A stretch of DNA of 64,000 nucleotides. Source: Rubripirellula obstinata. Lineage in GTDB: Bacteria; Planctomycetota; Planctomycetia; Pirellulales; Pirellulaceae. The notes beneath the pieces were generated by a model. That model did not search any database. It saw nothing but the letters and a program-made list of their open reading frames with translations, and was not told the origin of the DNA. The stretch lies in NCBI RefSeq assembly GCF_001642955.1, contig NZ_LWSK01000012.1, forward strand, positions 24,192-88,191. The letters are read 5' to 3'. A program made the position numbers and the translations under genes. This document shows, piece by piece, positions 1 through 64,000 of the stretch (positions are counted from its first letter, which is position 1; the number at the start of each line of letters is the position of its first letter).

Positions 1-852
1 CACATCGGTCCCACTTCTCTTGCGCGTATAGGGAAACGATTGCTGCTCGCCGCCAAGCAGTTCCGCATTGACCGCGTTCCCAAACCCAAAAGCATGGCGT
101 TGCATCTGAGCTTTCACGGTCGCGTTTGGGATTGGCTGGCCATCCGAGCCAACGACTTCGATCGTCAGATCGGCTTTGCGGATCTTCTCGATTCTTGCCA
201 GAGCATCTTTCCGCCACTGTGCTTCTGGTTCACGGCCCGGGTAGTTGACCGTTGATCTGGGAAGTGAATCAATGTCATAGTCCGCGCCGTAATTGATCAA
301 TCGAAAATCAGCAATCTCGGCAGTCCTGCCTGCTTCGCCAAGATGGATGTCAACGGCACTGATTTCAGGATCATAGTCGGCAGTTGCCACGAACGATCGG
401 ACATGCTGTTTCCATTCTTTGTAGGCCGACAGCTTGTACTCAAACCCTTTCAGATCCTTCCCTGGTTGAAAGTAGAAAACGGCGTTGTTGGGTTGACCGC
501 CCGCACCGGGACGCCGCATCCAAAAGGACATCAGCACGACGTCGCCTTTCTTGAATGCTTCGCTGATCGGGACGATGACCCGCATGTTGGTCGGTTTGCT
601 AAACCGCACCTCCGAGCTCACTTGATACGCCTTTTGGAAAGGCATGTTTTTCGCTGGCACCCAGCCCGAAGTCGCCTCGATATTCTCGTTGCGGAACTCA
701 ACCTTGCCGTCTTCGCTGAACGACAAAACATCTTGACCGCCCGAAGGCGGCACAATCAGATCATCGCCGTACACGAAGCTTGTCACGAACAGGAAAGCAA
801 ACGCAAGCGAAAGCGTTTTGACGAAACTTCGATGAAGTTGGGATAAAAACAT
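1..852 (-). CDS. Secreted GH10-like glycoside hydrolase, N-terminal part (runs off window)
   Basis: The reverse strand is open for 284 codons from an ATG at 852-850 to the window edge, with no stop. The start MFLSQLHRSFVKTLSLAF, a hydrophobic stretch and a VYG/DD junction give a Sec signal peptide of about 29 residues. Residues about 35-180 look like a CBM4_9-type beta-sandwich (FWMRRPGAG, KEWKQHVRSF). Residues about 215-284 contain PNATVKAQMQRHAFGFGNAV, the same entry into a GH10 barrel seen in the genes at 14201 and 24443 (VEHAYKFGNI, LQHSYGFGNI). The catalytic half lies outside the window, so it is unknown whether the acid/base glutamate is present. It is transcribed away from the giant-gene array and lacks the LEPR-XLL start. 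The family call is fairly sure; the substrate (xylan-like) is inferred. Confidence 0.85.
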   Translation of the reverse strand, partial: MFLSQLHRSFVKTLSLAFAFLFVTSFVYGDDLIVPPSGGQDVLSFSEDGKVEFRNENIEATSGWVPAKNMPFQKAYQVSSEVRFSKPTNMRVIVPISEAFKKGDVVLMSFWMRRPGAGGQPNNAVFYFQPGKDLKGFEYKLSAYKEWKQHVRSFVATADYDPEISAVDIHLGEAGRTAEIADFRLINYGADYDIDSLPRSTVNYPGREPEAQWRKDALARIEKIRKADLTIEVVGSDGQPIPNATVKAQMQRHAFGFGNAVNAELLGGEQQSFPYTRKRSGTDV

Positions 853-1100
853 CTTTTAGATTTTGACTCTGCTTGGGGCGGCTTGCAAGAAACAATCAGT
901 TGCAATCGTTCATCGTTGCTTTTGTGAGAGAAAGAAAGATTGACGACTGCATTGACGTAACCTTAGTTGGTTTGATGGAACTTTGCTGAGCTGTGGACCG
1001 CCAAGTTTGCCAGAAGGATCTTTGCGAGGCTGCGCTTCACCCAAAGCAAACTGCCCAGCTCAAAGCCCACCGTTGTTTAACGTTACCTTGAAGTTATACG

Positions 1101-1354
1101 GCCCCAGGCTGGCCTGATGAAAATCATTGCAACGCAGCAAATTGGGCAAGCTGCACCATGGCAGACAACACAAACTGCAGCGCTGCGAAGCATTGTGGCA
1201 ACGGCACATTTCCCTGATCGCCAGCATGTAGGCCGTAGCGAGTTACGGCTATTTGCGCACCGCCGTAACTCGCTATGGCTCGCTACGGCCTACTTTCAAG
1301 GGGCGTGACAAGCTAACAACGACACACTTTCATCAGGCCAATCAGGCCAGCCCC
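1101..1354. repeat. Nested inverted repeat: GTAGGCCGTA hairpin inside an outer IR
   Basis: The inner hairpin at 1228-1293 begins GTAGGCCGTAGCGAGTTACG and ends with its near-complement GCTCGCTACGGCCTAC. The outer arms are GGCTGGCCTGATGAAA (1107-1122) and TTTCATCAGGCC followed by AATCAGGCCAGCC (1328-1352). The inner palindrome thus appears to sit inside an older one. The outer-arm sequence recurs near 63906-63922 at the other end of the window. Confidence 0.8.
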
Positions 1355-1620
1355 AAGGCAAGGCCACTGATGGGCTTTTGATCTCCAATAGAGTCAGGCA
1401 AACTCCATTACACTCAAATTTTTCTTTGCCAAAGCGAGTCAGCGAGCTAACGAAGGGGAAGGGGGTAGATTACGGGTTGTCCTGAACTGGATCGACCTGC
1501 AAGCCAAGAGATCGACAGGATACTTTCCAAGTCCTTCTGCGAGCGTCCGAAGGAACGCCTGAAGTCTTCTGACTTGTGGAGAATATCACTCTGCTAGACC
1601 ACTAGTATTCCGCGTCACCT

Positions 1621-1714
1621 CAATCTTCGGGTAGCGGAACTCGCCAAGAGTTTCGGCTACGAGGGGGACGCCGAAAGTCTACGCGACTTCCGCTACCTCC
1701 TAACCGAAGATTGA
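1621..1714. repeat. Imperfect palindrome (CAATCTTCGGGTAGCGGAA family)
   Basis: The left arm CAATCTTCGGGTAGCGGAA at 1621-1639 pairs with TTCCGCTACCTCCTAACCGAAGATTG at about 1688-1713, apart from a short bulge. A second pair, GTTTCGGC/GCCGAAAG, lies in the loop. No protein is encoded. It resembles the other hairpin elements of the window in size and layout but not in sequence. Confidence 0.75.
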
Positions 1715-1954
1715 GCTGACATGGACTACTACTCTATCGAAACTACTTCCCGAGTTCCCAACCCGAATCGAGCGTCTGAATCGAGCGTCTGGATGGAGCA
1801 CAGTGCCATTGGAGAGACCAGCACCACCGATAACACTCAGCACGTACCGGTTCGCTGCGATCAGACGCCATCTCTGAGCATCCATGTGGAAGCTACCCAA
1901 GACAATATCGCTCCCAGTTCCGTTCGTGACCGAGAACGTGATATTCGTGGGTTT

Positions 1955-2101
1955 AGGAACTGTCCTGAAACAAGTTCCGTATTTGGCGAAATCTTATGTA
2001 GCTGGGCCCACCAGGGTTCAGTCGGGTACGGCTCCTTGATGGACTGAACCCTGGCGGGCCCAGCTACGGGGAAACCGGGATGTTATTTCGCGACAGTTCC
2101 T
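1955..2101. repeat. GTAGCTG-family hairpin inside an outer inverted repeat
   Basis: The inner palindrome at 1998-2067 has the arm GTAGCTGGGCCCACCAGGG and its complement CCCTGGCGGGCCCAGCTAC, with one mismatch. Perfect 10-bp outer arms AGGAACTGTC (1955-1964) and GACAGTTCCT (2092-2101) enclose it. The inner element belongs to the family also found at 8931, 13319, 40713 and (half copy) 63828. Confidence 0.8.
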
Positions 2102-2561
2102 TAAGATCCTTATGCCTCATGGAAATGCAGGTGATCACAGAGAAGTGTCGTATTTGAAGCTGAGGCAGGCAGATAGTCGCCATTCGCCCGGAAAACGGCT
2201 GAAACAGCTAGATTTGAAAAGAATTGGTGATTTTTCTTGAAAATCAGCGCGAATAATGTGAAACTGGGCGGGATGTACCGTGTGAGAGGTTGTGTGGTGG
2301 TCAGGCCCCCTGATCGTTTCCAACCCTCATTCGCCTGCAAGATTCGCAGGTGACGATCGACCGAACTAAGCTGGTTGGAATAGAAACCTGCAGGTGTTTT
2401 GACTTACCGCAAGGATTGCGACGCTCGTTTTGGGGCGTTTTTCGTCTGATGGAGCAGGGGAATGATGGGTGATCAGAACAGATAGGAGGTTCGTCCTCCG
2501 CGTTTTGGCCTACTTAGTTTCGAGTTGAATTTTTACTAGATCTAGAAACAGGAGAAGTCTA

Positions 2562-3245
2562 ATGAAGAGTTGTATGAGAATGTTGATGGTTGCTGCTGTT
2601 GCAGTGACTGGTTTTGGTACAGCCAGTGCTGATGTCGTCATTGGCATCGGAACCGTTGGTGGAACGGCCGCCAACCCCGTGTTCACACTAGAAGGAAGTG
2701 AATTTATACCACTAGGGAGCAGTCCTGGACGCTGGACGGGTGGTGGAGTCGTTGGAACCGACTGGGTAGGAACCACTGGCGGCACAGACGCCGGAAATGC
2801 CGACTGGTACCTCAACCATAGCGGCGGTACGAATACTCTTGCTTCAGCGAGCCTTGACAAGGCAACCTATCAGTTTGCACAAGTCTTCTATTCGACCGAC
2901 GCTGCATTTACACCCGACCCTACTGATGTGGATGACAATAGGTTCTTTTTTTCAGGAGGCCAAAATCCCACCCCAGCGACGGCCGGGCTAATTCCTACCG
3001 GACCAGGTCCCCAAAGCTTTGTCGTGGATATTTCCGGCTCAGGCGAAACGGGTAATTGGAATCGTTTCCGTTGGGATCCCTTCAACAACCCAGCCAATGT
3101 AGCGGACAATGCGGGCATTGAGTTCACATTAGATAGGGTCGTGTTTGGAACTGAATTCACCGCGATCCCAGAGCCAGGTTCCTTGGCTGTACTCGCCGTT
3201 GCCAGTCTCGGTGTGGCTGCACGTCGTAGAAAGCGAACCGCTTAG
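2562..3245 (+). CDS. PEP-CTERM sorting domain protein
   Basis: A 227-residue exported protein. The ATG is preceded by a good ribosome binding site (AGGAG at 2550-2554). Residues 1-23 form a signal peptide ending in TASA/DVV. The body is glycine-, threonine- and asparagine-rich and predicted beta-stranded, with no recognised enzymatic motif. The last 26 residues are a PEP-CTERM signal: IPEPGSLAVLAVASLGVAA followed by the basic tail RRRKRTA. Such proteins are sorted and cleaved by an exosortase and are usually linked to extracellular matrix; no exosortase gene is in the window. A hairpin terminator follows at 3316. The gene precedes the giant-protein array in the same direction but is separated from it by 464 bp. 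Function is unknown beyond export and sorting. Confidence 0.9.
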   Translation: MKSCMRMLMVAAVAVTGFGTASADVVIGIGTVGGTAANPVFTLEGSEFIPLGSSPGRWTGGGVVGTDWVGTTGGTDAGNADWYLNHSGGTNTLASASLDKATYQFAQVFYSTDAAFTPDPTDVDDNRFFFSGGQNPTPATAGLIPTGPGPQSFVVDISGSGETGNWNRFRWDPFNNPANVADNAGIEFTLDRVVFGTEFTAIPEPGSLAVLAVASLGVAARRRKRTA

Positions 3246-3315
3246 AGCGTCTGTAGCCTTCAAGTCTGAACAGAATCAAGCTGGCCCTTGCGTCAGCTTC
3301 GATTAATCAAACGAT

Positions 3316-3363
3316 CAGCGGTGTTGCAAGCGAAATGTTTGCAAGCGCCGCTGGTCTGTTTTT
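3316..3363 (+). terminator. Intrinsic terminator of the PEP-CTERM gene
   Basis: The stem CAGCGGTGTTGCAAGC (3316-3331) pairs with GTTTGCAAGCGCCGCTG (about 3337-3353) with few mismatches. It is followed within a few bases by a T-run (3359-3363). It lies 70 bp after the stop codon. Confidence 0.7.
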
Positions 3364-3409
3364 ATAGGCGGCTAGGGACCATTTGCGGTGAGCCTTGGCC
3401 AACGAAAGT

Positions 3410-3485
3410 CGGGCCGGTTCCTACCGGCCGAAGTTGTGCCGGCCTAGGTTGTGCCGGATCGTCCGGTGGGAACCGGACCTCCCTA
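3410..3485. repeat. GC-rich palindromic cluster (GGCCGGTTCC/GGAACCGGAC)
   Basis: GGCCGGTTCCTACCGGCC near 3412-3429 forms a local hairpin and also pairs with CCGGTGGGAACCGGACC near 3463-3479. Two copies of TTGTGCCGG lie between them. The remainder of the 3246-3709 spacer has a 14-bp palindrome TTTTGTTAACAAAA at 3641-3654 and a pyrimidine-rich leader before the next gene. Confidence 0.65.
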
Positions 3486-3709
3486 TGATCGGGCCCGTGG
3501 GTAACGACTGATCGAGGCAGTTCCAGGGTTCGGATTAATCACAAAGCTCGCTTATTTGTGAGTTCAATTCCTCTTTAATCGCATTCTAGGGTCGTGGTTA
3601 ACGACTAAAATTGAGGAAGGATTTCCGGATCAAAACCAGTTTTTGTTAACAAAACGCCATAGTTACCGCAGCCATTTTCTCTCGCTCTTCTCAGATTTCA
3701 CGTGGATCT

Positions 3710-6700
3710 ATGGATCAGGATCGTTCAGTTCTTCCGAAGTTAATTCGTAATTCACGTCTTGGCTCAAAAGTGAAGTCAAAGCAGGCCAAGCGACGTGGGC
3801 GTAAACCGCGTTTGGAAAGGCTGGAAAGCCGGCAACTTTTGGCGGCTACGCTGGCGGTCAATTCGGGGGATTGGACCGATGCGAGTACGTGGAGTAACGG
3901 TGTGCCGACCGAGTCCACGCGGGCCATCATTTCGCAGGGCCGTACGGTCACGCTGAACAGCACCAATCATGTCGCCGAAGAAATTGTCGTTCACGGTCAA
4001 TTGGTGGCCGAAGAAGGTGCCGCCGGTTCGCCGGACAAGTCGCTGACGACTCGCTGGATTCACGTCAACAGCGGCGGCGTCTTTCAAATTGGTACCGAGA
4101 ACAATCGATACGACAACCATGACTTTGTCCTGACGTTGACGGGAACGAACCCCAATGCCGACCACGTCGTCGAAACGGCGATGGGGACGATGCAGATCAA
4201 CGACAATGATGGTTTCTTAATGACCGGCGGTGGCGGCAGCCTGCAGTTCTTCGGTGACGAAAAACTCAGCTTCACCAAATTGGCAAGAACGGCCTTTAGG
4301 AATTCAACGACGATCACCGTTGAAAATGTGATTGAACGCAACTTTGATGGCACCACCTCCGCTGCATCCGATGGTTCTCTGACTGGATCGAATGCTTGGG
4401 AAGTCGGTGATGAAATTGTGATCGCTAGTTCTTCGTACGACTACAGCGAAGAGGACGCGCGAACGATCACAGCGGTGAATGTTCAAGGCAGCGAAACGGT
4501 GCTGACGTTGAACCAACCGCTAAGCTATCGACACTACGGCCAGATCGAAACTTACAAGAACGGCCAGGAAAGCATTGACCTTCGCGTCGAAGTGGCACTG
4601 CTGAACCGAAGCATTGTGGTGCAGGGCACTCAGGATACTGACAGCCGGTTTGGTAACCGCGCCCGATACGGCACCACCGCGGGCAGGAACCTTGGCATCG
4701 GTGCCCATGCGATGTTCATGACGGGCTCGGGCAACATCACGATCGACTCAGTCCAATTTGACAAAATGGGGCAAACCGGTCAGGTCGGACGCTATCCGAT
4801 TCACTGGCACTTGGGCGCTGACCGATCCGGCGATGTCTTGCGTAATTCAAGCGTCACCAATTCCAACAACCGTGGCGTGATCGTTCACGGGACACAGGGC
4901 CTGTTGATCGAAGGCAACGTGCTGCACGACATTCATGGGCACGGCCTGTTCATGGAAGACGGTGCGGAATTCGACAATCAATTTCTTAGCAACATCGTGT
5001 TGGGAATTCACAAGGTTGGCGGCAATAGCCGTAACGATCCGTTCATCATTCCCGGCGTCACGCGAGGGAGCAACGGTCGGGTCAACGACGATGCACCGCG
5101 AAACGGAAACGGCGAGAGTTCGCATGATACCGGGCAGCAAGTCTTTGAGCGTTTCCTAAGTTCAGCGGCTTACTGGATCACGAACCCGAACAACACCTGG
5201 ATCGGCAACATTTCGGCGGGATCCGAAGGAACTGGGTTCTGGTTCATTTTGCCTGACCGCGTGATCGGGCACTCGCGCGATACCGGTTTGTACAACGGGT
5301 ACAATCCCTCAAAGCAGAACCTGGGCATCTTTGACCACAACACGTCGCACTCGTCGCCGGTTGGTTTGACGTTTGATCGCGGGTCAGACATTCGTGGCGG
5401 CGGCAGCGTCGGTTACACGCCGCCGCAAAGGGCGACGTTCAATGAGTTCACCGGCTACAAACACAATGGGACGGCGGTCTACCATCGCGGTAACAATGTC
5501 ACCTTTGCCGGCAGCCAGTTTGCCGATGTCAAAAGCGGCTCCTTCAATACGTTCTCGCAAATCGAACGCGATGTTTTGTTTGTCGGACACAGTCGCGGCA
5601 ACGCTTCGCTGTCTACGCTTGTGGGTGGCTACAAACTTTACGATGGTCCGGGGCAGATTATTGGAGCTCACTTTGCAGGATTCGCTGGCGATAACGCGCA
5701 CACGTTCCTGAATACCGGTGGGGCGCACAAGCACGCGATGACGCGGGCCGAGGGAATCACGTTTGAAGATGACGGAACCGCCGATAACCTGTCGATTTAC
5801 TGGCAGGATGCGGGCGGCTTCACCAACGACTCGCCCGCCAATGCTGCTGGACGGCCCGATGCGATTTCGGGAATTGTTCTGGACGTGGACGGGTCGCTGA
5901 CGGGGCATGCCGGGGGCGGCGCGGGGCATGTTCTGACGCCGCGAATTGATTATTACCGCGATTCGACCGATATCGCTCCGGCTGGCTGGAATGCCTACAT
6001 CAGTGACGACCGGTTTGGCTATCTGCAGTTGAACACCATCAGTGGTGCGGGCAATTTCCCCTACTTTGATGTTCACAATGGTGATGACAATCGATTGAGG
6101 GTCAACCGCCGGAATATCACGCGGCAGCGGCTTTACACCAAGCTGAACGCGGGTGACTACACCTTCACGTTTACCCAACCTGTGCCGTCGGACGGGTTCA
6201 CGGTCCGAATGGATGTGTTACGTGGCGCAGAACCGGGTGATTCCAGCGTCTATCGTTTCAAAGGGGTCGGCACGGATTACGAACCAACCTCTGGCGCAGA
6301 AAGAACGACGCTGCAAGCGCTGCGCAATTCGTCATCGAATGCGTATTTCCGCGACGCGGGCGGTGATCTTTGGATGAAAGTGTTCGAATCGGGTGCCACG
6401 ATCCGCATCAGGCCCACCAACGAACCGCTGCCATCCAACGATGCCGAGGTGGAAGCACTGGTCTTGGTCAATGCTGATAACGAAGAAGACATTATCGAAT
6501 TGGTCGATGGCTTGGTGATCAATCTAACGACGTTGCCGACAGAGAATTTCAATGTACGCGCGGCCACCAACGAAACCACTCAAAGCGTCGGATTCAATTT
6601 AACTGGACCGTCGGCACACAGTCAGACCGAAAGTATCGAGCCGTATTCGCTTTTTGGTGACGCCAACGGAGACTTCCAATCGGAACCCTTGCTGGTGGGC

Positions 6701-8887
6701 CAGTACACGTTGGTGGTGACGCCCTACGATGGAAATAATTTGTCGGGCACCGCAGGTGAAGCCGTAACGATCAACTTTACCGTTACCGAACCGGTTCAAT
6801 CGCAGTTCGCTTCGCTGACCGAAGATCCGGTCGTCAAAGACGGGACGCTGGTTAGGGCTGAGGAATTTGACGAAGGCGGTCAGGGCGTTGCTTACTTTGA
6901 CACCAGTCCCGGCAATGCTGGTTCAGGCAACAACGCTCGACCGGACGAAGATGTTGATCTGACTGGCAGCAGTATTTTGCTTGGGAACGTGATCGATGGT
7001 GAGTGGCTGGAATTCACGCGTGATGTGGTTGCCGGTGTCTATGACATTGGCATCAACGTCAATAACTTTTCAATCCAATTCCCTGAAAAGGGCATCCGCC
7101 TGTTGGTTGCCGAGAATGCGTTTTCCGATTCGTTCACCGAACTTGGTTCGGTCCGAATTCCTGACCCCAATGTTACCGGAACAAGCTTCGTCATTCCGGA
7201 TGTTGACCTGACGCAGTGGGGCGGCGAGGACCGAGTGTTCCGGGTCGAGTTTTTCGCTGGCAGACCAGACATCGTCATCGCGCCGGCCAACGCGGTGCTG
7301 ACAAGTGAAAACAGTTCGTATCTTGATGCGCCCTATGGCGCAAACGGAGAGAATTGGTTCAATGGATCTGGCCTGGATAATGCGTCTGATGTCGAAACCG
7401 GGGATCCGGTACCAGAAGTTTGGCCGGGACATCAGTCGGGCAACCATCGCGATCGGGTCTCCCGAATCCGAAGCGCCGTCGAGTCCAACACGCTAACCAT
7501 TGATCTTGGCGGAACCTTTGACATCAGTGGAATGGTGCTTTGGAATAGCACCGAAAGTGGACAAACCGCTCGAGGTTTCGAGAACACGGTTTTGTCTTAC
7601 TTGACTGACGGCGGAACGACGTTCAGCGGAAATGACTCACTGACATGGACACAGCTTGAAGGCGGTGGCCCAGATTTCGGCCCCGAAGTCCAGTCCCTTG
7701 CGGGCGTTCGAGAAGGTGTGACTCATGTTCGCATGGTGGTCGATAATTTCTCCAATGCAGGGTCCGACGCAATCGTGATGGCGTCGGAGTTTCGATTCAT
7801 CGGCAAAGGCCAGGCTGCTGCAGGTTCCAATTTGAGCCTGAACTTTGATGCGCTGCAATTTAACAACGCCCATGACCTCGACTTCGGTGACGCACCTGTA
7901 TCCTACTCGACATTGCTTTCCGATGACGGTGCCAGACACGCTGCGATCGGCCCGCAACTTGGATCGACGCGTGACAGCGAAAACGATGGCTCGCCATCGG
8001 TCGGTGCCAATGGCGATGGTAATGACGAAGATGGCGTCATGTTTGGTGCCATCGCAGTCAACCGTTCGATGGCCGGTGTCAACTTTTACTTGGAAGACAA
8101 TCAGCAAGGGCTCATCGACGCCTGGATCGACTTCAACCGAGACGGCGATTGGGACGATCCCTTCGAGCAAATTCTTAGCGGGGCCATGGTCAACCAGAAT
8201 CTTCAAACGCACAGTTTCGCACTTCCTGATAATCTGACGACCGGCGATGTTCACGCGCGTGTTCGCATCAGCACCGATGGTGGTCTTGGTCCACAAGGCT
8301 TTGCCGCCGATGGCGAGGTCGAAGATTACGTGGTCAGCATTGTCCAGCCACCAACGGTCGAAAGCATCGAGATCAACGCCGGCGACGCCCAACGTTCGTC
8401 GGTCGATTCGGTGCGAGTGACGTTTGATCAAGAAGTTGACATTGATACCACTGGCGGTGCTCCGTTTGAGTTGATCGAGCCCGATAGCGGCGCGGTGGTC
8501 CCCATACTTACACCGGTAATTCATCAATCAGGTGGCAAGACGATCGTGGACCTGACCTTTCAGCGAACCGGTCCGCATGTGACTGCGTTTGGCAGTCTGC
8601 AGGACGGCGATTATCAATTGACGATCAATCCGTCTTTGGTGACCTATCCAGATTCAGACGTCCAACTCGAAGGCGATCACGTCATGTCGGCGGTCGATGG
8701 ATTGTTCCGCAAGTACGGCGATGCTGATGGTGACAACAATGTCGGCCTAACGGACTTCGCCGCGTTTCGCAGCACGTTTGGAAAATCCGCGGGTGAACCG
8801 GGGTACGTTCATGGACTCGACTCGGACGGCGACGAGGAAATCGGCCTGACGGACTTCGCTGCCTTCCGGGCCAACTTTGGTACTTAG
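3710..8887 (+). CDS. Giant G8/beta-helix (CEMIP-like) exoprotein with GEVED and dockerin
   Basis: A 1725-residue exported protein. A basic N-terminus carries the LEPR-XLL type motif LERLESRQLLAA (residues 35-46). A G8 domain (about 48-190, GDWTDASTWSNGVP) is followed by a long parallel beta-helix to about 700. The helix includes GRYPIHWH (360-367) and HDIHGHG (406-412), very like the core of vertebrate CEMIP/TMEM2 as I recall it. Further along are a CBM6-like domain (about 1043-1185), a discoidin-like domain (1187-1365), GEVED (1390-1544), an unnamed beta domain, and a two-loop dockerin (1665-1725; YGDADGDNNVGLTDF and DSDGDEEIGLTDF). CEMIP and TMEM2 act in hyaluronan breakdown; a polysaccharide-cleaving or -binding role here is inferred. 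The gene at 29335 is a full-length paralogue. The leader is pyrimidine-rich without a clear Shine-Dalgarno. Confidence 0.93.
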   Translation: MDQDRSVLPKLIRNSRLGSKVKSKQAKRRGRKPRLERLESRQLLAATLAVNSGDWTDASTWSNGVPTESTRAIISQGRTVTLNSTNHVAEEIVVHGQLVAEEGAAGSPDKSLTTRWIHVNSGGVFQIGTENNRYDNHDFVLTLTGTNPNADHVVETAMGTMQINDNDGFLMTGGGGSLQFFGDEKLSFTKLARTAFRNSTTITVENVIERNFDGTTSAASDGSLTGSNAWEVGDEIVIASSSYDYSEEDARTITAVNVQGSETVLTLNQPLSYRHYGQIETYKNGQESIDLRVEVALLNRSIVVQGTQDTDSRFGNRARYGTTAGRNLGIGAHAMFMTGSGNITIDSVQFDKMGQTGQVGRYPIHWHLGADRSGDVLRNSSVTNSNNRGVIVHGTQGLLIEGNVLHDIHGHGLFMEDGAEFDNQFLSNIVLGIHKVGGNSRNDPFIIPGVTRGSNGRVNDDAPRNGNGESSHDTGQQVFERFLSSAAYWITNPNNTWIGNISAGSEGTGFWFILPDRVIGHSRDTGLYNGYNPSKQNLGIFDHNTSHSSPVGLTFDRGSDIRGGGSVGYTPPQRATFNEFTGYKHNGTAVYHRGNNVTFAGSQFADVKSGSFNTFSQIERDVLFVGHSRGNASLSTLVGGYKLYDGPGQIIGAHFAGFAGDNAHTFLNTGGAHKHAMTRAEGITFEDDGTADNLSIYWQDAGGFTNDSPANAAGRPDAISGIVLDVDGSLTGHAGGGAGHVLTPRIDYYRDSTDIAPAGWNAYISDDRFGYLQLNTISGAGNFPYFDVHNGDDNRLRVNRRNITRQRLYTKLNAGDYTFTFTQPVPSDGFTVRMDVLRGAEPGDSSVYRFKGVGTDYEPTSGAERTTLQALRNSSSNAYFRDAGGDLWMKVFESGATIRIRPTNEPLPSNDAEVEALVLVNADNEEDIIELVDGLVINLTTLPTENFNVRAATNETTQSVGFNLTGPSAHSQTESIEPYSLFGDANGDFQSEPLLVGQYTLVVTPYDGNNLSGTAGEAVTINFTVTEPVQSQFASLTEDPVVKDGTLVRAEEFDEGGQGVAYFDTSPGNAGSGNNARPDEDVDLTGSSILLGNVIDGEWLEFTRDVVAGVYDIGINVNNFSIQFPEKGIRLLVAENAFSDSFTELGSVRIPDPNVTGTSFVIPDVDLTQWGGEDRVFRVEFFAGRPDIVIAPANAVLTSENSSYLDAPYGANGENWFNGSGLDNASDVETGDPVPEVWPGHQSGNHRDRVSRIRSAVESNTLTIDLGGTFDISGMVLWNSTESGQTARGFENTVLSYLTDGGTTFSGNDSLTWTQLEGGGPDFGPEVQSLAGVREGVTHVRMVVDNFSNAGSDAIVMASEFRFIGKGQAAAGSNLSLNFDALQFNNAHDLDFGDAPVSYSTLLSDDGARHAAIGPQLGSTRDSENDGSPSVGANGDGNDEDGVMFGAIAVNRSMAGVNFYLEDNQQGLIDAWIDFNRDGDWDDPFEQILSGAMVNQNLQTHSFALPDNLTTGDVHARVRISTDGGLGPQGFAADGEVEDYVVSIVQPPTVESIEINAGDAQRSSVDSVRVTFDQEVDIDTTGGAPFELIEPDSGAVVPILTPVIHQSGGKTIVDLTFQRTGPHVTAFGSLQDGDYQLTINPSLVTYPDSDVQLEGDHVMSAVDGLFRKYGDADGDNNVGLTDFAAFRSTFGKSAGEPGYVHGLDSDGDEEIGLTDFAAFRANFGT

Positions 8888-8930
8888 CAATTGTTTTAAA
8901 ACGACTCAGGAGGTTGCCGACGACGTGCCC

Positions 8931-9120
8931 GTAGCTGATCCCGCCAGGGTTCAGTCGAGCTCAATCCGTTTGTCCCGGAAAACACGAATTAGTTCGTTCA
9001 ACCGCGTGCGCATCGCCCCGCGCGTTTCGTTCCGGGTAGACGCGCGGGGCGACGCCCACGCGGTTAAACAATTTAGAAACTCTTTACGGCGTTGCAGTGA
9101 AGCCTGGCGGGATCAGCTAC
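8931..9120. repeat. GTAGCTG-family palindrome interrupted by a second palindrome
   Basis: The left arm GTAGCTGATCCCGCCAGGG at 8931-8949 and the right arm CCTGGCGGGATCAGCTAC ending at 9120 match the copies at 13319 and 40713. Those copies are 70 bp long, whereas here the arms are separated by about 110 extra bases. The extra bases contain another GC-rich hairpin: AACCGCGTGCGCATCGCCCC (about 9000-9019) pairs with GGGGCGACGCCCACGCGGTT (about 9046-9065). It begins 44 bp after the stop of the 3710 gene and may act as a terminator. The 8888-9231 spacer holds nothing else I can name. Confidence 0.8.
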
Positions 9121-9231
9121 GTTTTCAAATAGTCTCTTAGCTGGAAGACACCATTTCGGGAGTCGATGATCGTTTTTTTCTGAGATAATCAGCCGATACA
9201 ACCTTTAATACTGGATGACGCGAACAACAGG

Positions 9232-12200
9232 ATGGCAAAGAAATACTCGACGATCGAAAGACTGGCCGGACTGGTTTACCGCAAAGCTAATCGCCGCAAT
9301 CGAGCTGGCATTCGAGCTGGCATTCGAACCAGCGCCAGCGGTCGAAGAGGCTTGCGATTGGAGTCGCTGGAAAAGCGTCAATTGTTGGCGGCCAGCGTGA
9401 TTGCGCCTGTCGATGTTGAATTGCAAAGTGTCGAAGATTCCTACTTGCAATACGGCACGAATCAAAATGACGGAAATGGTGGCAGTCACTGGTACAACGG
9501 ATCGGGGCTTACCGATGCGTCGATTGTCGAAACGGGTGATCCGATTCCCGCCGCATGGCCCGAACATGTTTCGGGCAACCATAGAAATCGCGTTTCTAGA
9601 ATTCGCGACGCAGCAGAATTCAATACGCTGACGTTTGATCTGGGGGGCACCTTTGATGTCAGCGGCATGGTGCTTTGGAATAGCACCGAAGATGGGCAAT
9701 CCGATCGCGGGTTTGAAAACACGGTCTTATCGTATTCCACCGATGGTGGTTTGACCTTCACCGGCAGTGACGCATTGACGTGGACTCAGCGCATCGATGA
9801 CGAACCCGCCAACGCGAATCCGTCAACGACGTTTGGCCCCGAGGTCGAAATGCTGCCAGCGGTCGTTGCCGGTGTGACGCATGTCCGGATGGTCGTCGAT
9901 AATTTCTCACCCGGCGGTTCGGACAAGATCGTGATGGCGTCTGAGCTTCGCTTCATTGGCGACGAAACGCCGTCTCCCGTAATTGTGGTCGCACCGGTCA
10001 GAGTTGAACTGACCAGCGTCAATGATTCGTTTCTGCAGGACGGATCTGCAAACGCCAATTGGTATAACGGATCGGGCTTGTCAGATGCCTCGATTGTCGA
10101 AACCGGAGATTCAATTCCGGAAGTTTGGCCAACGCATGCCGCAGGTCATGATGTGGAACGCGTGACCCGAATCCGCAATGCGAATGAATTCAACACGCTG
10201 ACCTTCGATTTGGGCGAACGATTAGATTTGATCGGTATGGTGTTGTGGAATGGATCCGAGCCCAATCGTCCCACCCGTGGAATCGAAAATACAGTCTTGT
10301 CTTATTCGACCGATGGTGGGCTGACGTTTAGCGGCAGCGACACATTGACTTGGATGAATCGCAGCGAAGCAACGGTCAACCCAAACGGTCATCTTCCCGA
10401 AGTCCAAATGTTGGACGCGCCGATACGGGACGTCACCCACGTTCGCATGGTCGTCGATAACTTTTCCGACAACGGAAGCGATCGGATCGTTGCAGCCGAC
10501 GAAATCCGATTCCTGGGTCAAGGACGCAGCGTGCCAACGGTCGCCAATCTCGCTGGTCGTACCGTCAACGATCAATTTGATCGTCGTCAAGGCATCGAAG
10601 GCTCTCGAGCGCTGGACTTAACGGTCACGTTGTCGTCGCGGAACTTTTCCGGTGCTCCGATCTCGTTTGATTTGGAAGACTTGGGTACGGGAACGGCAAC
10701 CGTCGGGTTGGATTACCAGCCGATTCCAGCCGGAGCCAAAATTACTGTTCCCGTCGGTGCGATCTCCGGCAGCTTTCGTGTCGACGTGTTTGACGACGCT
10801 TTGATCGAGCCCACCGAAACGTTGAACGCTCGGATCTCTAACTCATCCAATTCAAGTTCCGTGATCGGTCAAGCCACGACGACGGCGACCATCCGGGACA
10901 ACGACGTTGCCGGAATCACGTTGATCGGTGCGGACAACTTGCAGGTTTCCGAAAGTGGTCAGACCGATTCATATACCGTCCAACTAGACACCATCCCCAC
11001 CGGCGCGGTCGAGATCACAGCGACTGCTGATTCCGAAACTGAAATCAGCACCGACGGCGTCAACTTTGCCGCTACACAAATCTTGACCTTGACCGACACC
11101 GCGCCGCAAACCATCACGGTTCGGGCGGTTGACGATCTGGTGATCGAAGATACGCACCAAGCCACGATCACTCATGCCATTACTGGGACCGTCGTCGATC
11201 CCAACTATCCGGACGTCAAGGTCGAAGACCTGTACACGCAGACCGGCGACGATCCGTTGACGTTCCAGGATTTGCTTGACAGCGGCGCGTTACCGCGAGG
11301 TTTCAATTCAAACGGCGGAGTGCTGGGGTCGGCGATTGATGTCAACAACGCGGCCTTTGAACAGGGCGTCAACGCTGGCATTCCCATTCCGCAAAACATT
11401 CGACTGCACACGTTGGGGCATTCGCAGTTGTTGCGACCGGACTTTGACAATTGGACGCGTTGGTACCAGGAAGACGGCAACACGCAAATCTATCGGTTGT
11501 TTGAGGGCGAGGAAAATACGCACAGCGACCGCTTGCTGGCTGCTCGAACGGAAACGCACACGACCGGAGACTTTTCCCATGGAGTCTGGAACGAATTTTC
11601 GGCCAGCTACATGATCATGAAGCCGGAAACGATGTCGATCTTTCAATCCTTTCAAGGCGGGTTCCAGTGGTCGGTTCACATCGGGATGGACGCCGATGGC
11701 AGCGTCAACATGACTCATCGCCGGGTGGGAGATGACATCCACGTCAAGGTTCCCTTGGGCGTGGACATGATCGGCAAACGATTCGATGTCTTGATTCGCG
11801 ACGATGGTTTCAACTACCAGGTTTACTTCAACGGCGAATTGATGGGGACGGGTTTCTGGCAAAGAGATCCAACGTCGAGATTTTCTTTTCGTTGGGGGCC
11901 GTATGTCGGTGAAAAGCCGGTCACTCGCGACACCATGTTGTTTGTCACAGGCGTGACGATGCGAGCAGACGCAGCCGACCCGATCGGTTTGGTTCCCTAT
12001 CGGCCCGCGACAACCGCACTTTCGATTGCCGATGCGTCGGCCGAAATCACCGACAACGATGATGACACTCAGTTGGACTTTGGCGACGCGCCTTTTTTAA
12101 CGCTACTATCCGATGATGGTGCGCGGCACTTTGCCGGCGGTCCTCAATTGGGCAGCTCGCGTGATGTGGAAAGCGATGGTTCGCCTTCGCCAAACGCCGA

Positions 12201-13089
12201 TGGCGATGGCGACGACGAAGACGGCGTCATGTTTGGCGGAATCAACGTCAACGGCAGCATGGCGGCGGTCAACATCGAACTGCCCGAAAACAACGAAGGC
12301 TTTATCGATGCCTGGATCGATTTCAATGGCAATAGAGTCTGGGAAGCGTCCGAGAAAATTCTCGATAGGGTTTTTGTTGATCAGTCGATGCAGACGCTCA
12401 ATTATGACCTGCCCATCGTTATGACGACTGGCGACACGTACGCTCGCGTGCGTCTAAGCAGTGCTGGCGGACTTGGTCCCACAGGTTTGGCTGCCGATGG
12501 CGAGGTCGAAGATTACCGGGTCAGCATCGTTGATCCGCCACAGGTCGAAAGCATTGTGGTCAACGAAGGCAGCAGCCAACGGTCATCACTCGATTCGATT
12601 CGAGTCACCTTTGATGGAAGTGTTGTCATCAATCAAACCGACGGCGATCCTTTCCAAATTACTCAAGCAGGATCAACCGGTTCGCTGACGCCACTCGCAT
12701 TCATCCGTCAAGTCAATGACAAGACGGTAGTTGATTTGACGTTTGCCGCCGGTGATTCGTACGTCAACAATTTCGGAAGCCTGCTGGACGGTGACTATCA
12801 ATTGAAAATCGATGCATCGCTCGTCACTTACCAGGGCGTCGAACTGGATGGCAATCGCGATGGATCGGCGGGTGACGACTACGAGATGTCGGCAACCGAC
12901 GGACTGTTCCGAAAATACGGCGACGCTGATGGCGACGACTCGGTCGGCCTGAGCGATTTCGCGACCTTCCGCAGCGTGTTTGGCACGTCATCAAACAACG
13001 CGGCTGATTTATCGGGCTTGGATTCCGACGGAGACGGCGATATCGGTCTAACCGACTTCGCGGCCTTCCGAGCAAATTTTGGAAGGTGA
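9232..13089 (+). CDS. Giant discoidin/Calx-beta/jelly-roll exoprotein with GEVED and dockerin
   Basis: A 1285-residue protein with the export motif LRLESLEKRQLLAA at residues 41-54. Two tandem discoidin-like domains (about 57-243 and 253-430) share the pattern NGSGL, VETGD, LWN and THVRMVVDNFS. Two Calx-beta-like repeats follow (436-560, 561-653; ATIRDNDVAGITL). At about 659-916 lies a concanavalin-like jelly roll with RWYQEDGNTQIYRLFEGEEN and FSFRWGPYVG. The layout resembles polysaccharide-lyase-type jelly rolls, but I cannot assign a PL family. GEVED (948-1098), the unnamed beta domain and a dockerin (1222-1285) end the protein. A 12-bp tandem duplication in the export region encodes RAGI twice. 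Its closest relative here is the gene at 19499, which adds a CBM6-like domain. Function inferred: binding or cleavage of an extracellular glycan. Confidence 0.92.
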   Translation: MAKKYSTIERLAGLVYRKANRRNRAGIRAGIRTSASGRRGLRLESLEKRQLLAASVIAPVDVELQSVEDSYLQYGTNQNDGNGGSHWYNGSGLTDASIVETGDPIPAAWPEHVSGNHRNRVSRIRDAAEFNTLTFDLGGTFDVSGMVLWNSTEDGQSDRGFENTVLSYSTDGGLTFTGSDALTWTQRIDDEPANANPSTTFGPEVEMLPAVVAGVTHVRMVVDNFSPGGSDKIVMASELRFIGDETPSPVIVVAPVRVELTSVNDSFLQDGSANANWYNGSGLSDASIVETGDSIPEVWPTHAAGHDVERVTRIRNANEFNTLTFDLGERLDLIGMVLWNGSEPNRPTRGIENTVLSYSTDGGLTFSGSDTLTWMNRSEATVNPNGHLPEVQMLDAPIRDVTHVRMVVDNFSDNGSDRIVAADEIRFLGQGRSVPTVANLAGRTVNDQFDRRQGIEGSRALDLTVTLSSRNFSGAPISFDLEDLGTGTATVGLDYQPIPAGAKITVPVGAISGSFRVDVFDDALIEPTETLNARISNSSNSSSVIGQATTTATIRDNDVAGITLIGADNLQVSESGQTDSYTVQLDTIPTGAVEITATADSETEISTDGVNFAATQILTLTDTAPQTITVRAVDDLVIEDTHQATITHAITGTVVDPNYPDVKVEDLYTQTGDDPLTFQDLLDSGALPRGFNSNGGVLGSAIDVNNAAFEQGVNAGIPIPQNIRLHTLGHSQLLRPDFDNWTRWYQEDGNTQIYRLFEGEENTHSDRLLAARTETHTTGDFSHGVWNEFSASYMIMKPETMSIFQSFQGGFQWSVHIGMDADGSVNMTHRRVGDDIHVKVPLGVDMIGKRFDVLIRDDGFNYQVYFNGELMGTGFWQRDPTSRFSFRWGPYVGEKPVTRDTMLFVTGVTMRADAADPIGLVPYRPATTALSIADASAEITDNDDDTQLDFGDAPFLTLLSDDGARHFAGGPQLGSSRDVESDGSPSPNADGDGDDEDGVMFGGINVNGSMAAVNIELPENNEGFIDAWIDFNGNRVWEASEKILDRVFVDQSMQTLNYDLPIVMTTGDTYARVRLSSAGGLGPTGLAADGEVEDYRVSIVDPPQVESIVVNEGSSQRSSLDSIRVTFDGSVVINQTDGDPFQITQAGSTGSLTPLAFIRQVNDKTVVDLTFAAGDSYVNNFGSLLDGDYQLKIDASLVTYQGVELDGNRDGSAGDDYEMSATDGLFRKYGDADGDDSVGLSDFATFRSVFGTSSNNAADLSGLDSDGDGDIGLTDFAAFRANFGR

Positions 13090-13200
13090 CAATCTTTTTG
13101 TCTCATTCCTCCCTGCAATACGAGCGCCACCAATCACCATTTCAACGACAGTTCGACAAAAAAATTGTTGTCAAAAAAATGGGACACTTCTCGGTGAACG
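13087..13200. repeat. MITE-like element, copy 1
   Basis: About 114 bp are nearly identical to 13672-13793. The shared core is CCTCCCTGCAATACGAGCGC, then CACCAATCACC, then TTCGACAAAAAAAT and GGGACACTTCTCGGT. The ends carry complementary arms (GACAATCTTTTTGTC against GACAAAAAAATTGTTGTC). No coding sequence is inside. Confidence 0.75.
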
Positions 13201-13318
13201 TCAACAAGCGGTCGGATCGAAACTTACGATGTTGACCAACATTCGCTTGGTCCCGTGCAGTTTGTAGGATGGCAAAGATGGAGTGGGAGAGCGTACACGC
13301 GAAGAGCTTGTGTAAAAC

Positions 13319-13388
13319 GTAGCTGATCCCGCCAGGGTTCAGTCCACGATCGGATTCAGCTCGACTGAACCCTGGCGGGATCAGCTAC
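13319..13388. repeat. GTAGCTG-family hairpin (inverted orientation)
   Basis: The left arm is GTAGCTGATCCCGCCAGGG and the right arm ends GGCGGGATCAGCTAC; the stem is about 26 bp and near perfect, with an 18-bp loop. The flanks (GTAAAAC before, GCAGGTCGCCGG after) are the reverse complement of the flanks of the copy at 40713. The conserved unit is therefore longer than the hairpin, and this copy lies the other way round. Confidence 0.85.
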
Positions 13389-13671
13389 AAGCAGGTCGCC
13401 GGAAACCGCCGAGGTCTTTTCAAAACAATTTCCAAGAACACGTTGCCATTTTTTGCCAATTCCAACTTCCGACTTCCAAGTGAGCTGTGGCTGGTTCCGT
13501 GGGCCAAGGACCACTGTGTCGTGCTCGGGATTTGCCCGGGTTGTAAGTAAGTGGATGCAATTGCCGGAACCGCGCTAAGCTTGTTCCGGCCTACCGTTGC
13601 TGCAGCTAGATTGCTCGGCAGTCTTCAAGCCCTCTGCCCTATTACAAACGCCCCAAAGACTGAGCACCCAA

Positions 13672-13793
13672 TTTTTTTGACAACAATTTTTTTGTCGAAT
13701 TCCTCCCTGCAATACGAGCGCCACCAATCACCTTTTCAACGACCGTTCGACAAAAAAATGTTGTCAAAAAATGGGACACTTCTCGGTAGACGC
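13672..13793. repeat. MITE-like element, copy 2
   Basis: The terminal arms TTTTTTTGACAACATTTTTTTGTCGAA-like (left, from 13672; exact left arm reads GACAACAATTTTTTTGTCGA) and TTCGACAAAAAAATGTTGTC (right, about 13746-13765) are complementary over about 20 bp. They flank the core CCTCCCTGCAATACGAGCGC shared with copy 1. A non-autonomous palindromic element is the simplest reading; no transposase is nearby. Confidence 0.75.
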
Positions 13794-13806
13794 CATCAAA
13801 AACTCA

Positions 13807-13906
13807 TTCCCAGGCTGGTGCCTGGGAACACAATGCCCCGAGGCTCCCACCTCGTCTGGGGGTAGCTTGGCAGGCGGGAGCCTGCGATTCAGGTAAAGCC
13901 TGGGAA
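13807..13906. repeat. Multi-hairpin palindrome (TTCCCAGGCTGG)
   Basis: The region opens with TTCCCAGGCTGGTGCCTGGGAA, which folds on itself. It then has GAGGCTCCCACCTC and GCAGGCGGGAGCCTGC, and closes with GCCTGGGAAA, which can also pair with the first arm. A three-hairpin cloverleaf-like fold is possible. It is not a tRNA: no anticodon arm consensus or T-loop is present. Confidence 0.65.
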
Positions 13907-13961
13907 ACAGCGGTGGCGTTCACCGAGTAGTTTCGGTTTTTTCGAAAAATTCAAGCAAGAT

Positions 13962-14200
13962 CCAGGGAATTGCCGGCGATGCTAGTGGGCGAAATGGGGC
14001 CACATGACTCGATTTCGCTCCCCCTCTGTTGATCAATAATTTGTGCGGCAGATGTGGGTACAAAAGCGTTTTTGGGGCGTTTACTAATTGTTCGCTCGGT
14101 GGCATGCGGCTTTCGGCAAGCTGCTGATTGGCTGGCGACTGAATTCGCGGCGCACCCCTGAGCACACTTTTCTTTTCCTTCTTCTTCGACAGATTTGTCC
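13962..14200 (+). promoter_or_regulatory. Upstream region duplicated at 24215-24442
   Basis: About 225 bp directly before the gene at 14201 match the DNA before the paralogous gene at 24443 almost base for base. Examples are GACTCGATTTCGCTCCCCCT, GATCAATAATTTGTGCGGCA and the pyrimidine tract CTTTTCTTTTCCTTCTTCTT shortly before the ATG. Promoter and leader were therefore duplicated with the gene, and conservation suggests function. There is no obvious Shine-Dalgarno sequence before the ATG. Confidence 0.7.
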
Positions 14201-17200
14201 ATGGCAAAGCATTTCTCGTCTTCTCGACTTAAAGGGCGAGCAAATTCGTCTGTCAGCCGACGGATCTCTCGCATTGAAACGCTGGAGGCTCGCCAGCTTT
14301 TGGCCGCTGAAATCAGCGGGTGGGTGGGCAGCTATTACGGCAGTGTTACGCCCGACGCATCACCCGACTTGATCCGCCATGATGCGTTGATTGATTTTGA
14401 TTGGGGGCAGCGTTCAGCGCTCAATAACACCGGCGACAGTGACGGTTCGTCGGCTCGCTGGGAATCGAATCTGCAAAGTGATCACACGGCGACGCACCAG
14501 TTGATCTTCCGTATGGAACCCCAAGATGGGTTGCGGTTGTGGGTCGACAATCAGATTGTCGTAGACGCTTGGGGCGGCGTGGGCAGTGACGAGTTCATTG
14601 CCGATGTTCCGCTGGTCGCCGATCAAGCGACGCCGGTCCGAATCGAGACGCTTGATATTTCCGGTGCATCGCGATTGTGGTTGGGATGGACCAGTCCCGA
14701 ATTGCCGGTCGAAGTCGTCGGCCCTGAATGGACGCCGTTGTCGACCGATCAGATGCAGACTTTGGATGCGGCCGAGCCGCGTGGAGTTCTGTTTGAACAG
14801 CTTTCGTCAGTGGCTGGCGATTTCCTCGATACCGGCGACGTCGATTTTGATGCGGTCGCCAGCGGCGTGCGTGCCAGCACGGTTTCGGCTTCGGCTAGCT
14901 CGACGAGTCATCCGGCACAGCGAATGCGTGGCTTTGTTGTTCCTGAAACCGACGGCAACTATCAGTTCCGAATTTCCGGTGGCGATGCCAGCCGGTTGTT
15001 GTTGGCGGACGACGCCACCCCCGAACTTGCTCGCGTGATCGCATCGGCAAACACCGCGACCGCTCCGGGGCAATGGAATGTTACGGCTAGCCAAACCTCC
15101 GCCGGCGTTCGGTTGCTCGCCGGGGTGCAGTATTACATCGAAGCAAGGCAGACCGACAGCGGATCGTACGATGGGTTGCAGGTTCAGTGGCGTCGCGATG
15201 GATCGGCCGCTTGGACGGCGATCCCCAATGAAGAGTTGCGTCCTGTTCAGGCCGAAGTCGGTGTGCGTGCGATTGTTTCGGCGGTCAATGAAACCGACGC
15301 TTCGACGGTCTTGTCATTCGACGTGTTCCGCACCGATGACTTTGGGCGTGACCTAGTCGTTGATCTTGATTACGGCGGTACGGCGGATCGCGGGGTCGAT
15401 TACACCGGTGCCAATCCGACGGTCACCATTCCCGCGGGTGATCGATCGGCTCGCGTGCAGGTCGTGGTCACGTCCGACGGAATGGATGAAGTACGAGAAG
15501 CCATCGAGGTCGGTGTGGCGGCCTCCGGGGACTATCAATTAACGTCCCCGATTCGTACGCGAACGACCCTTTCAATTTTTGGCAACCTCGCACCCGCTGG
15601 CAGTTCGCTGGTGGGCGATGACCCGTTATTGGTAGGCAACATCGACCAAGTAAGCGGAAACAGTTCTGCTAACTTGAGCAACCGAACGGCCGTTGACGAA
15701 GAAGGCGGCGCGATCAACGGGACGGTGTTGGTGGTCGACACTTCGTCGTCTCCGGCCAACGCACCGGACGTCTTGGTCAGGTGGGATGTTGACCAGAACC
15801 TGATTCCCGACGAAACGATTTACGCGGATTTTTACTATCGCAGAACGGGCACGCCCTGGGTTCCGATGGTATTTGAATTGCAGGACAAAACTTCCTCCGA
15901 CCGTTGGGGCCGAACGGAACTGACCGCCACGGGATTCTGGCAACGCGCCCAGATTCCGATCACGCCGGGCGAGGCGTTGTCGGGGGACTCGCTTCGAGTC
16001 GAGTTGTCGATGGATTCGCGTAACGCCGCGGTCGAGATTGCCAACTTCCAATTCAAACGATTCTTCAGTGGCGATGCGGAAGCCGAAGCGATTTTGTCCG
16101 CTGATGCCGTTCTGCTTGGCAACGTCGACGTTACCGCAGGTAGCACGGGTAGCAACCCAGCAATTTATACCAACCGCACGGCGACGGCGGCCGAACAGGT
16201 TCCGTTCGACGACGTGCTTGCCGTTGACATTCAGACGCCGAGAAATTTCCTGGGGCAAATTGGACCGCGGTGGAACAGCCAAGTGCCCATCGAGCCTGGT
16301 TCGATGTTGACCGCGCAGATGTGGTTGCGGACCGATGATGCGCCGTTCGATGTGCGTCTGCAAGTGACTCAGGCTGCGGCCGTTCGCGCCCCGCTTCGCG
16401 AAGATTTTCAAGTCGACGGACAATGGCGGCTGTACGAGTTCGATTTTGAGGCTGCTATCGCTTCGGTGCCTGGCGAGGTCCAACTTGAATTGGCGATTGG
16501 CCGCAGTCTTGGAACAATTGAAATCGGTGGCGTGCAGTTGCTCAACCGCGGCATTGCACCAGATTTGAGGCAATTCCTGCCGCAGACTTACGACAACTAT
16601 ACCGAGCGTGATGCTGATAGCGATTGGCGTTGGGAGGCTCAACAAAGCGTCTTGCAAAATCGTCGCAATGAGTTGGTAGTCAACGTGACCAACACGGCGG
16701 GCAATCCGATTGTCGGTGCAACCATCGAGGTCAATCAGGTCGAACATGCTTACAAGTTCGGCAACATCCTGCGGACCGAATACATCAGTTCAACGGATCC
16801 GCGTTCGTCGACGCCGGAATCGTTGCGGCATCAAGCGATTGCGTCGCGATTGTTCAATAGCATCACGATAGCCAACGGAATTCGTTGGGTACCGTGGGAT
16901 TCCAATGAGGCCAACGGGCGAGCATCGGTGGACTGGGTCAACGAAAATGTTCGCGATCTGCATGGGCACCATTTGACGTGGGGCCATCTCGACTTTGTTC
17001 CAAATTCAGTCGAAGCGGAATACTTTCGGTTGATTGCCGAAGAATCTCAGTCGGTGGCAACCGCATACCTGCGTCAAGCACAATTGGACCACGTTGCCGA
17101 GATTGCTTCAGCAGAATTTGGAATCGGTGGATTGATCGAAGGCACCGACCGCCCCATCGTCGCGCACTGGGACGTGGCAAACCACCCTGTGCTGATCAAA

Positions 17201-19444
17201 CAACTTTGGAACATTCTTCGCGAAGGCGGGCCGCTTGCAGGCCCCGTCGGTGAAGTTTTCGATGTGGCCGCGGCTAACGCTCACCCAGACACGTTGTTGA
17301 TCGTCAACGAGGGGCAAACGATTTCAAGGATTGATAATCCCCTGCGATTTGAATACTACGAATTGGTGGAAGATCTACTGGCTGCTGGCAAGCAGGTTGA
17401 GGGTATTGGGTTCATGAACCACTTCAACTTTGACTCTTCACCTAGCCCGACGCTATTCAACGAATACCTGGATTACTTTGCAGAGCTCGGTTTGCCGCTC
17501 TTGATGACGGAATTCGATGTCGACTCGAACGGCACGGATTATCAAACTCAAGCGGATTGGTCGGAAGATTACTTTCTAAATGTCTTTGCCAACCCAGCCA
17601 CCATCGGCGTGATTTCGTACGGGTTCTGGGATCTGGCTCACTGGCGCGATGATGAAGGGGCGGCTTGGTACGAAGCCGATTGGGAAGCCAAACCGAATGC
17701 CGATGTTTTTGTCGATCAGATTTTCCGCGAATGGCAAACCAATACGCTTGGTTCCACTCGCGATGACGGATCGTATCGAACGATGGCGTTTGACGGCCAG
17801 CATCAAGTCACCGTCACGATCGATGGGCAAGCTTACGAAATGATGGCCGAGGTCGATCCATCCGGCGGCGTCGTCAATTTTGTCCTCGATGTGCCGACCC
17901 AGGTTGCCTATCAAGAAACCACGGTGACCAACGGCACTCGCATTGAAGCCGAAGCGTTCGATCTGGGTGGCAGCGGCGTGGCGTACAGCGATACTTCGCC
18001 CGGCAACCAGGGCGATGTGTTCCGAACCGATGTTGATGTCGATATTTATGAAGCGATCGATGGTACAGAGACAGAGGGCTTTTCCGTCGGCCGGCCCAAT
18101 GGAGCTGGCGAATGGATGGAGTACACCGCCGACGTGGTCGCTGGAACCTATGACATCGATTTCCGACTGGCCGCAAGCGGAAATGATACGACCCGAACCG
18201 TCCGTGTTTTGATCGCAGACGACGCCAATGAATCCAGTGCGTTCACTGAATTGGGAATCGTCAGCGTTCCGTTGACGGGCAGCCAATCGAACTGGCAAAC
18301 GGTGACGCTCGCTGGCGTTGACCTGAGTCCTTGGGCAGGTTCCGACCGAGTGATTCGATTGGAAACCGATGGCTTCAACTTTCAATTCAACTGGTTTGAA
18401 TTCAACAGCCCGCAACTGGACTTTGGCGACGCGCCGTTCGAGACGTTGCTAGCCGACGACGGGGCGCGGCACGCGGCGATTGGTCCGCAGCTTGGTGACA
18501 GTCGCGATAGCGAACCCGACGGGCTGGCTTCGGCCGATGCCGACGGGGACGGCAACGACGATGACGGCGTCATGTTTGGCGCAATCAATGTTGGCGGCAC
18601 GATGGCCGGGGTCAATATCAAGTTGCCCGCGGACACCGAAGGCCAGATCGATGCGTGGATCGATTTCAATCGCAACGGATCCTTTGACGCTGGCGAGAAA
18701 ATTATTCACGACTTAAGCGTCAATGAACTGGAACAGACGATCAACTACATGATCCCCACGAATCTTCCCGGCGGCGTCACCGTGGGCGATACCTATGCTC
18801 GCGTACGCATCAGCAGCGACGGGGGTCTAGGGCCGACTGGTTTTGCTGCTGATGGCGAAGTCGAAGACTACGTGGTCAGCATTGTGGAACCGCCGCAGGT
18901 CGAAAGCGTTGTGGTCAACGAAGGAAGCACTCAGCGTTCGTCACTCGATTCGGTTCGCATCACCTTCGATGCCGTGGTCGACATCAATCAGACCGATGGC
19001 GACCCATTTCAGATCACTCGTGATGGATCGGCCGGAACCTTGGTGCCGCTGGTTGCAATCGATGACTCGTCGGGTAAGACGGTGGTCGACCTAACGTTTG
19101 CTGCCGGCGACTCGTTCGTGACTGATTTTGGAAGTCTGTTGGACGGAGATTATCAGTTGCGAATCGATGCGACGCTGGTGACCGATCGTGGGGTTCGACT
19201 TGATGGCAACCGCGACGGATTGGCTGGCGATGATTACACAATGTCGGCTGCCGATGGATTGTTCCGAATGTACGGCGACGCCGATGGCAGCAAGTCGGTG
19301 GGCCTGAGCGATTTTGCAATGTTCCGAAGTGTGTTTGGAACGTCGCCTAGTGACCCCAGTGCAATGTCCGGTTTGGATAGCGATGGTGACGGAGACATCG
19401 GACTGAGCGACTTTGCAGCCTTCCGAGCCAACTTTGGCCGTTAG
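14201..19444 (+). CDS. Giant PA14-CBM4_9-GH10-CBM6 exoprotein with GEVED and dockerin
   Basis: A 1747-residue protein from the ATG; an in-frame TTG lies two codons upstream, but the ATG matches the paralogue at 24443. The export motif IETLEARQLLAA is at residues 25-36. Domains: PA14 (about 38-173), a second PA14-like domain (190-345), Calx-beta-like (352-460), two CBM4_9-like sandwiches (467-620, 634-780), a GH10 barrel (794-1187), CBM6-like (1244-1399), GEVED (1405-1557), an unnamed beta domain and a dockerin (1684-1747). GH10 enzymes cleave beta-1,4-xylan-type chains with two glutamates. The nucleophile motif is kept (MTEFDV, Glu1104), but the acid/base motif WDVxNE reads HWDVANHP, with His995 in place of Glu. 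It may be a binder, a slow enzyme, or use another acid. The one-CBM4_9 paralogue at 24443 shares this change. Confidence 0.93.
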   Translation: MAKHFSSSRLKGRANSSVSRRISRIETLEARQLLAAEISGWVGSYYGSVTPDASPDLIRHDALIDFDWGQRSALNNTGDSDGSSARWESNLQSDHTATHQLIFRMEPQDGLRLWVDNQIVVDAWGGVGSDEFIADVPLVADQATPVRIETLDISGASRLWLGWTSPELPVEVVGPEWTPLSTDQMQTLDAAEPRGVLFEQLSSVAGDFLDTGDVDFDAVASGVRASTVSASASSTSHPAQRMRGFVVPETDGNYQFRISGGDASRLLLADDATPELARVIASANTATAPGQWNVTASQTSAGVRLLAGVQYYIEARQTDSGSYDGLQVQWRRDGSAAWTAIPNEELRPVQAEVGVRAIVSAVNETDASTVLSFDVFRTDDFGRDLVVDLDYGGTADRGVDYTGANPTVTIPAGDRSARVQVVVTSDGMDEVREAIEVGVAASGDYQLTSPIRTRTTLSIFGNLAPAGSSLVGDDPLLVGNIDQVSGNSSANLSNRTAVDEEGGAINGTVLVVDTSSSPANAPDVLVRWDVDQNLIPDETIYADFYYRRTGTPWVPMVFELQDKTSSDRWGRTELTATGFWQRAQIPITPGEALSGDSLRVELSMDSRNAAVEIANFQFKRFFSGDAEAEAILSADAVLLGNVDVTAGSTGSNPAIYTNRTATAAEQVPFDDVLAVDIQTPRNFLGQIGPRWNSQVPIEPGSMLTAQMWLRTDDAPFDVRLQVTQAAAVRAPLREDFQVDGQWRLYEFDFEAAIASVPGEVQLELAIGRSLGTIEIGGVQLLNRGIAPDLRQFLPQTYDNYTERDADSDWRWEAQQSVLQNRRNELVVNVTNTAGNPIVGATIEVNQVEHAYKFGNILRTEYISSTDPRSSTPESLRHQAIASRLFNSITIANGIRWVPWDSNEANGRASVDWVNENVRDLHGHHLTWGHLDFVPNSVEAEYFRLIAEESQSVATAYLRQAQLDHVAEIASAEFGIGGLIEGTDRPIVAHWDVANHPVLIKQLWNILREGGPLAGPVGEVFDVAAANAHPDTLLIVNEGQTISRIDNPLRFEYYELVEDLLAAGKQVEGIGFMNHFNFDSSPSPTLFNEYLDYFAELGLPLLMTEFDVDSNGTDYQTQADWSEDYFLNVFANPATIGVISYGFWDLAHWRDDEGAAWYEADWEAKPNADVFVDQIFREWQTNTLGSTRDDGSYRTMAFDGQHQVTVTIDGQAYEMMAEVDPSGGVVNFVLDVPTQVAYQETTVTNGTRIEAEAFDLGGSGVAYSDTSPGNQGDVFRTDVDVDIYEAIDGTETEGFSVGRPNGAGEWMEYTADVVAGTYDIDFRLAASGNDTTRTVRVLIADDANESSAFTELGIVSVPLTGSQSNWQTVTLAGVDLSPWAGSDRVIRLETDGFNFQFNWFEFNSPQLDFGDAPFETLLADDGARHAAIGPQLGDSRDSEPDGLASADADGDGNDDDGVMFGAINVGGTMAGVNIKLPADTEGQIDAWIDFNRNGSFDAGEKIIHDLSVNELEQTINYMIPTNLPGGVTVGDTYARVRISSDGGLGPTGFAADGEVEDYVVSIVEPPQVESVVVNEGSTQRSSLDSVRITFDAVVDINQTDGDPFQITRDGSAGTLVPLVAIDDSSGKTVVDLTFAAGDSFVTDFGSLLDGDYQLRIDATLVTDRGVRLDGNRDGLAGDDYTMSAADGLFRMYGDADGSKSVGLSDFAMFRSVFGTSPSDPSAMSGLDSDGDGDIGLSDFAAFRANFGR

Positions 19445-19498
19445 CAATCAAAAGACAATTTAACAATTCAAGAGTGAAGCGAAACCTAAAGGGAAATC

Positions 19499-22400
19499 AT
19501 GAGACGAGACTCCTTGTTGGCAAAACTATCGAATCGGTTGTCGGGTCGTGGGCACAATTCACGCTGTTGCGCAAGATCTGAGTCTGATCGCAAAAAACAC
19601 CTCCGGATGGAAACGCTGGAAAAGCGACAACTGCTTGCCGCGGAGGTGATCGCGCCGGTCACGGCAAGCCTGGAAAGCGTCGGCGATCCCGCGTCGTATC
19701 TTGAATACGGCACCAGCGGCAGCCATTGGATTGATGGGTCGGGGTTGTCCGATGCGTCCATCGTTGAAACGGGTGATCCTGTGCCCTCAGTTTGGCCGCT
19801 GCATCTCGGGGGCAACAGCGACCAACGTGTGTCTCGAATTCGCAACGCGGCCGAGGAAAACACTTTAACGTTTGACCTTGGCGGAACCTTTGACGTCAGC
19901 GGGATGGCGCTTTGGAACAGCACCGAGAGGGGGAACAACAACCTCCTGCAGACCGACCGCGGATTTGAGAACACCCGGCTTTCCTATTCCACCGATGGCG
20001 GGATCACGTTTAGCGGGGACGATTTGCTGACGTGGACCGAACTTGTTGACGACGCGGCGACCAATCAAGATTCCAACCCAACATCACCGCCACCGATGTT
20101 TGGGCCGGAAGTGCAAATGCTTGGCAGCACCGTGACCGGCGTGACCCACGTACGCATGGTGGTCGATAATTTCTCGGCAGGTGGTGCGGACAAATTTGTC
20201 ATGGCGTCGGAACTGAGGTTCATCGGGGAACCCACGCCTCTGCCGCCAGTCGTGATTGCGCCGTTGAGCGCAGAGCTTCAGAGTGTCGGTGGTTCCTACC
20301 TTCAATACGGCGATCCCGCAGGCGTCCATTGGATCAACGGATCGGGGCTTGACGATGCAACCGTCGTCGAAACGGGAGACGAGATTCCTGCCGTTTGGCC
20401 CAAACACGAAACGGGAAACAACGGCGAACGTGTGTCACGAATTCGAGGCGCTGCCGAATTCAATACTCTGACCTTTGATCTTGGCGGCCGGTTTCATCTC
20501 GAAGGGATGGCGCTTTGGAATAGTACCGAAGCCAATCAAACCGACCGAGGATTCGAGGGCACGGAATTGTCCTATTCCACCGATGGCGGAAACACGTTTA
20601 GTGGCAGCGATTTGCTGACATGGGAGCAGCTAGGCACGTTAACAGCACCCTATGAACCTGAAGTTCAGATGTTGCCAAGCACCGTCGATGGTGTGACGCA
20701 CGTGCGCATGGTCGTCGACAACTTCTCGGGTGAAGCGATCGTGATGGCATCGGAACTGAGGTTCATCGGCCAGATCGATACCTCTATTCCGCTGGTTGCC
20801 GACCTTTCCGCCGAAACGCTGGAGGGGAACTACAACTTGACGCAAGGAGTTGAGGGTGGCCGAGAAGTCGAGTTTACGGTCACGTTGAGCGAAACGAACT
20901 CCACCGGATCACCGATCACGTTTGATTTGGATGATTTGGGAACGGGCACCGCTGTATCAGGTGTGGATTACGCGGCGATCCCAGCCGACGCAAAGATCAT
21001 CGTGCCTCATGGATCCAATACCGGTTCGCTGGTCGTCAATGTGATCGACGACTTTTCGATCGAAGCGACGGAAACGTTGAACGTTCAGATTTCTGGTGCC
21101 AGCTTTCCAGCCGTCATCATCAACACCTCAACCGCCACGGGCACGATCAAGGATAACGACGCCGCCGGCGTCACGTTGGTGGGAGCGGACGACTTGAACG
21201 TTAGCGAAGCCGGCGACATCGATACCTACACGATCGCACTGGATTCCATCCCCACCGGTCCCGTTCAGATCACCGCCACAGCCGATTCGCAATTGGAAAT
21301 CAGCACCGATGGGATCACATTCGCGCCGGCACTGAATTTAAGCTTCACCGACATGACGCCACAAACCATCACGGTGCGGGCCGTCAATGATCAGTCGATC
21401 GAAGACCTTCACAACGGAACCATCACCCACGCCATCACCGGCACGGTGGTCGACGCCAACTATCCCGACGTGACGCACGATGATCTTTATACGGTCAACG
21501 GAACCGATCGCACGTTTCAAGAATTGTTGGACGACGAAGCCCTGCGGCCTGGGGGCAATTGGGCAGGAGGCGTTCGTGGATCCGAAATCGACGTGAATAA
21601 TGCCATTTTGGAACAGGGCATCCCCAACCATGTTTCAATCCCACAGAACATTAGGGCACACACTTTGAACGCGTCGGTCGTCACGCGTCCCAACTTTGAC
21701 AACATCACGCGTTGGTACCAAGAAGACGGCAAGACTCAGATTTACCGAGTGTTCGAGGGTGAGCAGAACGTTCGCAACAATCGTGAATATGCCGCTCGAA
21801 TCGAAACGTTCGCAGATGCTGGCACCGCGGTGTGGAATGACTTTTCAGTTCGCTACACCATCATGAAAGGGGAGTCGATGTCGCTGTTCCAGAATAAACA
21901 GAACAGCGACGCGTCATGGGGACTTCACGTTGGCATGACCCCCGAGGGCGATATCCACTATACGCACCGGAGAAACCATGACGGGGGCAATCGACGCTTC
22001 ACGTTGGCCGAAGACATGATCGGAAAAAGTTTCGAGATGATGGTCAGGGACAATGGCCATGACTTCGAGTTGTATTTTAACGGCGAACTGATCGCGAAAA
22101 ACTTCCATGAGCGTCCAGGCCGTGACTTCAGTTGGCGTTGGGGCCCCTACCGTGGCGCCCGACCGATGGAACATGACGTCTTGGTCTTTGTCAACAACTT
22201 ACAGATGCGGGAAAACACCTCCTCGCCAGTCGGGTTGATGCCGTACCGATTGCCCACGACGTCGTTGGTGATTGATTCGGCCACCGCCGAAATCACCGAT
22301 AATGACGATGGAAGTCAGAAACCGTTTGTGGACCGAGTCGTCCAGAGTGGCACCCGTATCGAAGCCGAAGCATTTGATTTTGGTGGCAGCGGCGTGGCGT

Positions 22401-23884
22401 ACAACGACACAGGTGCTGGCAACGACGGTAACGTTTTCCGAACCGATGTCGATGTTGATATTTTTGAGACCACCGATGGTGGTTCGGGCTTCTCCGTCGG
22501 CAAACCGAACGGAAACGGTACGGAATGGATGGAATACACCGCTGACGTGGTCGGCGGCACCTACGACATCGACTTCCGGCTTGCGGCCGAAGGTAGTGAC
22601 CCCACGCGAATCGTACGCGTCCTGATCGCTGACGACAGTGAATCAAGTCAGTTCACTGAATTGGGAACCGTCAGCGTTCCGTTGACGGGCAGCCAATCAA
22701 CTTGGCAGACCGTGACGCTCGCCGGCGTTGACCTGAATCCTTGGGCTGGTTCCGACCGAGTGATCCGATTGGAAACCGATGGATTCAATTTCCAAACCAA
22801 CTGGTTCGAGTTCAACAGTCCGCAGCTTGACTTCGGCGACGCACCGCTGTCCTACGGCACCCTTCTTGCCGATGACGGTGCCCGGCACGCGGCCGTGGGA
22901 CCACAGCTTGGGGCAACGCGCGACTGGGAGAGTAACGGCACCGTTTCACCGGCAGCCGACGGTGACGGCAGCGACGAAGACGGCGTGATGTTTGGCGGAA
23001 TCGGGGTCAACAACCTGATCGCCGCGGTCAACGTGGAATTCGGCAATGTCAACGAAGTGGGCACAGCGAAAGTCGACGCCTGGATTGATTTCAATCGCAA
23101 TGGAGCCTTTGAGCTTGAAGAAAAGATCCTTGACGACATCACGGTCAATCAAGCCATGCAGACGATCAATTACGACATCCCACGCGACCTGCCCGGCGGG
23201 ATCACCGTGGGCGATGCCTACGCCCGAGTCCGCATCAGTACCGCAGGCAAGTTAGGGCCAACCGGTTATGCCGCTGACGGTGAAGTCGAAGACTACGTTG
23301 TCACCATCGCTGAACCTCCGGTGGTTGAGAGCTTCGAAATTAACGGTGGCAGTTCTCAGCGTTCCTCGGTCAATTCAGTCAAGGTAACCTTTGACCAAGT
23401 CGTGGACATCGATACCGAAGGTGGCAACCCGTTCCAATTGACCTACGGCAGCAACGAAGCGGTTGCGATCGGGGCACCTTTGATTGGCGAGATTACTGAC
23501 AATGCGGGCAACAGAAAGACGACCGTCGAATTGACCTTTGATCCGTCCAGTGCTTACGTCACCGATTTCGGCAGTCTGAAAGACGGGCACTATCAATTGA
23601 CGATCGATCCATCGTTGGTGACGGCATCCGGTGTCGAACTGGATGGTGACGGCGATGGAATCGCTGGCGACGCTTACGTGATGACGGCTGCCGATGGTCT
23701 GTTCCGCAAGTATGGTGACGCGGATGGCACCGACTCGGTCGGATTGAGCGACTTTGCGATGTTCCGAAGCGTCTTTGGAACGTCACCAAGCGACCCCAGT
23801 GCGATGTCAGGTTTGGACAGCAATGGTGACGGCAGCATCGGCCTAACCGATTTTGCAGCCTTCCGAGCCAACTTCGGAGCTTAA
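19499..23884 (+). CDS. Giant discoidin/Calx-beta/jelly-roll/CBM6 exoprotein with GEVED and dockerin
   Basis: A 1461-residue protein. The ATG follows AAAGGGA, a plausible ribosome binding site, 54 bp after the previous stop, so co-transcription with 14201 is likely. The export motif METLEKRQLLAA is at residues 37-48. Two discoidin-like domains (about 51-244, 254-426) are followed by two Calx-beta-like repeats (433-552, 558-650) and a jelly-roll domain (658-905; RWYQEDGKTQIYRVFEGEQN, FSWRWGPYRG). Then come a CBM6-like domain (951-1104), GEVED (1110-1270), the unnamed beta domain and a dockerin (1398-1461). It matches the gene at 9232 in order but has an inserted CBM6-like domain. Its C-terminal cassette is instead nearly identical in DNA to that of the gene at 35044. 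The glycan target is unknown; the jelly roll is a lyase candidate by fold only. Confidence 0.92.
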   Translation: MRRDSLLAKLSNRLSGRGHNSRCCARSESDRKKHLRMETLEKRQLLAAEVIAPVTASLESVGDPASYLEYGTSGSHWIDGSGLSDASIVETGDPVPSVWPLHLGGNSDQRVSRIRNAAEENTLTFDLGGTFDVSGMALWNSTERGNNNLLQTDRGFENTRLSYSTDGGITFSGDDLLTWTELVDDAATNQDSNPTSPPPMFGPEVQMLGSTVTGVTHVRMVVDNFSAGGADKFVMASELRFIGEPTPLPPVVIAPLSAELQSVGGSYLQYGDPAGVHWINGSGLDDATVVETGDEIPAVWPKHETGNNGERVSRIRGAAEFNTLTFDLGGRFHLEGMALWNSTEANQTDRGFEGTELSYSTDGGNTFSGSDLLTWEQLGTLTAPYEPEVQMLPSTVDGVTHVRMVVDNFSGEAIVMASELRFIGQIDTSIPLVADLSAETLEGNYNLTQGVEGGREVEFTVTLSETNSTGSPITFDLDDLGTGTAVSGVDYAAIPADAKIIVPHGSNTGSLVVNVIDDFSIEATETLNVQISGASFPAVIINTSTATGTIKDNDAAGVTLVGADDLNVSEAGDIDTYTIALDSIPTGPVQITATADSQLEISTDGITFAPALNLSFTDMTPQTITVRAVNDQSIEDLHNGTITHAITGTVVDANYPDVTHDDLYTVNGTDRTFQELLDDEALRPGGNWAGGVRGSEIDVNNAILEQGIPNHVSIPQNIRAHTLNASVVTRPNFDNITRWYQEDGKTQIYRVFEGEQNVRNNREYAARIETFADAGTAVWNDFSVRYTIMKGESMSLFQNKQNSDASWGLHVGMTPEGDIHYTHRRNHDGGNRRFTLAEDMIGKSFEMMVRDNGHDFELYFNGELIAKNFHERPGRDFSWRWGPYRGARPMEHDVLVFVNNLQMRENTSSPVGLMPYRLPTTSLVIDSATAEITDNDDGSQKPFVDRVVQSGTRIEAEAFDFGGSGVAYNDTGAGNDGNVFRTDVDVDIFETTDGGSGFSVGKPNGNGTEWMEYTADVVGGTYDIDFRLAAEGSDPTRIVRVLIADDSESSQFTELGTVSVPLTGSQSTWQTVTLAGVDLNPWAGSDRVIRLETDGFNFQTNWFEFNSPQLDFGDAPLSYGTLLADDGARHAAVGPQLGATRDWESNGTVSPAADGDGSDEDGVMFGGIGVNNLIAAVNVEFGNVNEVGTAKVDAWIDFNRNGAFELEEKILDDITVNQAMQTINYDIPRDLPGGITVGDAYARVRISTAGKLGPTGYAADGEVEDYVVTIAEPPVVESFEINGGSSQRSSVNSVKVTFDQVVDIDTEGGNPFQLTYGSNEAVAIGAPLIGEITDNAGNRKTTVELTFDPSSAYVTDFGSLKDGHYQLTIDPSLVTASGVELDGDGDGIAGDAYVMTAADGLFRKYGDADGTDSVGLSDFAMFRSVFGTSPSDPSAMSGLDSNGDGSIGLTDFAAFRANFGA

Positions 23885-23932
23885 AGATACGGTCACTACG
23901 AACAGCTCAAAAATTTTTGACAAGCGAATAGG

Positions 23933-23993
23933 TGACAAGCGAGTGTTTATCGCGATGTATCCCAATTCGCTTGTCCCCATTCGTTTGTCAATT
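23933..23993. repeat. TTGACAAGCGAAT inverted repeat
   Basis: The left arm TTTTTGACAAGCGAATAGGT, with GACAAGCGAGTG, pairs with CAATTCGCTTGTCCCCATTC and GTTTGTCAATT on the right. One arm (TTTGACAAACGAATGGGGAC) recurs at 29180-29200. It lies between the 19499 gene and the dockerin relic. Confidence 0.7.
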
Positions 23994-24008
23994 CTGTCTG
24001 TTTGTGCC

Positions 24009-24149
24009 GTGCGAGTCAGTGTGTTCGGGTCGTCATCGAGCGACCCGCATGCATTGGCAGGTTTGGATTTGGATGGTGATGGCGGTATCGGTCTTACCGA
24101 TTTCGCGGCCTTCCGAAGTAACTTGGAACGTGACGGGAATCAATCGTAG
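24009..24149 (+). pseudogene. Relic of a dockerin-ending gene
   Basis: The reading RVSVFGSSSSDPHALAGLDL continues into DGDGGIGLTDFAAFRSNL and stops at 24147-24149. This is the second half of the dockerin that ends all seven giant proteins (compare SVFGTSSSDANAMSGLDSDG and DGDIGLTDFAAFRANFG). Nothing upstream in frame belongs to a giant protein: the preceding codons run through the palindrome at 23933-23993. It is most simply the 3' end of a deleted eighth giant gene, or a failed recombination product. A GTAGGCCGTA hairpin starts within its last codons. Confidence 0.8.
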
Positions 24150-24220
24150 GCCGTATTGAGCGGAGCGAAATACGGCAACAGGCTCAAGTGCCGTATTTCG
24201 CTCCACTCAATACCGCCTAC
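24146..24220. repeat. GTAGGCCGTA-family hairpin
   Basis: GTAGGCCGTATTGAGCGGAG at 24146-24165 pairs with CTCCACTCAATACCGCCTAC at 24201-24220, and the internal arm CGAAATACGGCA pairs with TGCCGTATTTCG. It lies directly against the duplicated upstream region of the next gene. Confidence 0.8.
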
Positions 24221-24442
24221 ATGCTAGTGGGCGAAATTGGTCCATATGACTCGATTTCGCTCCCCCTCTGTTGATCAATAATTTGTGCGGCAAATGTGGG
24301 TACAAAGGCGTTTTAGGGGCGTTTACTGATGGTTCCATCGGTGGCATGCGACTTTCGGGGAGCTGTTGATTGGCTGACGACTGAATTCGCGGCGACCCCC
24401 TGAGCACACTTTTCTTTTCCTTCTTCTTCGACAGATTGGTCC
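24221..24442 (+). promoter_or_regulatory. Upstream region duplicated from 13962-14200
   Basis: The 222 bp before the ATG at 24443 match the region before 14201 with scattered differences (for example ATTGGTCCATATGACTCG against ATGGGGCCACATGACTCG). The CTTTTCTTTTCCTTCTTCTT tract is fully kept. It is a second copy of a promoter/leader unit, and both genes are probably expressed under the same control. Confidence 0.7.
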
Positions 24443-27400
24443 ATGGCAAAGCGTTCCTCGTTTTCTCGTCTTAACGGGCGAGCAAATTCGTCTGTCAGTC
24501 GACGGATCTCTCGCGTTGAAACGCTGGAGGCTCGCCAGCTTTTGGCCGCTGAAATCACCGGGTGGGTGGGCAGCTATTACGGCAGTGGCACTCCCGACGC
24601 ATCACCCGACTTGGTCCGCCATGATGCGTTGATTGATTTTGATTGGGGGCAGCGTTCAGCGCTCAATAACACCGGCGACAGTGACGGTTCGTCGGCCCGT
24701 TGGGAATCGAATCTGCAAAGCGATCACACGGCGACGCATCAGTTGATCCTGAGGATGGAACCGCAAGACGGATTGCGAGTTTGGGTCGATAACCAAATCG
24801 TGGTCAACGCCTGGAATGGTGCCGGAAGCGACGAGATCATTGCCGATGTTCCGCTGGTCGCCGATCAAGCGACGCCGGTCCGAATCGAAACCCGTGATAT
24901 TTCGGGTGCATCGCGTTTGTGGTTGGGGTGGACCAGTCCCGAATTGCCTGTCGAAGTCGTCGGCCCTGAATGGACGCCGTTGTCGACCGATCAGATGCAA
25001 GCCTTAGACGATGCCGCACCGACGGGCATTTTGTTTGAGCAATTGTCGTCGGTCGCGGGTGATTTTCTGGGCACTGGCGACGTTGACCATTCCGCCGTCA
25101 CCAGCGGCGTGCGTCTGTCGACGATCGACGCATCGGCTAGCGGGACCACACATCCCGCCCAGCGGACACGTGGTTTCTTTGTTCCCGAAACCTCCGGCGA
25201 TTATCAGTTCCGAATTTCCGGTGGCGATGCGAGTCGTTTGTTGCTTGCCGACGACGGTACACCTGAATTGTCCAGAGTCATTGCATCAACCGATTCTGCG
25301 ACGACGCCTGGGCAATGGAATGTCGACGCCAGTCAAACTTCGCCGCCTGTCGCTCTGGTTGCTGGTGTGCATTACTACTTGGAAACGCGTCAGGTCGATA
25401 GCGGATCTTATGACGGGTTGGAAGTTCAGTGGAGACAAGCCGGATCGGCGTGGGAAGCGATCCCCAACGAACAATTGCGTCCGCTACAGGCACAGATCGG
25501 TGTCCGCGCGGTGGTGTCGGCGGTCAGTGAAACCGATTCGTCACCGACGTTGTCATTCGACGTTTCAAGAACTGACGACTTTGGTCTTGACTTGGTCGTT
25601 CAGCTCCATTACGGCGGCACCGCGACTCGCGGTAGCGATTACACCGGAGCGCCCGCGACGGTCACGATCCCGGCGGGGCAAAGATCGGCGCGGGTGAACA
25701 TCAACGTGGTCAGCGATAGCGTCAATGACGAACTAGAAACCGTTGAGGTAAGCGCTGCATCATCAAGCCAGTACGAATTGTCCACACCAATTCGGACAAG
25801 AACGACGCTAACGATTTCCGGGCCATTGATCCCGACGGGCGGCTCGCTGATTCCGAGTAATCCGTTGACGGTTACCAACATCGATGAAGCCACGGGAACC
25901 TCGTTCGCCAACTTCACCAATCGTACCGCAAACGCAGATGGTGAAAACGATGGCACCGTCAACGGCACCGTGTTGGTCGTTGATACGATCACGACGCCGC
26001 CGGGTGCATCAACCGTTTCTGCTCGCTGGAACATCACTCAGGATGTCGCTGCATCGGAGAACGTGTACGTCGAATTCTACTACCGACGGCTCGGGACACT
26101 TTGGAGCCCGATGGAATTCCGGCTCCATGACACCTTGTCCTTCGACGACTGGGGGACGACCGAATTGATCGCCAAGGGGTTTTGGCAACATGCCCAAATC
26201 CAGATCGCCGCAGGTCAAGCATTGTCCAGCAGTTCGCTTCGAGCGGAGCTTGCGTTTGATCTAGCAGAAGACATCACCGACGTGGAAATCGCAAACTTCC
26301 AAGTCAGGTTGACCGAAGACCCACTCGTGCCCGCCCAGAGTTTCCAAAACTACCCTGAACGCGACGCCGATAGCGATTGGCGATGGGATGCGCAGCAAAG
26401 TGTTTTGGAAAACCGACGCAATGAACTGCTAGTCAACGTGACGAACCAGGCGGGGGCTGCAGTGTCCGGTGCAACGGTCGAGGTGAATCAGCTTCAGCAC
26501 TCCTATGGATTCGGCAACATCATCAGGAGCGAGTATATCAGTGACGTCTATTCTAATTCGCGAACCGCTGAATCCGCCCGTCATCGCGCGATTGCGTCGC
26601 GGTTGTTCAACACCCTGACGATTGCTGACGGAATTCGCTGGCGACTGTGGGAAATCAATGACAACATCGGCCGCCAATCGGTCGATTGGGTGAACGACAA
26701 TTTCGATCGACTGCATGGACATCACTTGACATGGGGACAGTTCCGCTTGATTCCCGATTCCGTTGAAGCCGAGTACTTTCGGCTGCGAGACAATGTCAGT
26801 CAGACAGCAGCGAGAGAGTATTTGCGTACAGCTCAACTGGAACATGTCGCAGACATTGCCTCAGAGCTGGGTGGCACGATTGACGGAACCGATCGGCCCA
26901 AGATCGCGCACTGGGACACGGTCAATCATCCCGTGCTACTGAAAGAGCTTTGGAACATCCTCCGCGACGGTGGATCGTTGGCGGGACCGATGGGAGAAGT
27001 GTTTGACGTGGCCAAAGCCAACTCGCATCCCGACACGTTGCAGATGATCAACGAAGGTCAAACGATCGAACGGGTTGGCATTCCTCGGCGAACCGAATAC
27101 TACGACCTGATCGAAGAGTTATTGGACAATGGCAAGCCAGTCGAAGCGATTGGGTTCATGAACCACTTCGACCTTGCGACCGCTCCGTCGCCAACTCAGT
27201 TCAACGCTTACTTGAACGAGTTCGCTCAGTTGGGTTTGCCGCTGTCGATGACCGAGTTTGATATTAATTCGACCGGAACCGACTTACAGACTCAGGCGGA
27301 TTGGTCCGAAGATTACTACTTGAACGTGTTTGCCAATCCGGCGACTTCGTTCATTATCGGGTATGGTTTTTGGGAATCGGCTCATTGGCGTGATGAAGTC

Positions 27401-29146
27401 GGTGCTCATTGGTACGAAGCAGACTGGGAAGCCAAGCCCAATGCGGACGTCTTCGTTGACCAGATCTTTCGCGAGTGGCAGACCGACACCCAAGGTTCCA
27501 CGCGAACCGATGGCACGTACCGCACCATGGCCTTCGATGGACAACACCAAGTCACCGTCACCGTCGGCGGACACACCTATGAAGCGGTCGTTGACGTTGA
27601 TTCCAATGGCGGAGTTGTCGACATCCAAGTCGATTCGCCAACCGTGATCACCGACGGCACTCGAATCGAAGCTGAATCGTATGACGAAGGTGGGCAGGGC
27701 GTTGCTTACCACGACACCACAACAGGAAATACGGGCGGCCAGTTTCGCACCGACGATGTCGATATTGGTGCCAACATCGACGACGGAAGTCCGGGTTTTA
27801 ATGTTGGCTGGATCGCTGGCGGAGAGTGGCTACATTACACCACCGACGTCCAGCCGGGGACTTACAATGTTGCCGCACGAGTCGCTTCGAACAACGCTAG
27901 CGCCGGTGACCTAAAATTGTTGATTGGCGACGGAACCAGCTTCACAGAATTGGGCACCTTTCCGGTCGAATCAACTGGCGGTTGGGGAAACTGGATAACG
28001 GTCACGCTGAACGACGTCGACTTAGGCCCACATGCTGGCATCGACCAAGTGTTGCGTTTGGAAATGGTGGGTGGCGGCTTTAATCTCAATTGGATTGAAT
28101 TCAACCAAGAGATGGACTTTGGCGATGCACCGCAGTCCTACGGAACGTTGCTAACTGACGATGGTGCCAGACATGCCGCGGTTGGCCCGCAGTTGGGTGC
28201 CAATCGTGACACCGAAACCGATGGCATTGCAACGCCAGACGCCGACGGTGACGGCAGCGACGATGACGGCGTCATGTTTGGCGCGATCAATGTGGACGGC
28301 ACCATGGCCGGGGTCAACATCAAGTTGCCCGCGGACATCGAAGGCCAGATCGATGCGTGGATCGATTTTAATCGCAATGGATCCTTTGACGCTGGCGAGA
28401 AAATCATTCACGACTTAAGCGTCAATGAATTGGAACAAACGATCAACTACATGATCCCGACTGATATCCCCGGCGGCATCACCGTCGGTGTCACGTATGC
28501 ACGCGTTCGCATCAGCAGCGCCGGTGGTCTGGGGCCGACCGGTTTCGCCGCTGATGGTGAAGTCGAGGACTATGTGGTCAGCATTGTTGAGCCGCCGCAA
28601 GTCGAGAGCATTGTGGTTAACGAGGGACACTCACAGCGTTCGTCACTCGATTCGGTGCGGATCACCTTCGATACGGTGGTCGATATCAATCAGATCGATG
28701 GCAATCCGTTTGAAATCACTCGCGCCGGATCGGCGGGAACCTTGATACCGCTTGTGTCGATTGACGACACATCGGGCAAGACGGTGGTGGATTTGTCGTT
28801 TGCGGTGGGCGATTCGTTCGTGACCGGTTTTGGAAGCTTGCTGGACGGAGACTACCAGTTACGAATTGATGCGACGTTGGTGACTGATCGTTGGGTCCGG
28901 CTTGATGGCAACCGCGATGGATCGGCCGGTGATGATTACGTGATGTCGGCCACTGATGGTCTGTTCCGAATGTATGGCGACGCCAATGGCAGCAAGTCGG
29001 TGGGGCTTACCGACTTCGCCGCCTTCCGCAGCGTGTTTGGAACGTCATCAAGCGACGCCAATGCGATGTCCGGTTTGGACAGCGATGGTGACGGCGATAT
29101 CGGTCTAACCGATTTTGCGGCTTTTCGTGCCAATTTTGGAACCTGA
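24443..29146 (+). CDS. Giant PA14-CBM4_9-GH10-CBM6 exoprotein, second copy
   Basis: A 1567-residue paralogue of the gene at 14201. The export motif RVETLEARQLLAA is near residues 24-36. Domains: PA14 (about 38-173), PA14-like (190-346), Calx-beta-like (353-456), a single CBM4_9-like sandwich (470-623; the other paralogue has two), a GH10 barrel (636-1020), CBM6-like (1070-1221), GEVED (1224-1379), the unnamed beta domain and a dockerin (1506-1567). The GH10 nucleophile is present in MTEFDI (Glu938), while the acid/base site again reads HWDTVNHP, with His829 where Glu is expected. The N-terminal 170 residues are almost identical to those of 14201, but the barrel has diverged. The substitution has thus survived divergence and is unlikely to be a sequencing error. 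Its C-terminal cassette is nearly identical in DNA to that of 29335. Confidence 0.93.
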   Translation: MAKRSSFSRLNGRANSSVSRRISRVETLEARQLLAAEITGWVGSYYGSGTPDASPDLVRHDALIDFDWGQRSALNNTGDSDGSSARWESNLQSDHTATHQLILRMEPQDGLRVWVDNQIVVNAWNGAGSDEIIADVPLVADQATPVRIETRDISGASRLWLGWTSPELPVEVVGPEWTPLSTDQMQALDDAAPTGILFEQLSSVAGDFLGTGDVDHSAVTSGVRLSTIDASASGTTHPAQRTRGFFVPETSGDYQFRISGGDASRLLLADDGTPELSRVIASTDSATTPGQWNVDASQTSPPVALVAGVHYYLETRQVDSGSYDGLEVQWRQAGSAWEAIPNEQLRPLQAQIGVRAVVSAVSETDSSPTLSFDVSRTDDFGLDLVVQLHYGGTATRGSDYTGAPATVTIPAGQRSARVNINVVSDSVNDELETVEVSAASSSQYELSTPIRTRTTLTISGPLIPTGGSLIPSNPLTVTNIDEATGTSFANFTNRTANADGENDGTVNGTVLVVDTITTPPGASTVSARWNITQDVAASENVYVEFYYRRLGTLWSPMEFRLHDTLSFDDWGTTELIAKGFWQHAQIQIAAGQALSSSSLRAELAFDLAEDITDVEIANFQVRLTEDPLVPAQSFQNYPERDADSDWRWDAQQSVLENRRNELLVNVTNQAGAAVSGATVEVNQLQHSYGFGNIIRSEYISDVYSNSRTAESARHRAIASRLFNTLTIADGIRWRLWEINDNIGRQSVDWVNDNFDRLHGHHLTWGQFRLIPDSVEAEYFRLRDNVSQTAAREYLRTAQLEHVADIASELGGTIDGTDRPKIAHWDTVNHPVLLKELWNILRDGGSLAGPMGEVFDVAKANSHPDTLQMINEGQTIERVGIPRRTEYYDLIEELLDNGKPVEAIGFMNHFDLATAPSPTQFNAYLNEFAQLGLPLSMTEFDINSTGTDLQTQADWSEDYYLNVFANPATSFIIGYGFWESAHWRDEVGAHWYEADWEAKPNADVFVDQIFREWQTDTQGSTRTDGTYRTMAFDGQHQVTVTVGGHTYEAVVDVDSNGGVVDIQVDSPTVITDGTRIEAESYDEGGQGVAYHDTTTGNTGGQFRTDDVDIGANIDDGSPGFNVGWIAGGEWLHYTTDVQPGTYNVAARVASNNASAGDLKLLIGDGTSFTELGTFPVESTGGWGNWITVTLNDVDLGPHAGIDQVLRLEMVGGGFNLNWIEFNQEMDFGDAPQSYGTLLTDDGARHAAVGPQLGANRDTETDGIATPDADGDGSDDDGVMFGAINVDGTMAGVNIKLPADIEGQIDAWIDFNRNGSFDAGEKIIHDLSVNELEQTINYMIPTDIPGGITVGVTYARVRISSAGGLGPTGFAADGEVEDYVVSIVEPPQVESIVVNEGHSQRSSLDSVRITFDTVVDINQIDGNPFEITRAGSAGTLIPLVSIDDTSGKTVVDLSFAVGDSFVTGFGSLLDGDYQLRIDATLVTDRWVRLDGNRDGSAGDDYVMSATDGLFRMYGDANGSKSVGLTDFAAFRSVFGTSSSDANAMSGLDSDGDGDIGLTDFAAFRANFGT

Positions 29147-29179
29147 AGTTTGATGGAATCGCGAAAAGATGCCGTAGTT

Positions 29180-29257
29180 TTTTGACAAACGAATGGGGAC
29201 AATCGAACTTTGAACGCGTTAATCTATGGTGGACATGACGATTCGTTCGTCAAGACG
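29180..29257. repeat. TTTGACAAACGAAT inverted repeat
   Basis: TTTTTTGACAAACGAATGGG at about 29178-29197 faces CGATTCGTTCGTCAA at about 29240-29254. The left part matches one arm of the element at 23933-23993. It fills most of the short spacer before the gene at 29335. Confidence 0.6.
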
Positions 29258-29334
29258 GTGCTAAAATACAGACTTGCTTGGTTTTCGAGCCAGCCCGCCT
29301 TTTCTTCTAAATCTTGTCATTCAGGTTTCAATCC

Positions 29335-32300
29335 ATGGGTCGATTTCGATCGCGTTTCTTTAAGAACCTCCACAACGACGTCATCGGTGGCGTGGCCTCT
29401 CGTTCAGGAAGGCTCAAATCGAAAGATCGCCAGAAGCGTCGCTTGAAACTGGAGTCGCTGGAAAGCCGACGACTGCTGACAGCAACGCTTGCGGTTTCAT
29501 CGGGCGATTGGAGTGATGCTAGCACGTGGAGCAACGGGGTCCCCAACAATTCGACTCGGGCGATCATTGGCCAGGGCAAAGCTGTCACGCTGGACAGCAC
29601 CAATCATATAGCGCGTGAAGTCGTGGTTCATGGGCAATTGATCGCCGAAGAAGGCCCGGTCGGGTCAGCGGACAAGTCATTGACGACTCGTTGGATGCAC
29701 GTCAACAGCGGCGGTGTGTTCCAGATCGGAACGCCAACCAATCGGTATGACAACCATGACTTTGTGTTGACGCTGACCGGCACCAACCCCAATGCCGACT
29801 TCACCGTCGAAACGGCGATGGGGACGATGCAGGTGATGGACAATGATGGCTTCTTGATGACTGGTGGTGGAGGCAGTTTGCAGTTCTATGGTGACGAAAA
29901 ACTGAGCTTCACCAAGTTGGCAAGAACTGCCTGGAAGAATTCAACCAGTATCCGAGTGGAGAACGTGATCGAACGCAACTTCGATGGGACGACATCGGCT
30001 GCGTCGGACGGATCGCTCGTTGGTTCGCAAGCTTGGGAAGTCGGTGACCAAATTGTGATTGCCAGTTCGTCCTACGATTATACCGAACAGGATGTTCGAA
30101 CCATCACGGGCGTCAGCGTGCAGGGCAGCGAAACGGTGCTGACGCTGAATTCACCGACGTCACATCGGCATTACGGCAATATCGAGTATTACAAGGATGG
30201 CGAGCTGAGCATCGATTTGCGTGCGGAAGTTGCGCTGCTGAATCGATCGATCATTGTTCAAGGCACACAGGATACCGACAGCAACTTTGGCAATCGCGCC
30301 AGATATGGAACCACGTCTGGAAGGAACCTGGGCGTCGGCGCGCATGCGATGTTCATGCCTGGGTCGGGAACGATTACGATCGATTCAGTCCAGTTCGACA
30401 AAATGGGACAGACCGGAATCCTTGGTCGCTACCCGGTTCACTGGCACCTTGGTGGCAATCGTACCGGTGATGTCATGGTGAATTCCAGCGTCACGAATTC
30501 CAACAACCGCGGCGTGACCATTCACGGAACGCAGGGTTTGGTGATCGAAGGCAACGTGCTGCATGATATCCACGGGCACGGCATGTTCATGGAAGACGCT
30601 GCGGAATTCAACAACCAATTCCTCAGCAACATCGTCTTAGGAATTCATAAGGTCGGTGGGGCCAGACGAAACGATCCCTTCATCGTTCCTGGGATCACAC
30701 GTGGTTCCAACGGTCAGGTCAATGGCGAAGCACCGAGGAACGGTACCGGCGAAGGTTCTCACGATACCGGTCAACAGATCGACAAACGCTTTTTGAGTTC
30801 GGCCGCCTACTGGATCACCAATCCGAACAACACTTGGGTCGGCAACATTTCGGCGGGCTCCGAAGGAACGGGCTTCTGGTTTATTTTGCCCGACCGCGTG
30901 ATTGGACTTTCCAGAGACACCGGGCTGTATAACGGGATTGATGCTGGTGAAACCAATCTTGGCGTCTTTGATAATAACACGTCGCACTCGTCACCGATTG
31001 GGTTGACCTTTGATCGCGGTGCAGACATCCGCGGCGGCGGCAGCGTGGGTTACAACCCGCCGCAAGTCGCGGTTTTCAACGACTTCACCGGCTACAAACA
31101 CGATGGCACCGCGGTCTACCATCGCGGAGGCAACGCGATTTTTGACGGCAGCAAGTTTGCCGACGTTGCCAATGGATCCTTCAATACGTTCTCGCAAGAA
31201 GAGCACAACATTCTCTTTGTGGGCCACAGCCAGGGGAATGCCGATCTTTCACACGCAGTTGGCGGTTATCGATTGTACGATGGCCCCGGTCGCATCATCG
31301 GCGCCCACTTTGCAGGTTTCGCCGCCGACAACGCCTATACGTTCTTGAACAACGGGGGAACCGATAAATATGCGATGACTCGCGCCGAAGGCATCACGTA
31401 CGAAGATGACGGGACGGCTGACAACTTGCAGGTCTACTTCCTGGATAACTCGGGGATCGCCAACAGCTCGCCCGCCAATGCCGCAGGACGACCTGATGCG
31501 ATTTCTGGAATTGTTCTGGATGTCGATGGTTCTTTGACAGGCCACGCCGGCGGTGGCGTGGATCATGTGCTGACGCCCAGGATTGACTTCTACCGCGATT
31601 CCACCGACATCGCTCCGCCAGGTTGGAACGCGTACATCAGCGATGACCGCTTCGGCTATCTGGAACTCGATACCGTCACCGGGTCGGGAAACTTTCCGTA
31701 CTTTGACATCGAAAACGGCGATGGCAATCGGTTAAGAGTCAATCGTCGAAACATCTCGTCGCAGCGTCTGTACACCAAACTGAATGCCGGCGACTACACC
31801 ATCACCTTCATTGATCCTGTTCCTTCAGACGGATTTAGCCTCAGGATGGATGTTCGTCGCGGCCAAAAGCCCGGGGACTATACGGTCTATCGTTTCAAAG
31901 GCATCGGTGAGGACTACAAACCGACCTCAGGCATTGACAGCGTCTCGCTTCAAGCCATGCGTGACGCGACATCGAATGCCTATTTCCGCGATGGCGCAGG
32001 TGACTTGTGGATGAAGGTGTTCGAATCGGGTCGCCGGATCCAGATCCGACCCACCGACGATCCGTTGCCCACTAACTTAGAGATCGATGAACTGTGGCTT
32101 GTCGACGCCGATAGCAATGAAGACTTCGATATTGACGTTGCACCTTTGACCGACAACATGGTCATCAACCTCACGGCGCTGGGAATCGAAGGGGTCAATG
32201 TTCGAGCGACCACCAATATCGCCGCGGGCAGCATCGGGTTCGCGTTGAGCGGACCGTTGTCGCACAACCAGACTGAAAGCATCGCGCCGTACGCGTTGTT

Positions 32301-34563
32301 CGGAGATCAACAAGGCGACTTCAACGCGGAAGTCTTACCCGTCGGGCAGTACACACTGATCGTCACTCCGTACCCGAGTCCAGGTTTGAACGGTACACCA
32401 GGAACACCGGTCACGGTGAACTTTGAAATCACCCAACCGGTGCAGTTGCCGTTTCTCGACCAAACCGTTCAAGACGGTACTATCATCAAGGCGGAAGAGT
32501 TTGATTACGGCGGACAACAGATAGCTTACTTCGATACCACCGCTGGCAATTCCGGCTCCGGCAATAACGCGCGGCCAGACGAAGACGTTGATCTCAATAG
32601 TTCGTCGATCCTGGTCAGCCAGATCATTGACGGAGAATGGCTCGAGTTCACTCGCGATGTGGTTCCGGGTGTGTACGACATCGATGTCAACGTGAATCAA
32701 TTCTCGGTTCAAAACCCGCCCAAAGGCATTCGCGTGTTGATCGCTGAAAATGCGTTCTCAACCTCGTTCACGGAGCTTGGGTCCGTCGAGATCCCTGACC
32801 CGGATGTTACCGGAACGAATTACGTGATCGAGGGCGTCGACCTGACATCGTGGGCCGGCCCGGGGCGAGTGTTCCGCACCGAGTTCTACGCTCCTGCCCC
32901 AGACATCGTGATCGCTCCGGCGAGCGCAACGTTGCAGGTTGAGAACGGGTCGTATATGGACAGTCCCTATGGTGCAAACGGGGAAAACTGGTTCAATGGC
33001 TCCGGCTTGACGGACCCAGCCGGATCGACGGACGCCTCGGATGTTGAAACCGGTGATCCGGTACCCCTGACTTGGCCGCAGCATCAAACCGGAAACGACC
33101 GAAATCGCGTGTCCCGAATTCGCAATGCTGTTGAGGAAAATACGCTGACCATCGATCTGGATGGAACGTATGACCTCAGCGGGATGGTGCTTTGGAACAG
33201 CACCGAGGGTGGACAGACCGACCGAGGTTTTGAGAACACCGTCTTGTCTTACTCGACCGATGGTGGAACCAACTTCAGCGGAAGTGACTCGCTGACCTGG
33301 ACACAACTTGCCAGTACCGGCGGTTACTTCCCGCCCGAAATCAACATGCTAGATGGAGTTCGCGAAGGAGTCACCCACGTGCGGATGGTGGTTGATAACT
33401 TTTCCCCATCAGGTTCTGACAACATCGTGATGGCTTCGGAATTGCGTTTCATCGGTAAAGGAACGGCGGCAGCGGGGGCTAACTTGGCTCTCAATTTTGA
33501 TTCGCTTCAATTTACCAACGCACAGGACATGGACTTTGGCGATGCCCCGCAGTCCTACGGAACGCTGCTAACTGACGATGGTGCCAGACATGCCGCGGTT
33601 GGCCCGCAGTTGGGTGCCAATCGTGACACCGAAAACGATGGCATTGCAACGCCAGACGCCGACGGTGACGGCAGCGACGATGACGGCGTCATGTTTGGCG
33701 CGATCAATGTGGGCGGCACCATGGCCGGGGTCAACATCAAGTTGCCCACGGACACCGAAGGCCAGATCGATGCGTGGATCGATTTTAATCGCAACGGATC
33801 CTTTGACGCTGGCGAGAAAATTATTAACGACTTAAGCGTCAATGAATTGGAACAAACGATCAACTACATGATCCCGACTGATATCCCCGGCGGCATCACC
33901 GTCGGTGACACGTATGCACGGGTTCGCATCAGCAGTGACGGCGGTCTAGAGCCGACCGGTTTCGCCGCTGATGGCGAAGTCGAGGACTATGTGGTCAGCA
34001 TCATTGAGCCGCCGCAAGTCGAAAGCATTGTAGTCAACGAGGGACACTCACAGCGTTCGTCACTCGACTCGGTGCGCATCACCTTCGATACGGTGGTCGA
34101 CATCAATCAGGTCGATGGCAATCCGTTTGAAATCACTCGCGCCGGATCGGGGGGAACCTTGATGCCGATGGTGTCGATCGACGACACGTCGGGCAAGACG
34201 GTGGTGGATCTAACGTTTGCTGATAGCGAAACTTTTGTGACCGATTTCGGAAGTCTGGTTGACGGAGACTACCAGTTACGAATTGACGCGACGCTGGTGA
34301 CCGATCGCTGGGTCCAGCTTGATGGCAACCGCGATGGATCGGCCGGCGATGATTACGTAATGTCGGCCACCGACGGACTGTTCCGAATGTATGGCGACGC
34401 CGATGGCAGCAAGTCGGTCGGTCTGACCGACTTCGCCGCCTTCCGCAGCGTGTTTGGAACGTCATCAAGCGACGCTAATGCACTGTCCGGTTTGAACAGC
34501 GATGCTGACGACACCATCGGCCTGACGGATTTTGCAGCCTTCCGAGCCAACTTTGGGAAGTAA
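29335..34563 (+). CDS. Giant G8/beta-helix (CEMIP-like) exoprotein, second copy
   Basis: A 1742-residue paralogue of the gene at 3710. I prefer the ATG at 29335 (CAGG nine bases upstream) over an in-frame TTG at 29314. The export motif LESLESRRLLTA is at residues 39-50. A G8 domain (about 51-190, GDWSDASTWSNGVP) leads into a beta-helix with GRYPVHWH (364-371) and HDIHGHGMFMEDAAEF about 40 residues later. A CBM6-like domain (1046-1189), a discoidin-like domain (1191-1374), GEVED (1400-1558), the unnamed beta domain and a dockerin (1679-1742) follow. The catalytic half is colinear with 3710 over about 1350 residues, but the last 350 residues belong to the cassette type of 14201 and 24443, a sign of module exchange. 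The role is probably the same as 3710, perhaps on a related glycan. Confidence 0.93.
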   Translation: MGRFRSRFFKNLHNDVIGGVASRSGRLKSKDRQKRRLKLESLESRRLLTATLAVSSGDWSDASTWSNGVPNNSTRAIIGQGKAVTLDSTNHIAREVVVHGQLIAEEGPVGSADKSLTTRWMHVNSGGVFQIGTPTNRYDNHDFVLTLTGTNPNADFTVETAMGTMQVMDNDGFLMTGGGGSLQFYGDEKLSFTKLARTAWKNSTSIRVENVIERNFDGTTSAASDGSLVGSQAWEVGDQIVIASSSYDYTEQDVRTITGVSVQGSETVLTLNSPTSHRHYGNIEYYKDGELSIDLRAEVALLNRSIIVQGTQDTDSNFGNRARYGTTSGRNLGVGAHAMFMPGSGTITIDSVQFDKMGQTGILGRYPVHWHLGGNRTGDVMVNSSVTNSNNRGVTIHGTQGLVIEGNVLHDIHGHGMFMEDAAEFNNQFLSNIVLGIHKVGGARRNDPFIVPGITRGSNGQVNGEAPRNGTGEGSHDTGQQIDKRFLSSAAYWITNPNNTWVGNISAGSEGTGFWFILPDRVIGLSRDTGLYNGIDAGETNLGVFDNNTSHSSPIGLTFDRGADIRGGGSVGYNPPQVAVFNDFTGYKHDGTAVYHRGGNAIFDGSKFADVANGSFNTFSQEEHNILFVGHSQGNADLSHAVGGYRLYDGPGRIIGAHFAGFAADNAYTFLNNGGTDKYAMTRAEGITYEDDGTADNLQVYFLDNSGIANSSPANAAGRPDAISGIVLDVDGSLTGHAGGGVDHVLTPRIDFYRDSTDIAPPGWNAYISDDRFGYLELDTVTGSGNFPYFDIENGDGNRLRVNRRNISSQRLYTKLNAGDYTITFIDPVPSDGFSLRMDVRRGQKPGDYTVYRFKGIGEDYKPTSGIDSVSLQAMRDATSNAYFRDGAGDLWMKVFESGRRIQIRPTDDPLPTNLEIDELWLVDADSNEDFDIDVAPLTDNMVINLTALGIEGVNVRATTNIAAGSIGFALSGPLSHNQTESIAPYALFGDQQGDFNAEVLPVGQYTLIVTPYPSPGLNGTPGTPVTVNFEITQPVQLPFLDQTVQDGTIIKAEEFDYGGQQIAYFDTTAGNSGSGNNARPDEDVDLNSSSILVSQIIDGEWLEFTRDVVPGVYDIDVNVNQFSVQNPPKGIRVLIAENAFSTSFTELGSVEIPDPDVTGTNYVIEGVDLTSWAGPGRVFRTEFYAPAPDIVIAPASATLQVENGSYMDSPYGANGENWFNGSGLTDPAGSTDASDVETGDPVPLTWPQHQTGNDRNRVSRIRNAVEENTLTIDLDGTYDLSGMVLWNSTEGGQTDRGFENTVLSYSTDGGTNFSGSDSLTWTQLASTGGYFPPEINMLDGVREGVTHVRMVVDNFSPSGSDNIVMASELRFIGKGTAAAGANLALNFDSLQFTNAQDMDFGDAPQSYGTLLTDDGARHAAVGPQLGANRDTENDGIATPDADGDGSDDDGVMFGAINVGGTMAGVNIKLPTDTEGQIDAWIDFNRNGSFDAGEKIINDLSVNELEQTINYMIPTDIPGGITVGDTYARVRISSDGGLEPTGFAADGEVEDYVVSIIEPPQVESIVVNEGHSQRSSLDSVRITFDTVVDINQVDGNPFEITRAGSGGTLMPMVSIDDTSGKTVVDLTFADSETFVTDFGSLVDGDYQLRIDATLVTDRWVQLDGNRDGSAGDDYVMSATDGLFRMYGDADGSKSVGLTDFAAFRSVFGTSSSDANALSGLNSDADDTIGLTDFAAFRANFGK

Positions 34564-34665
34564 AGATACGACAAACGCCTGAATCCACTCTGTTGCACCA
34601 CCGGCAAACGGTTTTAGTTTCTTCGAATTAGCTGACGGCGATCACCGAAAAACATCGTTTTTCTA

Positions 34666-34831
34666 GACACTTCTCGCTAACCGCCACCAACGAGAAGGCA
34701 TTGCTAGGTTTTTTGCGTTGGTTTGGCAAACGTAGGCCGTGTGGAGTCTTGCGACACACGGCATGTGCATGAAAAGCCGTGTGTCGCAAAGCTCCACACG
34801 GCCTACTCGGTGGCGATTAGCGAGAAGTGTC
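34666..34831. repeat. GTAGGCCGTG hairpin nested in an outer inverted repeat
   Basis: The outer arms GACACTTCTCGCTAACCGCC (34666-34685) and GGTGGCGATTAGCGAGAAGTGTC (about 34809-34831) are complementary. Between them lies the hairpin 34732-34806 (GTAGGCCGTGTGGAG to CTCCACACGGCCTAC, with inner arms GCGACACACGGC and GCCGTGTGTCGC). The remaining bases of the 34564-35043 spacer show nothing nameable except the ribosome binding site of the next gene. Confidence 0.8.
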
Positions 34832-35043
34832 ATTTTTTGCCAGAATTCGCGCAAAAATTTCAACCACGAGCGGGATGGAAGTGGCGATCTTTCTATCCGT
34901 GCATTGCACGTAATCGACCGCGCTTTTCTGTAGGTTTTAGCCGGGTACTCGACGGCGTCGTCCGCGTTCTTTTAGAAGTGGCTGCGTAAACGTCTTTCTT
35001 GGGCGATCAACGAGCTGCCTAGCACTCATATTGGTGGAGAGCG

Positions 35044-38000
35044 ATGAGACGCATGGGTGACCGGTTTACGAAAAAAAATCAGTTGTCGCACAGAAACCGA
35101 ACTCAAGCACGCTTGCGGCTGGAGACGCTTGAAAAGCGACAGTTGTTGGCTGCCGAGGTAATCGCACCGGTCTCCGCCGGCTTGGATAGTGCTGGCGATC
35201 CCGATTGGAAGCTTGAATACGGTACTCCAGCCGGTAGCCAGTGGATTGATGGGTCTGGATTAGAAGATCCGACCATCGTCGAAACCGGTGATCCGGTACC
35301 CGCGCAATGGCCGGAACATGTTTCGGGCAATAGCGCCCAACGTGTCTCTCGAATTCGCAGCGCCCCTGAATTTAATGAATTAACCTTCGACCTCGGTGGC
35401 ACCTTCGACCTTAGCGGGATGGTGCTTTGGAACAGCACCGAGATTGGGCCTGCGGGATTGCAGACCGACCGAGGTTTCGAGAACACAGTTCTTTCCTACT
35501 CAACCGATGGCGGAGCCACGTTTACCGGCAGCGATACGCTGACTTGGTCTGAGAGAAATCATCCGGACGACACATCGACGAACCAGGGTAACAATCCAAC
35601 TTCGCCGAAAACGTATGCCCCCGAAGTTCAGTCGCTTCCCAGCACGGTCGAAGGAGTCACGCATGTGCGGATGGTGGTGGACAATTTTTCGGCGGCTGGT
35701 GCGGACAACATTGTCATGGCGTCGGAAATTCGATTCATTGGCGAAGATGCATCTCCACCGACCCCCGGTGCATATTTGGAAGCCGGCGGCTTGGTGGTCA
35801 TGGAGACCGAAAACACAGACACCGTTAATATCGGATTGTGGCAGGAAGAGACTCAAATTTCCAACTACACCGGCGATGGTTACCTTCAATTTTTTGGCAA
35901 CACTTATCAGAACGGTCCGCCGAATTCGCCGATCGAGTACAAGTTTCGGGTGGAGACACCGGGGTTGTATTATTTGCATCTGCGATCGGCAAAAGAGAAC
36001 AGTGCTGATCCCACTCGCAACGACATCAGCAACGACATTTACGTTCGCGTCGAGGGCGATTACACCGCCGGATCTGGCCCGCACGACAGCCACTTGGATA
36101 ATGCCTCGCTAAGTTTGTTGCAGAGTGACACCAAGTTCTTTGGTGGCGGGTTAAACACTTTTAGATGGGATTCAGGTGCACAGCTCGATCCGGGTGGACA
36201 TGCCAACAAACGGGTTGCTCTGTACAACTTTAAAGCCGGCGAAGAATACACCTTAGTGGTTTCCGGCCGATCGAAGTTCTACAGCATCGACCGAATCGTT
36301 TTTCGGCACGAAGATACCCCTGTCAATTTGGCCCAGAATCTGAACACACCCGAGTCGCAACGAGCCGCTGGCGAAGATCTCATCGACGGCAATGGCGACG
36401 TTCAAATCTCGGGCGAGCTGAAGCAATGGCACAACACCACACTGACTCTGGACGGCCCCGGCGCTAGTGAAACCGGTGCGGTCAATCCGTTCACCCAGTA
36501 CCGCATGAATGTGACGTTCACGCATCCCGCCAGCGGATTGACGTACACCGTGCCGGGATACTTTGCAGCCGATGGCGACGCGGCCAACACCGGCGCAACC
36601 AGCGGCAACAAGTGGCGAGCGCACTTATCCGCTGACGAAGTGGGGCTATGGAACTATTCAATCTCGTTCCGCACCGGAAACAACGTGTCGGTCAATGACA
36701 GTCCGACTGGTGGTTTTGCCCTTGCTCCCTACGATGGCATCACGGGCAGCTTTACGATTGGGGCGACCGACAAGACCGGCGACGACTTCCGCGGCAAGGG
36801 GCGTCTTGAATACGTCGGGGAACACTATCTGCAATTTGCGGGCACGGGCGAGTACTTCATTAAGCAAGGCCCCGATGCGCCCGAAAACCTGTTGTCCTAC
36901 GAAGACTTTGACGGACCGTTTAAGACCGATGGCGAATACAACCGAGGCGCGTTCCCCAACGAAGCTGCGTCTATCAAGTCTTGGCAACCACACCAGCAAG
37001 ACTGGAACGCGGGTGATCCCAGTTGGGATGGCGGCAAGGGAACCGAACTGATCGGGGCGCTGAACTATCTGGCTTCCGAGGATCTCAATTCGGTTTCGTT
37101 TTTGACGATGAACATCATCGGCGACGACAAAAATGTCTTCCCGTACTTGGACTACGACGAGCGTTTCCGAATGGACGTTTCGCGGTTGGACCAGTGGGGG
37201 ATCGTCTTTGAGCACGGAACTGAAAAGGGACTGCACCTGCACTTCAAGACTCAGGAAACTGAGAACGATCAGTTGCTTGATGGAGGCGACTTGGGGCCAG
37301 AGCGTAAGTTGTATTACCGTGAGTTGATCGCTCGGTACAGCCACAACTTAGCGATGAATTGGAACTTGGGCGAAGAAACCACCAACACGGTACAGCAAGC
37401 CAGGGATTTTGCTGAGTATTTTTACGACAACGATCCCTATCGCCACAACGTGGTCCTGCACAGTTATCCTGCGCAAAAAGAACAAAGGTACGGGGACCTG
37501 TTGGGCAATCAATCCGAATTGACCGGCTTGTCGTTGCAGACAAGCAAACCCGACTTCCGCGAAGTCCATGACGACACGGTGGAATGGGTCAACCGATCGG
37601 CAGCCACGGGGAAAAAATGGGTGGTCGCGGTCGATGAACCCGGCGACGCCCGAGCTTCGTTGCGTCCAGACGCGGACCCGGGCAATAGCCATGTCGATGG
37701 CCGAAAGAACGCTTTGTGGGGAACGTTGATGGCCGGCGGTGCCGGCAATGAATGGTATTTCGGTTACGATTATGCCCACTCGGATTTGACGGCGGAAGAC
37801 TTCCGTAGCCGCGATAACTGGTGGGACTACACGCGGTACGCCAAGTCGTTCTTTGAAGACTTTGACATCCCGTTTTGGGACATGGTCAACGACAACTCGA
37901 TCAGCACCGCCAGCGATGACTACGGTTTCTACCAAGAGGGCGAAGTCTACACGGTCTATTTGAAAGACGGCGGCACAACGAGCTTGGACCTTAGCGCCGC

Positions 38001-40680
38001 GCCGGCGGGTGAAACGTTCAACGTCAAATGGTTTGACCCGCGTAACGGCGGCGTCTTGCAAGACGGATCAGTGACGCAGGTTGTTAGCGGCGGATCGCCA
38101 GTGTCGCTGGGCCTACCGCCCAACACGCCAGGTCAAGATTGGGCGATTTTGGTGACTTCTGAGTTCTTTGTGCCTAGCGTGGACATTGACGGAGTCTACT
38201 TGGTCAACGCCGACAACGATTCCGATATCGTTACGATGACCGATGGCATGGTAATCAACTTCGCCACACTTGATTCAGCTAGCTTGAATATTCGAGCCAC
38301 CACCGATGGGCCTGCGGGAAGCGTTGGGTTTGAACTGACCGGCGCAACGACCCACAGTCAATCGGAAACCGTCGCCCCCTACGCTTTGTTTGGCGACGAA
38401 AGCGGTGACTACAACGCCGGTTCGCTTTCAGTCGGCCAGCACACCTTGGTCGTGACTCCGTATTCCGAAGCAAACCTTGGTGGCACGGCGGGCGATTCGG
38501 TCACGATCCATTTCGTGGTTAGCGATGGCAACACCAACAGCCCGCCAACCGGATCGGTGACGATCGCCGGCACGCTGACCGAAAACCAAACACTGACGGC
38601 ATCGAACACCTTGGTCGATGCCGATGGACTTGGAGCAATCAGTTACCAGTGGCAACGCGATGGCGTGAATATCTCCGGTGCAACCAGCAGCACTTACTCG
38701 CTCGGCGCGGCCGATGTGGGATCGCTGATCAGCGTCGTGGCTGGCTACACCGACGGCAGTGGCAAGTTGGAACAGGTCAGCAGTGCGGTCGCTCAACCTG
38801 CGACCTATTCGTTTGCCGCTCGCACCGACTTTCCCGTCCTGGATGCGGGCCAGGTGGATTACTACGCCGATTTCGGTAACGATGCTCTGGGGATCAACGC
38901 CGCGATCATCGCCAACCGCGCCGGATTCGCTCGCGCCTCACACACCTTCACCGGTGATTCGGGTGTCTACCCCGTGCGGATCACAACGCTGACTGAGGAA
39001 GACGGCGAATCGACGTATCGCCTGTTGGTCAATGGCACCGTGGTGGGAACCTACCAGAATCCGTACATCGGGCCAGGTTCAGCACTCGACTTGCAGCCCA
39101 ACCAGCATGTCTGGAACAATGTGGCCTTGAGCAACGGTGATACGATTTCGATCGAGTCCAATGCTGACACCAACGGTGAAATTCCTGAAGGCGATGGAAC
39201 CGCTTGGGCACGGGGCCGTTGGCGCTCGCTTGAACTGTTCACGGGCGTTGGGCCGGTGGTCGCCGATAACAGCGATCCATCGATCAACGGATTGTTCTTA
39301 CTCAATGCCGACAGCGACAACGACATCGTTTCGCTGACTGACGGATCGACCATCAGTTCGGCAACGCTGGGCACGACCAATTTGAATGTTCGTGCGACCA
39401 CCACCAAGCCAGTGGGAAGTGTTGGGTTCGAATTGACTGGGGTGGTGACGCGTAGTCAGGCCGAAACCATTTCACCCTACGCTCTGTTTGGTGACGCAGC
39501 GGGTGACTTCAATGCCGGCGCATTGCCGGTCGGGCAATACACCCTAGTCGTCACCCCGTATTCGGCTGGCGGACTCGGCGGTACCGCTTACACAACAACG
39601 ACGGTCAATTTTGAAATCGTCGATGCCGATTTGGATTTCGGCGACGCACCCTTGTCCTACGGTACCCTTGTTGCCGATGACGGAGCCCGGCATGCGGCCA
39701 TTGGGCCACAGCTTGGGGCAACGCGCGACTCGGAGAGTGACGGCACGGTTTCGGCAGGTGCCAACGGCGACGGCAACGACGAAGATGGAGTGATGTTTGG
39801 CGGAATCGGGGTCAACAACCTGATCGCCGCGGTCAACGTGGAATTCGGCAATGTGAACGAAGTTGGCACAGCGAAAGTCGACGCCTGGATTGATTTCAAT
39901 CGCAATGGAGCCTTCGAGCTTGAAGAAAAGATCCTTGACGACATCACGGTCAATCAAGCCATGCAGACGATCAATTACGACATCCCACGCGATCTGCCCG
40001 GCGGCATCACCGTGGGTGACGCCTACGCTCGAGTCCGCATCAGTACCGCGGGCGAGCTAGGGCCAACCGGTTTTGCCGCTGATGGTGAAGTCGAAGACTA
40101 TGTTGTCACCATCGCCGAGCCTCCCAAGGTTGAAAGCATCGAAATCAACGCAGGCAGTTCGCAGCGATCCTTAGTCAATTCAATCAAGGTAACGTTTGAC
40201 CAAGTCGTGGACATTGATACTGAAAATGGCAATCCGTTCCAATTGATCTACGACGACGAAAATGGTGAAACAGTCGCGATCCAAGCACCGTTGATTGGTC
40301 AGACTGGCGAAAAGACAACCGTCGAATTGACTTTCGATCCGTCCACTTCCTATGTCACCGATTTCGGCAGTTTAAAGGATGGCCACTATCGATTGACGAT
40401 TGACCCATCATTGGTGACGGCGTCGGATGTCCAACTCGATGGTAACGGCGACGGGATCGCGGGCGACGCCTACGTGATGACGGCATCCGATGGACTGTAC
40501 CGCAAGTATGGCGATGCTGACGGCACCGACTCAGTCGGGCTTACCGACTTTGCAACCTTCCGCAGTGTGTTTGGAACCTTATCAGACGACCCGCATGCAC
40601 TGTCAGGTTTAGACGCTGATGGCGATGGCGAGATCGGCCTGACCGATTTTGCTGCCTTCCGTGCCAACTTTGGCAATTGA
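35044..40680 (+). CDS. Giant discoidin/DUF5060/TIM-barrel exoprotein with GEVED and dockerin
   Basis: A 1878-residue protein, the longest in the window. The ATG follows GGTGGAGA, a good ribosome binding site. The export motif LETLEKRQLLAA is at residues 26-37. A discoidin-like domain (about 38-236) and a beta-sandwich resembling a carbohydrate-binding module (243-420) precede a DUF5060-type domain (453-550) and a TIM barrel (583-953). The barrel has MNWNLGEETTN, a plausible active-site strand, and VVAVDEPGDA. DUF5060 normally sits in front of glycoside-hydrolase-like barrels. After the barrel come a small beta domain, two copies of an Ig-like module with LVNADNDSDIV / LLNADSDNDIV and ALFGD motifs (the two G8 proteins carry a similar one), an Ig-like tandem repeat, GEVED (1530-1694), the unnamed beta domain and a dockerin (1816-1878). 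Its activity is a guess: hydrolase of an unknown glycan. Confidence 0.9.
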   Translation: MRRMGDRFTKKNQLSHRNRTQARLRLETLEKRQLLAAEVIAPVSAGLDSAGDPDWKLEYGTPAGSQWIDGSGLEDPTIVETGDPVPAQWPEHVSGNSAQRVSRIRSAPEFNELTFDLGGTFDLSGMVLWNSTEIGPAGLQTDRGFENTVLSYSTDGGATFTGSDTLTWSERNHPDDTSTNQGNNPTSPKTYAPEVQSLPSTVEGVTHVRMVVDNFSAAGADNIVMASEIRFIGEDASPPTPGAYLEAGGLVVMETENTDTVNIGLWQEETQISNYTGDGYLQFFGNTYQNGPPNSPIEYKFRVETPGLYYLHLRSAKENSADPTRNDISNDIYVRVEGDYTAGSGPHDSHLDNASLSLLQSDTKFFGGGLNTFRWDSGAQLDPGGHANKRVALYNFKAGEEYTLVVSGRSKFYSIDRIVFRHEDTPVNLAQNLNTPESQRAAGEDLIDGNGDVQISGELKQWHNTTLTLDGPGASETGAVNPFTQYRMNVTFTHPASGLTYTVPGYFAADGDAANTGATSGNKWRAHLSADEVGLWNYSISFRTGNNVSVNDSPTGGFALAPYDGITGSFTIGATDKTGDDFRGKGRLEYVGEHYLQFAGTGEYFIKQGPDAPENLLSYEDFDGPFKTDGEYNRGAFPNEAASIKSWQPHQQDWNAGDPSWDGGKGTELIGALNYLASEDLNSVSFLTMNIIGDDKNVFPYLDYDERFRMDVSRLDQWGIVFEHGTEKGLHLHFKTQETENDQLLDGGDLGPERKLYYRELIARYSHNLAMNWNLGEETTNTVQQARDFAEYFYDNDPYRHNVVLHSYPAQKEQRYGDLLGNQSELTGLSLQTSKPDFREVHDDTVEWVNRSAATGKKWVVAVDEPGDARASLRPDADPGNSHVDGRKNALWGTLMAGGAGNEWYFGYDYAHSDLTAEDFRSRDNWWDYTRYAKSFFEDFDIPFWDMVNDNSISTASDDYGFYQEGEVYTVYLKDGGTTSLDLSAAPAGETFNVKWFDPRNGGVLQDGSVTQVVSGGSPVSLGLPPNTPGQDWAILVTSEFFVPSVDIDGVYLVNADNDSDIVTMTDGMVINFATLDSASLNIRATTDGPAGSVGFELTGATTHSQSETVAPYALFGDESGDYNAGSLSVGQHTLVVTPYSEANLGGTAGDSVTIHFVVSDGNTNSPPTGSVTIAGTLTENQTLTASNTLVDADGLGAISYQWQRDGVNISGATSSTYSLGAADVGSLISVVAGYTDGSGKLEQVSSAVAQPATYSFAARTDFPVLDAGQVDYYADFGNDALGINAAIIANRAGFARASHTFTGDSGVYPVRITTLTEEDGESTYRLLVNGTVVGTYQNPYIGPGSALDLQPNQHVWNNVALSNGDTISIESNADTNGEIPEGDGTAWARGRWRSLELFTGVGPVVADNSDPSINGLFLLNADSDNDIVSLTDGSTISSATLGTTNLNVRATTTKPVGSVGFELTGVVTRSQAETISPYALFGDAAGDFNAGALPVGQYTLVVTPYSAGGLGGTAYTTTTVNFEIVDADLDFGDAPLSYGTLVADDGARHAAIGPQLGATRDSESDGTVSAGANGDGNDEDGVMFGGIGVNNLIAAVNVEFGNVNEVGTAKVDAWIDFNRNGAFELEEKILDDITVNQAMQTINYDIPRDLPGGITVGDAYARVRISTAGELGPTGFAADGEVEDYVVTIAEPPKVESIEINAGSSQRSLVNSIKVTFDQVVDIDTENGNPFQLIYDDENGETVAIQAPLIGQTGEKTTVELTFDPSTSYVTDFGSLKDGHYRLTIDPSLVTASDVQLDGNGDGIAGDAYVMTASDGLYRKYGDADGTDSVGLTDFATFRSVFGTLSDDPHALSGLDADGDGEIGLTDFAAFRANFGN

Positions 40681-40712
40681 TTGGACATCGCCAGGTTGCC
40701 GGCGAACTGCCC

Positions 40713-40782
40713 GTAGCTGATCCCGCCAGGGTTCAGTCGAGCTTGATCCGATCGTGGACTGAACCCTGGCGGGATCAGCTAC
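40713..40782. repeat. GTAGCTG-family hairpin
   Basis: GTAGCTGATCCCGCCAGGG at 40713 pairs with CCTGGCGGGATCAGCTAC ending at 40782. The copy starts 33 bp after the stop of the 35044 gene, with flanks CAGGTTGCCGGCGAACTGCC and GTTTTAAAACAGTTTCTCAG. The same flanking motifs accompany the copy at 8931, in a different order. It could act as a transcription terminator. Confidence 0.85.
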
Positions 40783-40826
40783 GTTTTAAAACAGTTTCTC
40801 AGGCGAGCGGCAGTTGACAACGTACC

Positions 40827-40883
40827 GTAGTGGACGAGGCTACGAGTCCTCGAACTGCTGGGACTCGTAGCCTCATCCATTAC
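40827..40883. repeat. GTAGTGGA hairpin (tip arms CGAGGCTACGAGTCC)
   Basis: GTAGTGGACGAGGCTACGAG at 40827 pairs with CTCGTAGCCTCATCCATTAC ending at 40883, with a loop of about 15 bases. It is a separate palindrome family from the element just upstream. The sulfatase gene starts 50 bp later. Confidence 0.75.
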
Positions 40884-40932
40884 ACTTGGTACGAAATAAT
40901 CTCCCGATCGCATTACAACAAATTGTCGTTAA

Positions 40933-43164
40933 ATGAAGAGCTCGATGATAAAAACAAGCTTTGGTTTACTTCTATCTACTTTCCTGAGTCTTTCGCTTGC
41001 CTCCGCCGACGCACCACCGAAAGAAACACCCCCGAACATTGTTTTCTTTTTTGCCGATGACCAAACCACTGACACCCTTGGTTGTTACGGCAATGCGGTC
41101 ATCAAGACACCAAACATTGACCAACTTGCTGCTCGTGGAACCCGTTTTGAAAACGCGTTCGTTTCGCAACCGATTTGTTGGGTTAGTCGCACCTCAATTT
41201 TGACGGGGCTGACCGGTCGTAGCTATGGCGAGAAAGACAGGCCCGAATTCGCCAGGCCCGATGCGGTTGAGACCTTGTACAGCGACTTGCTTCGTCGTAG
41301 CGGTTATCGGACAGGGTACTTTGGCAAATGGCATGCAAAGATGCCCAAGGATTTTGTCAGGCAGGATCACTTCGATGAATTTGAGGCCATTGGTCGGAAC
41401 CCTTATTACAAGAAACAAGCTGACGGTAGTCTTCGGCACGAGACTGAAGTGATCGTCGACCGAGGTGTTGAATTCATTCAAAACCAACCCGCTGGAAAAC
41501 CTTTTGCGTTGAATCTTTGGTTCAACGCCTGCCATGCAGAAGACAATGATCGCCGACCAGGGATCGGCCATTTTCCGTGGCCTCGAACCGTCGATGGAAT
41601 GTACGACGACGTTACCATCGCCCCGCCCCGACTAAACGATCCGGCAATCTTCGATTCGCTGCCGGGTTTCTTGCAAACAACGATCGGACGCGAGCGATAC
41701 TTTTGGCGATGGAATACGGATCAGAAGTACCAAACCAACATGCGTTCCTACTATCGAATGGTCAGTGGCATCGACGGAGCGATCGGTCGTTTTATGGCCG
41801 CGTTAGAATCCGCTGGACTCGCCGACAATACAATCATCGTCTATTCCGCCGACAATGGTTATTACATGGCCAACCGAGGCTTGGCCGGCAAGTGGTCGCA
41901 CTACGACGAAGCGATCCGTGTCCCATTGATCGTCATGGACCCAAGGCTACCCGCCGAAGCGAAAGGAAAAACGACGGCGGCTCTGGCAACAAACCTTGAT
42001 TTCCCCGCAACGTTTTTGGATTGGGCAGACGTCGAGATTCCACAAAGATACCAGGGACGCAGCCTGGTCCCAATCACAACCGGTAACGTTCCCAGCGACT
42101 GGCGAAGCGAAACATTTCACGAGCATTTCGCCGAACGAAAACGGATCCCAGCGTTCGAGGGGCTTCGTAGTGATCGTTACAAGTACGTACGGTACTTTGA
42201 TCATGGCAACCATGAATTCCTACACGATTTAAAGAACGATCCAAACGAACTGGTCAACCTTGTCGATGATCCCAAGCATGCTGCGACACTGTCCGAATTT
42301 CGCGATCGAACGACAAAAAAAGTCGCAGCGTTGGGTGGTCCTTTGAATCCACTGAAGGCTTTTTCAGAATCGACTGCACCCCATCCAAAAGCGTCTGCAA
42401 ACGTTTCTGCGAAGTTGGACCGAGAAGGATTTGTTAGAGTCTTTGATGGAAAGACTCTGAAGGGTTGGGATGGCGATAAAGCGTATTGGTCGGTCCAAGA
42501 TGGTGCCTTAACCGGTGTCACCGATGGGTCGCTAAAATCAAATCGCTTCATCACCTGGAAACATTCGACGATTCGAAACTTTGAACTCCGCGTCAAAGTG
42601 AAAGTAACCGCGGGCGGCAATAGCGGATTGCAGTACCGCGGAACTTCACGTCCCGACCTGGGGCTTGACATTGTGTCCGGGTATCAGTGTGACGTGGTTG
42701 CCAAAGTTCCGAAATACAACGGAATGCTGTACGAAGAAAAGGGCCGCCGGATTCTAGCGCACGCCAACGAGAAAGTCGTCGTTGACGCGGACGGCAATTC
42801 CTGGGTCGTAGGTAAACTTAACGACGACAATTTCGCATCGGCAGCTTTTGATACAAACCAGTGGCACGATTACCGAGTCCTGGTCGAAGGCAACCATCAC
42901 CGACACTGGATCGATGGTCGTCCGACTGCGGACCTCATCGATCTGGATGAAAAAGGTCGCTCGCTTGAAGGTGTCCTGGCTGTTCAAGTTCATGTCGGCC
43001 CGGCGATGAAGATTCAATACAAGGACTTCAAGATCAAACACCTTCCGGATGACCTGGATCTATTAGAACCTGACGAAGTTCAGATTCCCGCGGATGCCTA
43101 CGGCGTTCGGCCACAGGGTAGACTTCCCAAGAGCTGGAAAGCACCAATCTACGGGCAGCGTTAG
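40933..43164 (+). CDS. Secreted sulfatase fused to a DUF1080 (3-keto-disaccharide hydrolase-like) domain
   Basis: A 743-residue exported enzyme with a signal peptide of about 25 residues (LLLSTFLSLSLASA). Residues about 33-470 form a type I sulfatase: NIVFFFADDQ binds the metal and TGYFGKWH is present. The active-site loop reads ICWVSRTSILTG, with Cys82 as the residue converted to formylglycine. The usual motif is C-x-P/A-S-R; here the third position is Val, which is unusual. Residues about 500-703 are a DUF1080 domain (FDGKTLKGWDG, NSGLQYRG, GYQCDV, WHDYRVLVEG), a lectin-like fold common in planctomycetes. Desulfation of a glycan together with binding or further cleavage is the likely role. 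It leads the sulfatase-GH2-GH106-eda-kinase series. A dockerin relic starts at its stop codon. Confidence 0.93.
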   Translation: MKSSMIKTSFGLLLSTFLSLSLASADAPPKETPPNIVFFFADDQTTDTLGCYGNAVIKTPNIDQLAARGTRFENAFVSQPICWVSRTSILTGLTGRSYGEKDRPEFARPDAVETLYSDLLRRSGYRTGYFGKWHAKMPKDFVRQDHFDEFEAIGRNPYYKKQADGSLRHETEVIVDRGVEFIQNQPAGKPFALNLWFNACHAEDNDRRPGIGHFPWPRTVDGMYDDVTIAPPRLNDPAIFDSLPGFLQTTIGRERYFWRWNTDQKYQTNMRSYYRMVSGIDGAIGRFMAALESAGLADNTIIVYSADNGYYMANRGLAGKWSHYDEAIRVPLIVMDPRLPAEAKGKTTAALATNLDFPATFLDWADVEIPQRYQGRSLVPITTGNVPSDWRSETFHEHFAERKRIPAFEGLRSDRYKYVRYFDHGNHEFLHDLKNDPNELVNLVDDPKHAATLSEFRDRTTKKVAALGGPLNPLKAFSESTAPHPKASANVSAKLDREGFVRVFDGKTLKGWDGDKAYWSVQDGALTGVTDGSLKSNRFITWKHSTIRNFELRVKVKVTAGGNSGLQYRGTSRPDLGLDIVSGYQCDVVAKVPKYNGMLYEEKGRRILAHANEKVVVDADGNSWVVGKLNDDNFASAAFDTNQWHDYRVLVEGNHHRHWIDGRPTADLIDLDEKGRSLEGVLAVQVHVGPAMKIQYKDFKIKHLPDDLDLLEPDEVQIPADAYGVRPQGRLPKSWKAPIYGQR

Positions 43165-43313
43165 ATTTTGCGGCTTTTCACAGCAACTTCGGCTCGATAG
43201 CGGGTGAGAATTCGCACCTTAATGGATTAGACTCTGTGAGTGGCTAAAGGATTGGCTTGCCCGACTTTGCGGTCTTCCGAAGCAACCTGCTTCCGAAGCA
43301 AACTGGCAACTGA
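43161..43313 (+). pseudogene. Dockerin relic abutting the sulfatase stop
   Basis: Read in the frame starting at 43161, the DNA gives LDFAAFHSNFGS, then HLNGLDSVSG, a TAA at 43245-43247, and RIGLPDFAVFRSNL, ending at TGA 43311-43313. Both dockerin halves are recognisable (compare DFAAFRSVFG and IGLTDFAAFRANFG). One stop lies in frame, and the second calcium loop is damaged. The relic overlaps the sulfatase stop by four bases in another frame. Either a dockerin-ending gene was deleted here with the sulfatase region joined to its tail, or the sulfatase once continued into a dockerin and lost it by frameshift. Confidence 0.82.
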
Positions 43314-43363
43314 TCACAACGGACTACTAAACGCATGTTCCATATGATGGAAGCTTTACTGAG

Positions 43364-46300
43364 ATGAACAGACTGATTGAACGTATTGATTGCCAATCCC
43401 ACGTTGCTCTACTTTGCTTGCTGGTCGCTGCTGCGGTCACTCTTGGCAGCCGTGTTAGCTTTGCCGATTCGCCTGACCAGTCGATTGATAACCGCAAGCT
43501 AAATTTCAATGCCGACTGGCGTTTCAATCGTGCGGATTCAAGCGGTGCCGAGGCTATCGAATTTGATGCGAGCGATTGGTCCACGGTCAGTTGCCCACAC
43601 ACCTGGAATGACGTCGATACATTCAACGACTTTGGGACCGGTGGTCACCAAGGTGAATCGAATTTGTGGATGGGGACTGCTTGGTATCGCAAAGAGTTTT
43701 CGTTGCCCGAGGAATTTCGCGACAAGAAAGTTTGCATTGAATTTGAAGGCGTGCGGCAAGTCGCTGATTTCTACCTGAATGGACAATTTCTTGGACATGA
43801 CGAAACAGGATTCATTCCGTTCGCCTTCGACCTGACACCATTCCTGAATGCGGATGGCAAGAATGTTCTGGCGGTAAAGGTCGACAACACCGTCGCTAAA
43901 AAATTGTATGACGGCGACACACCTTGGCATCATCAAAACTGGCATCCGCCGCATGGCGGCATCTATCGCAACGTTTACTTGCATGTCATGGATCCAGTCC
44001 ATGTGACGCTGCCGTTGTATGCTCATTTGGGCACCGAGGGCATTTACGCATGGACAGAATCACTTGCCAAAGAGAAGGCAATCGTTGGCATCAGTGCTGA
44101 GATTGAAAACTCGCTCGACAAAGCATCCAACATCGAAGTCGCATTCAAGCTGGTCGATCCAGACGGCAATGTGGTCGCTCAGAAGACGAAAACTGCCGAA
44201 CTTCCTGCTGGTCAAAAGATCAAATCATCTTCAGCATTAGAAGTCAACGAACCACATCTATGGGAACCGGACTACCCGTACGTCTATCAGGTTCAAGTCG
44301 AAATTAGTATCGACGGAAAGGTACGCGACACCAGCACCACTCCGTTTGGATTTCGTAATTATCGCTTTGACACCGCAACCGGATTTTGGATCAATGGCCA
44401 TCCGTTGAAATTACATGGTTGGGGTCAAAAACCGATCGCTGGTTGGGCTGGTCTGGGTGCGGGCATTCCAAACTGGATGCACGACTACACGCTGAAGATG
44501 ATGGAAGACGCGGGCGGAAACATGATCCGCTGGGGCCATTGCGCCGGTCCACCCGCAGGTGTGCATTGCAGCGACAAATATGGATTCGTCACCTTGATGC
44601 CAGGTGTTGATGGCGAGCGAGATTGCTTTGGCAAAGCTTGGGAAACTCGCACCAATGCCTTCCGTGACTTGATCATTTTCTATCGCAACCATCCATCGAT
44701 CTGCGTTTGGGAAGGCGGCAACTACAACGTCAGTCCTGAACATGCCGCGGAAATGAAGGCGATCACTCAGAAATGGGATCCCAACGGGAAACGCTATTTT
44801 GGATTCCGCATGTCAACGCCCGCGATGATGGGCAGCATTGATTTGGAATTGGGAACCGTCGGGCGGACACGAGCGTTACCGACGCTGCCCGTTGTGGAAA
44901 CCGAATATGACCGAACGGAAACACCTCGCCGAGTTTGGGACCACTTTTCGCCACCAGATTTCGGTAACCTTGGCAAACTGGCTGAACTCAACACCTACGA
45001 CCTGACCTCTGAAGGATTCGCGACCAACGCGATCGATCAATGGTGGACGCTGTTCGGCAGCAAGCCTGACCACAGCGGTGGTGCCAATTGGATTTTCTCT
45101 GACGGGACTCACGGAACACGTCAGCGCACAGACGTCGCGCGGGCGACGGGCGAAGTCGATGCAGTTCGACTACCCAAGGAAGCTTACTGGGCATTGCAAG
45201 CGACTTGGGACGACGAAGATCGCGTGCATTTAATCGGCCATTGGAATTACCCGGCCGACACTGTCAAAACGATGTACGCAGTCGCAAAAGCAGACGCCGC
45301 TGAATTGTTTGTCAACGGCAAGAGTCTGGGGCGTGGCGAACGTAGCTTGAACACGTTGTTCACTTGGCCCGATGTGGCGTATGAACCCGGTCAGATCAAA
45401 GTCGTTGCCTACCGCGATGGCGAAACCGTCGCCACTCAAGTCAAAGAAACTGCGGGGCCTGCCGTGGCAATCAGATTGACGCCAATGACCGCTCCTGGTG
45501 GGTGGCGCGCCGATGGATCGGACATTGCGTTGGTTGATTTTGAAGCCGTTGATGCAGAGGGACGTCGATGTCCGACCGATGAACAAAGAGTGGACTTTGA
45601 AATTTCAGGGCCGGGCATTTGGCGAGGCGGTTACAACAGCGGTATCGAGAACAGCACCAATCACCTGTACTTGAACACTGAATGCGGCATCAACCGAATC
45701 AGCATTCGTTCAACGCTGCAATCCGGCGAAGTCGTGCTGACCGCAATGCGTGAAGGCTTACCAGCGGCGAAGTTGCGTTTGCAATCCAAGCCGATCGACT
45801 TGAACAACGGCGTGACGAAATCGATGCCCGCGATGTTGCCGTCAACCTTGCCATCGGCGAGGCCATCATCGAGGCCTCCGATCAATGACGATGATTTGAA
45901 GAAGCTCGCTGAACTTCGCGAAGCACCACCGATTGTCGTGGCGGAAGTCGCTGAAACCGATCGGATGTTTTCCACCTTTGCCTACACCGGTGACGGCGTG
46001 GGAGGAATGGAAGATCCGCTTTCAAACGAAATGCTCGCGTATTCGGACGATGCAAGAATCTACGTGAAGTCCGTTCCAGAAATACTCGATGGGACTCGAG
46101 TCATTCGGACCGCCAACGGGGACAGTGCTTACTGGGCCAATGATTACATCGTTGCCACTGCGGCTAAAGACCTGGATTTCTTTGTCGCCCATGACCCCAA
46201 GGTTCCGACGCCTGATTGGCTGAAAGAGTACGAGAAGACCGGCAAAAAGGTCGCGCTGAATCGTGGTTCGCTAGCGCTTTACAAGAAACGTTTAGCAAAA

Positions 46301-46399
46301 GACGAAAGCCTTCGCATTCCTGGAAACGCGGACCAGGGCAAGGGCAGGAAATCGGCCTGGAACATGATCCTGTTCTGCAAGCCAGCAAGCGATCAATAG
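43364..46399 (+). CDS. Secreted GH2 beta-galactosidase-like protein
   Basis: A 1011-residue protein. After a signal peptide (LLCLLVAAAVTLGSRVSFA) it shows the GH2 order: a sugar-binding jelly roll (about 47-210; WSTVSCPHTWND, WYRKEFSLP, VRQVADFYLNGQFLGHDETG), an Ig-like domain (215-340), and a TIM barrel (345-640). Beta domains follow that are usual in DUF4982-type members (FVNGKSLGRGERS), and then a C-terminal extension. In GH2 the acid/base is the Glu of a W-x-x-GNE strand. Here the strand reads VWEGGNYNVS, with Tyr454 after Asn453. The probable nucleophile is Glu514 in VVETEYD. The enzyme may use another acid or act on a special substrate. It lies in the sulfatase/rhamnosidase series; an inverted repeat separates it from GH106. 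Confidence 0.88.
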   Translation: MNRLIERIDCQSHVALLCLLVAAAVTLGSRVSFADSPDQSIDNRKLNFNADWRFNRADSSGAEAIEFDASDWSTVSCPHTWNDVDTFNDFGTGGHQGESNLWMGTAWYRKEFSLPEEFRDKKVCIEFEGVRQVADFYLNGQFLGHDETGFIPFAFDLTPFLNADGKNVLAVKVDNTVAKKLYDGDTPWHHQNWHPPHGGIYRNVYLHVMDPVHVTLPLYAHLGTEGIYAWTESLAKEKAIVGISAEIENSLDKASNIEVAFKLVDPDGNVVAQKTKTAELPAGQKIKSSSALEVNEPHLWEPDYPYVYQVQVEISIDGKVRDTSTTPFGFRNYRFDTATGFWINGHPLKLHGWGQKPIAGWAGLGAGIPNWMHDYTLKMMEDAGGNMIRWGHCAGPPAGVHCSDKYGFVTLMPGVDGERDCFGKAWETRTNAFRDLIIFYRNHPSICVWEGGNYNVSPEHAAEMKAITQKWDPNGKRYFGFRMSTPAMMGSIDLELGTVGRTRALPTLPVVETEYDRTETPRRVWDHFSPPDFGNLGKLAELNTYDLTSEGFATNAIDQWWTLFGSKPDHSGGANWIFSDGTHGTRQRTDVARATGEVDAVRLPKEAYWALQATWDDEDRVHLIGHWNYPADTVKTMYAVAKADAAELFVNGKSLGRGERSLNTLFTWPDVAYEPGQIKVVAYRDGETVATQVKETAGPAVAIRLTPMTAPGGWRADGSDIALVDFEAVDAEGRRCPTDEQRVDFEISGPGIWRGGYNSGIENSTNHLYLNTECGINRISIRSTLQSGEVVLTAMREGLPAAKLRLQSKPIDLNNGVTKSMPAMLPSTLPSARPSSRPPINDDDLKKLAELREAPPIVVAEVAETDRMFSTFAYTGDGVGGMEDPLSNEMLAYSDDARIYVKSVPEILDGTRVIRTANGDSAYWANDYIVATAAKDLDFFVAHDPKVPTPDWLKEYEKTGKKVALNRGSLALYKKRLAKDESLRIPGNADQGKGRKSAWNMILFCKPASDQ

Positions 46400-46423
46400 G
46401 TTAAGCAAGTTCGGCTTTCTGAT

Positions 46424-46500
46424 CTGCCACCGTCATCCATCTCCGCCAACCTCTTTGATTGGCGGAACAAAAGTTCAAAGATGGAAGATGTCGGTGGCAG
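46424..46500. terminator. Inverted repeat between GH2 and GH106 genes
   Basis: The outer arms CTGCCACCG and CGGTGGCAG enclose complementary CATCTTC/CATCCATC-type arms and a perfect inner hairpin, CCGCCAA (46443-46449) with TTGGCGG (46458-46464). It starts 25 bp after the GH2 stop. There is no T-run, so it may be an attenuating or stabilising hairpin and not a simple terminator. Confidence 0.55.
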
Positions 46501-46536
46501 CATCATTCTTGAAATGATCCCATCCTTTCGACCAAC

Positions 46537-49500
46537 ATGTCAGTACTTTTTAAGATGTTTGTAAAAAAACTATTCGCTGCCGGCTGGTTTCTGTTCGTTG
46601 GACTGCTCGGGAATCTTTCGGCGCAGGTAGCCGATGTGCCGGCACCTGAGACGGAATCGATTGAGACTCAGTTTCAGTCGCCTCCGCATTCGATGCATCC
46701 CGAGACTTGGTTTCACTTGATCGGTGGCAATGTCAACAAATCGGCGTTGACGACCGACTTGGAAGCGGTCGCCGGTGCGGGCTTTCAAGGCATTCAACTT
46801 TTCCACGGAAGAGGAAGACCATGGCCAGGCGTAAAGCCGCAAATTCAAACGCTTAGCCCGACTTGGGATGACATGATTTCGCATGTCGCCGATGAAACCG
46901 AGCGACTGGGTTTGGTTTTCACGATGCAAAATTGCCCAGGTTGGGCGATGTCGGGCGGTCCATGGATCACGCCCGATAAAGCGATGCGGCATCTCGTGCA
47001 TAGCCGCACCGATGTAAAGGGCGGAACTGAGCTTTCGTTGACGCTACCGAAACCACAACCAAGCGATGAACCATGGCGAGATTACCAGGACATCGCAGTC
47101 CTAGCTTTCCCAACACCAATCGATGACACCGGTGAATACTTGACGCCGGTTTCAGTGGCCAGTAATCGTCCATCGCAACCGTGGAAGAAGCTGATTGGTG
47201 GCGACTCAGAAACCAAGTTCGATATCAACGGCAACGATGGTCCAACTTGGTTGGAACTAACCTTTGACCAACCGACTCACGTGCGCTGCATCGAGCTTCC
47301 ACCGGTTGAAATTCTATTGAAGCGACGCAACTTTGATCCCGACACAAAGGTTCGCTTGGAAGCGTTCATCGATGGAGCATGGCAGGAAACTGGCACGCGA
47401 ATCGTTCCGCGTGGCACGTGGCAAGACCGACAACCCGAACATCAATTGGTGCTCGCGTTTCCAGACGCATTGTCCACTCGGTACCGGATCACTTTTGACA
47501 CAAAACACCCATTGGAATTGTCACGATTCCGGTTGTTATCGGCGGCACGAACCAATGACTGGAAAAGCCAAGCGGGATACGCCCTTCGCAGTTTGCAGCG
47601 GGATTCCAATCCAGTTCAAAATCCAGATTCTTGGGTTGACCGTGAATCCATCGTTGACCTTTCGAAGCAGGTTGATAGCGATTGGCGGTTAACTTGGAAC
47701 GCACCCGATGGTGATTGGACCGTACTACGATTCGGTCACGTCAACACAGGTGTCAAGAATAAGCCCGCGCCGCCGGAAGCGACCGGATTTGAATGCGACA
47801 AGCTTTCACCGGCCGGGGCAGAACAACACTTCGCCGGTTACATCGGGCGGGTCAGTGCCGACGGTGGGCCAGCCGATCAGGGACGTTTGAAAGGAATGCT
47901 GATCGATAGCTGGGAATGCTACACGCAAACCTGGACGCCGGCGATGGAAGATGAGTTTAAGAATCGGCGAAACTATGACTTGCGTTCTTGGCTGCCCGCA
48001 CTGGCCGGTTACGTCATCGATGACCATCAAACCAGCGAAATGTTTTTGCGTGATTGGCGTAAAACCGTCAGCGATATGATCGTGCAAAACTACTTTGGAC
48101 GATTGGCTGAATTGGCACGGCAGCGGGGGATGAAACTTTCGTTCGAGACAGCCATCGGCGACGTTTCGCCGGGCGACATTCTTGAATACTACAAATCGGC
48201 CGACATCCCGATGTGCGAGTTCTGGCAACCCAACGATCCACACTGGGGCGGCTTGGAAACGAAGCCGATTTTGCCAGCAGCTTCGGCCGCACATATTTAC
48301 GGAAAGAATCGAGTCGCTGCCGAAGCCTTTACCAATGCGGGCATTCATTGGAATGAGCATCCGTTCCAATTGAAGCACATTGCGGATCGGCATTTCACCT
48401 ACGGAATCAACCATCTGGTCTTTCACACCTACACTCACAATCCCCGCACCGAATTGGTTCCGGGAACTTCGTTTGGCGGCCGAATTGGAACACCGTTCCT
48501 GCGAGGCCAGACTTGGTGGAAACACATGCCGTTGTTCACCGACTACCTGGCACGTTGCCATCTGATGTTGCAGCAGGGAAATCCGGTCGCCGATGTGCTG
48601 TACTATCTTGGCGACGGTGTTGATCACAAACCAAGACAAGACGAGCCGTTTCCAACCGGTTATCGTTTCGACTACCTCAATTCTGATGTTTTGAAAAATC
48701 GAATCAGTGTTCAGAACGGACAATTGGTTACACCCGAGGGCATTCGATGGCGAGTGTTGTGGTTGCCGCCTGGACACTGCGATCGCTTATCTCCTTCGAC
48801 GCTGGCGAGATTGCGAGATCTGATTCTGCAAGGCGCAGTCGTGATCGGCGGGCCACCTAAATTGAATCCGTCACTTGGCGAGCAACAAAGCGAAGGCAAA
48901 TCGTTTGACGAATTGGTGAGCGACATTTGGGGCGATAGAGATGAACCGTTTGGTCACCGCAGGATCGGCCGGGGACGATTGCTATGGGACATTCGCAAAC
49001 CCGAAACGCAACTGGCAAGCTTGCTGATGATGCTAAACATCAAACCCGATGTCAGCGGAATCCAAGACGGTACTTGGTGCCATCGCAGCAGCGAAAAATC
49101 GGAGATCTACTTCATCGCTGCCAACCGCGCACGACCGCTCAATGCAAACTTGCAGTTTCGTGCCACCGGACAGCCGAGACTTTTTGATCCAATGACCGGC
49201 AAATCGACAAAGATTCGAATCTTCGATCAGGCCAATGGATTTACCACCATTCCGATGCAATTACCCGCCGCAGGAAGTGCCTTTGTGGTCTTCGATTCGG
49301 GCGAAGCCACGGCGACGGCGACGTCTATCGAGCGAGACGGCGAAGTGGTGATGGATGCTCGAGCGAGTGTCATCAATGCTGAACCTGAAAACGAGTTCCC
49401 GTTTGGATTGCAACAGAATGACGAACTACAACCAAGCGTTACAGCACCAAAGCTTGCCCCAACACTGATCGGCGACCATCAAATGCTCGCTTGGGATGGC

Positions 49501-50049
49501 GGGAAGTATAAAATCAAGAACGACGACAGAACGATTAGTAAAGTAGACGTAGAGCAATTAGAACCCATCAACTTATCAGGGCCTTGGAAGATAAACTTTC
49601 CAAGTGGCTGGGGGATCCCGGAGCAATTGACCATCGATCGTTTGATGCCGTGGTCCGAACTTCCCGATCCAGCAACCCGTGCGTTTTCCGGTTCAGCGAC
49701 TTACAGTTGTGAAGTGCAACTTGATGCTGCGAGCTTGGAACGGCAACTGTTATTGGATTTGGGCGAAGTCAGTGTGATTGCGGCAATTTCCGTCAACGGG
49801 AATCCGGTCGCTGTGAAGTGGGCACCTCCGTTTCGCGCCAACATCACTCCGCATGTTGTCGAAGGTACCAATTTGATTGAGGTGACTGTGACGAACACCT
49901 GGCATAATCGATTGGTTTACGACGCCAATTTGCCGGCTGCGAAAAAGAAAACATGGACGATCAGTGGTCCTGATAAAAACAAAGACTTGGTGCCCGCCGG
50001 AATGGCCGGCCCCGTTTCAATTCGTGTGGGCAAGGTCATTGAATTCTGA
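46537..50049 (+). CDS. Secreted GH106 alpha-L-rhamnosidase
   Basis: A 1170-residue protein. The annotated ATG gives MSVLFKMFVKKLFAAG; the second ATG (46555) would give a more typical signal peptide (MFVKKLFAAGWFLFVGLLG) and is a real alternative. From residue about 52 the sequence is characteristic of GH106: HPETWFHLIGGNVNKSALTT, then QGIQLFHGRG and MQNCPGWAMSGGPWI. A long barrel region includes LIDSWECYTQTWTP, GMKLSFETAIGD and FHTYTHNPR. The last 150 residues form a galactose-binding-like sandwich (GSATYSC, VSVNGN-type motif, NLIEVTVTNTWHNRL). GH106 enzymes remove alpha-L-rhamnose from pectic or other rhamnose-bearing glycans. KDPG aldolase follows after about 90 bp and the kinase overlaps it, so the three probably form an operon. 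Confidence 0.92.
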   Translation: MSVLFKMFVKKLFAAGWFLFVGLLGNLSAQVADVPAPETESIETQFQSPPHSMHPETWFHLIGGNVNKSALTTDLEAVAGAGFQGIQLFHGRGRPWPGVKPQIQTLSPTWDDMISHVADETERLGLVFTMQNCPGWAMSGGPWITPDKAMRHLVHSRTDVKGGTELSLTLPKPQPSDEPWRDYQDIAVLAFPTPIDDTGEYLTPVSVASNRPSQPWKKLIGGDSETKFDINGNDGPTWLELTFDQPTHVRCIELPPVEILLKRRNFDPDTKVRLEAFIDGAWQETGTRIVPRGTWQDRQPEHQLVLAFPDALSTRYRITFDTKHPLELSRFRLLSAARTNDWKSQAGYALRSLQRDSNPVQNPDSWVDRESIVDLSKQVDSDWRLTWNAPDGDWTVLRFGHVNTGVKNKPAPPEATGFECDKLSPAGAEQHFAGYIGRVSADGGPADQGRLKGMLIDSWECYTQTWTPAMEDEFKNRRNYDLRSWLPALAGYVIDDHQTSEMFLRDWRKTVSDMIVQNYFGRLAELARQRGMKLSFETAIGDVSPGDILEYYKSADIPMCEFWQPNDPHWGGLETKPILPAASAAHIYGKNRVAAEAFTNAGIHWNEHPFQLKHIADRHFTYGINHLVFHTYTHNPRTELVPGTSFGGRIGTPFLRGQTWWKHMPLFTDYLARCHLMLQQGNPVADVLYYLGDGVDHKPRQDEPFPTGYRFDYLNSDVLKNRISVQNGQLVTPEGIRWRVLWLPPGHCDRLSPSTLARLRDLILQGAVVIGGPPKLNPSLGEQQSEGKSFDELVSDIWGDRDEPFGHRRIGRGRLLWDIRKPETQLASLLMMLNIKPDVSGIQDGTWCHRSSEKSEIYFIAANRARPLNANLQFRATGQPRLFDPMTGKSTKIRIFDQANGFTTIPMQLPAAGSAFVVFDSGEATATATSIERDGEVVMDARASVINAEPENEFPFGLQQNDELQPSVTAPKLAPTLIGDHQMLAWDGGKYKIKNDDRTISKVDVEQLEPINLSGPWKINFPSGWGIPEQLTIDRLMPWSELPDPATRAFSGSATYSCEVQLDAASLERQLLLDLGEVSVIAAISVNGNPVAVKWAPPFRANITPHVVEGTNLIEVTVTNTWHNRLVYDANLPAAKKKTWTISGPDKNKDLVPAGMAGPVSIRVGKVIEF

Positions 50050-50138
50050 TCACACGGACGGATTGACGATCCACGGGGGTTCCACCAATCTTTTAATTCA
50101 TCATCGCATTGCAACCATCACCTGAGCCATCTGCCGTC

Positions 50139-50795
50139 ATGTTTCCTGAGAAGATTCTAAATCGTTTGAGAAAGTCTGGCGTGGTCGCTGGTTTTTCAGT
50201 CGAAAAATTGGAGCACGCTGTTCCCTTGACCCGTGCGCTGCTAGCCGGTGGCATCGATACGATCGAACTGTTGCTGCGAACCGCTGACGGGATTGATTCA
50301 GTCAAAGCGATCTGCGACGAAGTCCCCGAAATGCAGGTCGGTGTGGGCACGATCTTAACGCCGGAAACTGTCAAAGAAGTGCAAGCGGCGGGAGCACATT
50401 TTGGCGTTTCACCGGGAATGAATCCACGAGTCGTGCGAGCGGCCGAAGAAGTTGGGCTGCCATTTGCGCCGGGCATTGCGACGCCATCTGATTTAGAATC
50501 GGCAATTGAATTGGGGTGCCGGTTCGTCAAATTTTTCCCCGCCGAAGTAACCGGGGGCGTGGGTTACCTTCGCAGCATGAGTGCTCCCTACAAACACTTG
50601 GGCATCGAGTACTTCCCGCTTGGCGGACTGAACGCCGACAATATGGTCACCTACTTGAACGAACCCAACGTGGTCGCCATCGGCGGTTCGTGGATTGTCA
50701 AGCAAGATTTGGTGGATAACAAAGACTGGGACGGCATCACTGCACGTGCTGCCGATGCAATCAGAACAGCAAAAACAGGCATGAAGAATGAGTAA
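50139..50795 (+). CDS. eda: KDPG aldolase (2-dehydro-3-deoxyphosphogluconate aldolase)
   Basis: A 218-residue class I aldolase from the ATG at 50139 (an in-frame TTG lies 30 bp upstream). It splits KDPG into pyruvate and glyceraldehyde-3-phosphate. The family landmarks are present: Glu43 in GGIDTIELLLRT, FGVSPGMNP, and the Schiff-base Lys131 in FVKFFPAEVTGG, then YFPLGGLN near the end. It is cytoplasmic, with no signal. Its stop overlaps the start of the next gene by eight bases, showing translational coupling with the sugar kinase. In the context of GH106, GH2 and sulfatase genes it probably serves uronate catabolism (KDG to KDPG to pyruvate) more than the Entner-Doudoroff glucose route. Confidence 0.95.
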   Translation: MFPEKILNRLRKSGVVAGFSVEKLEHAVPLTRALLAGGIDTIELLLRTADGIDSVKAICDEVPEMQVGVGTILTPETVKEVQAAGAHFGVSPGMNPRVVRAAEEVGLPFAPGIATPSDLESAIELGCRFVKFFPAEVTGGVGYLRSMSAPYKHLGIEYFPLGGLNADNMVTYLNEPNVVAIGGSWIVKQDLVDNKDWDGITARAADAIRTAKTGMKNE

Positions 50796-51879
50796 GGTTG
50801 TCGTCACGTTTGGTGAAATTATGGGCCGCATGGCGGCACCCGGAAATTTGCGATTGCGTCAGACTCGCGAATTCGAGGCCACCTATGCAGGAGCCGAAGC
50901 CAGCGTGGCGGCTTCGATTTGCAACTTTGGTGGCGTTGCTCGCTACGTCACCGCACTGCCCAAGCACGCACTGGCCGATGCAACCGTTGACTCGGTTCGG
51001 GCGGTCGGCATTGATACCAGTTGCATCCTTCGCACCGACGAAGGAAGACTTGGTCTGTATTTTTTAGAAACAGGTGCGAACCAACGGCCCAGCAATGTGA
51101 TCTACGACCGAGCGGATTCAGCGATCGCGATCACCGCTGCTGATCAGTACGACTGGGAAGCAATTTTTAGCGATGCCCAGTGGTTGCATCTGAGCGGTAT
51201 CACGCCAGCTTTATCATCGCAGGCGGCCAATGCAACGTTGGTTGCCGCCCAGAAAGCAAAAGAAGCCGGCGCAACCGTTTCGATTGACTTGAATTTCCGA
51301 GGTAAACTTTGGAAGTGGGCAGCGGGAAAGTCAGCTCGCGAGCTGGCCCAAGAAACGATGCAAACAATGTTGCCTTTTGTGGATGTTGTCATCGCCAACG
51401 AAGAAGACTGTCACGATGTGTTGGGAATTCAAGCGGGCGAAACCGACGTGCATTCCGGTACGCTTGATACATCCCGCTATCCAGATGTGGCCCGACAGGT
51501 CGTAAAGCAATTCCCCAACGTCAGTAAAGTGGCAATCACGCTGCGTGAAAGCCTGTCAGCTTCGCACAACAATTGGGGAGCGATGTTGTACGACGCGGCA
51601 TTGGACAAAGCCTTTTTTGCACCACTGGGCAACGATGGAAACTACCAAGCTTACGAAATCAAGAACATCGTTGACCGCGTTGGCGGTGGAGACTCGTTTG
51701 CGGGTGGATTGATTTTTTCACTGACCACTGCCGAGTTAAGCGAACCGCAGACTGCCGTTCGTTACGCGGTCGCCGCATCCTGCTTGAAACATTCCATCAA
51801 AGGCGATTTCAACTACGTCAGCCGCAGCGAAGTCGAAGCCTTGATGGGCGGTTCAGCTTCAGGCCGCGTTGTGCGATAG
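50788..51879 (+). CDS. kdgK: PfkB-family sugar kinase, probably 2-keto-3-deoxygluconate kinase
   Basis: A 363-residue PfkB carbohydrate kinase. The N-terminal sugar lid and glycine pair read TFGEIMGRMAAPGN and YAGAEASVAASI. The C-terminal PfkB signature is DRVGGGDSFAGGLI, with catalytic base Asp302. IDLNFRGKLW is typical of KDG-kinase-like members. The start ATG lies inside the last codons of eda (ATGAGTAA), so the two are translated together. Phosphorylation of KDG to KDPG would supply eda's substrate. The specificity is inferred from this pairing; another 2-keto sugar is possible. A hairpin follows 18 bp after the stop. Confidence 0.92.
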   Translation: MSKVVVTFGEIMGRMAAPGNLRLRQTREFEATYAGAEASVAASICNFGGVARYVTALPKHALADATVDSVRAVGIDTSCILRTDEGRLGLYFLETGANQRPSNVIYDRADSAIAITAADQYDWEAIFSDAQWLHLSGITPALSSQAANATLVAAQKAKEAGATVSIDLNFRGKLWKWAAGKSARELAQETMQTMLPFVDVVIANEEDCHDVLGIQAGETDVHSGTLDTSRYPDVARQVVKQFPNVSKVAITLRESLSASHNNWGAMLYDAALDKAFFAPLGNDGNYQAYEIKNIVDRVGGGDSFAGGLIFSLTTAELSEPQTAVRYAVAASCLKHSIKGDFNYVSRSEVEALMGGSASGRVVR

Positions 51880-51897
51880 GATTGAATGCGAAGTCCA

Positions 51898-51932
51898 GAG
51901 AGCGACACAAACGGCGCAATTGTGTCGCCCTC
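51898..51932 (+). terminator. Hairpin after the kdgK-like gene
   Basis: GAGAGCGACACAA (51898-51910) pairs with TTGTGTCGCCCTC (about 51920-51932) with one mismatch and a 9-base loop. The poly-T tract is weak. It is placed to end the GH106-eda-kinase transcript. Confidence 0.6.
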
Positions 51933-51972
51933 CGGGCTTTGCACTTGCAGACCTTAGGAACGTGCGACTTTT

Positions 51973-52037
51973 TATAGTCACCTTTCGCTCCGCGAAAGCA
52001 GCGGATTCGCTACTTTCGCGGAGCGAAAGGCGACACT
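51973..52037. repeat. CTTTCGCTCCGCGAAAG palindrome, copy 1
   Basis: TATAGTCACCTTTCGCTCCGCGAAAG (split: ATAGTCACC and TTTCGCTCCGCGAAAG) pairs with CTTTCGCGGAGCGAAAGGCGACACTA. Each arm is itself palindromic. A second copy of the family lies at 56386-56453. It faces the 3' end of the sensor-kinase gene. Confidence 0.75.
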
Positions 52038-52185
52038 AATTTCCCGCTCGTTCCATAGCTTCCAGTCGGCTGGCAAGGCTCGTTTGAAAATGCGATGAAC
52101 CAGTGAAGAATGATGTTCGGTCAAAGTTGTGGGGTATAAAAAGGCTGGAAGCCTATGCCACTTATTATTCCGACGGTTCTTAAGC

Positions 52186-52263
52186 GTAGGCCGTAGCGAG
52201 TGAAGCGAGTTACGGCAGGACTGCAAAAAAATGCCGTAACTCGCTCCACTCGCTACGGCCTAC
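52186..52263. repeat. GTAGGCCGTA-family hairpin
   Basis: GTAGGCCGTAGCGAGTGAAG at 52186 pairs with CTCCACTCGCTACGGCCTAC ending at 52263, and the inner arms CGAGTTACGGCA and TGCCGTAACTCG are complementary. It lies between convergent genes (kdgK-like and sensor kinase). The 51880-52333 spacer holds this, the element at 51973 and the terminator hairpin; no gene is seen. TGGCGATTAGCGAG just after it (52272-52285) matches the outer arm at 34811. Confidence 0.8.
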
Positions 52264-52333
52264 GAGAATGTCTGGCGATTAGCGAGCCTGCACGGTTGGA
52301 GGTGGCATTCACTCAGAATGCGTCTCTCTTCAA

Positions 52334-55081
52334 TCAATTACCGCTCAATTCGATCACTCGCTGCAAGTCTTCGGGTTTGAACGGTTTTGAAACGTAGTCA
52401 TCCATCCCGGATTCGATGCACTTTTCGCGATCGCCTTTCATCGCTTCGGCCGTCATCGCGACGATGAAGCGATGTGTCTTGGAATCTTTTTCAAACTCGC
52501 GTATCGCTTCGGTTGCCTCGTAGCCGTTGAGTTCGGGCATTTGAATGTCCATCAAAATCAGATCGAAATCTTCTCGCGTTGCGTGATCAACTGCTTCACG
52601 GCCGTTGACGGCCAGCGTGACGTCATGCCCCCATTTCTGCAAAAAGCCCATCGCGACGCGTTGATTGACCAAGCCATCTTCGACCAACAAGATTTTCCGG
52701 GGCGACAGTGTTGGCACCTCTGGAATCAGCAACCCAGACGAATTCTTTGCGACAACATCAACTCCTTTCACTTCCAGCACCACATCCAACAGCTCCGATG
52801 CGATCACTGGTTTGGTAATGTATCGTTCAACGCCAACACGACGCAGCCTTGGTGGATCAAGCCCACTGACCGAGGACGATAGAATCACAATGGGACCACA
52901 ATTATCGAGGCCTTGTTCTATCAATGCTTCGGCAAATTCAAGCCCATCCATTCCCGGCATGTGGAAGTCTGACAGGATCATCCCAAACTCTTTTCCGTCA
53001 CCTTGAAAATCGGTAACGATATCGAGTGCCTGTTGGCCGCTTTCAGCCAAGACGGGCTGCATTTGCCAGTGACGAATAATCTCTTCCAAAATTCGACGGT
53101 TTGTTGAATTGTCGTCGACGACCAAGACGAGCATTCCGGCTAAACGTGCAAGCTCGGCTGGACGTTTCGGGGTCTGATCTGCAACGACACCAAGACGGAC
53201 CAGGAAGTGGAATGTCGTTCCGCTGCCAGCTTTGCTTTCGACCCAAACACGCCCGTCCATCAACTCAATCAGCCGCGACGAAATCGTTAGACCAAGTCCG
53301 GTCCCGCCAAATTCGCGAGTCGTCGAAGAATCGGCTTGGGCAAACTCTTCAAAGATCTTCTGCTGTTTCTCTTCCGCAATTCCAATGCCCGTATCGCGAA
53401 TGGTGAAGTGCAAAAGTGCTGAACCGTCGGACATCTCTTCTGGATTGACATCAACAACGACTTCACCATTTTCGGTGAACTTAATCGCGTTGCCGACAAA
53501 ATTGACAATGATCTGTCGCAGACGCCCTGGGTCACCAACGACTTGATTGGGGATCGAAGGATCAATTCGTCCGGCGAGTTCCAATCCCTTTTCTTCCGCC
53601 TTAAAAGTCAGCAACTTGACTGCCTTGCCAACACAATCACGGACGTTGAAGCTGACTTCCTCCAGCTCCATTCGTCCCGCTTCGATTTTCGAGAAATCAA
53701 GAATGTCATTGAGCAACCGCAACAACGACTGCGACGATTCTCGCACCAATTGCAAAAACTCTCGTTGTTCGCCATCCAGTCGCGTCGCGGACAACAGTTC
53801 CGTCATTCCAATGATGCCGTTCATTGGCGTGCGTATTTCGTGAGACATATTGGCCAGAAATTCACTCTTGGCACGGTTCGCCGAATCGGCAGAATTCTTG
53901 GCGGCCAACAATTCCTGGTCGGCATGTTTGCGCTGGGTGATGTCACGGCCGATACCGACCATGCCCATGACTTCACCGTCTTCGCCTTGCAAGGGAACTT
54001 TAGTCGTCGAAAGCCAGATCAAACTTCCATCACTTTTCTGAAACGATTCTTCCTGGCCAAGCATCGCTTCGCCGGTACGCATCACAATCTGGTCGTCGGC
54101 TACGAAATTGCAGGCCATTTCAGCGGGCAAAAAATCGTAGTCCGTTTTACCGATCAATTCGTCTACCGATTCCAGGCCAAACATTTTTAGCGTGGCCACG
54201 TTGCCCGTCACGAATCGCCCGCATCGATCTTTGACGTAAATGATGTCTGGGATATTGGTGGTGATCGTCTTAAGCAGATCCCTTTCCCTGGCAAGTTCCA
54301 ACTCGGCTCGCATTTGAAGCGTCACATCGCGAGAAATACCGAAGGTCCCCATCGTGTCCCCCGACGCATCCCGCAGTGGTAACTTCGTCGTCGAGCACCA
54401 GGTGTCTTCCTGATCGTCCCAGTTTTCTCGTTCGACTTTGCCGACAATTGATTCACCGGTTTCGATGATTGTTTGCTCATCCGCAAACGCTCGTCGAGCG
54501 TGCTCTTGGCCAAAATAGTCGGCGTCAGACTTTCCAATCAGTTCGGATGGATCCGGAACGCCCAAGTGCTTCGCCTGCGCGTGACTGACCCGAATAAACT
54601 TGCTTTGCTTATCTTTGAAGTAAACCGAATCAGGAATGTTTTTCATCAACGTTTCCAGCAAGAACTCAGCTTGCTGGGTCTCTTTCTCCGCCTGCTTCTG
54701 TTTGCTGACGTCCCAAAAGGCAAGTTCAATTCCGACGGTTTCGTTGTCTTCATCGAAAACGGGAATCCGCAGCGCTTCGATGTATCTTTCGCTTCCATCG
54801 GCCATCACGTGACATTGGATAACGTGCTCGCCCTGTCCACTCGCCATCACATTTTGATCTCGTTCAATCATCGATTGGGCGGCGTTTTCCGGTAAGAGAT
54901 CAAAATCGGTTTTGCCGATCAGTTCCTGCGGTTCTCGCCCAAAGCACTTGCAGAACGAATCATTGACGTACAGAACATGCCCTTGTCGATCTTTACGAAC
55001 GACACAGGTATTCATTGCAAGCGTATCGACGTCCGTGATTCGAATCGTTTTCGATGTGCTACTTGAGTCTGTTGAATCCAT
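52334..55081 (-). CDS. Hybrid sensor histidine kinase, three PAS domains and two receiver domains
   Basis: 915 residues from the ATG at 55081, which has GAAGGG seven bases upstream; an in-frame upstream ATG at 55156 lacks such a site. No membrane segments are evident, so it is probably cytoplasmic. Three PAS domains (about 20-125, 140-260, 265-395) each contain an ELIGKTDFDLLPE-like motif. HisKA (about 408-475) has the phospho-accepting His414 in NMSHEIRTPMNG. The ATPase domain (about 525-645) shows NFVGNAIKFT, DTGIGI and GTGLGL. Two receivers follow: the first with VVDDNSTN and SDFHMPGMDG, the second with LLVEDGLVNQ, MDIQMPELNG and a conserved SKPF lysine. The signal is unknown. It lies convergent to the glycan genes; control of them is possible but unsupported. 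Confidence 0.95.
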   Translation of the reverse strand: MDSTDSSSTSKTIRITDVDTLAMNTCVVRKDRQGHVLYVNDSFCKCFGREPQELIGKTDFDLLPENAAQSMIERDQNVMASGQGEHVIQCHVMADGSERYIEALRIPVFDEDNETVGIELAFWDVSKQKQAEKETQQAEFLLETLMKNIPDSVYFKDKQSKFIRVSHAQAKHLGVPDPSELIGKSDADYFGQEHARRAFADEQTIIETGESIVGKVERENWDDQEDTWCSTTKLPLRDASGDTMGTFGISRDVTLQMRAELELARERDLLKTITTNIPDIIYVKDRCGRFVTGNVATLKMFGLESVDELIGKTDYDFLPAEMACNFVADDQIVMRTGEAMLGQEESFQKSDGSLIWLSTTKVPLQGEDGEVMGMVGIGRDITQRKHADQELLAAKNSADSANRAKSEFLANMSHEIRTPMNGIIGMTELLSATRLDGEQREFLQLVRESSQSLLRLLNDILDFSKIEAGRMELEEVSFNVRDCVGKAVKLLTFKAEEKGLELAGRIDPSIPNQVVGDPGRLRQIIVNFVGNAIKFTENGEVVVDVNPEEMSDGSALLHFTIRDTGIGIAEEKQQKIFEEFAQADSSTTREFGGTGLGLTISSRLIELMDGRVWVESKAGSGTTFHFLVRLGVVADQTPKRPAELARLAGMLVLVVDDNSTNRRILEEIIRHWQMQPVLAESGQQALDIVTDFQGDGKEFGMILSDFHMPGMDGLEFAEALIEQGLDNCGPIVILSSSVSGLDPPRLRRVGVERYITKPVIASELLDVVLEVKGVDVVAKNSSGLLIPEVPTLSPRKILLVEDGLVNQRVAMGFLQKWGHDVTLAVNGREAVDHATREDFDLILMDIQMPELNGYEATEAIREFEKDSKTHRFIVAMTAEAMKGDREKCIESGMDDYVSKPFKPEDLQRVIELSGN

Positions 55082-55201
55082 TTGAAAACCCTTCGAATTC
55101 GTCGGCACAAAAAGGCAGGTCACGCCACTTGTCTTTCGCGCCGTTGCTGCCGTCATTGTAACTCATCGCGGACTAGGCTTTGGCATCCATTGAACCACTC
55201 T

Positions 55202-55282
55202 GGCTCCCATGTCCCCTGGCTCCCATGTCCCCCAAATCCTGGTCAAACTCCACTGAACCAGGATTTGGGGGGACATGGGAGC
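55202..55282. repeat. GGCTCCCATGTCCC palindrome with duplicated arm
   Basis: GGCTCCCATGTCCCCT occurs twice in tandem (55203-55234 region), followed by CAAATCCTGG. The right arm is CCAGGATTTGGGGGGACATG, then GGAGCC ending at 55282. The stem is about 30 bp. The 55082-55511 spacer also has a short tandem repeat of CCGCTGA at about 55426-55456, and no gene. Confidence 0.75.
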
Positions 55283-55425
55283 CAAAAGAATTGCGTCGTT
55301 TCCAATGATCGCGGCTATGATGCGATCCGGCGAGTCTTTCTGAATGCGATTGTTCAGCAACGCGACCGGCTCAGCAGAACCACGATTGACCCTGAAAATA
55401 AAACGGAGCAATCAGCGATGGCCGC

Positions 55426-55457
55426 TGACCGCCGACCGCTGACCGCTGACCGCTGAC
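55426..55457. repeat. Short tandem repeat CCGCTGA
   Basis: The 7-bp unit CCGCTGA (one copy CCGCCGA) is repeated about five times just upstream of the glycosyltransferase gene. It is non-coding here as far as can be seen. Units this short can vary in number by slippage. Confidence 0.7.
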
Positions 55458-55511
55458 CACTAGACTAGTCTGGATGGCGGACTAGCGGCTTGCCTGGACA
55501 TTGAAGCACCT

Positions 55512-56330
55512 ATGAGTGTTTCCATGCCCACTTTCCGCTTCCAGCAAAATTTATCAGGTTCCAGGACTCGTTTTGGACTTGCCTCGGAAGGCAGACTTTT
55601 GAATTCGATTGAACGGGCATTGCAGCGAACCGCGGTGATCATTCCGGCCAGAAATGAACAGGATTCGCTGCCATTGGTGCTGGATGATTTGCCCAACGTT
55701 GGCGTGGTGATCATTGCCGACAATGGATCGACCGATTCAACCGCCGCGATCGCCAAACAAGCCGGATGCCAGGTCGTTTCTGAACCGATCCCCGGTTATG
55801 GACGTGCATGTTTAGCTGCGATGCACCACCTGGAAAGATTTTGCAAAGACGAATCATTGGCAATCGATTACGTCTGTTTCCTTGATGGCGATTACAGCGA
55901 CCATCCCGAACAGCTTCAACAGATCTTGCTTCCGATTCTGCACGACGAATCAGATTTTGTTTTGGGCTCACGTTTGCTGGGCCAACGCGAATCAGGTTCC
56001 ATGCCGCCGCAGGCCGTTTGGGGAAACCGCTTGGCATGTTTTCTGATGAATCGGATTTGGAAAACGGACTTTACCGATCTGGGGCCGTTCCGAGTGATAC
56101 GACGTCAATCGTTGATCGATTTAGACATGCAAGATCTGAATTTTGGCTGGACCGTCGAAATGCAAGTCAAAGCAGCGGTAGCAAAGTTACGAACCATTGA
56201 AGTTCCGGTCCGCTACCGTCGCCGAGTCGGCGTCAGCAAGATCAGCGGCACCGTTTCGGGTACCATCAAAGCAGGCTACAAGATTTTATTCACGATCGCG
56301 AAGTACGCCTGGAAAACCAGGAATGGTTAG
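55512..56330 (+). CDS. Family 2 glycosyltransferase
   Basis: A 272-residue protein with a GT-A fold. After about 40 N-terminal residues, TAVIIPARNEQDSLPLVL and IADNGSTDSTAAIA form the nucleotide-sugar site. FLDGDYSDHPEQL carries the metal-binding D-x-D motif. GSRLLGQRESGSM, DLGPFRVIRR and GWTVEMQVKA match the acceptor side of dolichol-phosphate-mannose-synthase-like members. There is no C-terminal membrane pair, so it is the soluble form. An ATG four codons in (MPTFRF) is another possible start. It stands alone among unrelated genes; the sugar and acceptor cannot be told from sequence. Confidence 0.9.
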   Translation: MSVSMPTFRFQQNLSGSRTRFGLASEGRLLNSIERALQRTAVIIPARNEQDSLPLVLDDLPNVGVVIIADNGSTDSTAAIAKQAGCQVVSEPIPGYGRACLAAMHHLERFCKDESLAIDYVCFLDGDYSDHPEQLQQILLPILHDESDFVLGSRLLGQRESGSMPPQAVWGNRLACFLMNRIWKTDFTDLGPFRVIRRQSLIDLDMQDLNFGWTVEMQVKAAVAKLRTIEVPVRYRRRVGVSKISGTVSGTIKAGYKILFTIAKYAWKTRNG

Positions 56331-56385
56331 CGAACTGCCTCGCTTTGGCTCGACCTTTCCCGCAGAGCGGTCTGTCGATCAAATC

Positions 56386-56453
56386 ATAGTCGCCTTTCGC
56401 TCCGCGAAAGATGCGTCCACAAACGCTGCTTTTGCGGAGCAAAAGGCGACTAT
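56386..56453. repeat. CTTTCGCTCCGCGAAAG palindrome, copy 2
   Basis: ATAGTCGCC, then TTTCGCTCCGCGAAAG, faces CTTTTGCGGAGCAAAAGGCG and ACTAT on the right. It belongs to the same family as 51973-52037, with compensating changes in the stem (GCTCCGC against GCGGAGC). Confidence 0.75.
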
Positions 56454-56476
56454 TAATTTGGATCTCAGCGGTAATG

Positions 56477-56543
56477 GTGAGCCGCTGCCCGTCAGGCCTC
56501 CGGCAGTGCGGTAAGCCCGGCCGCTTACGCGCCTGCGGCTCAC
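56477..56543. repeat. GTGAGCCGC palindrome
   Basis: GTGAGCCGC (56477-56485) pairs with GCGGCTCAC (56535-56543). Inner arms around GCCTCCGGCAGTGCGG/CCGCTTACGCGCC allow further pairing. It lies 24 bp after the previous palindrome in the spacer before the DUF547 gene. Confidence 0.6.
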
Positions 56544-56672
56544 TTTAATCGACAAGCCGAGAGCGGGAGAAGTGATTAAATGTAACAACACACGACCTCC
56601 GCAGCGGTGGGTAAAAGCGTAGGTTCTACTCGAGAAGCTATCTTTCAACGTTCCAACAACCACGCAATCACA

Positions 56673-57488
56673 ATGCTTCCTAAACTGGTCTACTTACTCT
56701 TCTGTTGCCTGTCCTGCTCGCTTGGTTCAGATTCCTGCTTCGCTGGCCGAAACGTTTATCTCGGTACTGCGACCGCAAGGAATGCCGTTTCAATGAATGA
56801 TGTCGATCATTCAACTTGGGACCGTTTACTGCAATCGCATGTAAGTGAATCTGGCAACGTTGATTACAAGAAATGGCATGGCTCGGCCAAGGACGTCAAA
56901 GACTTGGATCGATACTTAAATCAGCTTTCTGCTGCGAGTCAGAAGTTGCCCGCCAGCAAACAATCAAAGCTGGCGTTCTGGATCAATGCCTACAACGCTG
57001 TCACGGTGAAGGGAATCCTGCGTGAGTACCCGACGACCAGCATCCGCAATCACACGGCGAAGTTGTTTGGATACAACATTTGGGACGACCTACAGTTGTA
57101 TGTGGGTGGCACCGCGTTTTCGCTTAATCAGATGGAGCATGAAATTCTGCGGAAGATGAATGAACCTCGAATTCATTTTGCGATTGTCTGTGCGTCAAAA
57201 AGCTGTCCTCGTTTGTTGAGCCGAGCCTTTGTTGCCAGCGAGGTCGAAGAGCAACTCGATTCCAATGCCAAGCACTTTTTTGCTCAGCCCGCCAATTTTC
57301 AGCTCACCGGAAACACGGTAACGCTTTCGTCGATCCTGAAATGGTTTGGCGAAGACTTTGGCAGCAATCAAAGTGCTGTAATGCGGCGGATCACTCCATG
57401 GCTTCCGGCTGAAGCGGCCAGTTCGATTGACGCGGCTAGGGTGAAGCTAAACTATGCCGAATATGACTGGTCGCTAAACGGCAGCTAG
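56673..57488 (+). CDS. Exported DUF547 protein
   Basis: 271 residues from the ATG at 56673, chosen because it begins a clear signal peptide (LPKLVYLLFCCLSCSLG); an in-frame GTG at 56607 would add an unlikely leader. The body matches DUF547: DHSTWDRLLQSHV, AFWINAYNAVTVKGIL (101-116), and HFAIVCASKSCPRLLS, with a cysteine pair. The family is widespread and often found near glutaredoxin or photosynthesis-related genes in other organisms; its biochemical role is not settled, though a thioprotease-like fold has been proposed. The next gene starts 90 bp downstream on the same strand. Confidence 0.88.
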   Translation: MLPKLVYLLFCCLSCSLGSDSCFAGRNVYLGTATARNAVSMNDVDHSTWDRLLQSHVSESGNVDYKKWHGSAKDVKDLDRYLNQLSAASQKLPASKQSKLAFWINAYNAVTVKGILREYPTTSIRNHTAKLFGYNIWDDLQLYVGGTAFSLNQMEHEILRKMNEPRIHFAIVCASKSCPRLLSRAFVASEVEEQLDSNAKHFFAQPANFQLTGNTVTLSSILKWFGEDFGSNQSAVMRRITPWLPAEAASSIDAARVKLNYAEYDWSLNGS

Positions 57489-57578
57489 ATTGCCGGGTGG
57501 TTTGGGTACAATGGAAGGGTAGATCGCGTTCCTTTAGCGAATCCCAACTGCCTCTCCGTTCCCAAATAGTTTCGCACC

Positions 57579-59522
57579 ATGCGTGTTTTGCTCGTCCTAC
57601 TCGTTTGCTTTAGCTGGGCCACGATCGCTCGATCGGCTGATGCGATTTCGTTGTCCGATCGCAAACTGATTTCAGAAATCAACCAAGCAGTGGGGCAGGC
57701 CGGGAAACACTTCGCAGCGGGCGAGCATGAGCAGGCAGGTCAATCGATTCAGTCTGCGATGGCGATGGTGGGCGAACTGGGCAGCAATTCTCCCGAGCTT
57801 GTGGGCAAGATCCAACCAGCGATTTCGAGAATCCAAAAGGCGCACATGATGCTGGAATTCGAGGGCGTGATGCTGCCGCCTTTCCAGCCACCCAGATTAG
57901 CACTCGAAGAAAAGAAGACTCGCAAAACAAAGACAGTGTCTGCCAAGCGTCAAGCCAAGACGCCCGTTATTCCGAAAGCGGATCCTTTTAGTTTCGCAAA
58001 CGCCGTTGCCCCGATTTTGGACAAGCGATGCGGTCGCTGCCACATCGACGGTGCCCGTGGTGGTTTTAGCATGACCAGCTTCGCGGCGTTGATGAAAGGA
58101 CCGCCCGAAGGCGTGGTGATCTTTCCCGGCGATAATGTTGGCAGCCGTTTGATCGAAACGATTGAAACGGGTGACATGCCGCGCGGTGGAGGCAAAGTGA
58201 CGCCCGCAGAGTTGCAAATTCTTAAAACATGGATTTCCAAGGGAGCGTTGTTTGACGGAAACGATCCATCCGTCCCCATTCGATCGATCAAGGCATCCGT
58301 CGGCAGTGCGCCCACAACCGCCGACCCGATGAACAACGCGAATGTGCCGATGAAGGCCATGAAGGCGACCGGAAAAGAAACGGTTAGCTTCGCCAAGGAT
58401 GTCGCCGGACTGCTGATCGACAATTGCAAGGGCTGTCACATCGATGCGATGCAAACGCGAGGTGGATTGAACATGGATTCGTTTGCCACGCTGCTTCGCG
58501 GTGGCGATAGCGGTTCGATGATCAATCCTGGCAATGCCGAAGCAAGTTTGCTGATCAAGAAATTGCGAGGGACCGAAGGTGACCGCATGCCGGGGGGCGG
58601 ACGACCGCCGCTTTCTGAAAGTGACATTCAATTGGTCGCGACGTGGATCAATGAAGGAGCAACTTTGGACGGGGACAGTGATCGCCAACCGCTTCGAGTG
58701 ATGAACCAACTTGCTTGGGCGGCAAGTGCTTCGGCCAGCGAGCTGAGCCGGAAACGATCCAAGACAGCGGAGATAAATTTGAAGTTGGTCGCATCGACCG
58801 GCGTCGAACCTCAATCTGTTATCACTGACCATTTCCTGGTCACGGGAACGGCATCGAAAAAGACGTTGGAACTCGTAGGTTCGCTAGCCGAAAAGCAGAT
58901 CAAGACTGTTGAAAGCGTGGTGCCAGAATCGGATGGTCCGGCAGAGGATTTTTACCGCGGGAAAGCGACGATCTATGTGCTGCCCAAACGTTATGACTAC
59001 AGCGAATTTTCCAAAATGGTCGAGCGTCGGGGGATCCCAAGTGAATGGCAATCGCATTGGCGGTTCGACGGCATTGACGGCTACGTTGCCATGGTTGCGA
59101 CCGAACGGGATGACGCGAAGGAGATCGAAAGCCGGTTGGTGACGCCGCTTACTGCACTTGCGATCGCAACACGCGGCAGCGAAGTTCCGCGATGGTTTGC
59201 TGAAGGCGTCGGTGTCGTGACGTCGATGCGAAAGGCCAAGCTAGACCGAGAAGAACGCATGCGGATCGAATCTGAAACGGCGACTGCGGTTTCGGCGATG
59301 AAAGACGCCAAGAGTTTCCTGGATGGCAAAATGTCGCCCGAGCAAGCCGACCGTATCGGTGCCGCGATCGCCACGACGTTGCTGAGCCGAAACCAACGTC
59401 GCAATTATGACCAATTGCTACAAGAGCTTGAAAAAGGCGGTTCCTTTGAAACGGCATTTGCCAAAGTGTTCCGAGCGACTCCCAAGGAGTTTATCGATAC
59501 TTGGCTGAAGTACGTTCGTTAA
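57579..59522 (+). CDS. Exported protein with two planctomycete-type cytochrome c motifs and a degenerate peptidase-like tail
   Basis: A 647-residue protein. The signal peptide VLLVLLVCFSWATIARSA is followed by a helical segment (30-95). Two domains with haem-binding CxxCH motifs follow: CGRCH at 151-155 (after ANAVAPILDKR) and CKGCH at 283-287. Each is trailed by a GGFSM/GGLNM, GMPRGGG/DRMPGGG pattern typical of planctomycete cytochrome-like domains. The C-terminal half (about 370-647) includes SEVPRWFAEGVGVV, which resembles the WxxEG region of gluzincin peptidases. The HExxH expected about 15 residues earlier is absent (LTALAIATRG), so this part is probably not an active protease. It is periplasmic or surface-located. 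The partner and function are unknown. Confidence 0.88.
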   Translation: MRVLLVLLVCFSWATIARSADAISLSDRKLISEINQAVGQAGKHFAAGEHEQAGQSIQSAMAMVGELGSNSPELVGKIQPAISRIQKAHMMLEFEGVMLPPFQPPRLALEEKKTRKTKTVSAKRQAKTPVIPKADPFSFANAVAPILDKRCGRCHIDGARGGFSMTSFAALMKGPPEGVVIFPGDNVGSRLIETIETGDMPRGGGKVTPAELQILKTWISKGALFDGNDPSVPIRSIKASVGSAPTTADPMNNANVPMKAMKATGKETVSFAKDVAGLLIDNCKGCHIDAMQTRGGLNMDSFATLLRGGDSGSMINPGNAEASLLIKKLRGTEGDRMPGGGRPPLSESDIQLVATWINEGATLDGDSDRQPLRVMNQLAWAASASASELSRKRSKTAEINLKLVASTGVEPQSVITDHFLVTGTASKKTLELVGSLAEKQIKTVESVVPESDGPAEDFYRGKATIYVLPKRYDYSEFSKMVERRGIPSEWQSHWRFDGIDGYVAMVATERDDAKEIESRLVTPLTALAIATRGSEVPRWFAEGVGVVTSMRKAKLDREERMRIESETATAVSAMKDAKSFLDGKMSPEQADRIGAAIATTLLSRNQRRNYDQLLQELEKGGSFETAFAKVFRATPKEFIDTWLKYVR

Positions 59523-59523
59523 A

Positions 59524-59584
59524 AGCAAAGTAGCACGGCGGTCTCCACCGTGAATCACGGTGTAGACTACCGTGCCACTTTGCT
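59524..59584. terminator. Bidirectional hairpin between convergent genes
   Basis: AGCAAAGTAGCACGG pairs with CCGTGCCACTTTGCT, with inner arms GTCTCCACCGTG and CACGGTGTAGAC, making a long near-perfect stem. It occupies the whole gap between the CxxCH protein stop (59522) and the end of the isomerase-like gene (59591), so it can serve both strands. Confidence 0.7.
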
Positions 59585-59590
59585 GCCGAA

Positions 59591-60547
<957 letters not shown>

Positions 60548-60620
60548 TCCCAAGATTCTCCTGAAACGGATGGACAAACCGACACCCCGTTAATTTAATC
60601 GGTTCAGATAGATTCGTCGA

Positions 60621-62288
60621 TCAAACCAGCAGATAGATCAGAGTTTGAGCCGCCAAAATTCTTAACATCATGGTCAGCGGATAAACCGCAGCATACGCGG
60701 TTGTGGTGGCTTCGCTATCCGACAATGAATTTGCGAAAGCCAAAGCGGGTGGATCCGTCATGCTGCCCGCGACGACACCACAAATGGTCAGATAATTGAG
60801 TTTAAAGACATATCGGGCGGCGATCCCAGTGGTCAATAGCGGAACCATCGTGACAACAATTCCGGCGAACATCCAAAGCAATCCATCGGCACTCATTGCC
60901 GTGGAAAAAAACGTCCGACCAGCACCAAGTCCCGCACATGCCAGGAAAAGAATGATGCCCATTTCGCGAAGTGCCAGGTTGGCTGAATACGGGATGTACC
61001 AAACGAACCAACCGATCCGCCCGATCATGCTCAGCAGAATCGCTGCGATCAATGGACCACCGGCGAGACCAAGTTTGACCGCGAAGGGAATTCCGGGAAT
61101 CTGAAAGGGAATCATTCCCAACAGCACGCCCAGCGCGATTCCGAAAAAGATGGGTGCGAAATGTGTCTCGTCCAAACTGCGGACGGAATTCCCAAGCAAC
61201 TCGGTGACTCGATCTAATGCCTCATCGTCGCCGACCACATTGACGACATCGCCGTACTGCAACCTTGTTGTTCCGCGTGCTGCCATTTCAACACCCGACC
61301 GGCGAATTCGAGTGACGGTTGCGTTGTACCGTTGGTCCAACGAAAGCTGTCGAAGGGTTTGGTTTAAAACCGACGCTTCGGTGATCACGATCCGCCGCAG
61401 CCGAGCGGTACCTTTGGATTCCATTAGATTGACGTCGGTAACTTGGCCAATCATCGGAACAAAACGCTGCAGGCCTTCTTCGCTACCAACAACTTGAATG
61501 ACATCGCCTTCGCCAAGGACCGTGTTGATCGTCGCTGCTGCCACTGAATCTTCACCGGCTCGCCGTATCCGCGAAATACGTATCCCGGTTTCTTCCAATC
61601 CTGGCAGATCACCAAACTTGACTCCCGCAAGCCGGGCATTGTCGATCAGCAGGCTCTGCCGATTGATCGGCGGCAACGAACTCTTGCCGTTGGTCTCTGA
61701 CGAATCGACTTCTTGATCAAGATTGATCCGAAAGAGACGCTTCATGATTAGCATCGCCGCAATGATTCCGACGATCCCGCCGGGGTAGGCGACTGCGTAG
61801 GCCGACGCCAATGTCTTCACGTTTTCAGGTCGGCTTTTCTCTGGATCTTCCAGCGATGCGACCGCTTGTTGGGCAGCACCGAGCGACGGTGTGTTGGTCG
61901 TGGCACCGCTGAACAGACCGCCCGCGGCGTAACCGCTAAGCCGACCCGAAGATTGAAAGACGCCATGAAAAACACAGATCAGCAAGAAGCCTTGCAACAC
62001 GACGGCAAAGGCAAGTGAATTCAGAACGATGCCTTGTTGTCGCCATAGCTGGACGATGCCTGGTCCCAGGTGTAATCCAATCATGAAGACAAACAGCACC
62101 AGCCCGAACTCTTTTGCGAATTCAGAAATCTCGGGCTCGATTTCAAATCCAAAATGCCCCAGCAAGATCCCCGCAAACAAAACTCCGGCTGACCCCAGCC
62201 CGATTCCGCGAAAACGCACACTGCCAAGCAGCAAGCCGCTGACAGCGACGGAGGTCAGGACGAGAATTGCTTGGATGATGGGAGACAT
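60621..62288 (-). CDS. AspT/YidE-type membrane transporter with two TrkA-C domains
   Basis: A 555-residue integral membrane protein. Residues 1-190 hold about five or six hydrophobic helices (IIQAILVLTSVAVSGLLLGS, LVLFVFMIGLHLGPG). A soluble middle (about 200-370) contains two TrkA-C/RCK-C repeats (VNTVLGEGD-type and YGDVVNVVGDDEAL). The C-terminal half repeats the membrane domain (GVLLGMIPFQIPG, ILFLACAGLGAGRTFF, GSMTDPPALAFANSL). This duplicated arrangement is that of the AspT/YidE/YbjL family, putative antiporters whose substrates include aspartate/alanine in AspT itself. The ligand here is unknown. The gene follows the ketosynthase-like gene on the same strand after about 70 bp. Confidence 0.92.
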   Translation of the reverse strand: MSPIIQAILVLTSVAVSGLLLGSVRFRGIGLGSAGVLFAGILLGHFGFEIEPEISEFAKEFGLVLFVFMIGLHLGPGIVQLWRQQGIVLNSLAFAVVLQGFLLICVFHGVFQSSGRLSGYAAGGLFSGATTNTPSLGAAQQAVASLEDPEKSRPENVKTLASAYAVAYPGGIVGIIAAMLIMKRLFRINLDQEVDSSETNGKSSLPPINRQSLLIDNARLAGVKFGDLPGLEETGIRISRIRRAGEDSVAAATINTVLGEGDVIQVVGSEEGLQRFVPMIGQVTDVNLMESKGTARLRRIVITEASVLNQTLRQLSLDQRYNATVTRIRRSGVEMAARGTTRLQYGDVVNVVGDDEALDRVTELLGNSVRSLDETHFAPIFFGIALGVLLGMIPFQIPGIPFAVKLGLAGGPLIAAILLSMIGRIGWFVWYIPYSANLALREMGIILFLACAGLGAGRTFFSTAMSADGLLWMFAGIVVTMVPLLTTGIAARYVFKLNYLTICGVVAGSMTDPPALAFANSLSDSEATTTAYAAVYPLTMMLRILAAQTLIYLLV

Positions 62289-62357
62289 GGACTGCCGGAA
62301 AAAACGCTGCGAAGAGTTGAGTCAAGAAAACATCGGCCGGTAAGCTACACAACCGAA

Positions 62358-63701
62358 TCAACCAGACACAAGCACCGTCGCGATCGCCGAACCTTCCGAT
62401 GTATGCGATAACGCAATCACCGCTGGCTTGTCCATCGACATCGTCTCGGTCACCAGGTTTACGTTGCGATTGGCAACGTTATGACCAATCGTTGGTGGGA
62501 TCTGCTGGTGTTGGATCACCAGCGCCGCGACGGCAACGTTGATGGAACCTACCGCTGCCCCGGTATGCCCAAGCGAAGAAACCGGTGCCGTCACCGGAAC
62601 ACCGGGCAGAGCCTTGTTGATCGCCTGTTCTTCGGCCAAATCAATCGACGGGTCACCACAAGCTTGGCTGATCACGGCACCGATTTGGTCCGCATCAATG
62701 CGCGCTTGCTTGATCGCATCTCGGATCGATAACTCAATTGCTTTGACCGACCCTCGACCGGCCGATGAACTTGGCGAGATGTCTCGCTTTGCTTGATACA
62801 TCCCTGGCGATGGAACGAAACGGGAAACCATCGAGGCGATGCTTGCGATTGGTTTTACCTTGCGAGCGACCGCTTGATCGATTGATTCGATGACAAACGA
62901 AACTGCCGCTTCACCGCCAACGACGCCCACCGAGCCGTGATCGTGCGGGCGTGACGAAAACGAAACAGGGTCACTGACTTCGGGAATCGGCAAGTCGCCG
63001 CGGTAGTTCAACCGCGTGGTGTTGATGCGAGTTCCCGATGACCCCGTCACCATCAACTTGGCAATCGAACGTTCTAAACACGATCGTGCTTCCATCATCG
63101 CGGCGGGGCCGGATACGTCACCCAAGACCAGCGAATTGTTGGGGCCATGCGCACCGATCGAAATGCCCACGTGACAGGCCGGCATGTTGGGCAGGTACTT
63201 CAGCATCCACAGCGGAGTGACTTTCTTCATCGCCGCGGAACCGAATTCTGCTGCGCTGAACACACCGTCTTCGTCACAGCACGCCAGGTACGCGTCCTCC
63301 ATTTCCGACGGCGGTCCATAGTACATCTCGCCGCCAAAAACAGTGCCGACATCGGCGGGCTGGAAATCGGTTTCTGTTGTCAGCGGAAATGCATCGGTCA
63401 AACCAGCATCGTCGATCGCGAGCGTCGATGCTGCGAATGCTGTTTGAATTTCGCGGCACATCACCTTCAACGCTTTCCGCGGCCGAACGTATTGCTTGGG
63501 ATCAAAGTCGATGATCGGGCCACCAATCCACAAACCGTCGGGTTTTGAGACCGCACCGGGCTTGGCACCTTCGTCGGTGCGGTTGGCAAGCGAAGTGATT
63601 CCAGAGGTTTCTGCACAGAGGGCGTCGAAGAAGTCCTGACGCCCCATTCCGATCGACGAAACGACTCCAAGTCCGGTAATAACAGTGTTTTTCGGGGACA
63701 T
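62358..63701 (-). CDS. Beta-ketoacyl synthase-like protein lacking the active-site cysteine
   Basis: 447 residues from the ATG at 63701; an in-frame TTG lies four codons upstream. The thiolase fold is clear: VITGLGVVSSIGMGRQDFF at the start, VFGGEMYYG, GGEAAVSFVIES, and SSLGHTGAAVGSINVA near the end. Condensing enzymes use Cys-His-His. The site normally reading TACSS is GPNNSLVLGDVSG, so Cys is replaced by Asp195. The first His region (usually AHGTGT) reads SQACGDPSID, so this His is also lost; the second His (LGHTGAAVG) remains. It cannot be a standard condensing enzyme and is comparable to chain-length-factor (KS-beta) subunits. No partner KS or acyl carrier protein is in the window. Confidence 0.88.
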   Translation of the reverse strand: MSPKNTVITGLGVVSSIGMGRQDFFDALCAETSGITSLANRTDEGAKPGAVSKPDGLWIGGPIIDFDPKQYVRPRKALKVMCREIQTAFAASTLAIDDAGLTDAFPLTTETDFQPADVGTVFGGEMYYGPPSEMEDAYLACCDEDGVFSAAEFGSAAMKKVTPLWMLKYLPNMPACHVGISIGAHGPNNSLVLGDVSGPAAMMEARSCLERSIAKLMVTGSSGTRINTTRLNYRGDLPIPEVSDPVSFSSRPHDHGSVGVVGGEAAVSFVIESIDQAVARKVKPIASIASMVSRFVPSPGMYQAKRDISPSSSAGRGSVKAIELSIRDAIKQARIDADQIGAVISQACGDPSIDLAEEQAINKALPGVPVTAPVSSLGHTGAAVGSINVAVAALVIQHQQIPPTIGHNVANRNVNLVTETMSMDKPAVIALSHTSEGSAIATVLVSG

Positions 63702-64000
63702 GGAGTCGGGCAAAGAGTTGAGAGAAAGACTGCGCGGGTGTGATTATGATTGCCGCGGGCTGTTTTGACCAGCGACTGTTTTTGACCAGCGATGGGAGAA
63801 AATCGCCAAGTCGACTACGACCTGCCCGTAGCTGGTCCCGCCAGGGTTCAGGCGAGGTTCGGTCGAGGTTCAGTCGAGGTTCAGGCGAGGTTCAGGCGAG
63901 GTTCAGGCTGGGCTGATGAAAATGTTTGCGTGGAGGGAAACTGGACGACTTTGGGGGTTTGTGGCTGACCGGCCTCGGTGTTGATTGCAAATTGCAAAAT
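63702..64000. repeat. Half GTAGCTG element with an 11-bp tandem array
   Basis: A left arm GTAGCTGGTCCCGCCAGGG starts at 63828 but has no right arm. From 63845 to 63910, six 11-bp units follow (GGTTCAGGCGA, GGTTCGGTCGA, GGTTCAGTCGA, GGTTCAGGCGA twice, GGTTCAGGCTG), an expansion of the tip of that arm. The next bases, GGGCTGATGAAAATG, match the outer arm near 1111-1125. No gene is visible in this end stretch. Confidence 0.8.

Follow-up and report, generated by a model that had tools for sequence, protein, structure and literature searches.

In cellulosomes, an X-module and a dockerin occur as a pair, to which the Ig-like domain and the dockerin-like end of the proteins described here are analogous. 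Giant surface proteins and dockerin-like ends are numerous in planctomycetes, and their role is unexplained. The 'Planctosome' proposed for freshwater Planctomycetes includes cohesins, a lamin-tail anchor, and peptidases among its described components (PMC6461901). One published N-terminal motif is described as a putative export signal of planctomycetes; of its 20 detected carriers in Tuwongella, eight were found solely in the SDS-soluble fraction (PMC8567305). GEVED-containing fibrillar adhesins were described as arising by domain shuffling (PMC10952558). For ulvan and uronate use by Catenovulum sp. CCB-QB4, lyases, rhamnosidases, sulfatases, KDG kinase, and KDPG aldolase were reported (PMC7953866). 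Here, we analyzed an array of giant genes in the window, the whole 64,000-nucleotide stretch of Rubripirellula obstinata DNA under study. As far as sequence comparison reaches, the array is characterized by its modular architecture, a mismatch between the histories of bodies and tails, corresponding bodies that carry an unrelated tail in Rubripirellula tenax, and no profile-detectable cohesin.

Architecture of the array and its shared tail

The ORF listing confirmed the seven same-strand giant genes of 1285–1878 codons described in the earlier note: g1–g7 lie at 3710–40680, all on the plus strand, with 1725, 1285, 1749, 1461, 1567, 1749, and 1878 codons, respectively. The starts of g3 and g6 were reassigned to an in-frame ATG by comparison with their paralogues g5 and g1, respectively, and the genes are as follows.

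3710..8887, plus strand: g1, 1725 aa; export-type motif, G8, CEMIP beta-helix, domain X; tail from 7877
9232..13089, plus strand: g2, 1285 aa; two X domains, weak Calx-beta, PL7-like jelly roll (by homology to g4); tail from 12073
14201..19444, plus strand: g3, 1747 aa; PA14, GH10, CBM35; tail from 18416; start in the ORF listing, TTG at 14195
19499..23884, plus strand: g4, 1461 aa; two X domains, jelly roll (21431–22306 modelled), CBM35; tail from 22826
24443..29146, plus strand: g5, 1567 aa; PA14, Calx-beta, GH10, CBM6/35; tail from 28112
29335..34563, plus strand: g6, 1742 aa; G8, CEMIP beta-helix, domain X; tail from 33529; start in the ORF listing, TTG at 29314
35044..40680, plus strand: g7, 1878 aa; domain X, DUF5060, Collagen_bind_2; tail from 39631

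By their middles, the proteins fall into the pairs g1/g6, g2/g4, and g3/g5, with g7 standing alone, and the four kinds named earlier (G8/beta-helix, jelly roll, PA14-GH10, and DUF5060) were all recovered, three of them under Pfam names. Pfam identified G8 and the CEMIP beta-helix in g1/g6, PA14, GH10, and CBM35 in g3/g5 (GLEYA, and Calx-beta in g3, were below the cut-off), and DUF5060 and Collagen_bind_2 in g7; the jelly roll of g2/g4 had no Pfam match. No Pfam peptidase domain was found in the seven proteins. Domain X, of about 190 residues, is shuffled among the proteins, being N-terminal in g2, g4, and g7 and located near residue 1190 in g1 and g6, and is duplicated within g2 and g4.

Several repeats were also observed. 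Inverted repeats that resemble one another, ~95 bases long and 82–94% complementary, lie 3′ of g1, g2, and g7 (8880–8973, 13313–13439, and 40694–40788, respectively) and are possibly terminators or mobile palindromes. The long gap between g2 and g3 contains a 118-base direct repeat with 91% identity (13090–13207 and 13684–13799).

The LEPR-XLL type export motif claimed for these proteins was found by eye in 7/7, in the form (L/I/M/V)E.LE.R.LL within the first ~60 residues and in basic surroundings, and no hydrophobic peak was detected upstream of it in the array proteins. The Pfam family PF07595 ('Planctomycete extracellular') matched the motif with E values of 4.9e-6 to 0.033, above the cut-off in g4 alone. 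Export of the array proteins via this motif is a prediction.

The proteins share a C-terminal tail of ~340 residues consisting of GEVED, an Ig-like domain, and a dockerin-like end. Chance likeness of the tails is excluded by their protein identities of 62–92% across 325–347 codons, and the shared ends, their order, and the differing middles noted earlier were thus borne out. GEVED (PF20009) was above the Pfam gathering score in 7/7. The two loops of the dockerin-like end were recognized by eye in 7/7, with D or N at positions 1 and 3 and D at position 12; position 5 varies and is S or T in g3–g7. For the composition proposed in the earlier note (GEVED, a beta domain, and a two-loop dockerin), GEVED and the loops accordingly stood, whereas Pfam Dockerin_1 was above the cut-off in 0/7 array tails, g4 alone giving a match (15.6 vs. 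22.9 bits). Some sister tails of the same genome, which has 27 Pfam-dockerin matches, narrowly passed this cut-off.

The residues D141, F142, and F145 and the residues D174, F175, and F178 of the dockerin-like end were invariant in 25/25 aligned tails (set A4 comprised 22 homologues and three window tails). A further set, A3, comprised 12 of 22 proteins from one search and the window piece. Among the 55 tails retained from 106 proteins on the criterion of a match spanning the module, this end was located 0–8 residues from the C-terminus in 55/55. In a profile search against solved structures, the best match of the tail was 2jnx, a non-dockerin EF-hand protein (E 1.8e-4), and the matches to the dockerins 5nrm (E 0.008) and 4u3s (E 0.016) were weak. 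Foldseek gave no match at E 0.001 for the first ~128 residues of the tail, and no NCBIfam model reached its cut-off for the array tail or the R. tenax tail. The dockerin-like end is predicted to bind calcium.

Inspection by eye showed that several Pfam-dockerin proteins of the window genome (L108–L122, e.g., L112, L117, and L122) end with an acidic stretch and, after it, a short motif, approximately (V/I)D.(A/V)(F/L)...L(F/W). This motif also ends cohesin proteins (L031–L034) and the R. tenax tails, and the acidic stretch with the motif is possibly a general C-terminal signal.

Histories of bodies and tails

The paired bodies differ from each other with dS values of 1.4–2.4, whereas the tails of g5/g6 and g4/g7, pairs whose catalytic bodies differ in kind, are close, with dS values of 0.25 and 0.51, respectively; the g6 tail has 92% base identity to the g5 tail. 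The tail tree (n = 21; seven window tails and 14 hand-picked homologues) contained the clades g5+g6 (99/97), g4+g7 (100/100), and g1+P0033 (95/94), P0033 being a G8/CEMIP protein from a different genome, and rejected the groupings of g1 with g6, g3 with g5, g4 with P0004, and g7 with P0034. The CEMIP body tree, from which the long branch P0085 was removed, allowed both g1+g6 and g1+P0033; with either placement of g1, the g6 tail still groups with the tail of a GH10 protein. Most simply, g6 would have acquired a g3/g5-type tail. Since g2 and g4 are old paralogues and non-sisters in the jelly-roll tree, the split between their tails is no evidence of exchange. On that tree, with 15/17 rows labelled, tail types assigned by eye from the last 110 residues, without a shuffle test, changed five times between A and not-A and seven times altogether, with several forks open.

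Starts, and not tails alone, have been exchanged: besides the leaders, g3 and g5 are 93–97% identical in the first 100 codons and mostly 54–74% identical beyond codon 200. The g3 leader and two tail remnants are located as follows, each remnant having been compared with 60 base shuffles.

13979..14200, plus strand: g3 leader, 222 bases, 92% identical to the g5 leader at 24221–24442
23994..24131, plus strand: degenerate dockerin remnant in the g4–g5 gap; tblastn 60 bits vs. a shuffle maximum of 26; profile matches
43167..43286, plus strand: second degenerate dockerin remnant, directly 3′ of the sulfatase stop; 44 bits vs. a shuffle maximum of 25; broken by TAA; profile matches

The window genome is in 307 contigs, and repeat-internal junctions might be misassembled, so that assembly error is possible for single cases; the 8% base difference between the g5 and g6 tails argues against a simple collapse of these two in the assembly.

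The same bodies carry another tail in R. tenax (G164). Its locus, on a 1.07-Mb contig, encodes GH78, GH106, and three sulfatases, followed up to near the contig end by four giant genes, which encode a g4-like jelly-roll protein (P0010, ORF G164:C3:1049634-1053386), two g7 orthologues, and an M60 peptidase, with two small genes interspersed. The g7 orthologues show 75% identity over residues 7–1528 of g7 (~1,520 residues), and the g7 tail begins at 1530. The jelly-roll protein is similar to g4 up to 1110, the start of the g4 tail. Beyond these g7 and g4 junctions, no significant similarity to the R. tenax proteins was found (best E 0.83 and 0.38, respectively). All four R. tenax array proteins instead share a tail of ~345 residues (A6) that is unrelated to the array tail, is 78–85% identical among the three aligned copies, and exceeded the Pfam Dockerin_1 cut-off in 3/3 scanned. 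Because the bodies match and carry an unrelated shared tail, the tail probably serves as an attachment tag that can be exchanged. No account of retagging of this kind was found in the openly readable literature, subscription papers being outside the scope.

In the genus, near-full-length A6 copies numbered eight in R. tenax and zero in the other 21 genomes, and its dockerin part had partial matches in 19/22 genomes, including nine matches in the window genome. Of four further tail genes in R. tenax, three were readable, whereas L137 yielded no frame. R. tenax has eight matches to array-type (type-A) tails elsewhere, and the choice of tail therefore looks locus-made rather than species-made. 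Together with the 27 dockerin matches of the window genome and the partial A6 matches, this indicates that the tags are not strict species codes.

A third case is the metagenomic protein P0013, on a 5.5-kb contig. Its body is ~90% identical to that of g2. In windows, it is 82–96% identical to g2 through residue 900, 70% in the next window, and then 12–28%, with 41% in the last 35 residues, and this g2 body ends in an R. tenax-type tail; P0015, which bears the window-type tail, stays at 74–84% over the stretch where P0013 drops. P0003 combines a g4 body (~80% identity) with an end that differs again.

As a separate observation, the R. tenax g7 orthologues are tandem genes (G164:C3:1053456-1066364) encoding 1865 residues each, of which 1847 are identical, and 17 of the 18 differences fall within the last 46 residues. 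Each is preceded by a near-identical small gene, and the small genes between the R. tenax array genes appear PEP-CTERM-like by eye.

The earlier note had spoken of exchanged catalytic middles. Shared ends with different middles do occur; the dS values, the tail tree, and the R. tenax comparison indicate, however, that the ends rather than the middles were exchanged. That tails move independently of bodies is a new point.

Jelly-roll middle and predicted glycan substrate

The g4 jelly roll is predicted to fold like PL7/PL28 lyases, based on a Foldseek search with a structure model of 21431–22306; of the five models made for the jelly roll, just one reached confidence (mean pLDDT 82 vs. 57–63). 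R123, E125, and Q154 are invariant and Y215 nearly so. The PL7 motif QxH contains a histidine, and this histidine is absent among the conserved columns of the jelly roll. The g2/g4 jelly roll is a candidate for a new family of lyases acting on algal polysaccharides. Toxin binding domains were rejected as its identity; many appeared in the Foldseek list, but they reflect a common fold alone.

At E 1e-20, the jelly roll was found in at least three of 241 family genomes, including G164 of the same genus; in some searches the best 16, 23, or 10 candidates per genome were scored, and such counts are lower bounds. Its relatives (L035–L099) are labelled Verrucomicrobiota, Lentisphaerota, other Planctomycetota, Gammaproteobacteria, and Bacteroidota. 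This occurrence in few family genomes yet across several phyla suggests horizontal spread. Among the neighbors of these relatives (7/65 loci scanned), rhamnosidases were present in L066 and L090 and a sulfatase in L066, L083, and L089; neither was present among the single genes scanned at L079, L088, and L092.

Downstream of the array, the window contains the following genes.

40933..43164, plus strand: fusion of a sulfatase and a 3-keto-disaccharide hydrolase domain (Pfam)
43364..46399, plus strand: GH2 glycosidase (Pfam)
46537..50049, plus strand: GH106 alpha-L-rhamnosidase (Pfam)
50109..51879, plus strand: KDPG/KHG aldolase and PfkB sugar kinase (Pfam); uronate catabolism inferred

These genes support the glycan-degrading setting proposed in the earlier note. 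From the families and folds of the bodies (PL7-like, GH10, DUF5060, and G8/beta-helix) and from the downstream sulfatase, GH106, GH2, KDPG aldolase, and sugar kinase, the array bodies are predicted to break down a sulfated glycan that contains rhamnose and uronate, for example ulvan. The PL7/PL28-like predicted fold and the two marine relatives located amid rhamnosidases make an ulvan-like substrate likely. Upstream of the array, 1–852 (minus strand) encodes a partial secreted protein (N-terminal part) with final residues that, by eye, look like the start of the g3 GH10 region, and 2562–3245 (plus strand) encodes a PEP-CTERM protein.

Role of the tail and comparison with known systems

The earlier note had proposed docking to a cohesin scaffold and had suggested a cohesin search of the genome. 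PF00963 gave no match in the window genome, and a tuned profile (A5), built from four cohesin loci of the same family, found no cohesin in 22 genus genomes, the window genome included. As a positive control, A5 matched 8/8 chosen positive genomes, seven of which had not been used to build it. Cohesins were detected in 41/149 family genomes, which indicates that the search works in the family, and in none of the six genus genomes of that set. Across the 149 genomes, co-occurrence of tails and cohesins was not beyond chance (15/46 vs. 26/103, Fisher p 0.43), and strong tails were not associated with cohesins (9/25 vs. 32/124, Fisher p 0.33), 16 of the 25 strong-tail genomes having no cohesin match. 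With the 0/22 result, the 8/8 control, and no tail-cohesin association, docking in its known form is not supported. A cellulosome-like binding of the dockerin to a cohesin scaffold encoded elsewhere in the genome, to which the two calcium-loop-like motifs (7/7), the weak 5nrm and 4u3s matches, and the cohesins of other family members would be congenial, is thus highly improbable and was rejected as the main reading, although a very diverged cohesin might escape the profile. As for the common-surface display claimed earlier, the surface part is likely in view of the export-type motif and the SDS-soluble Tuwongella carriers as described; the cohesin scaffold was not supported.

Independently, at L031–L034 (G111, G130, G053, and G086), cohesins are encoded by two divergently oriented genes, one for a cohesin protein of ~400 aa and one for a further cohesin protein; the start of each protein is of the planctomycete export type, and a third cohesin gene lies nearby in G111, G115, G045, and G148. 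The divergent pair is a candidate minimal planctomycete cohesin system and was not found in the genus of the window.

We tentatively favor, at a confidence slightly short of even, the reading that the tail is an exchangeable, locus-wide surface-attachment tag with a history unlike that of the bodies and a partner other than a cohesin. The giant enzymes would be exported through the planctomycete N-terminal motif, and the tail would then retain them close to others of the same locus, at a single cell-surface site; this attachment and its partner are inferred, as no tail partner was found. Recombination between the long similar ends would keep the array on one tag and occasionally retag it as a whole.

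Gene conversion without function is a serious rival, although we regard it as unlikely: the tail would be a stabilizing cap or spacer, with conversion evening out the long ends and sometimes spreading another cap. The conversion seen at N-termini (g3/g5 leaders and first 100 codons) and the tail remnants between genes are consistent with this, whereas the six invariant residues of the dockerin-like end and the Pfam dockerin in the R. tenax replacement tail (3/3 scanned) argue against it. An address tag predicts that several different bodies share a tag within each locus, as seen in the two species, although functionless conversion also predicts part of this pattern. It is quite improbable that an export or sorting machine reads the tail without stable docking, as with T9SS or PEP-CTERM tails. 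The near-terminal position of the dockerin-like end (55/55) fits such a signal, as do the four GEVED proteins that bear a Por secretion tail (PF18962; P0067, P0070, P0109, and P0122). However, the same bodies are served by two unrelated tails and no sorting machine was identified. A search for SprA of type IX secretion gave no match in the window genome, but its control also matched nowhere, and this search therefore carries no weight either way.

An extension of the attachment-tag reading is more speculative, and we consider it rather doubtful: Pirellulaceae may use cohesin-independent addressing, in which glycan loci are each stamped with one of several unrelated Ig/calcium-loop tags that have their own surface receptors, and recombination at a fixed junction can re-address a whole array, with fossil tags left behind. 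If true, this would be a second mode of grouping enzymes on a cell surface besides cohesin-dockerin pairing, accompanied by a candidate lyase family. Natural retagging, with two unrelated tails on the same body in two congeneric species, provides matched pairs for probing tail function and a handle for finding the missing receptor.

The array resembles a cellulosome in that catalytic bodies of several kinds share one two-loop module at the C-terminus; it differs in that no cohesin was found in its genome or genus, in its planctomycete-type export motif, and in the unrelated tail on the R. tenax bodies. With the Planctosome, it shares planctomycete, dockerin-bearing extracellular enzymes, but the array has glycan enzymes and no cohesin was found, in contrast to the components described for that system. 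The GEVED fibrillar adhesins, as described, have the GEVED domain and mosaic architectures in common with the array, which has enzymes in place of CshA-type adhesin heads and in which the anchor-like end is the exchanged part. The g4 middle has the predicted jelly-roll fold of PL7/PL28 lyases for alginate and ulvan, but neither a Pfam match nor QxH, and its PDB sequence matches were at E 0.05 or worse. The locus contains rhamnosidase, sulfatase, and predicted lyase and uronate-use genes of the kinds reported for Catenovulum sp. CCB-QB4, whereas the array enzymes of the window are of giant size, consist of many domains, and share one tail.
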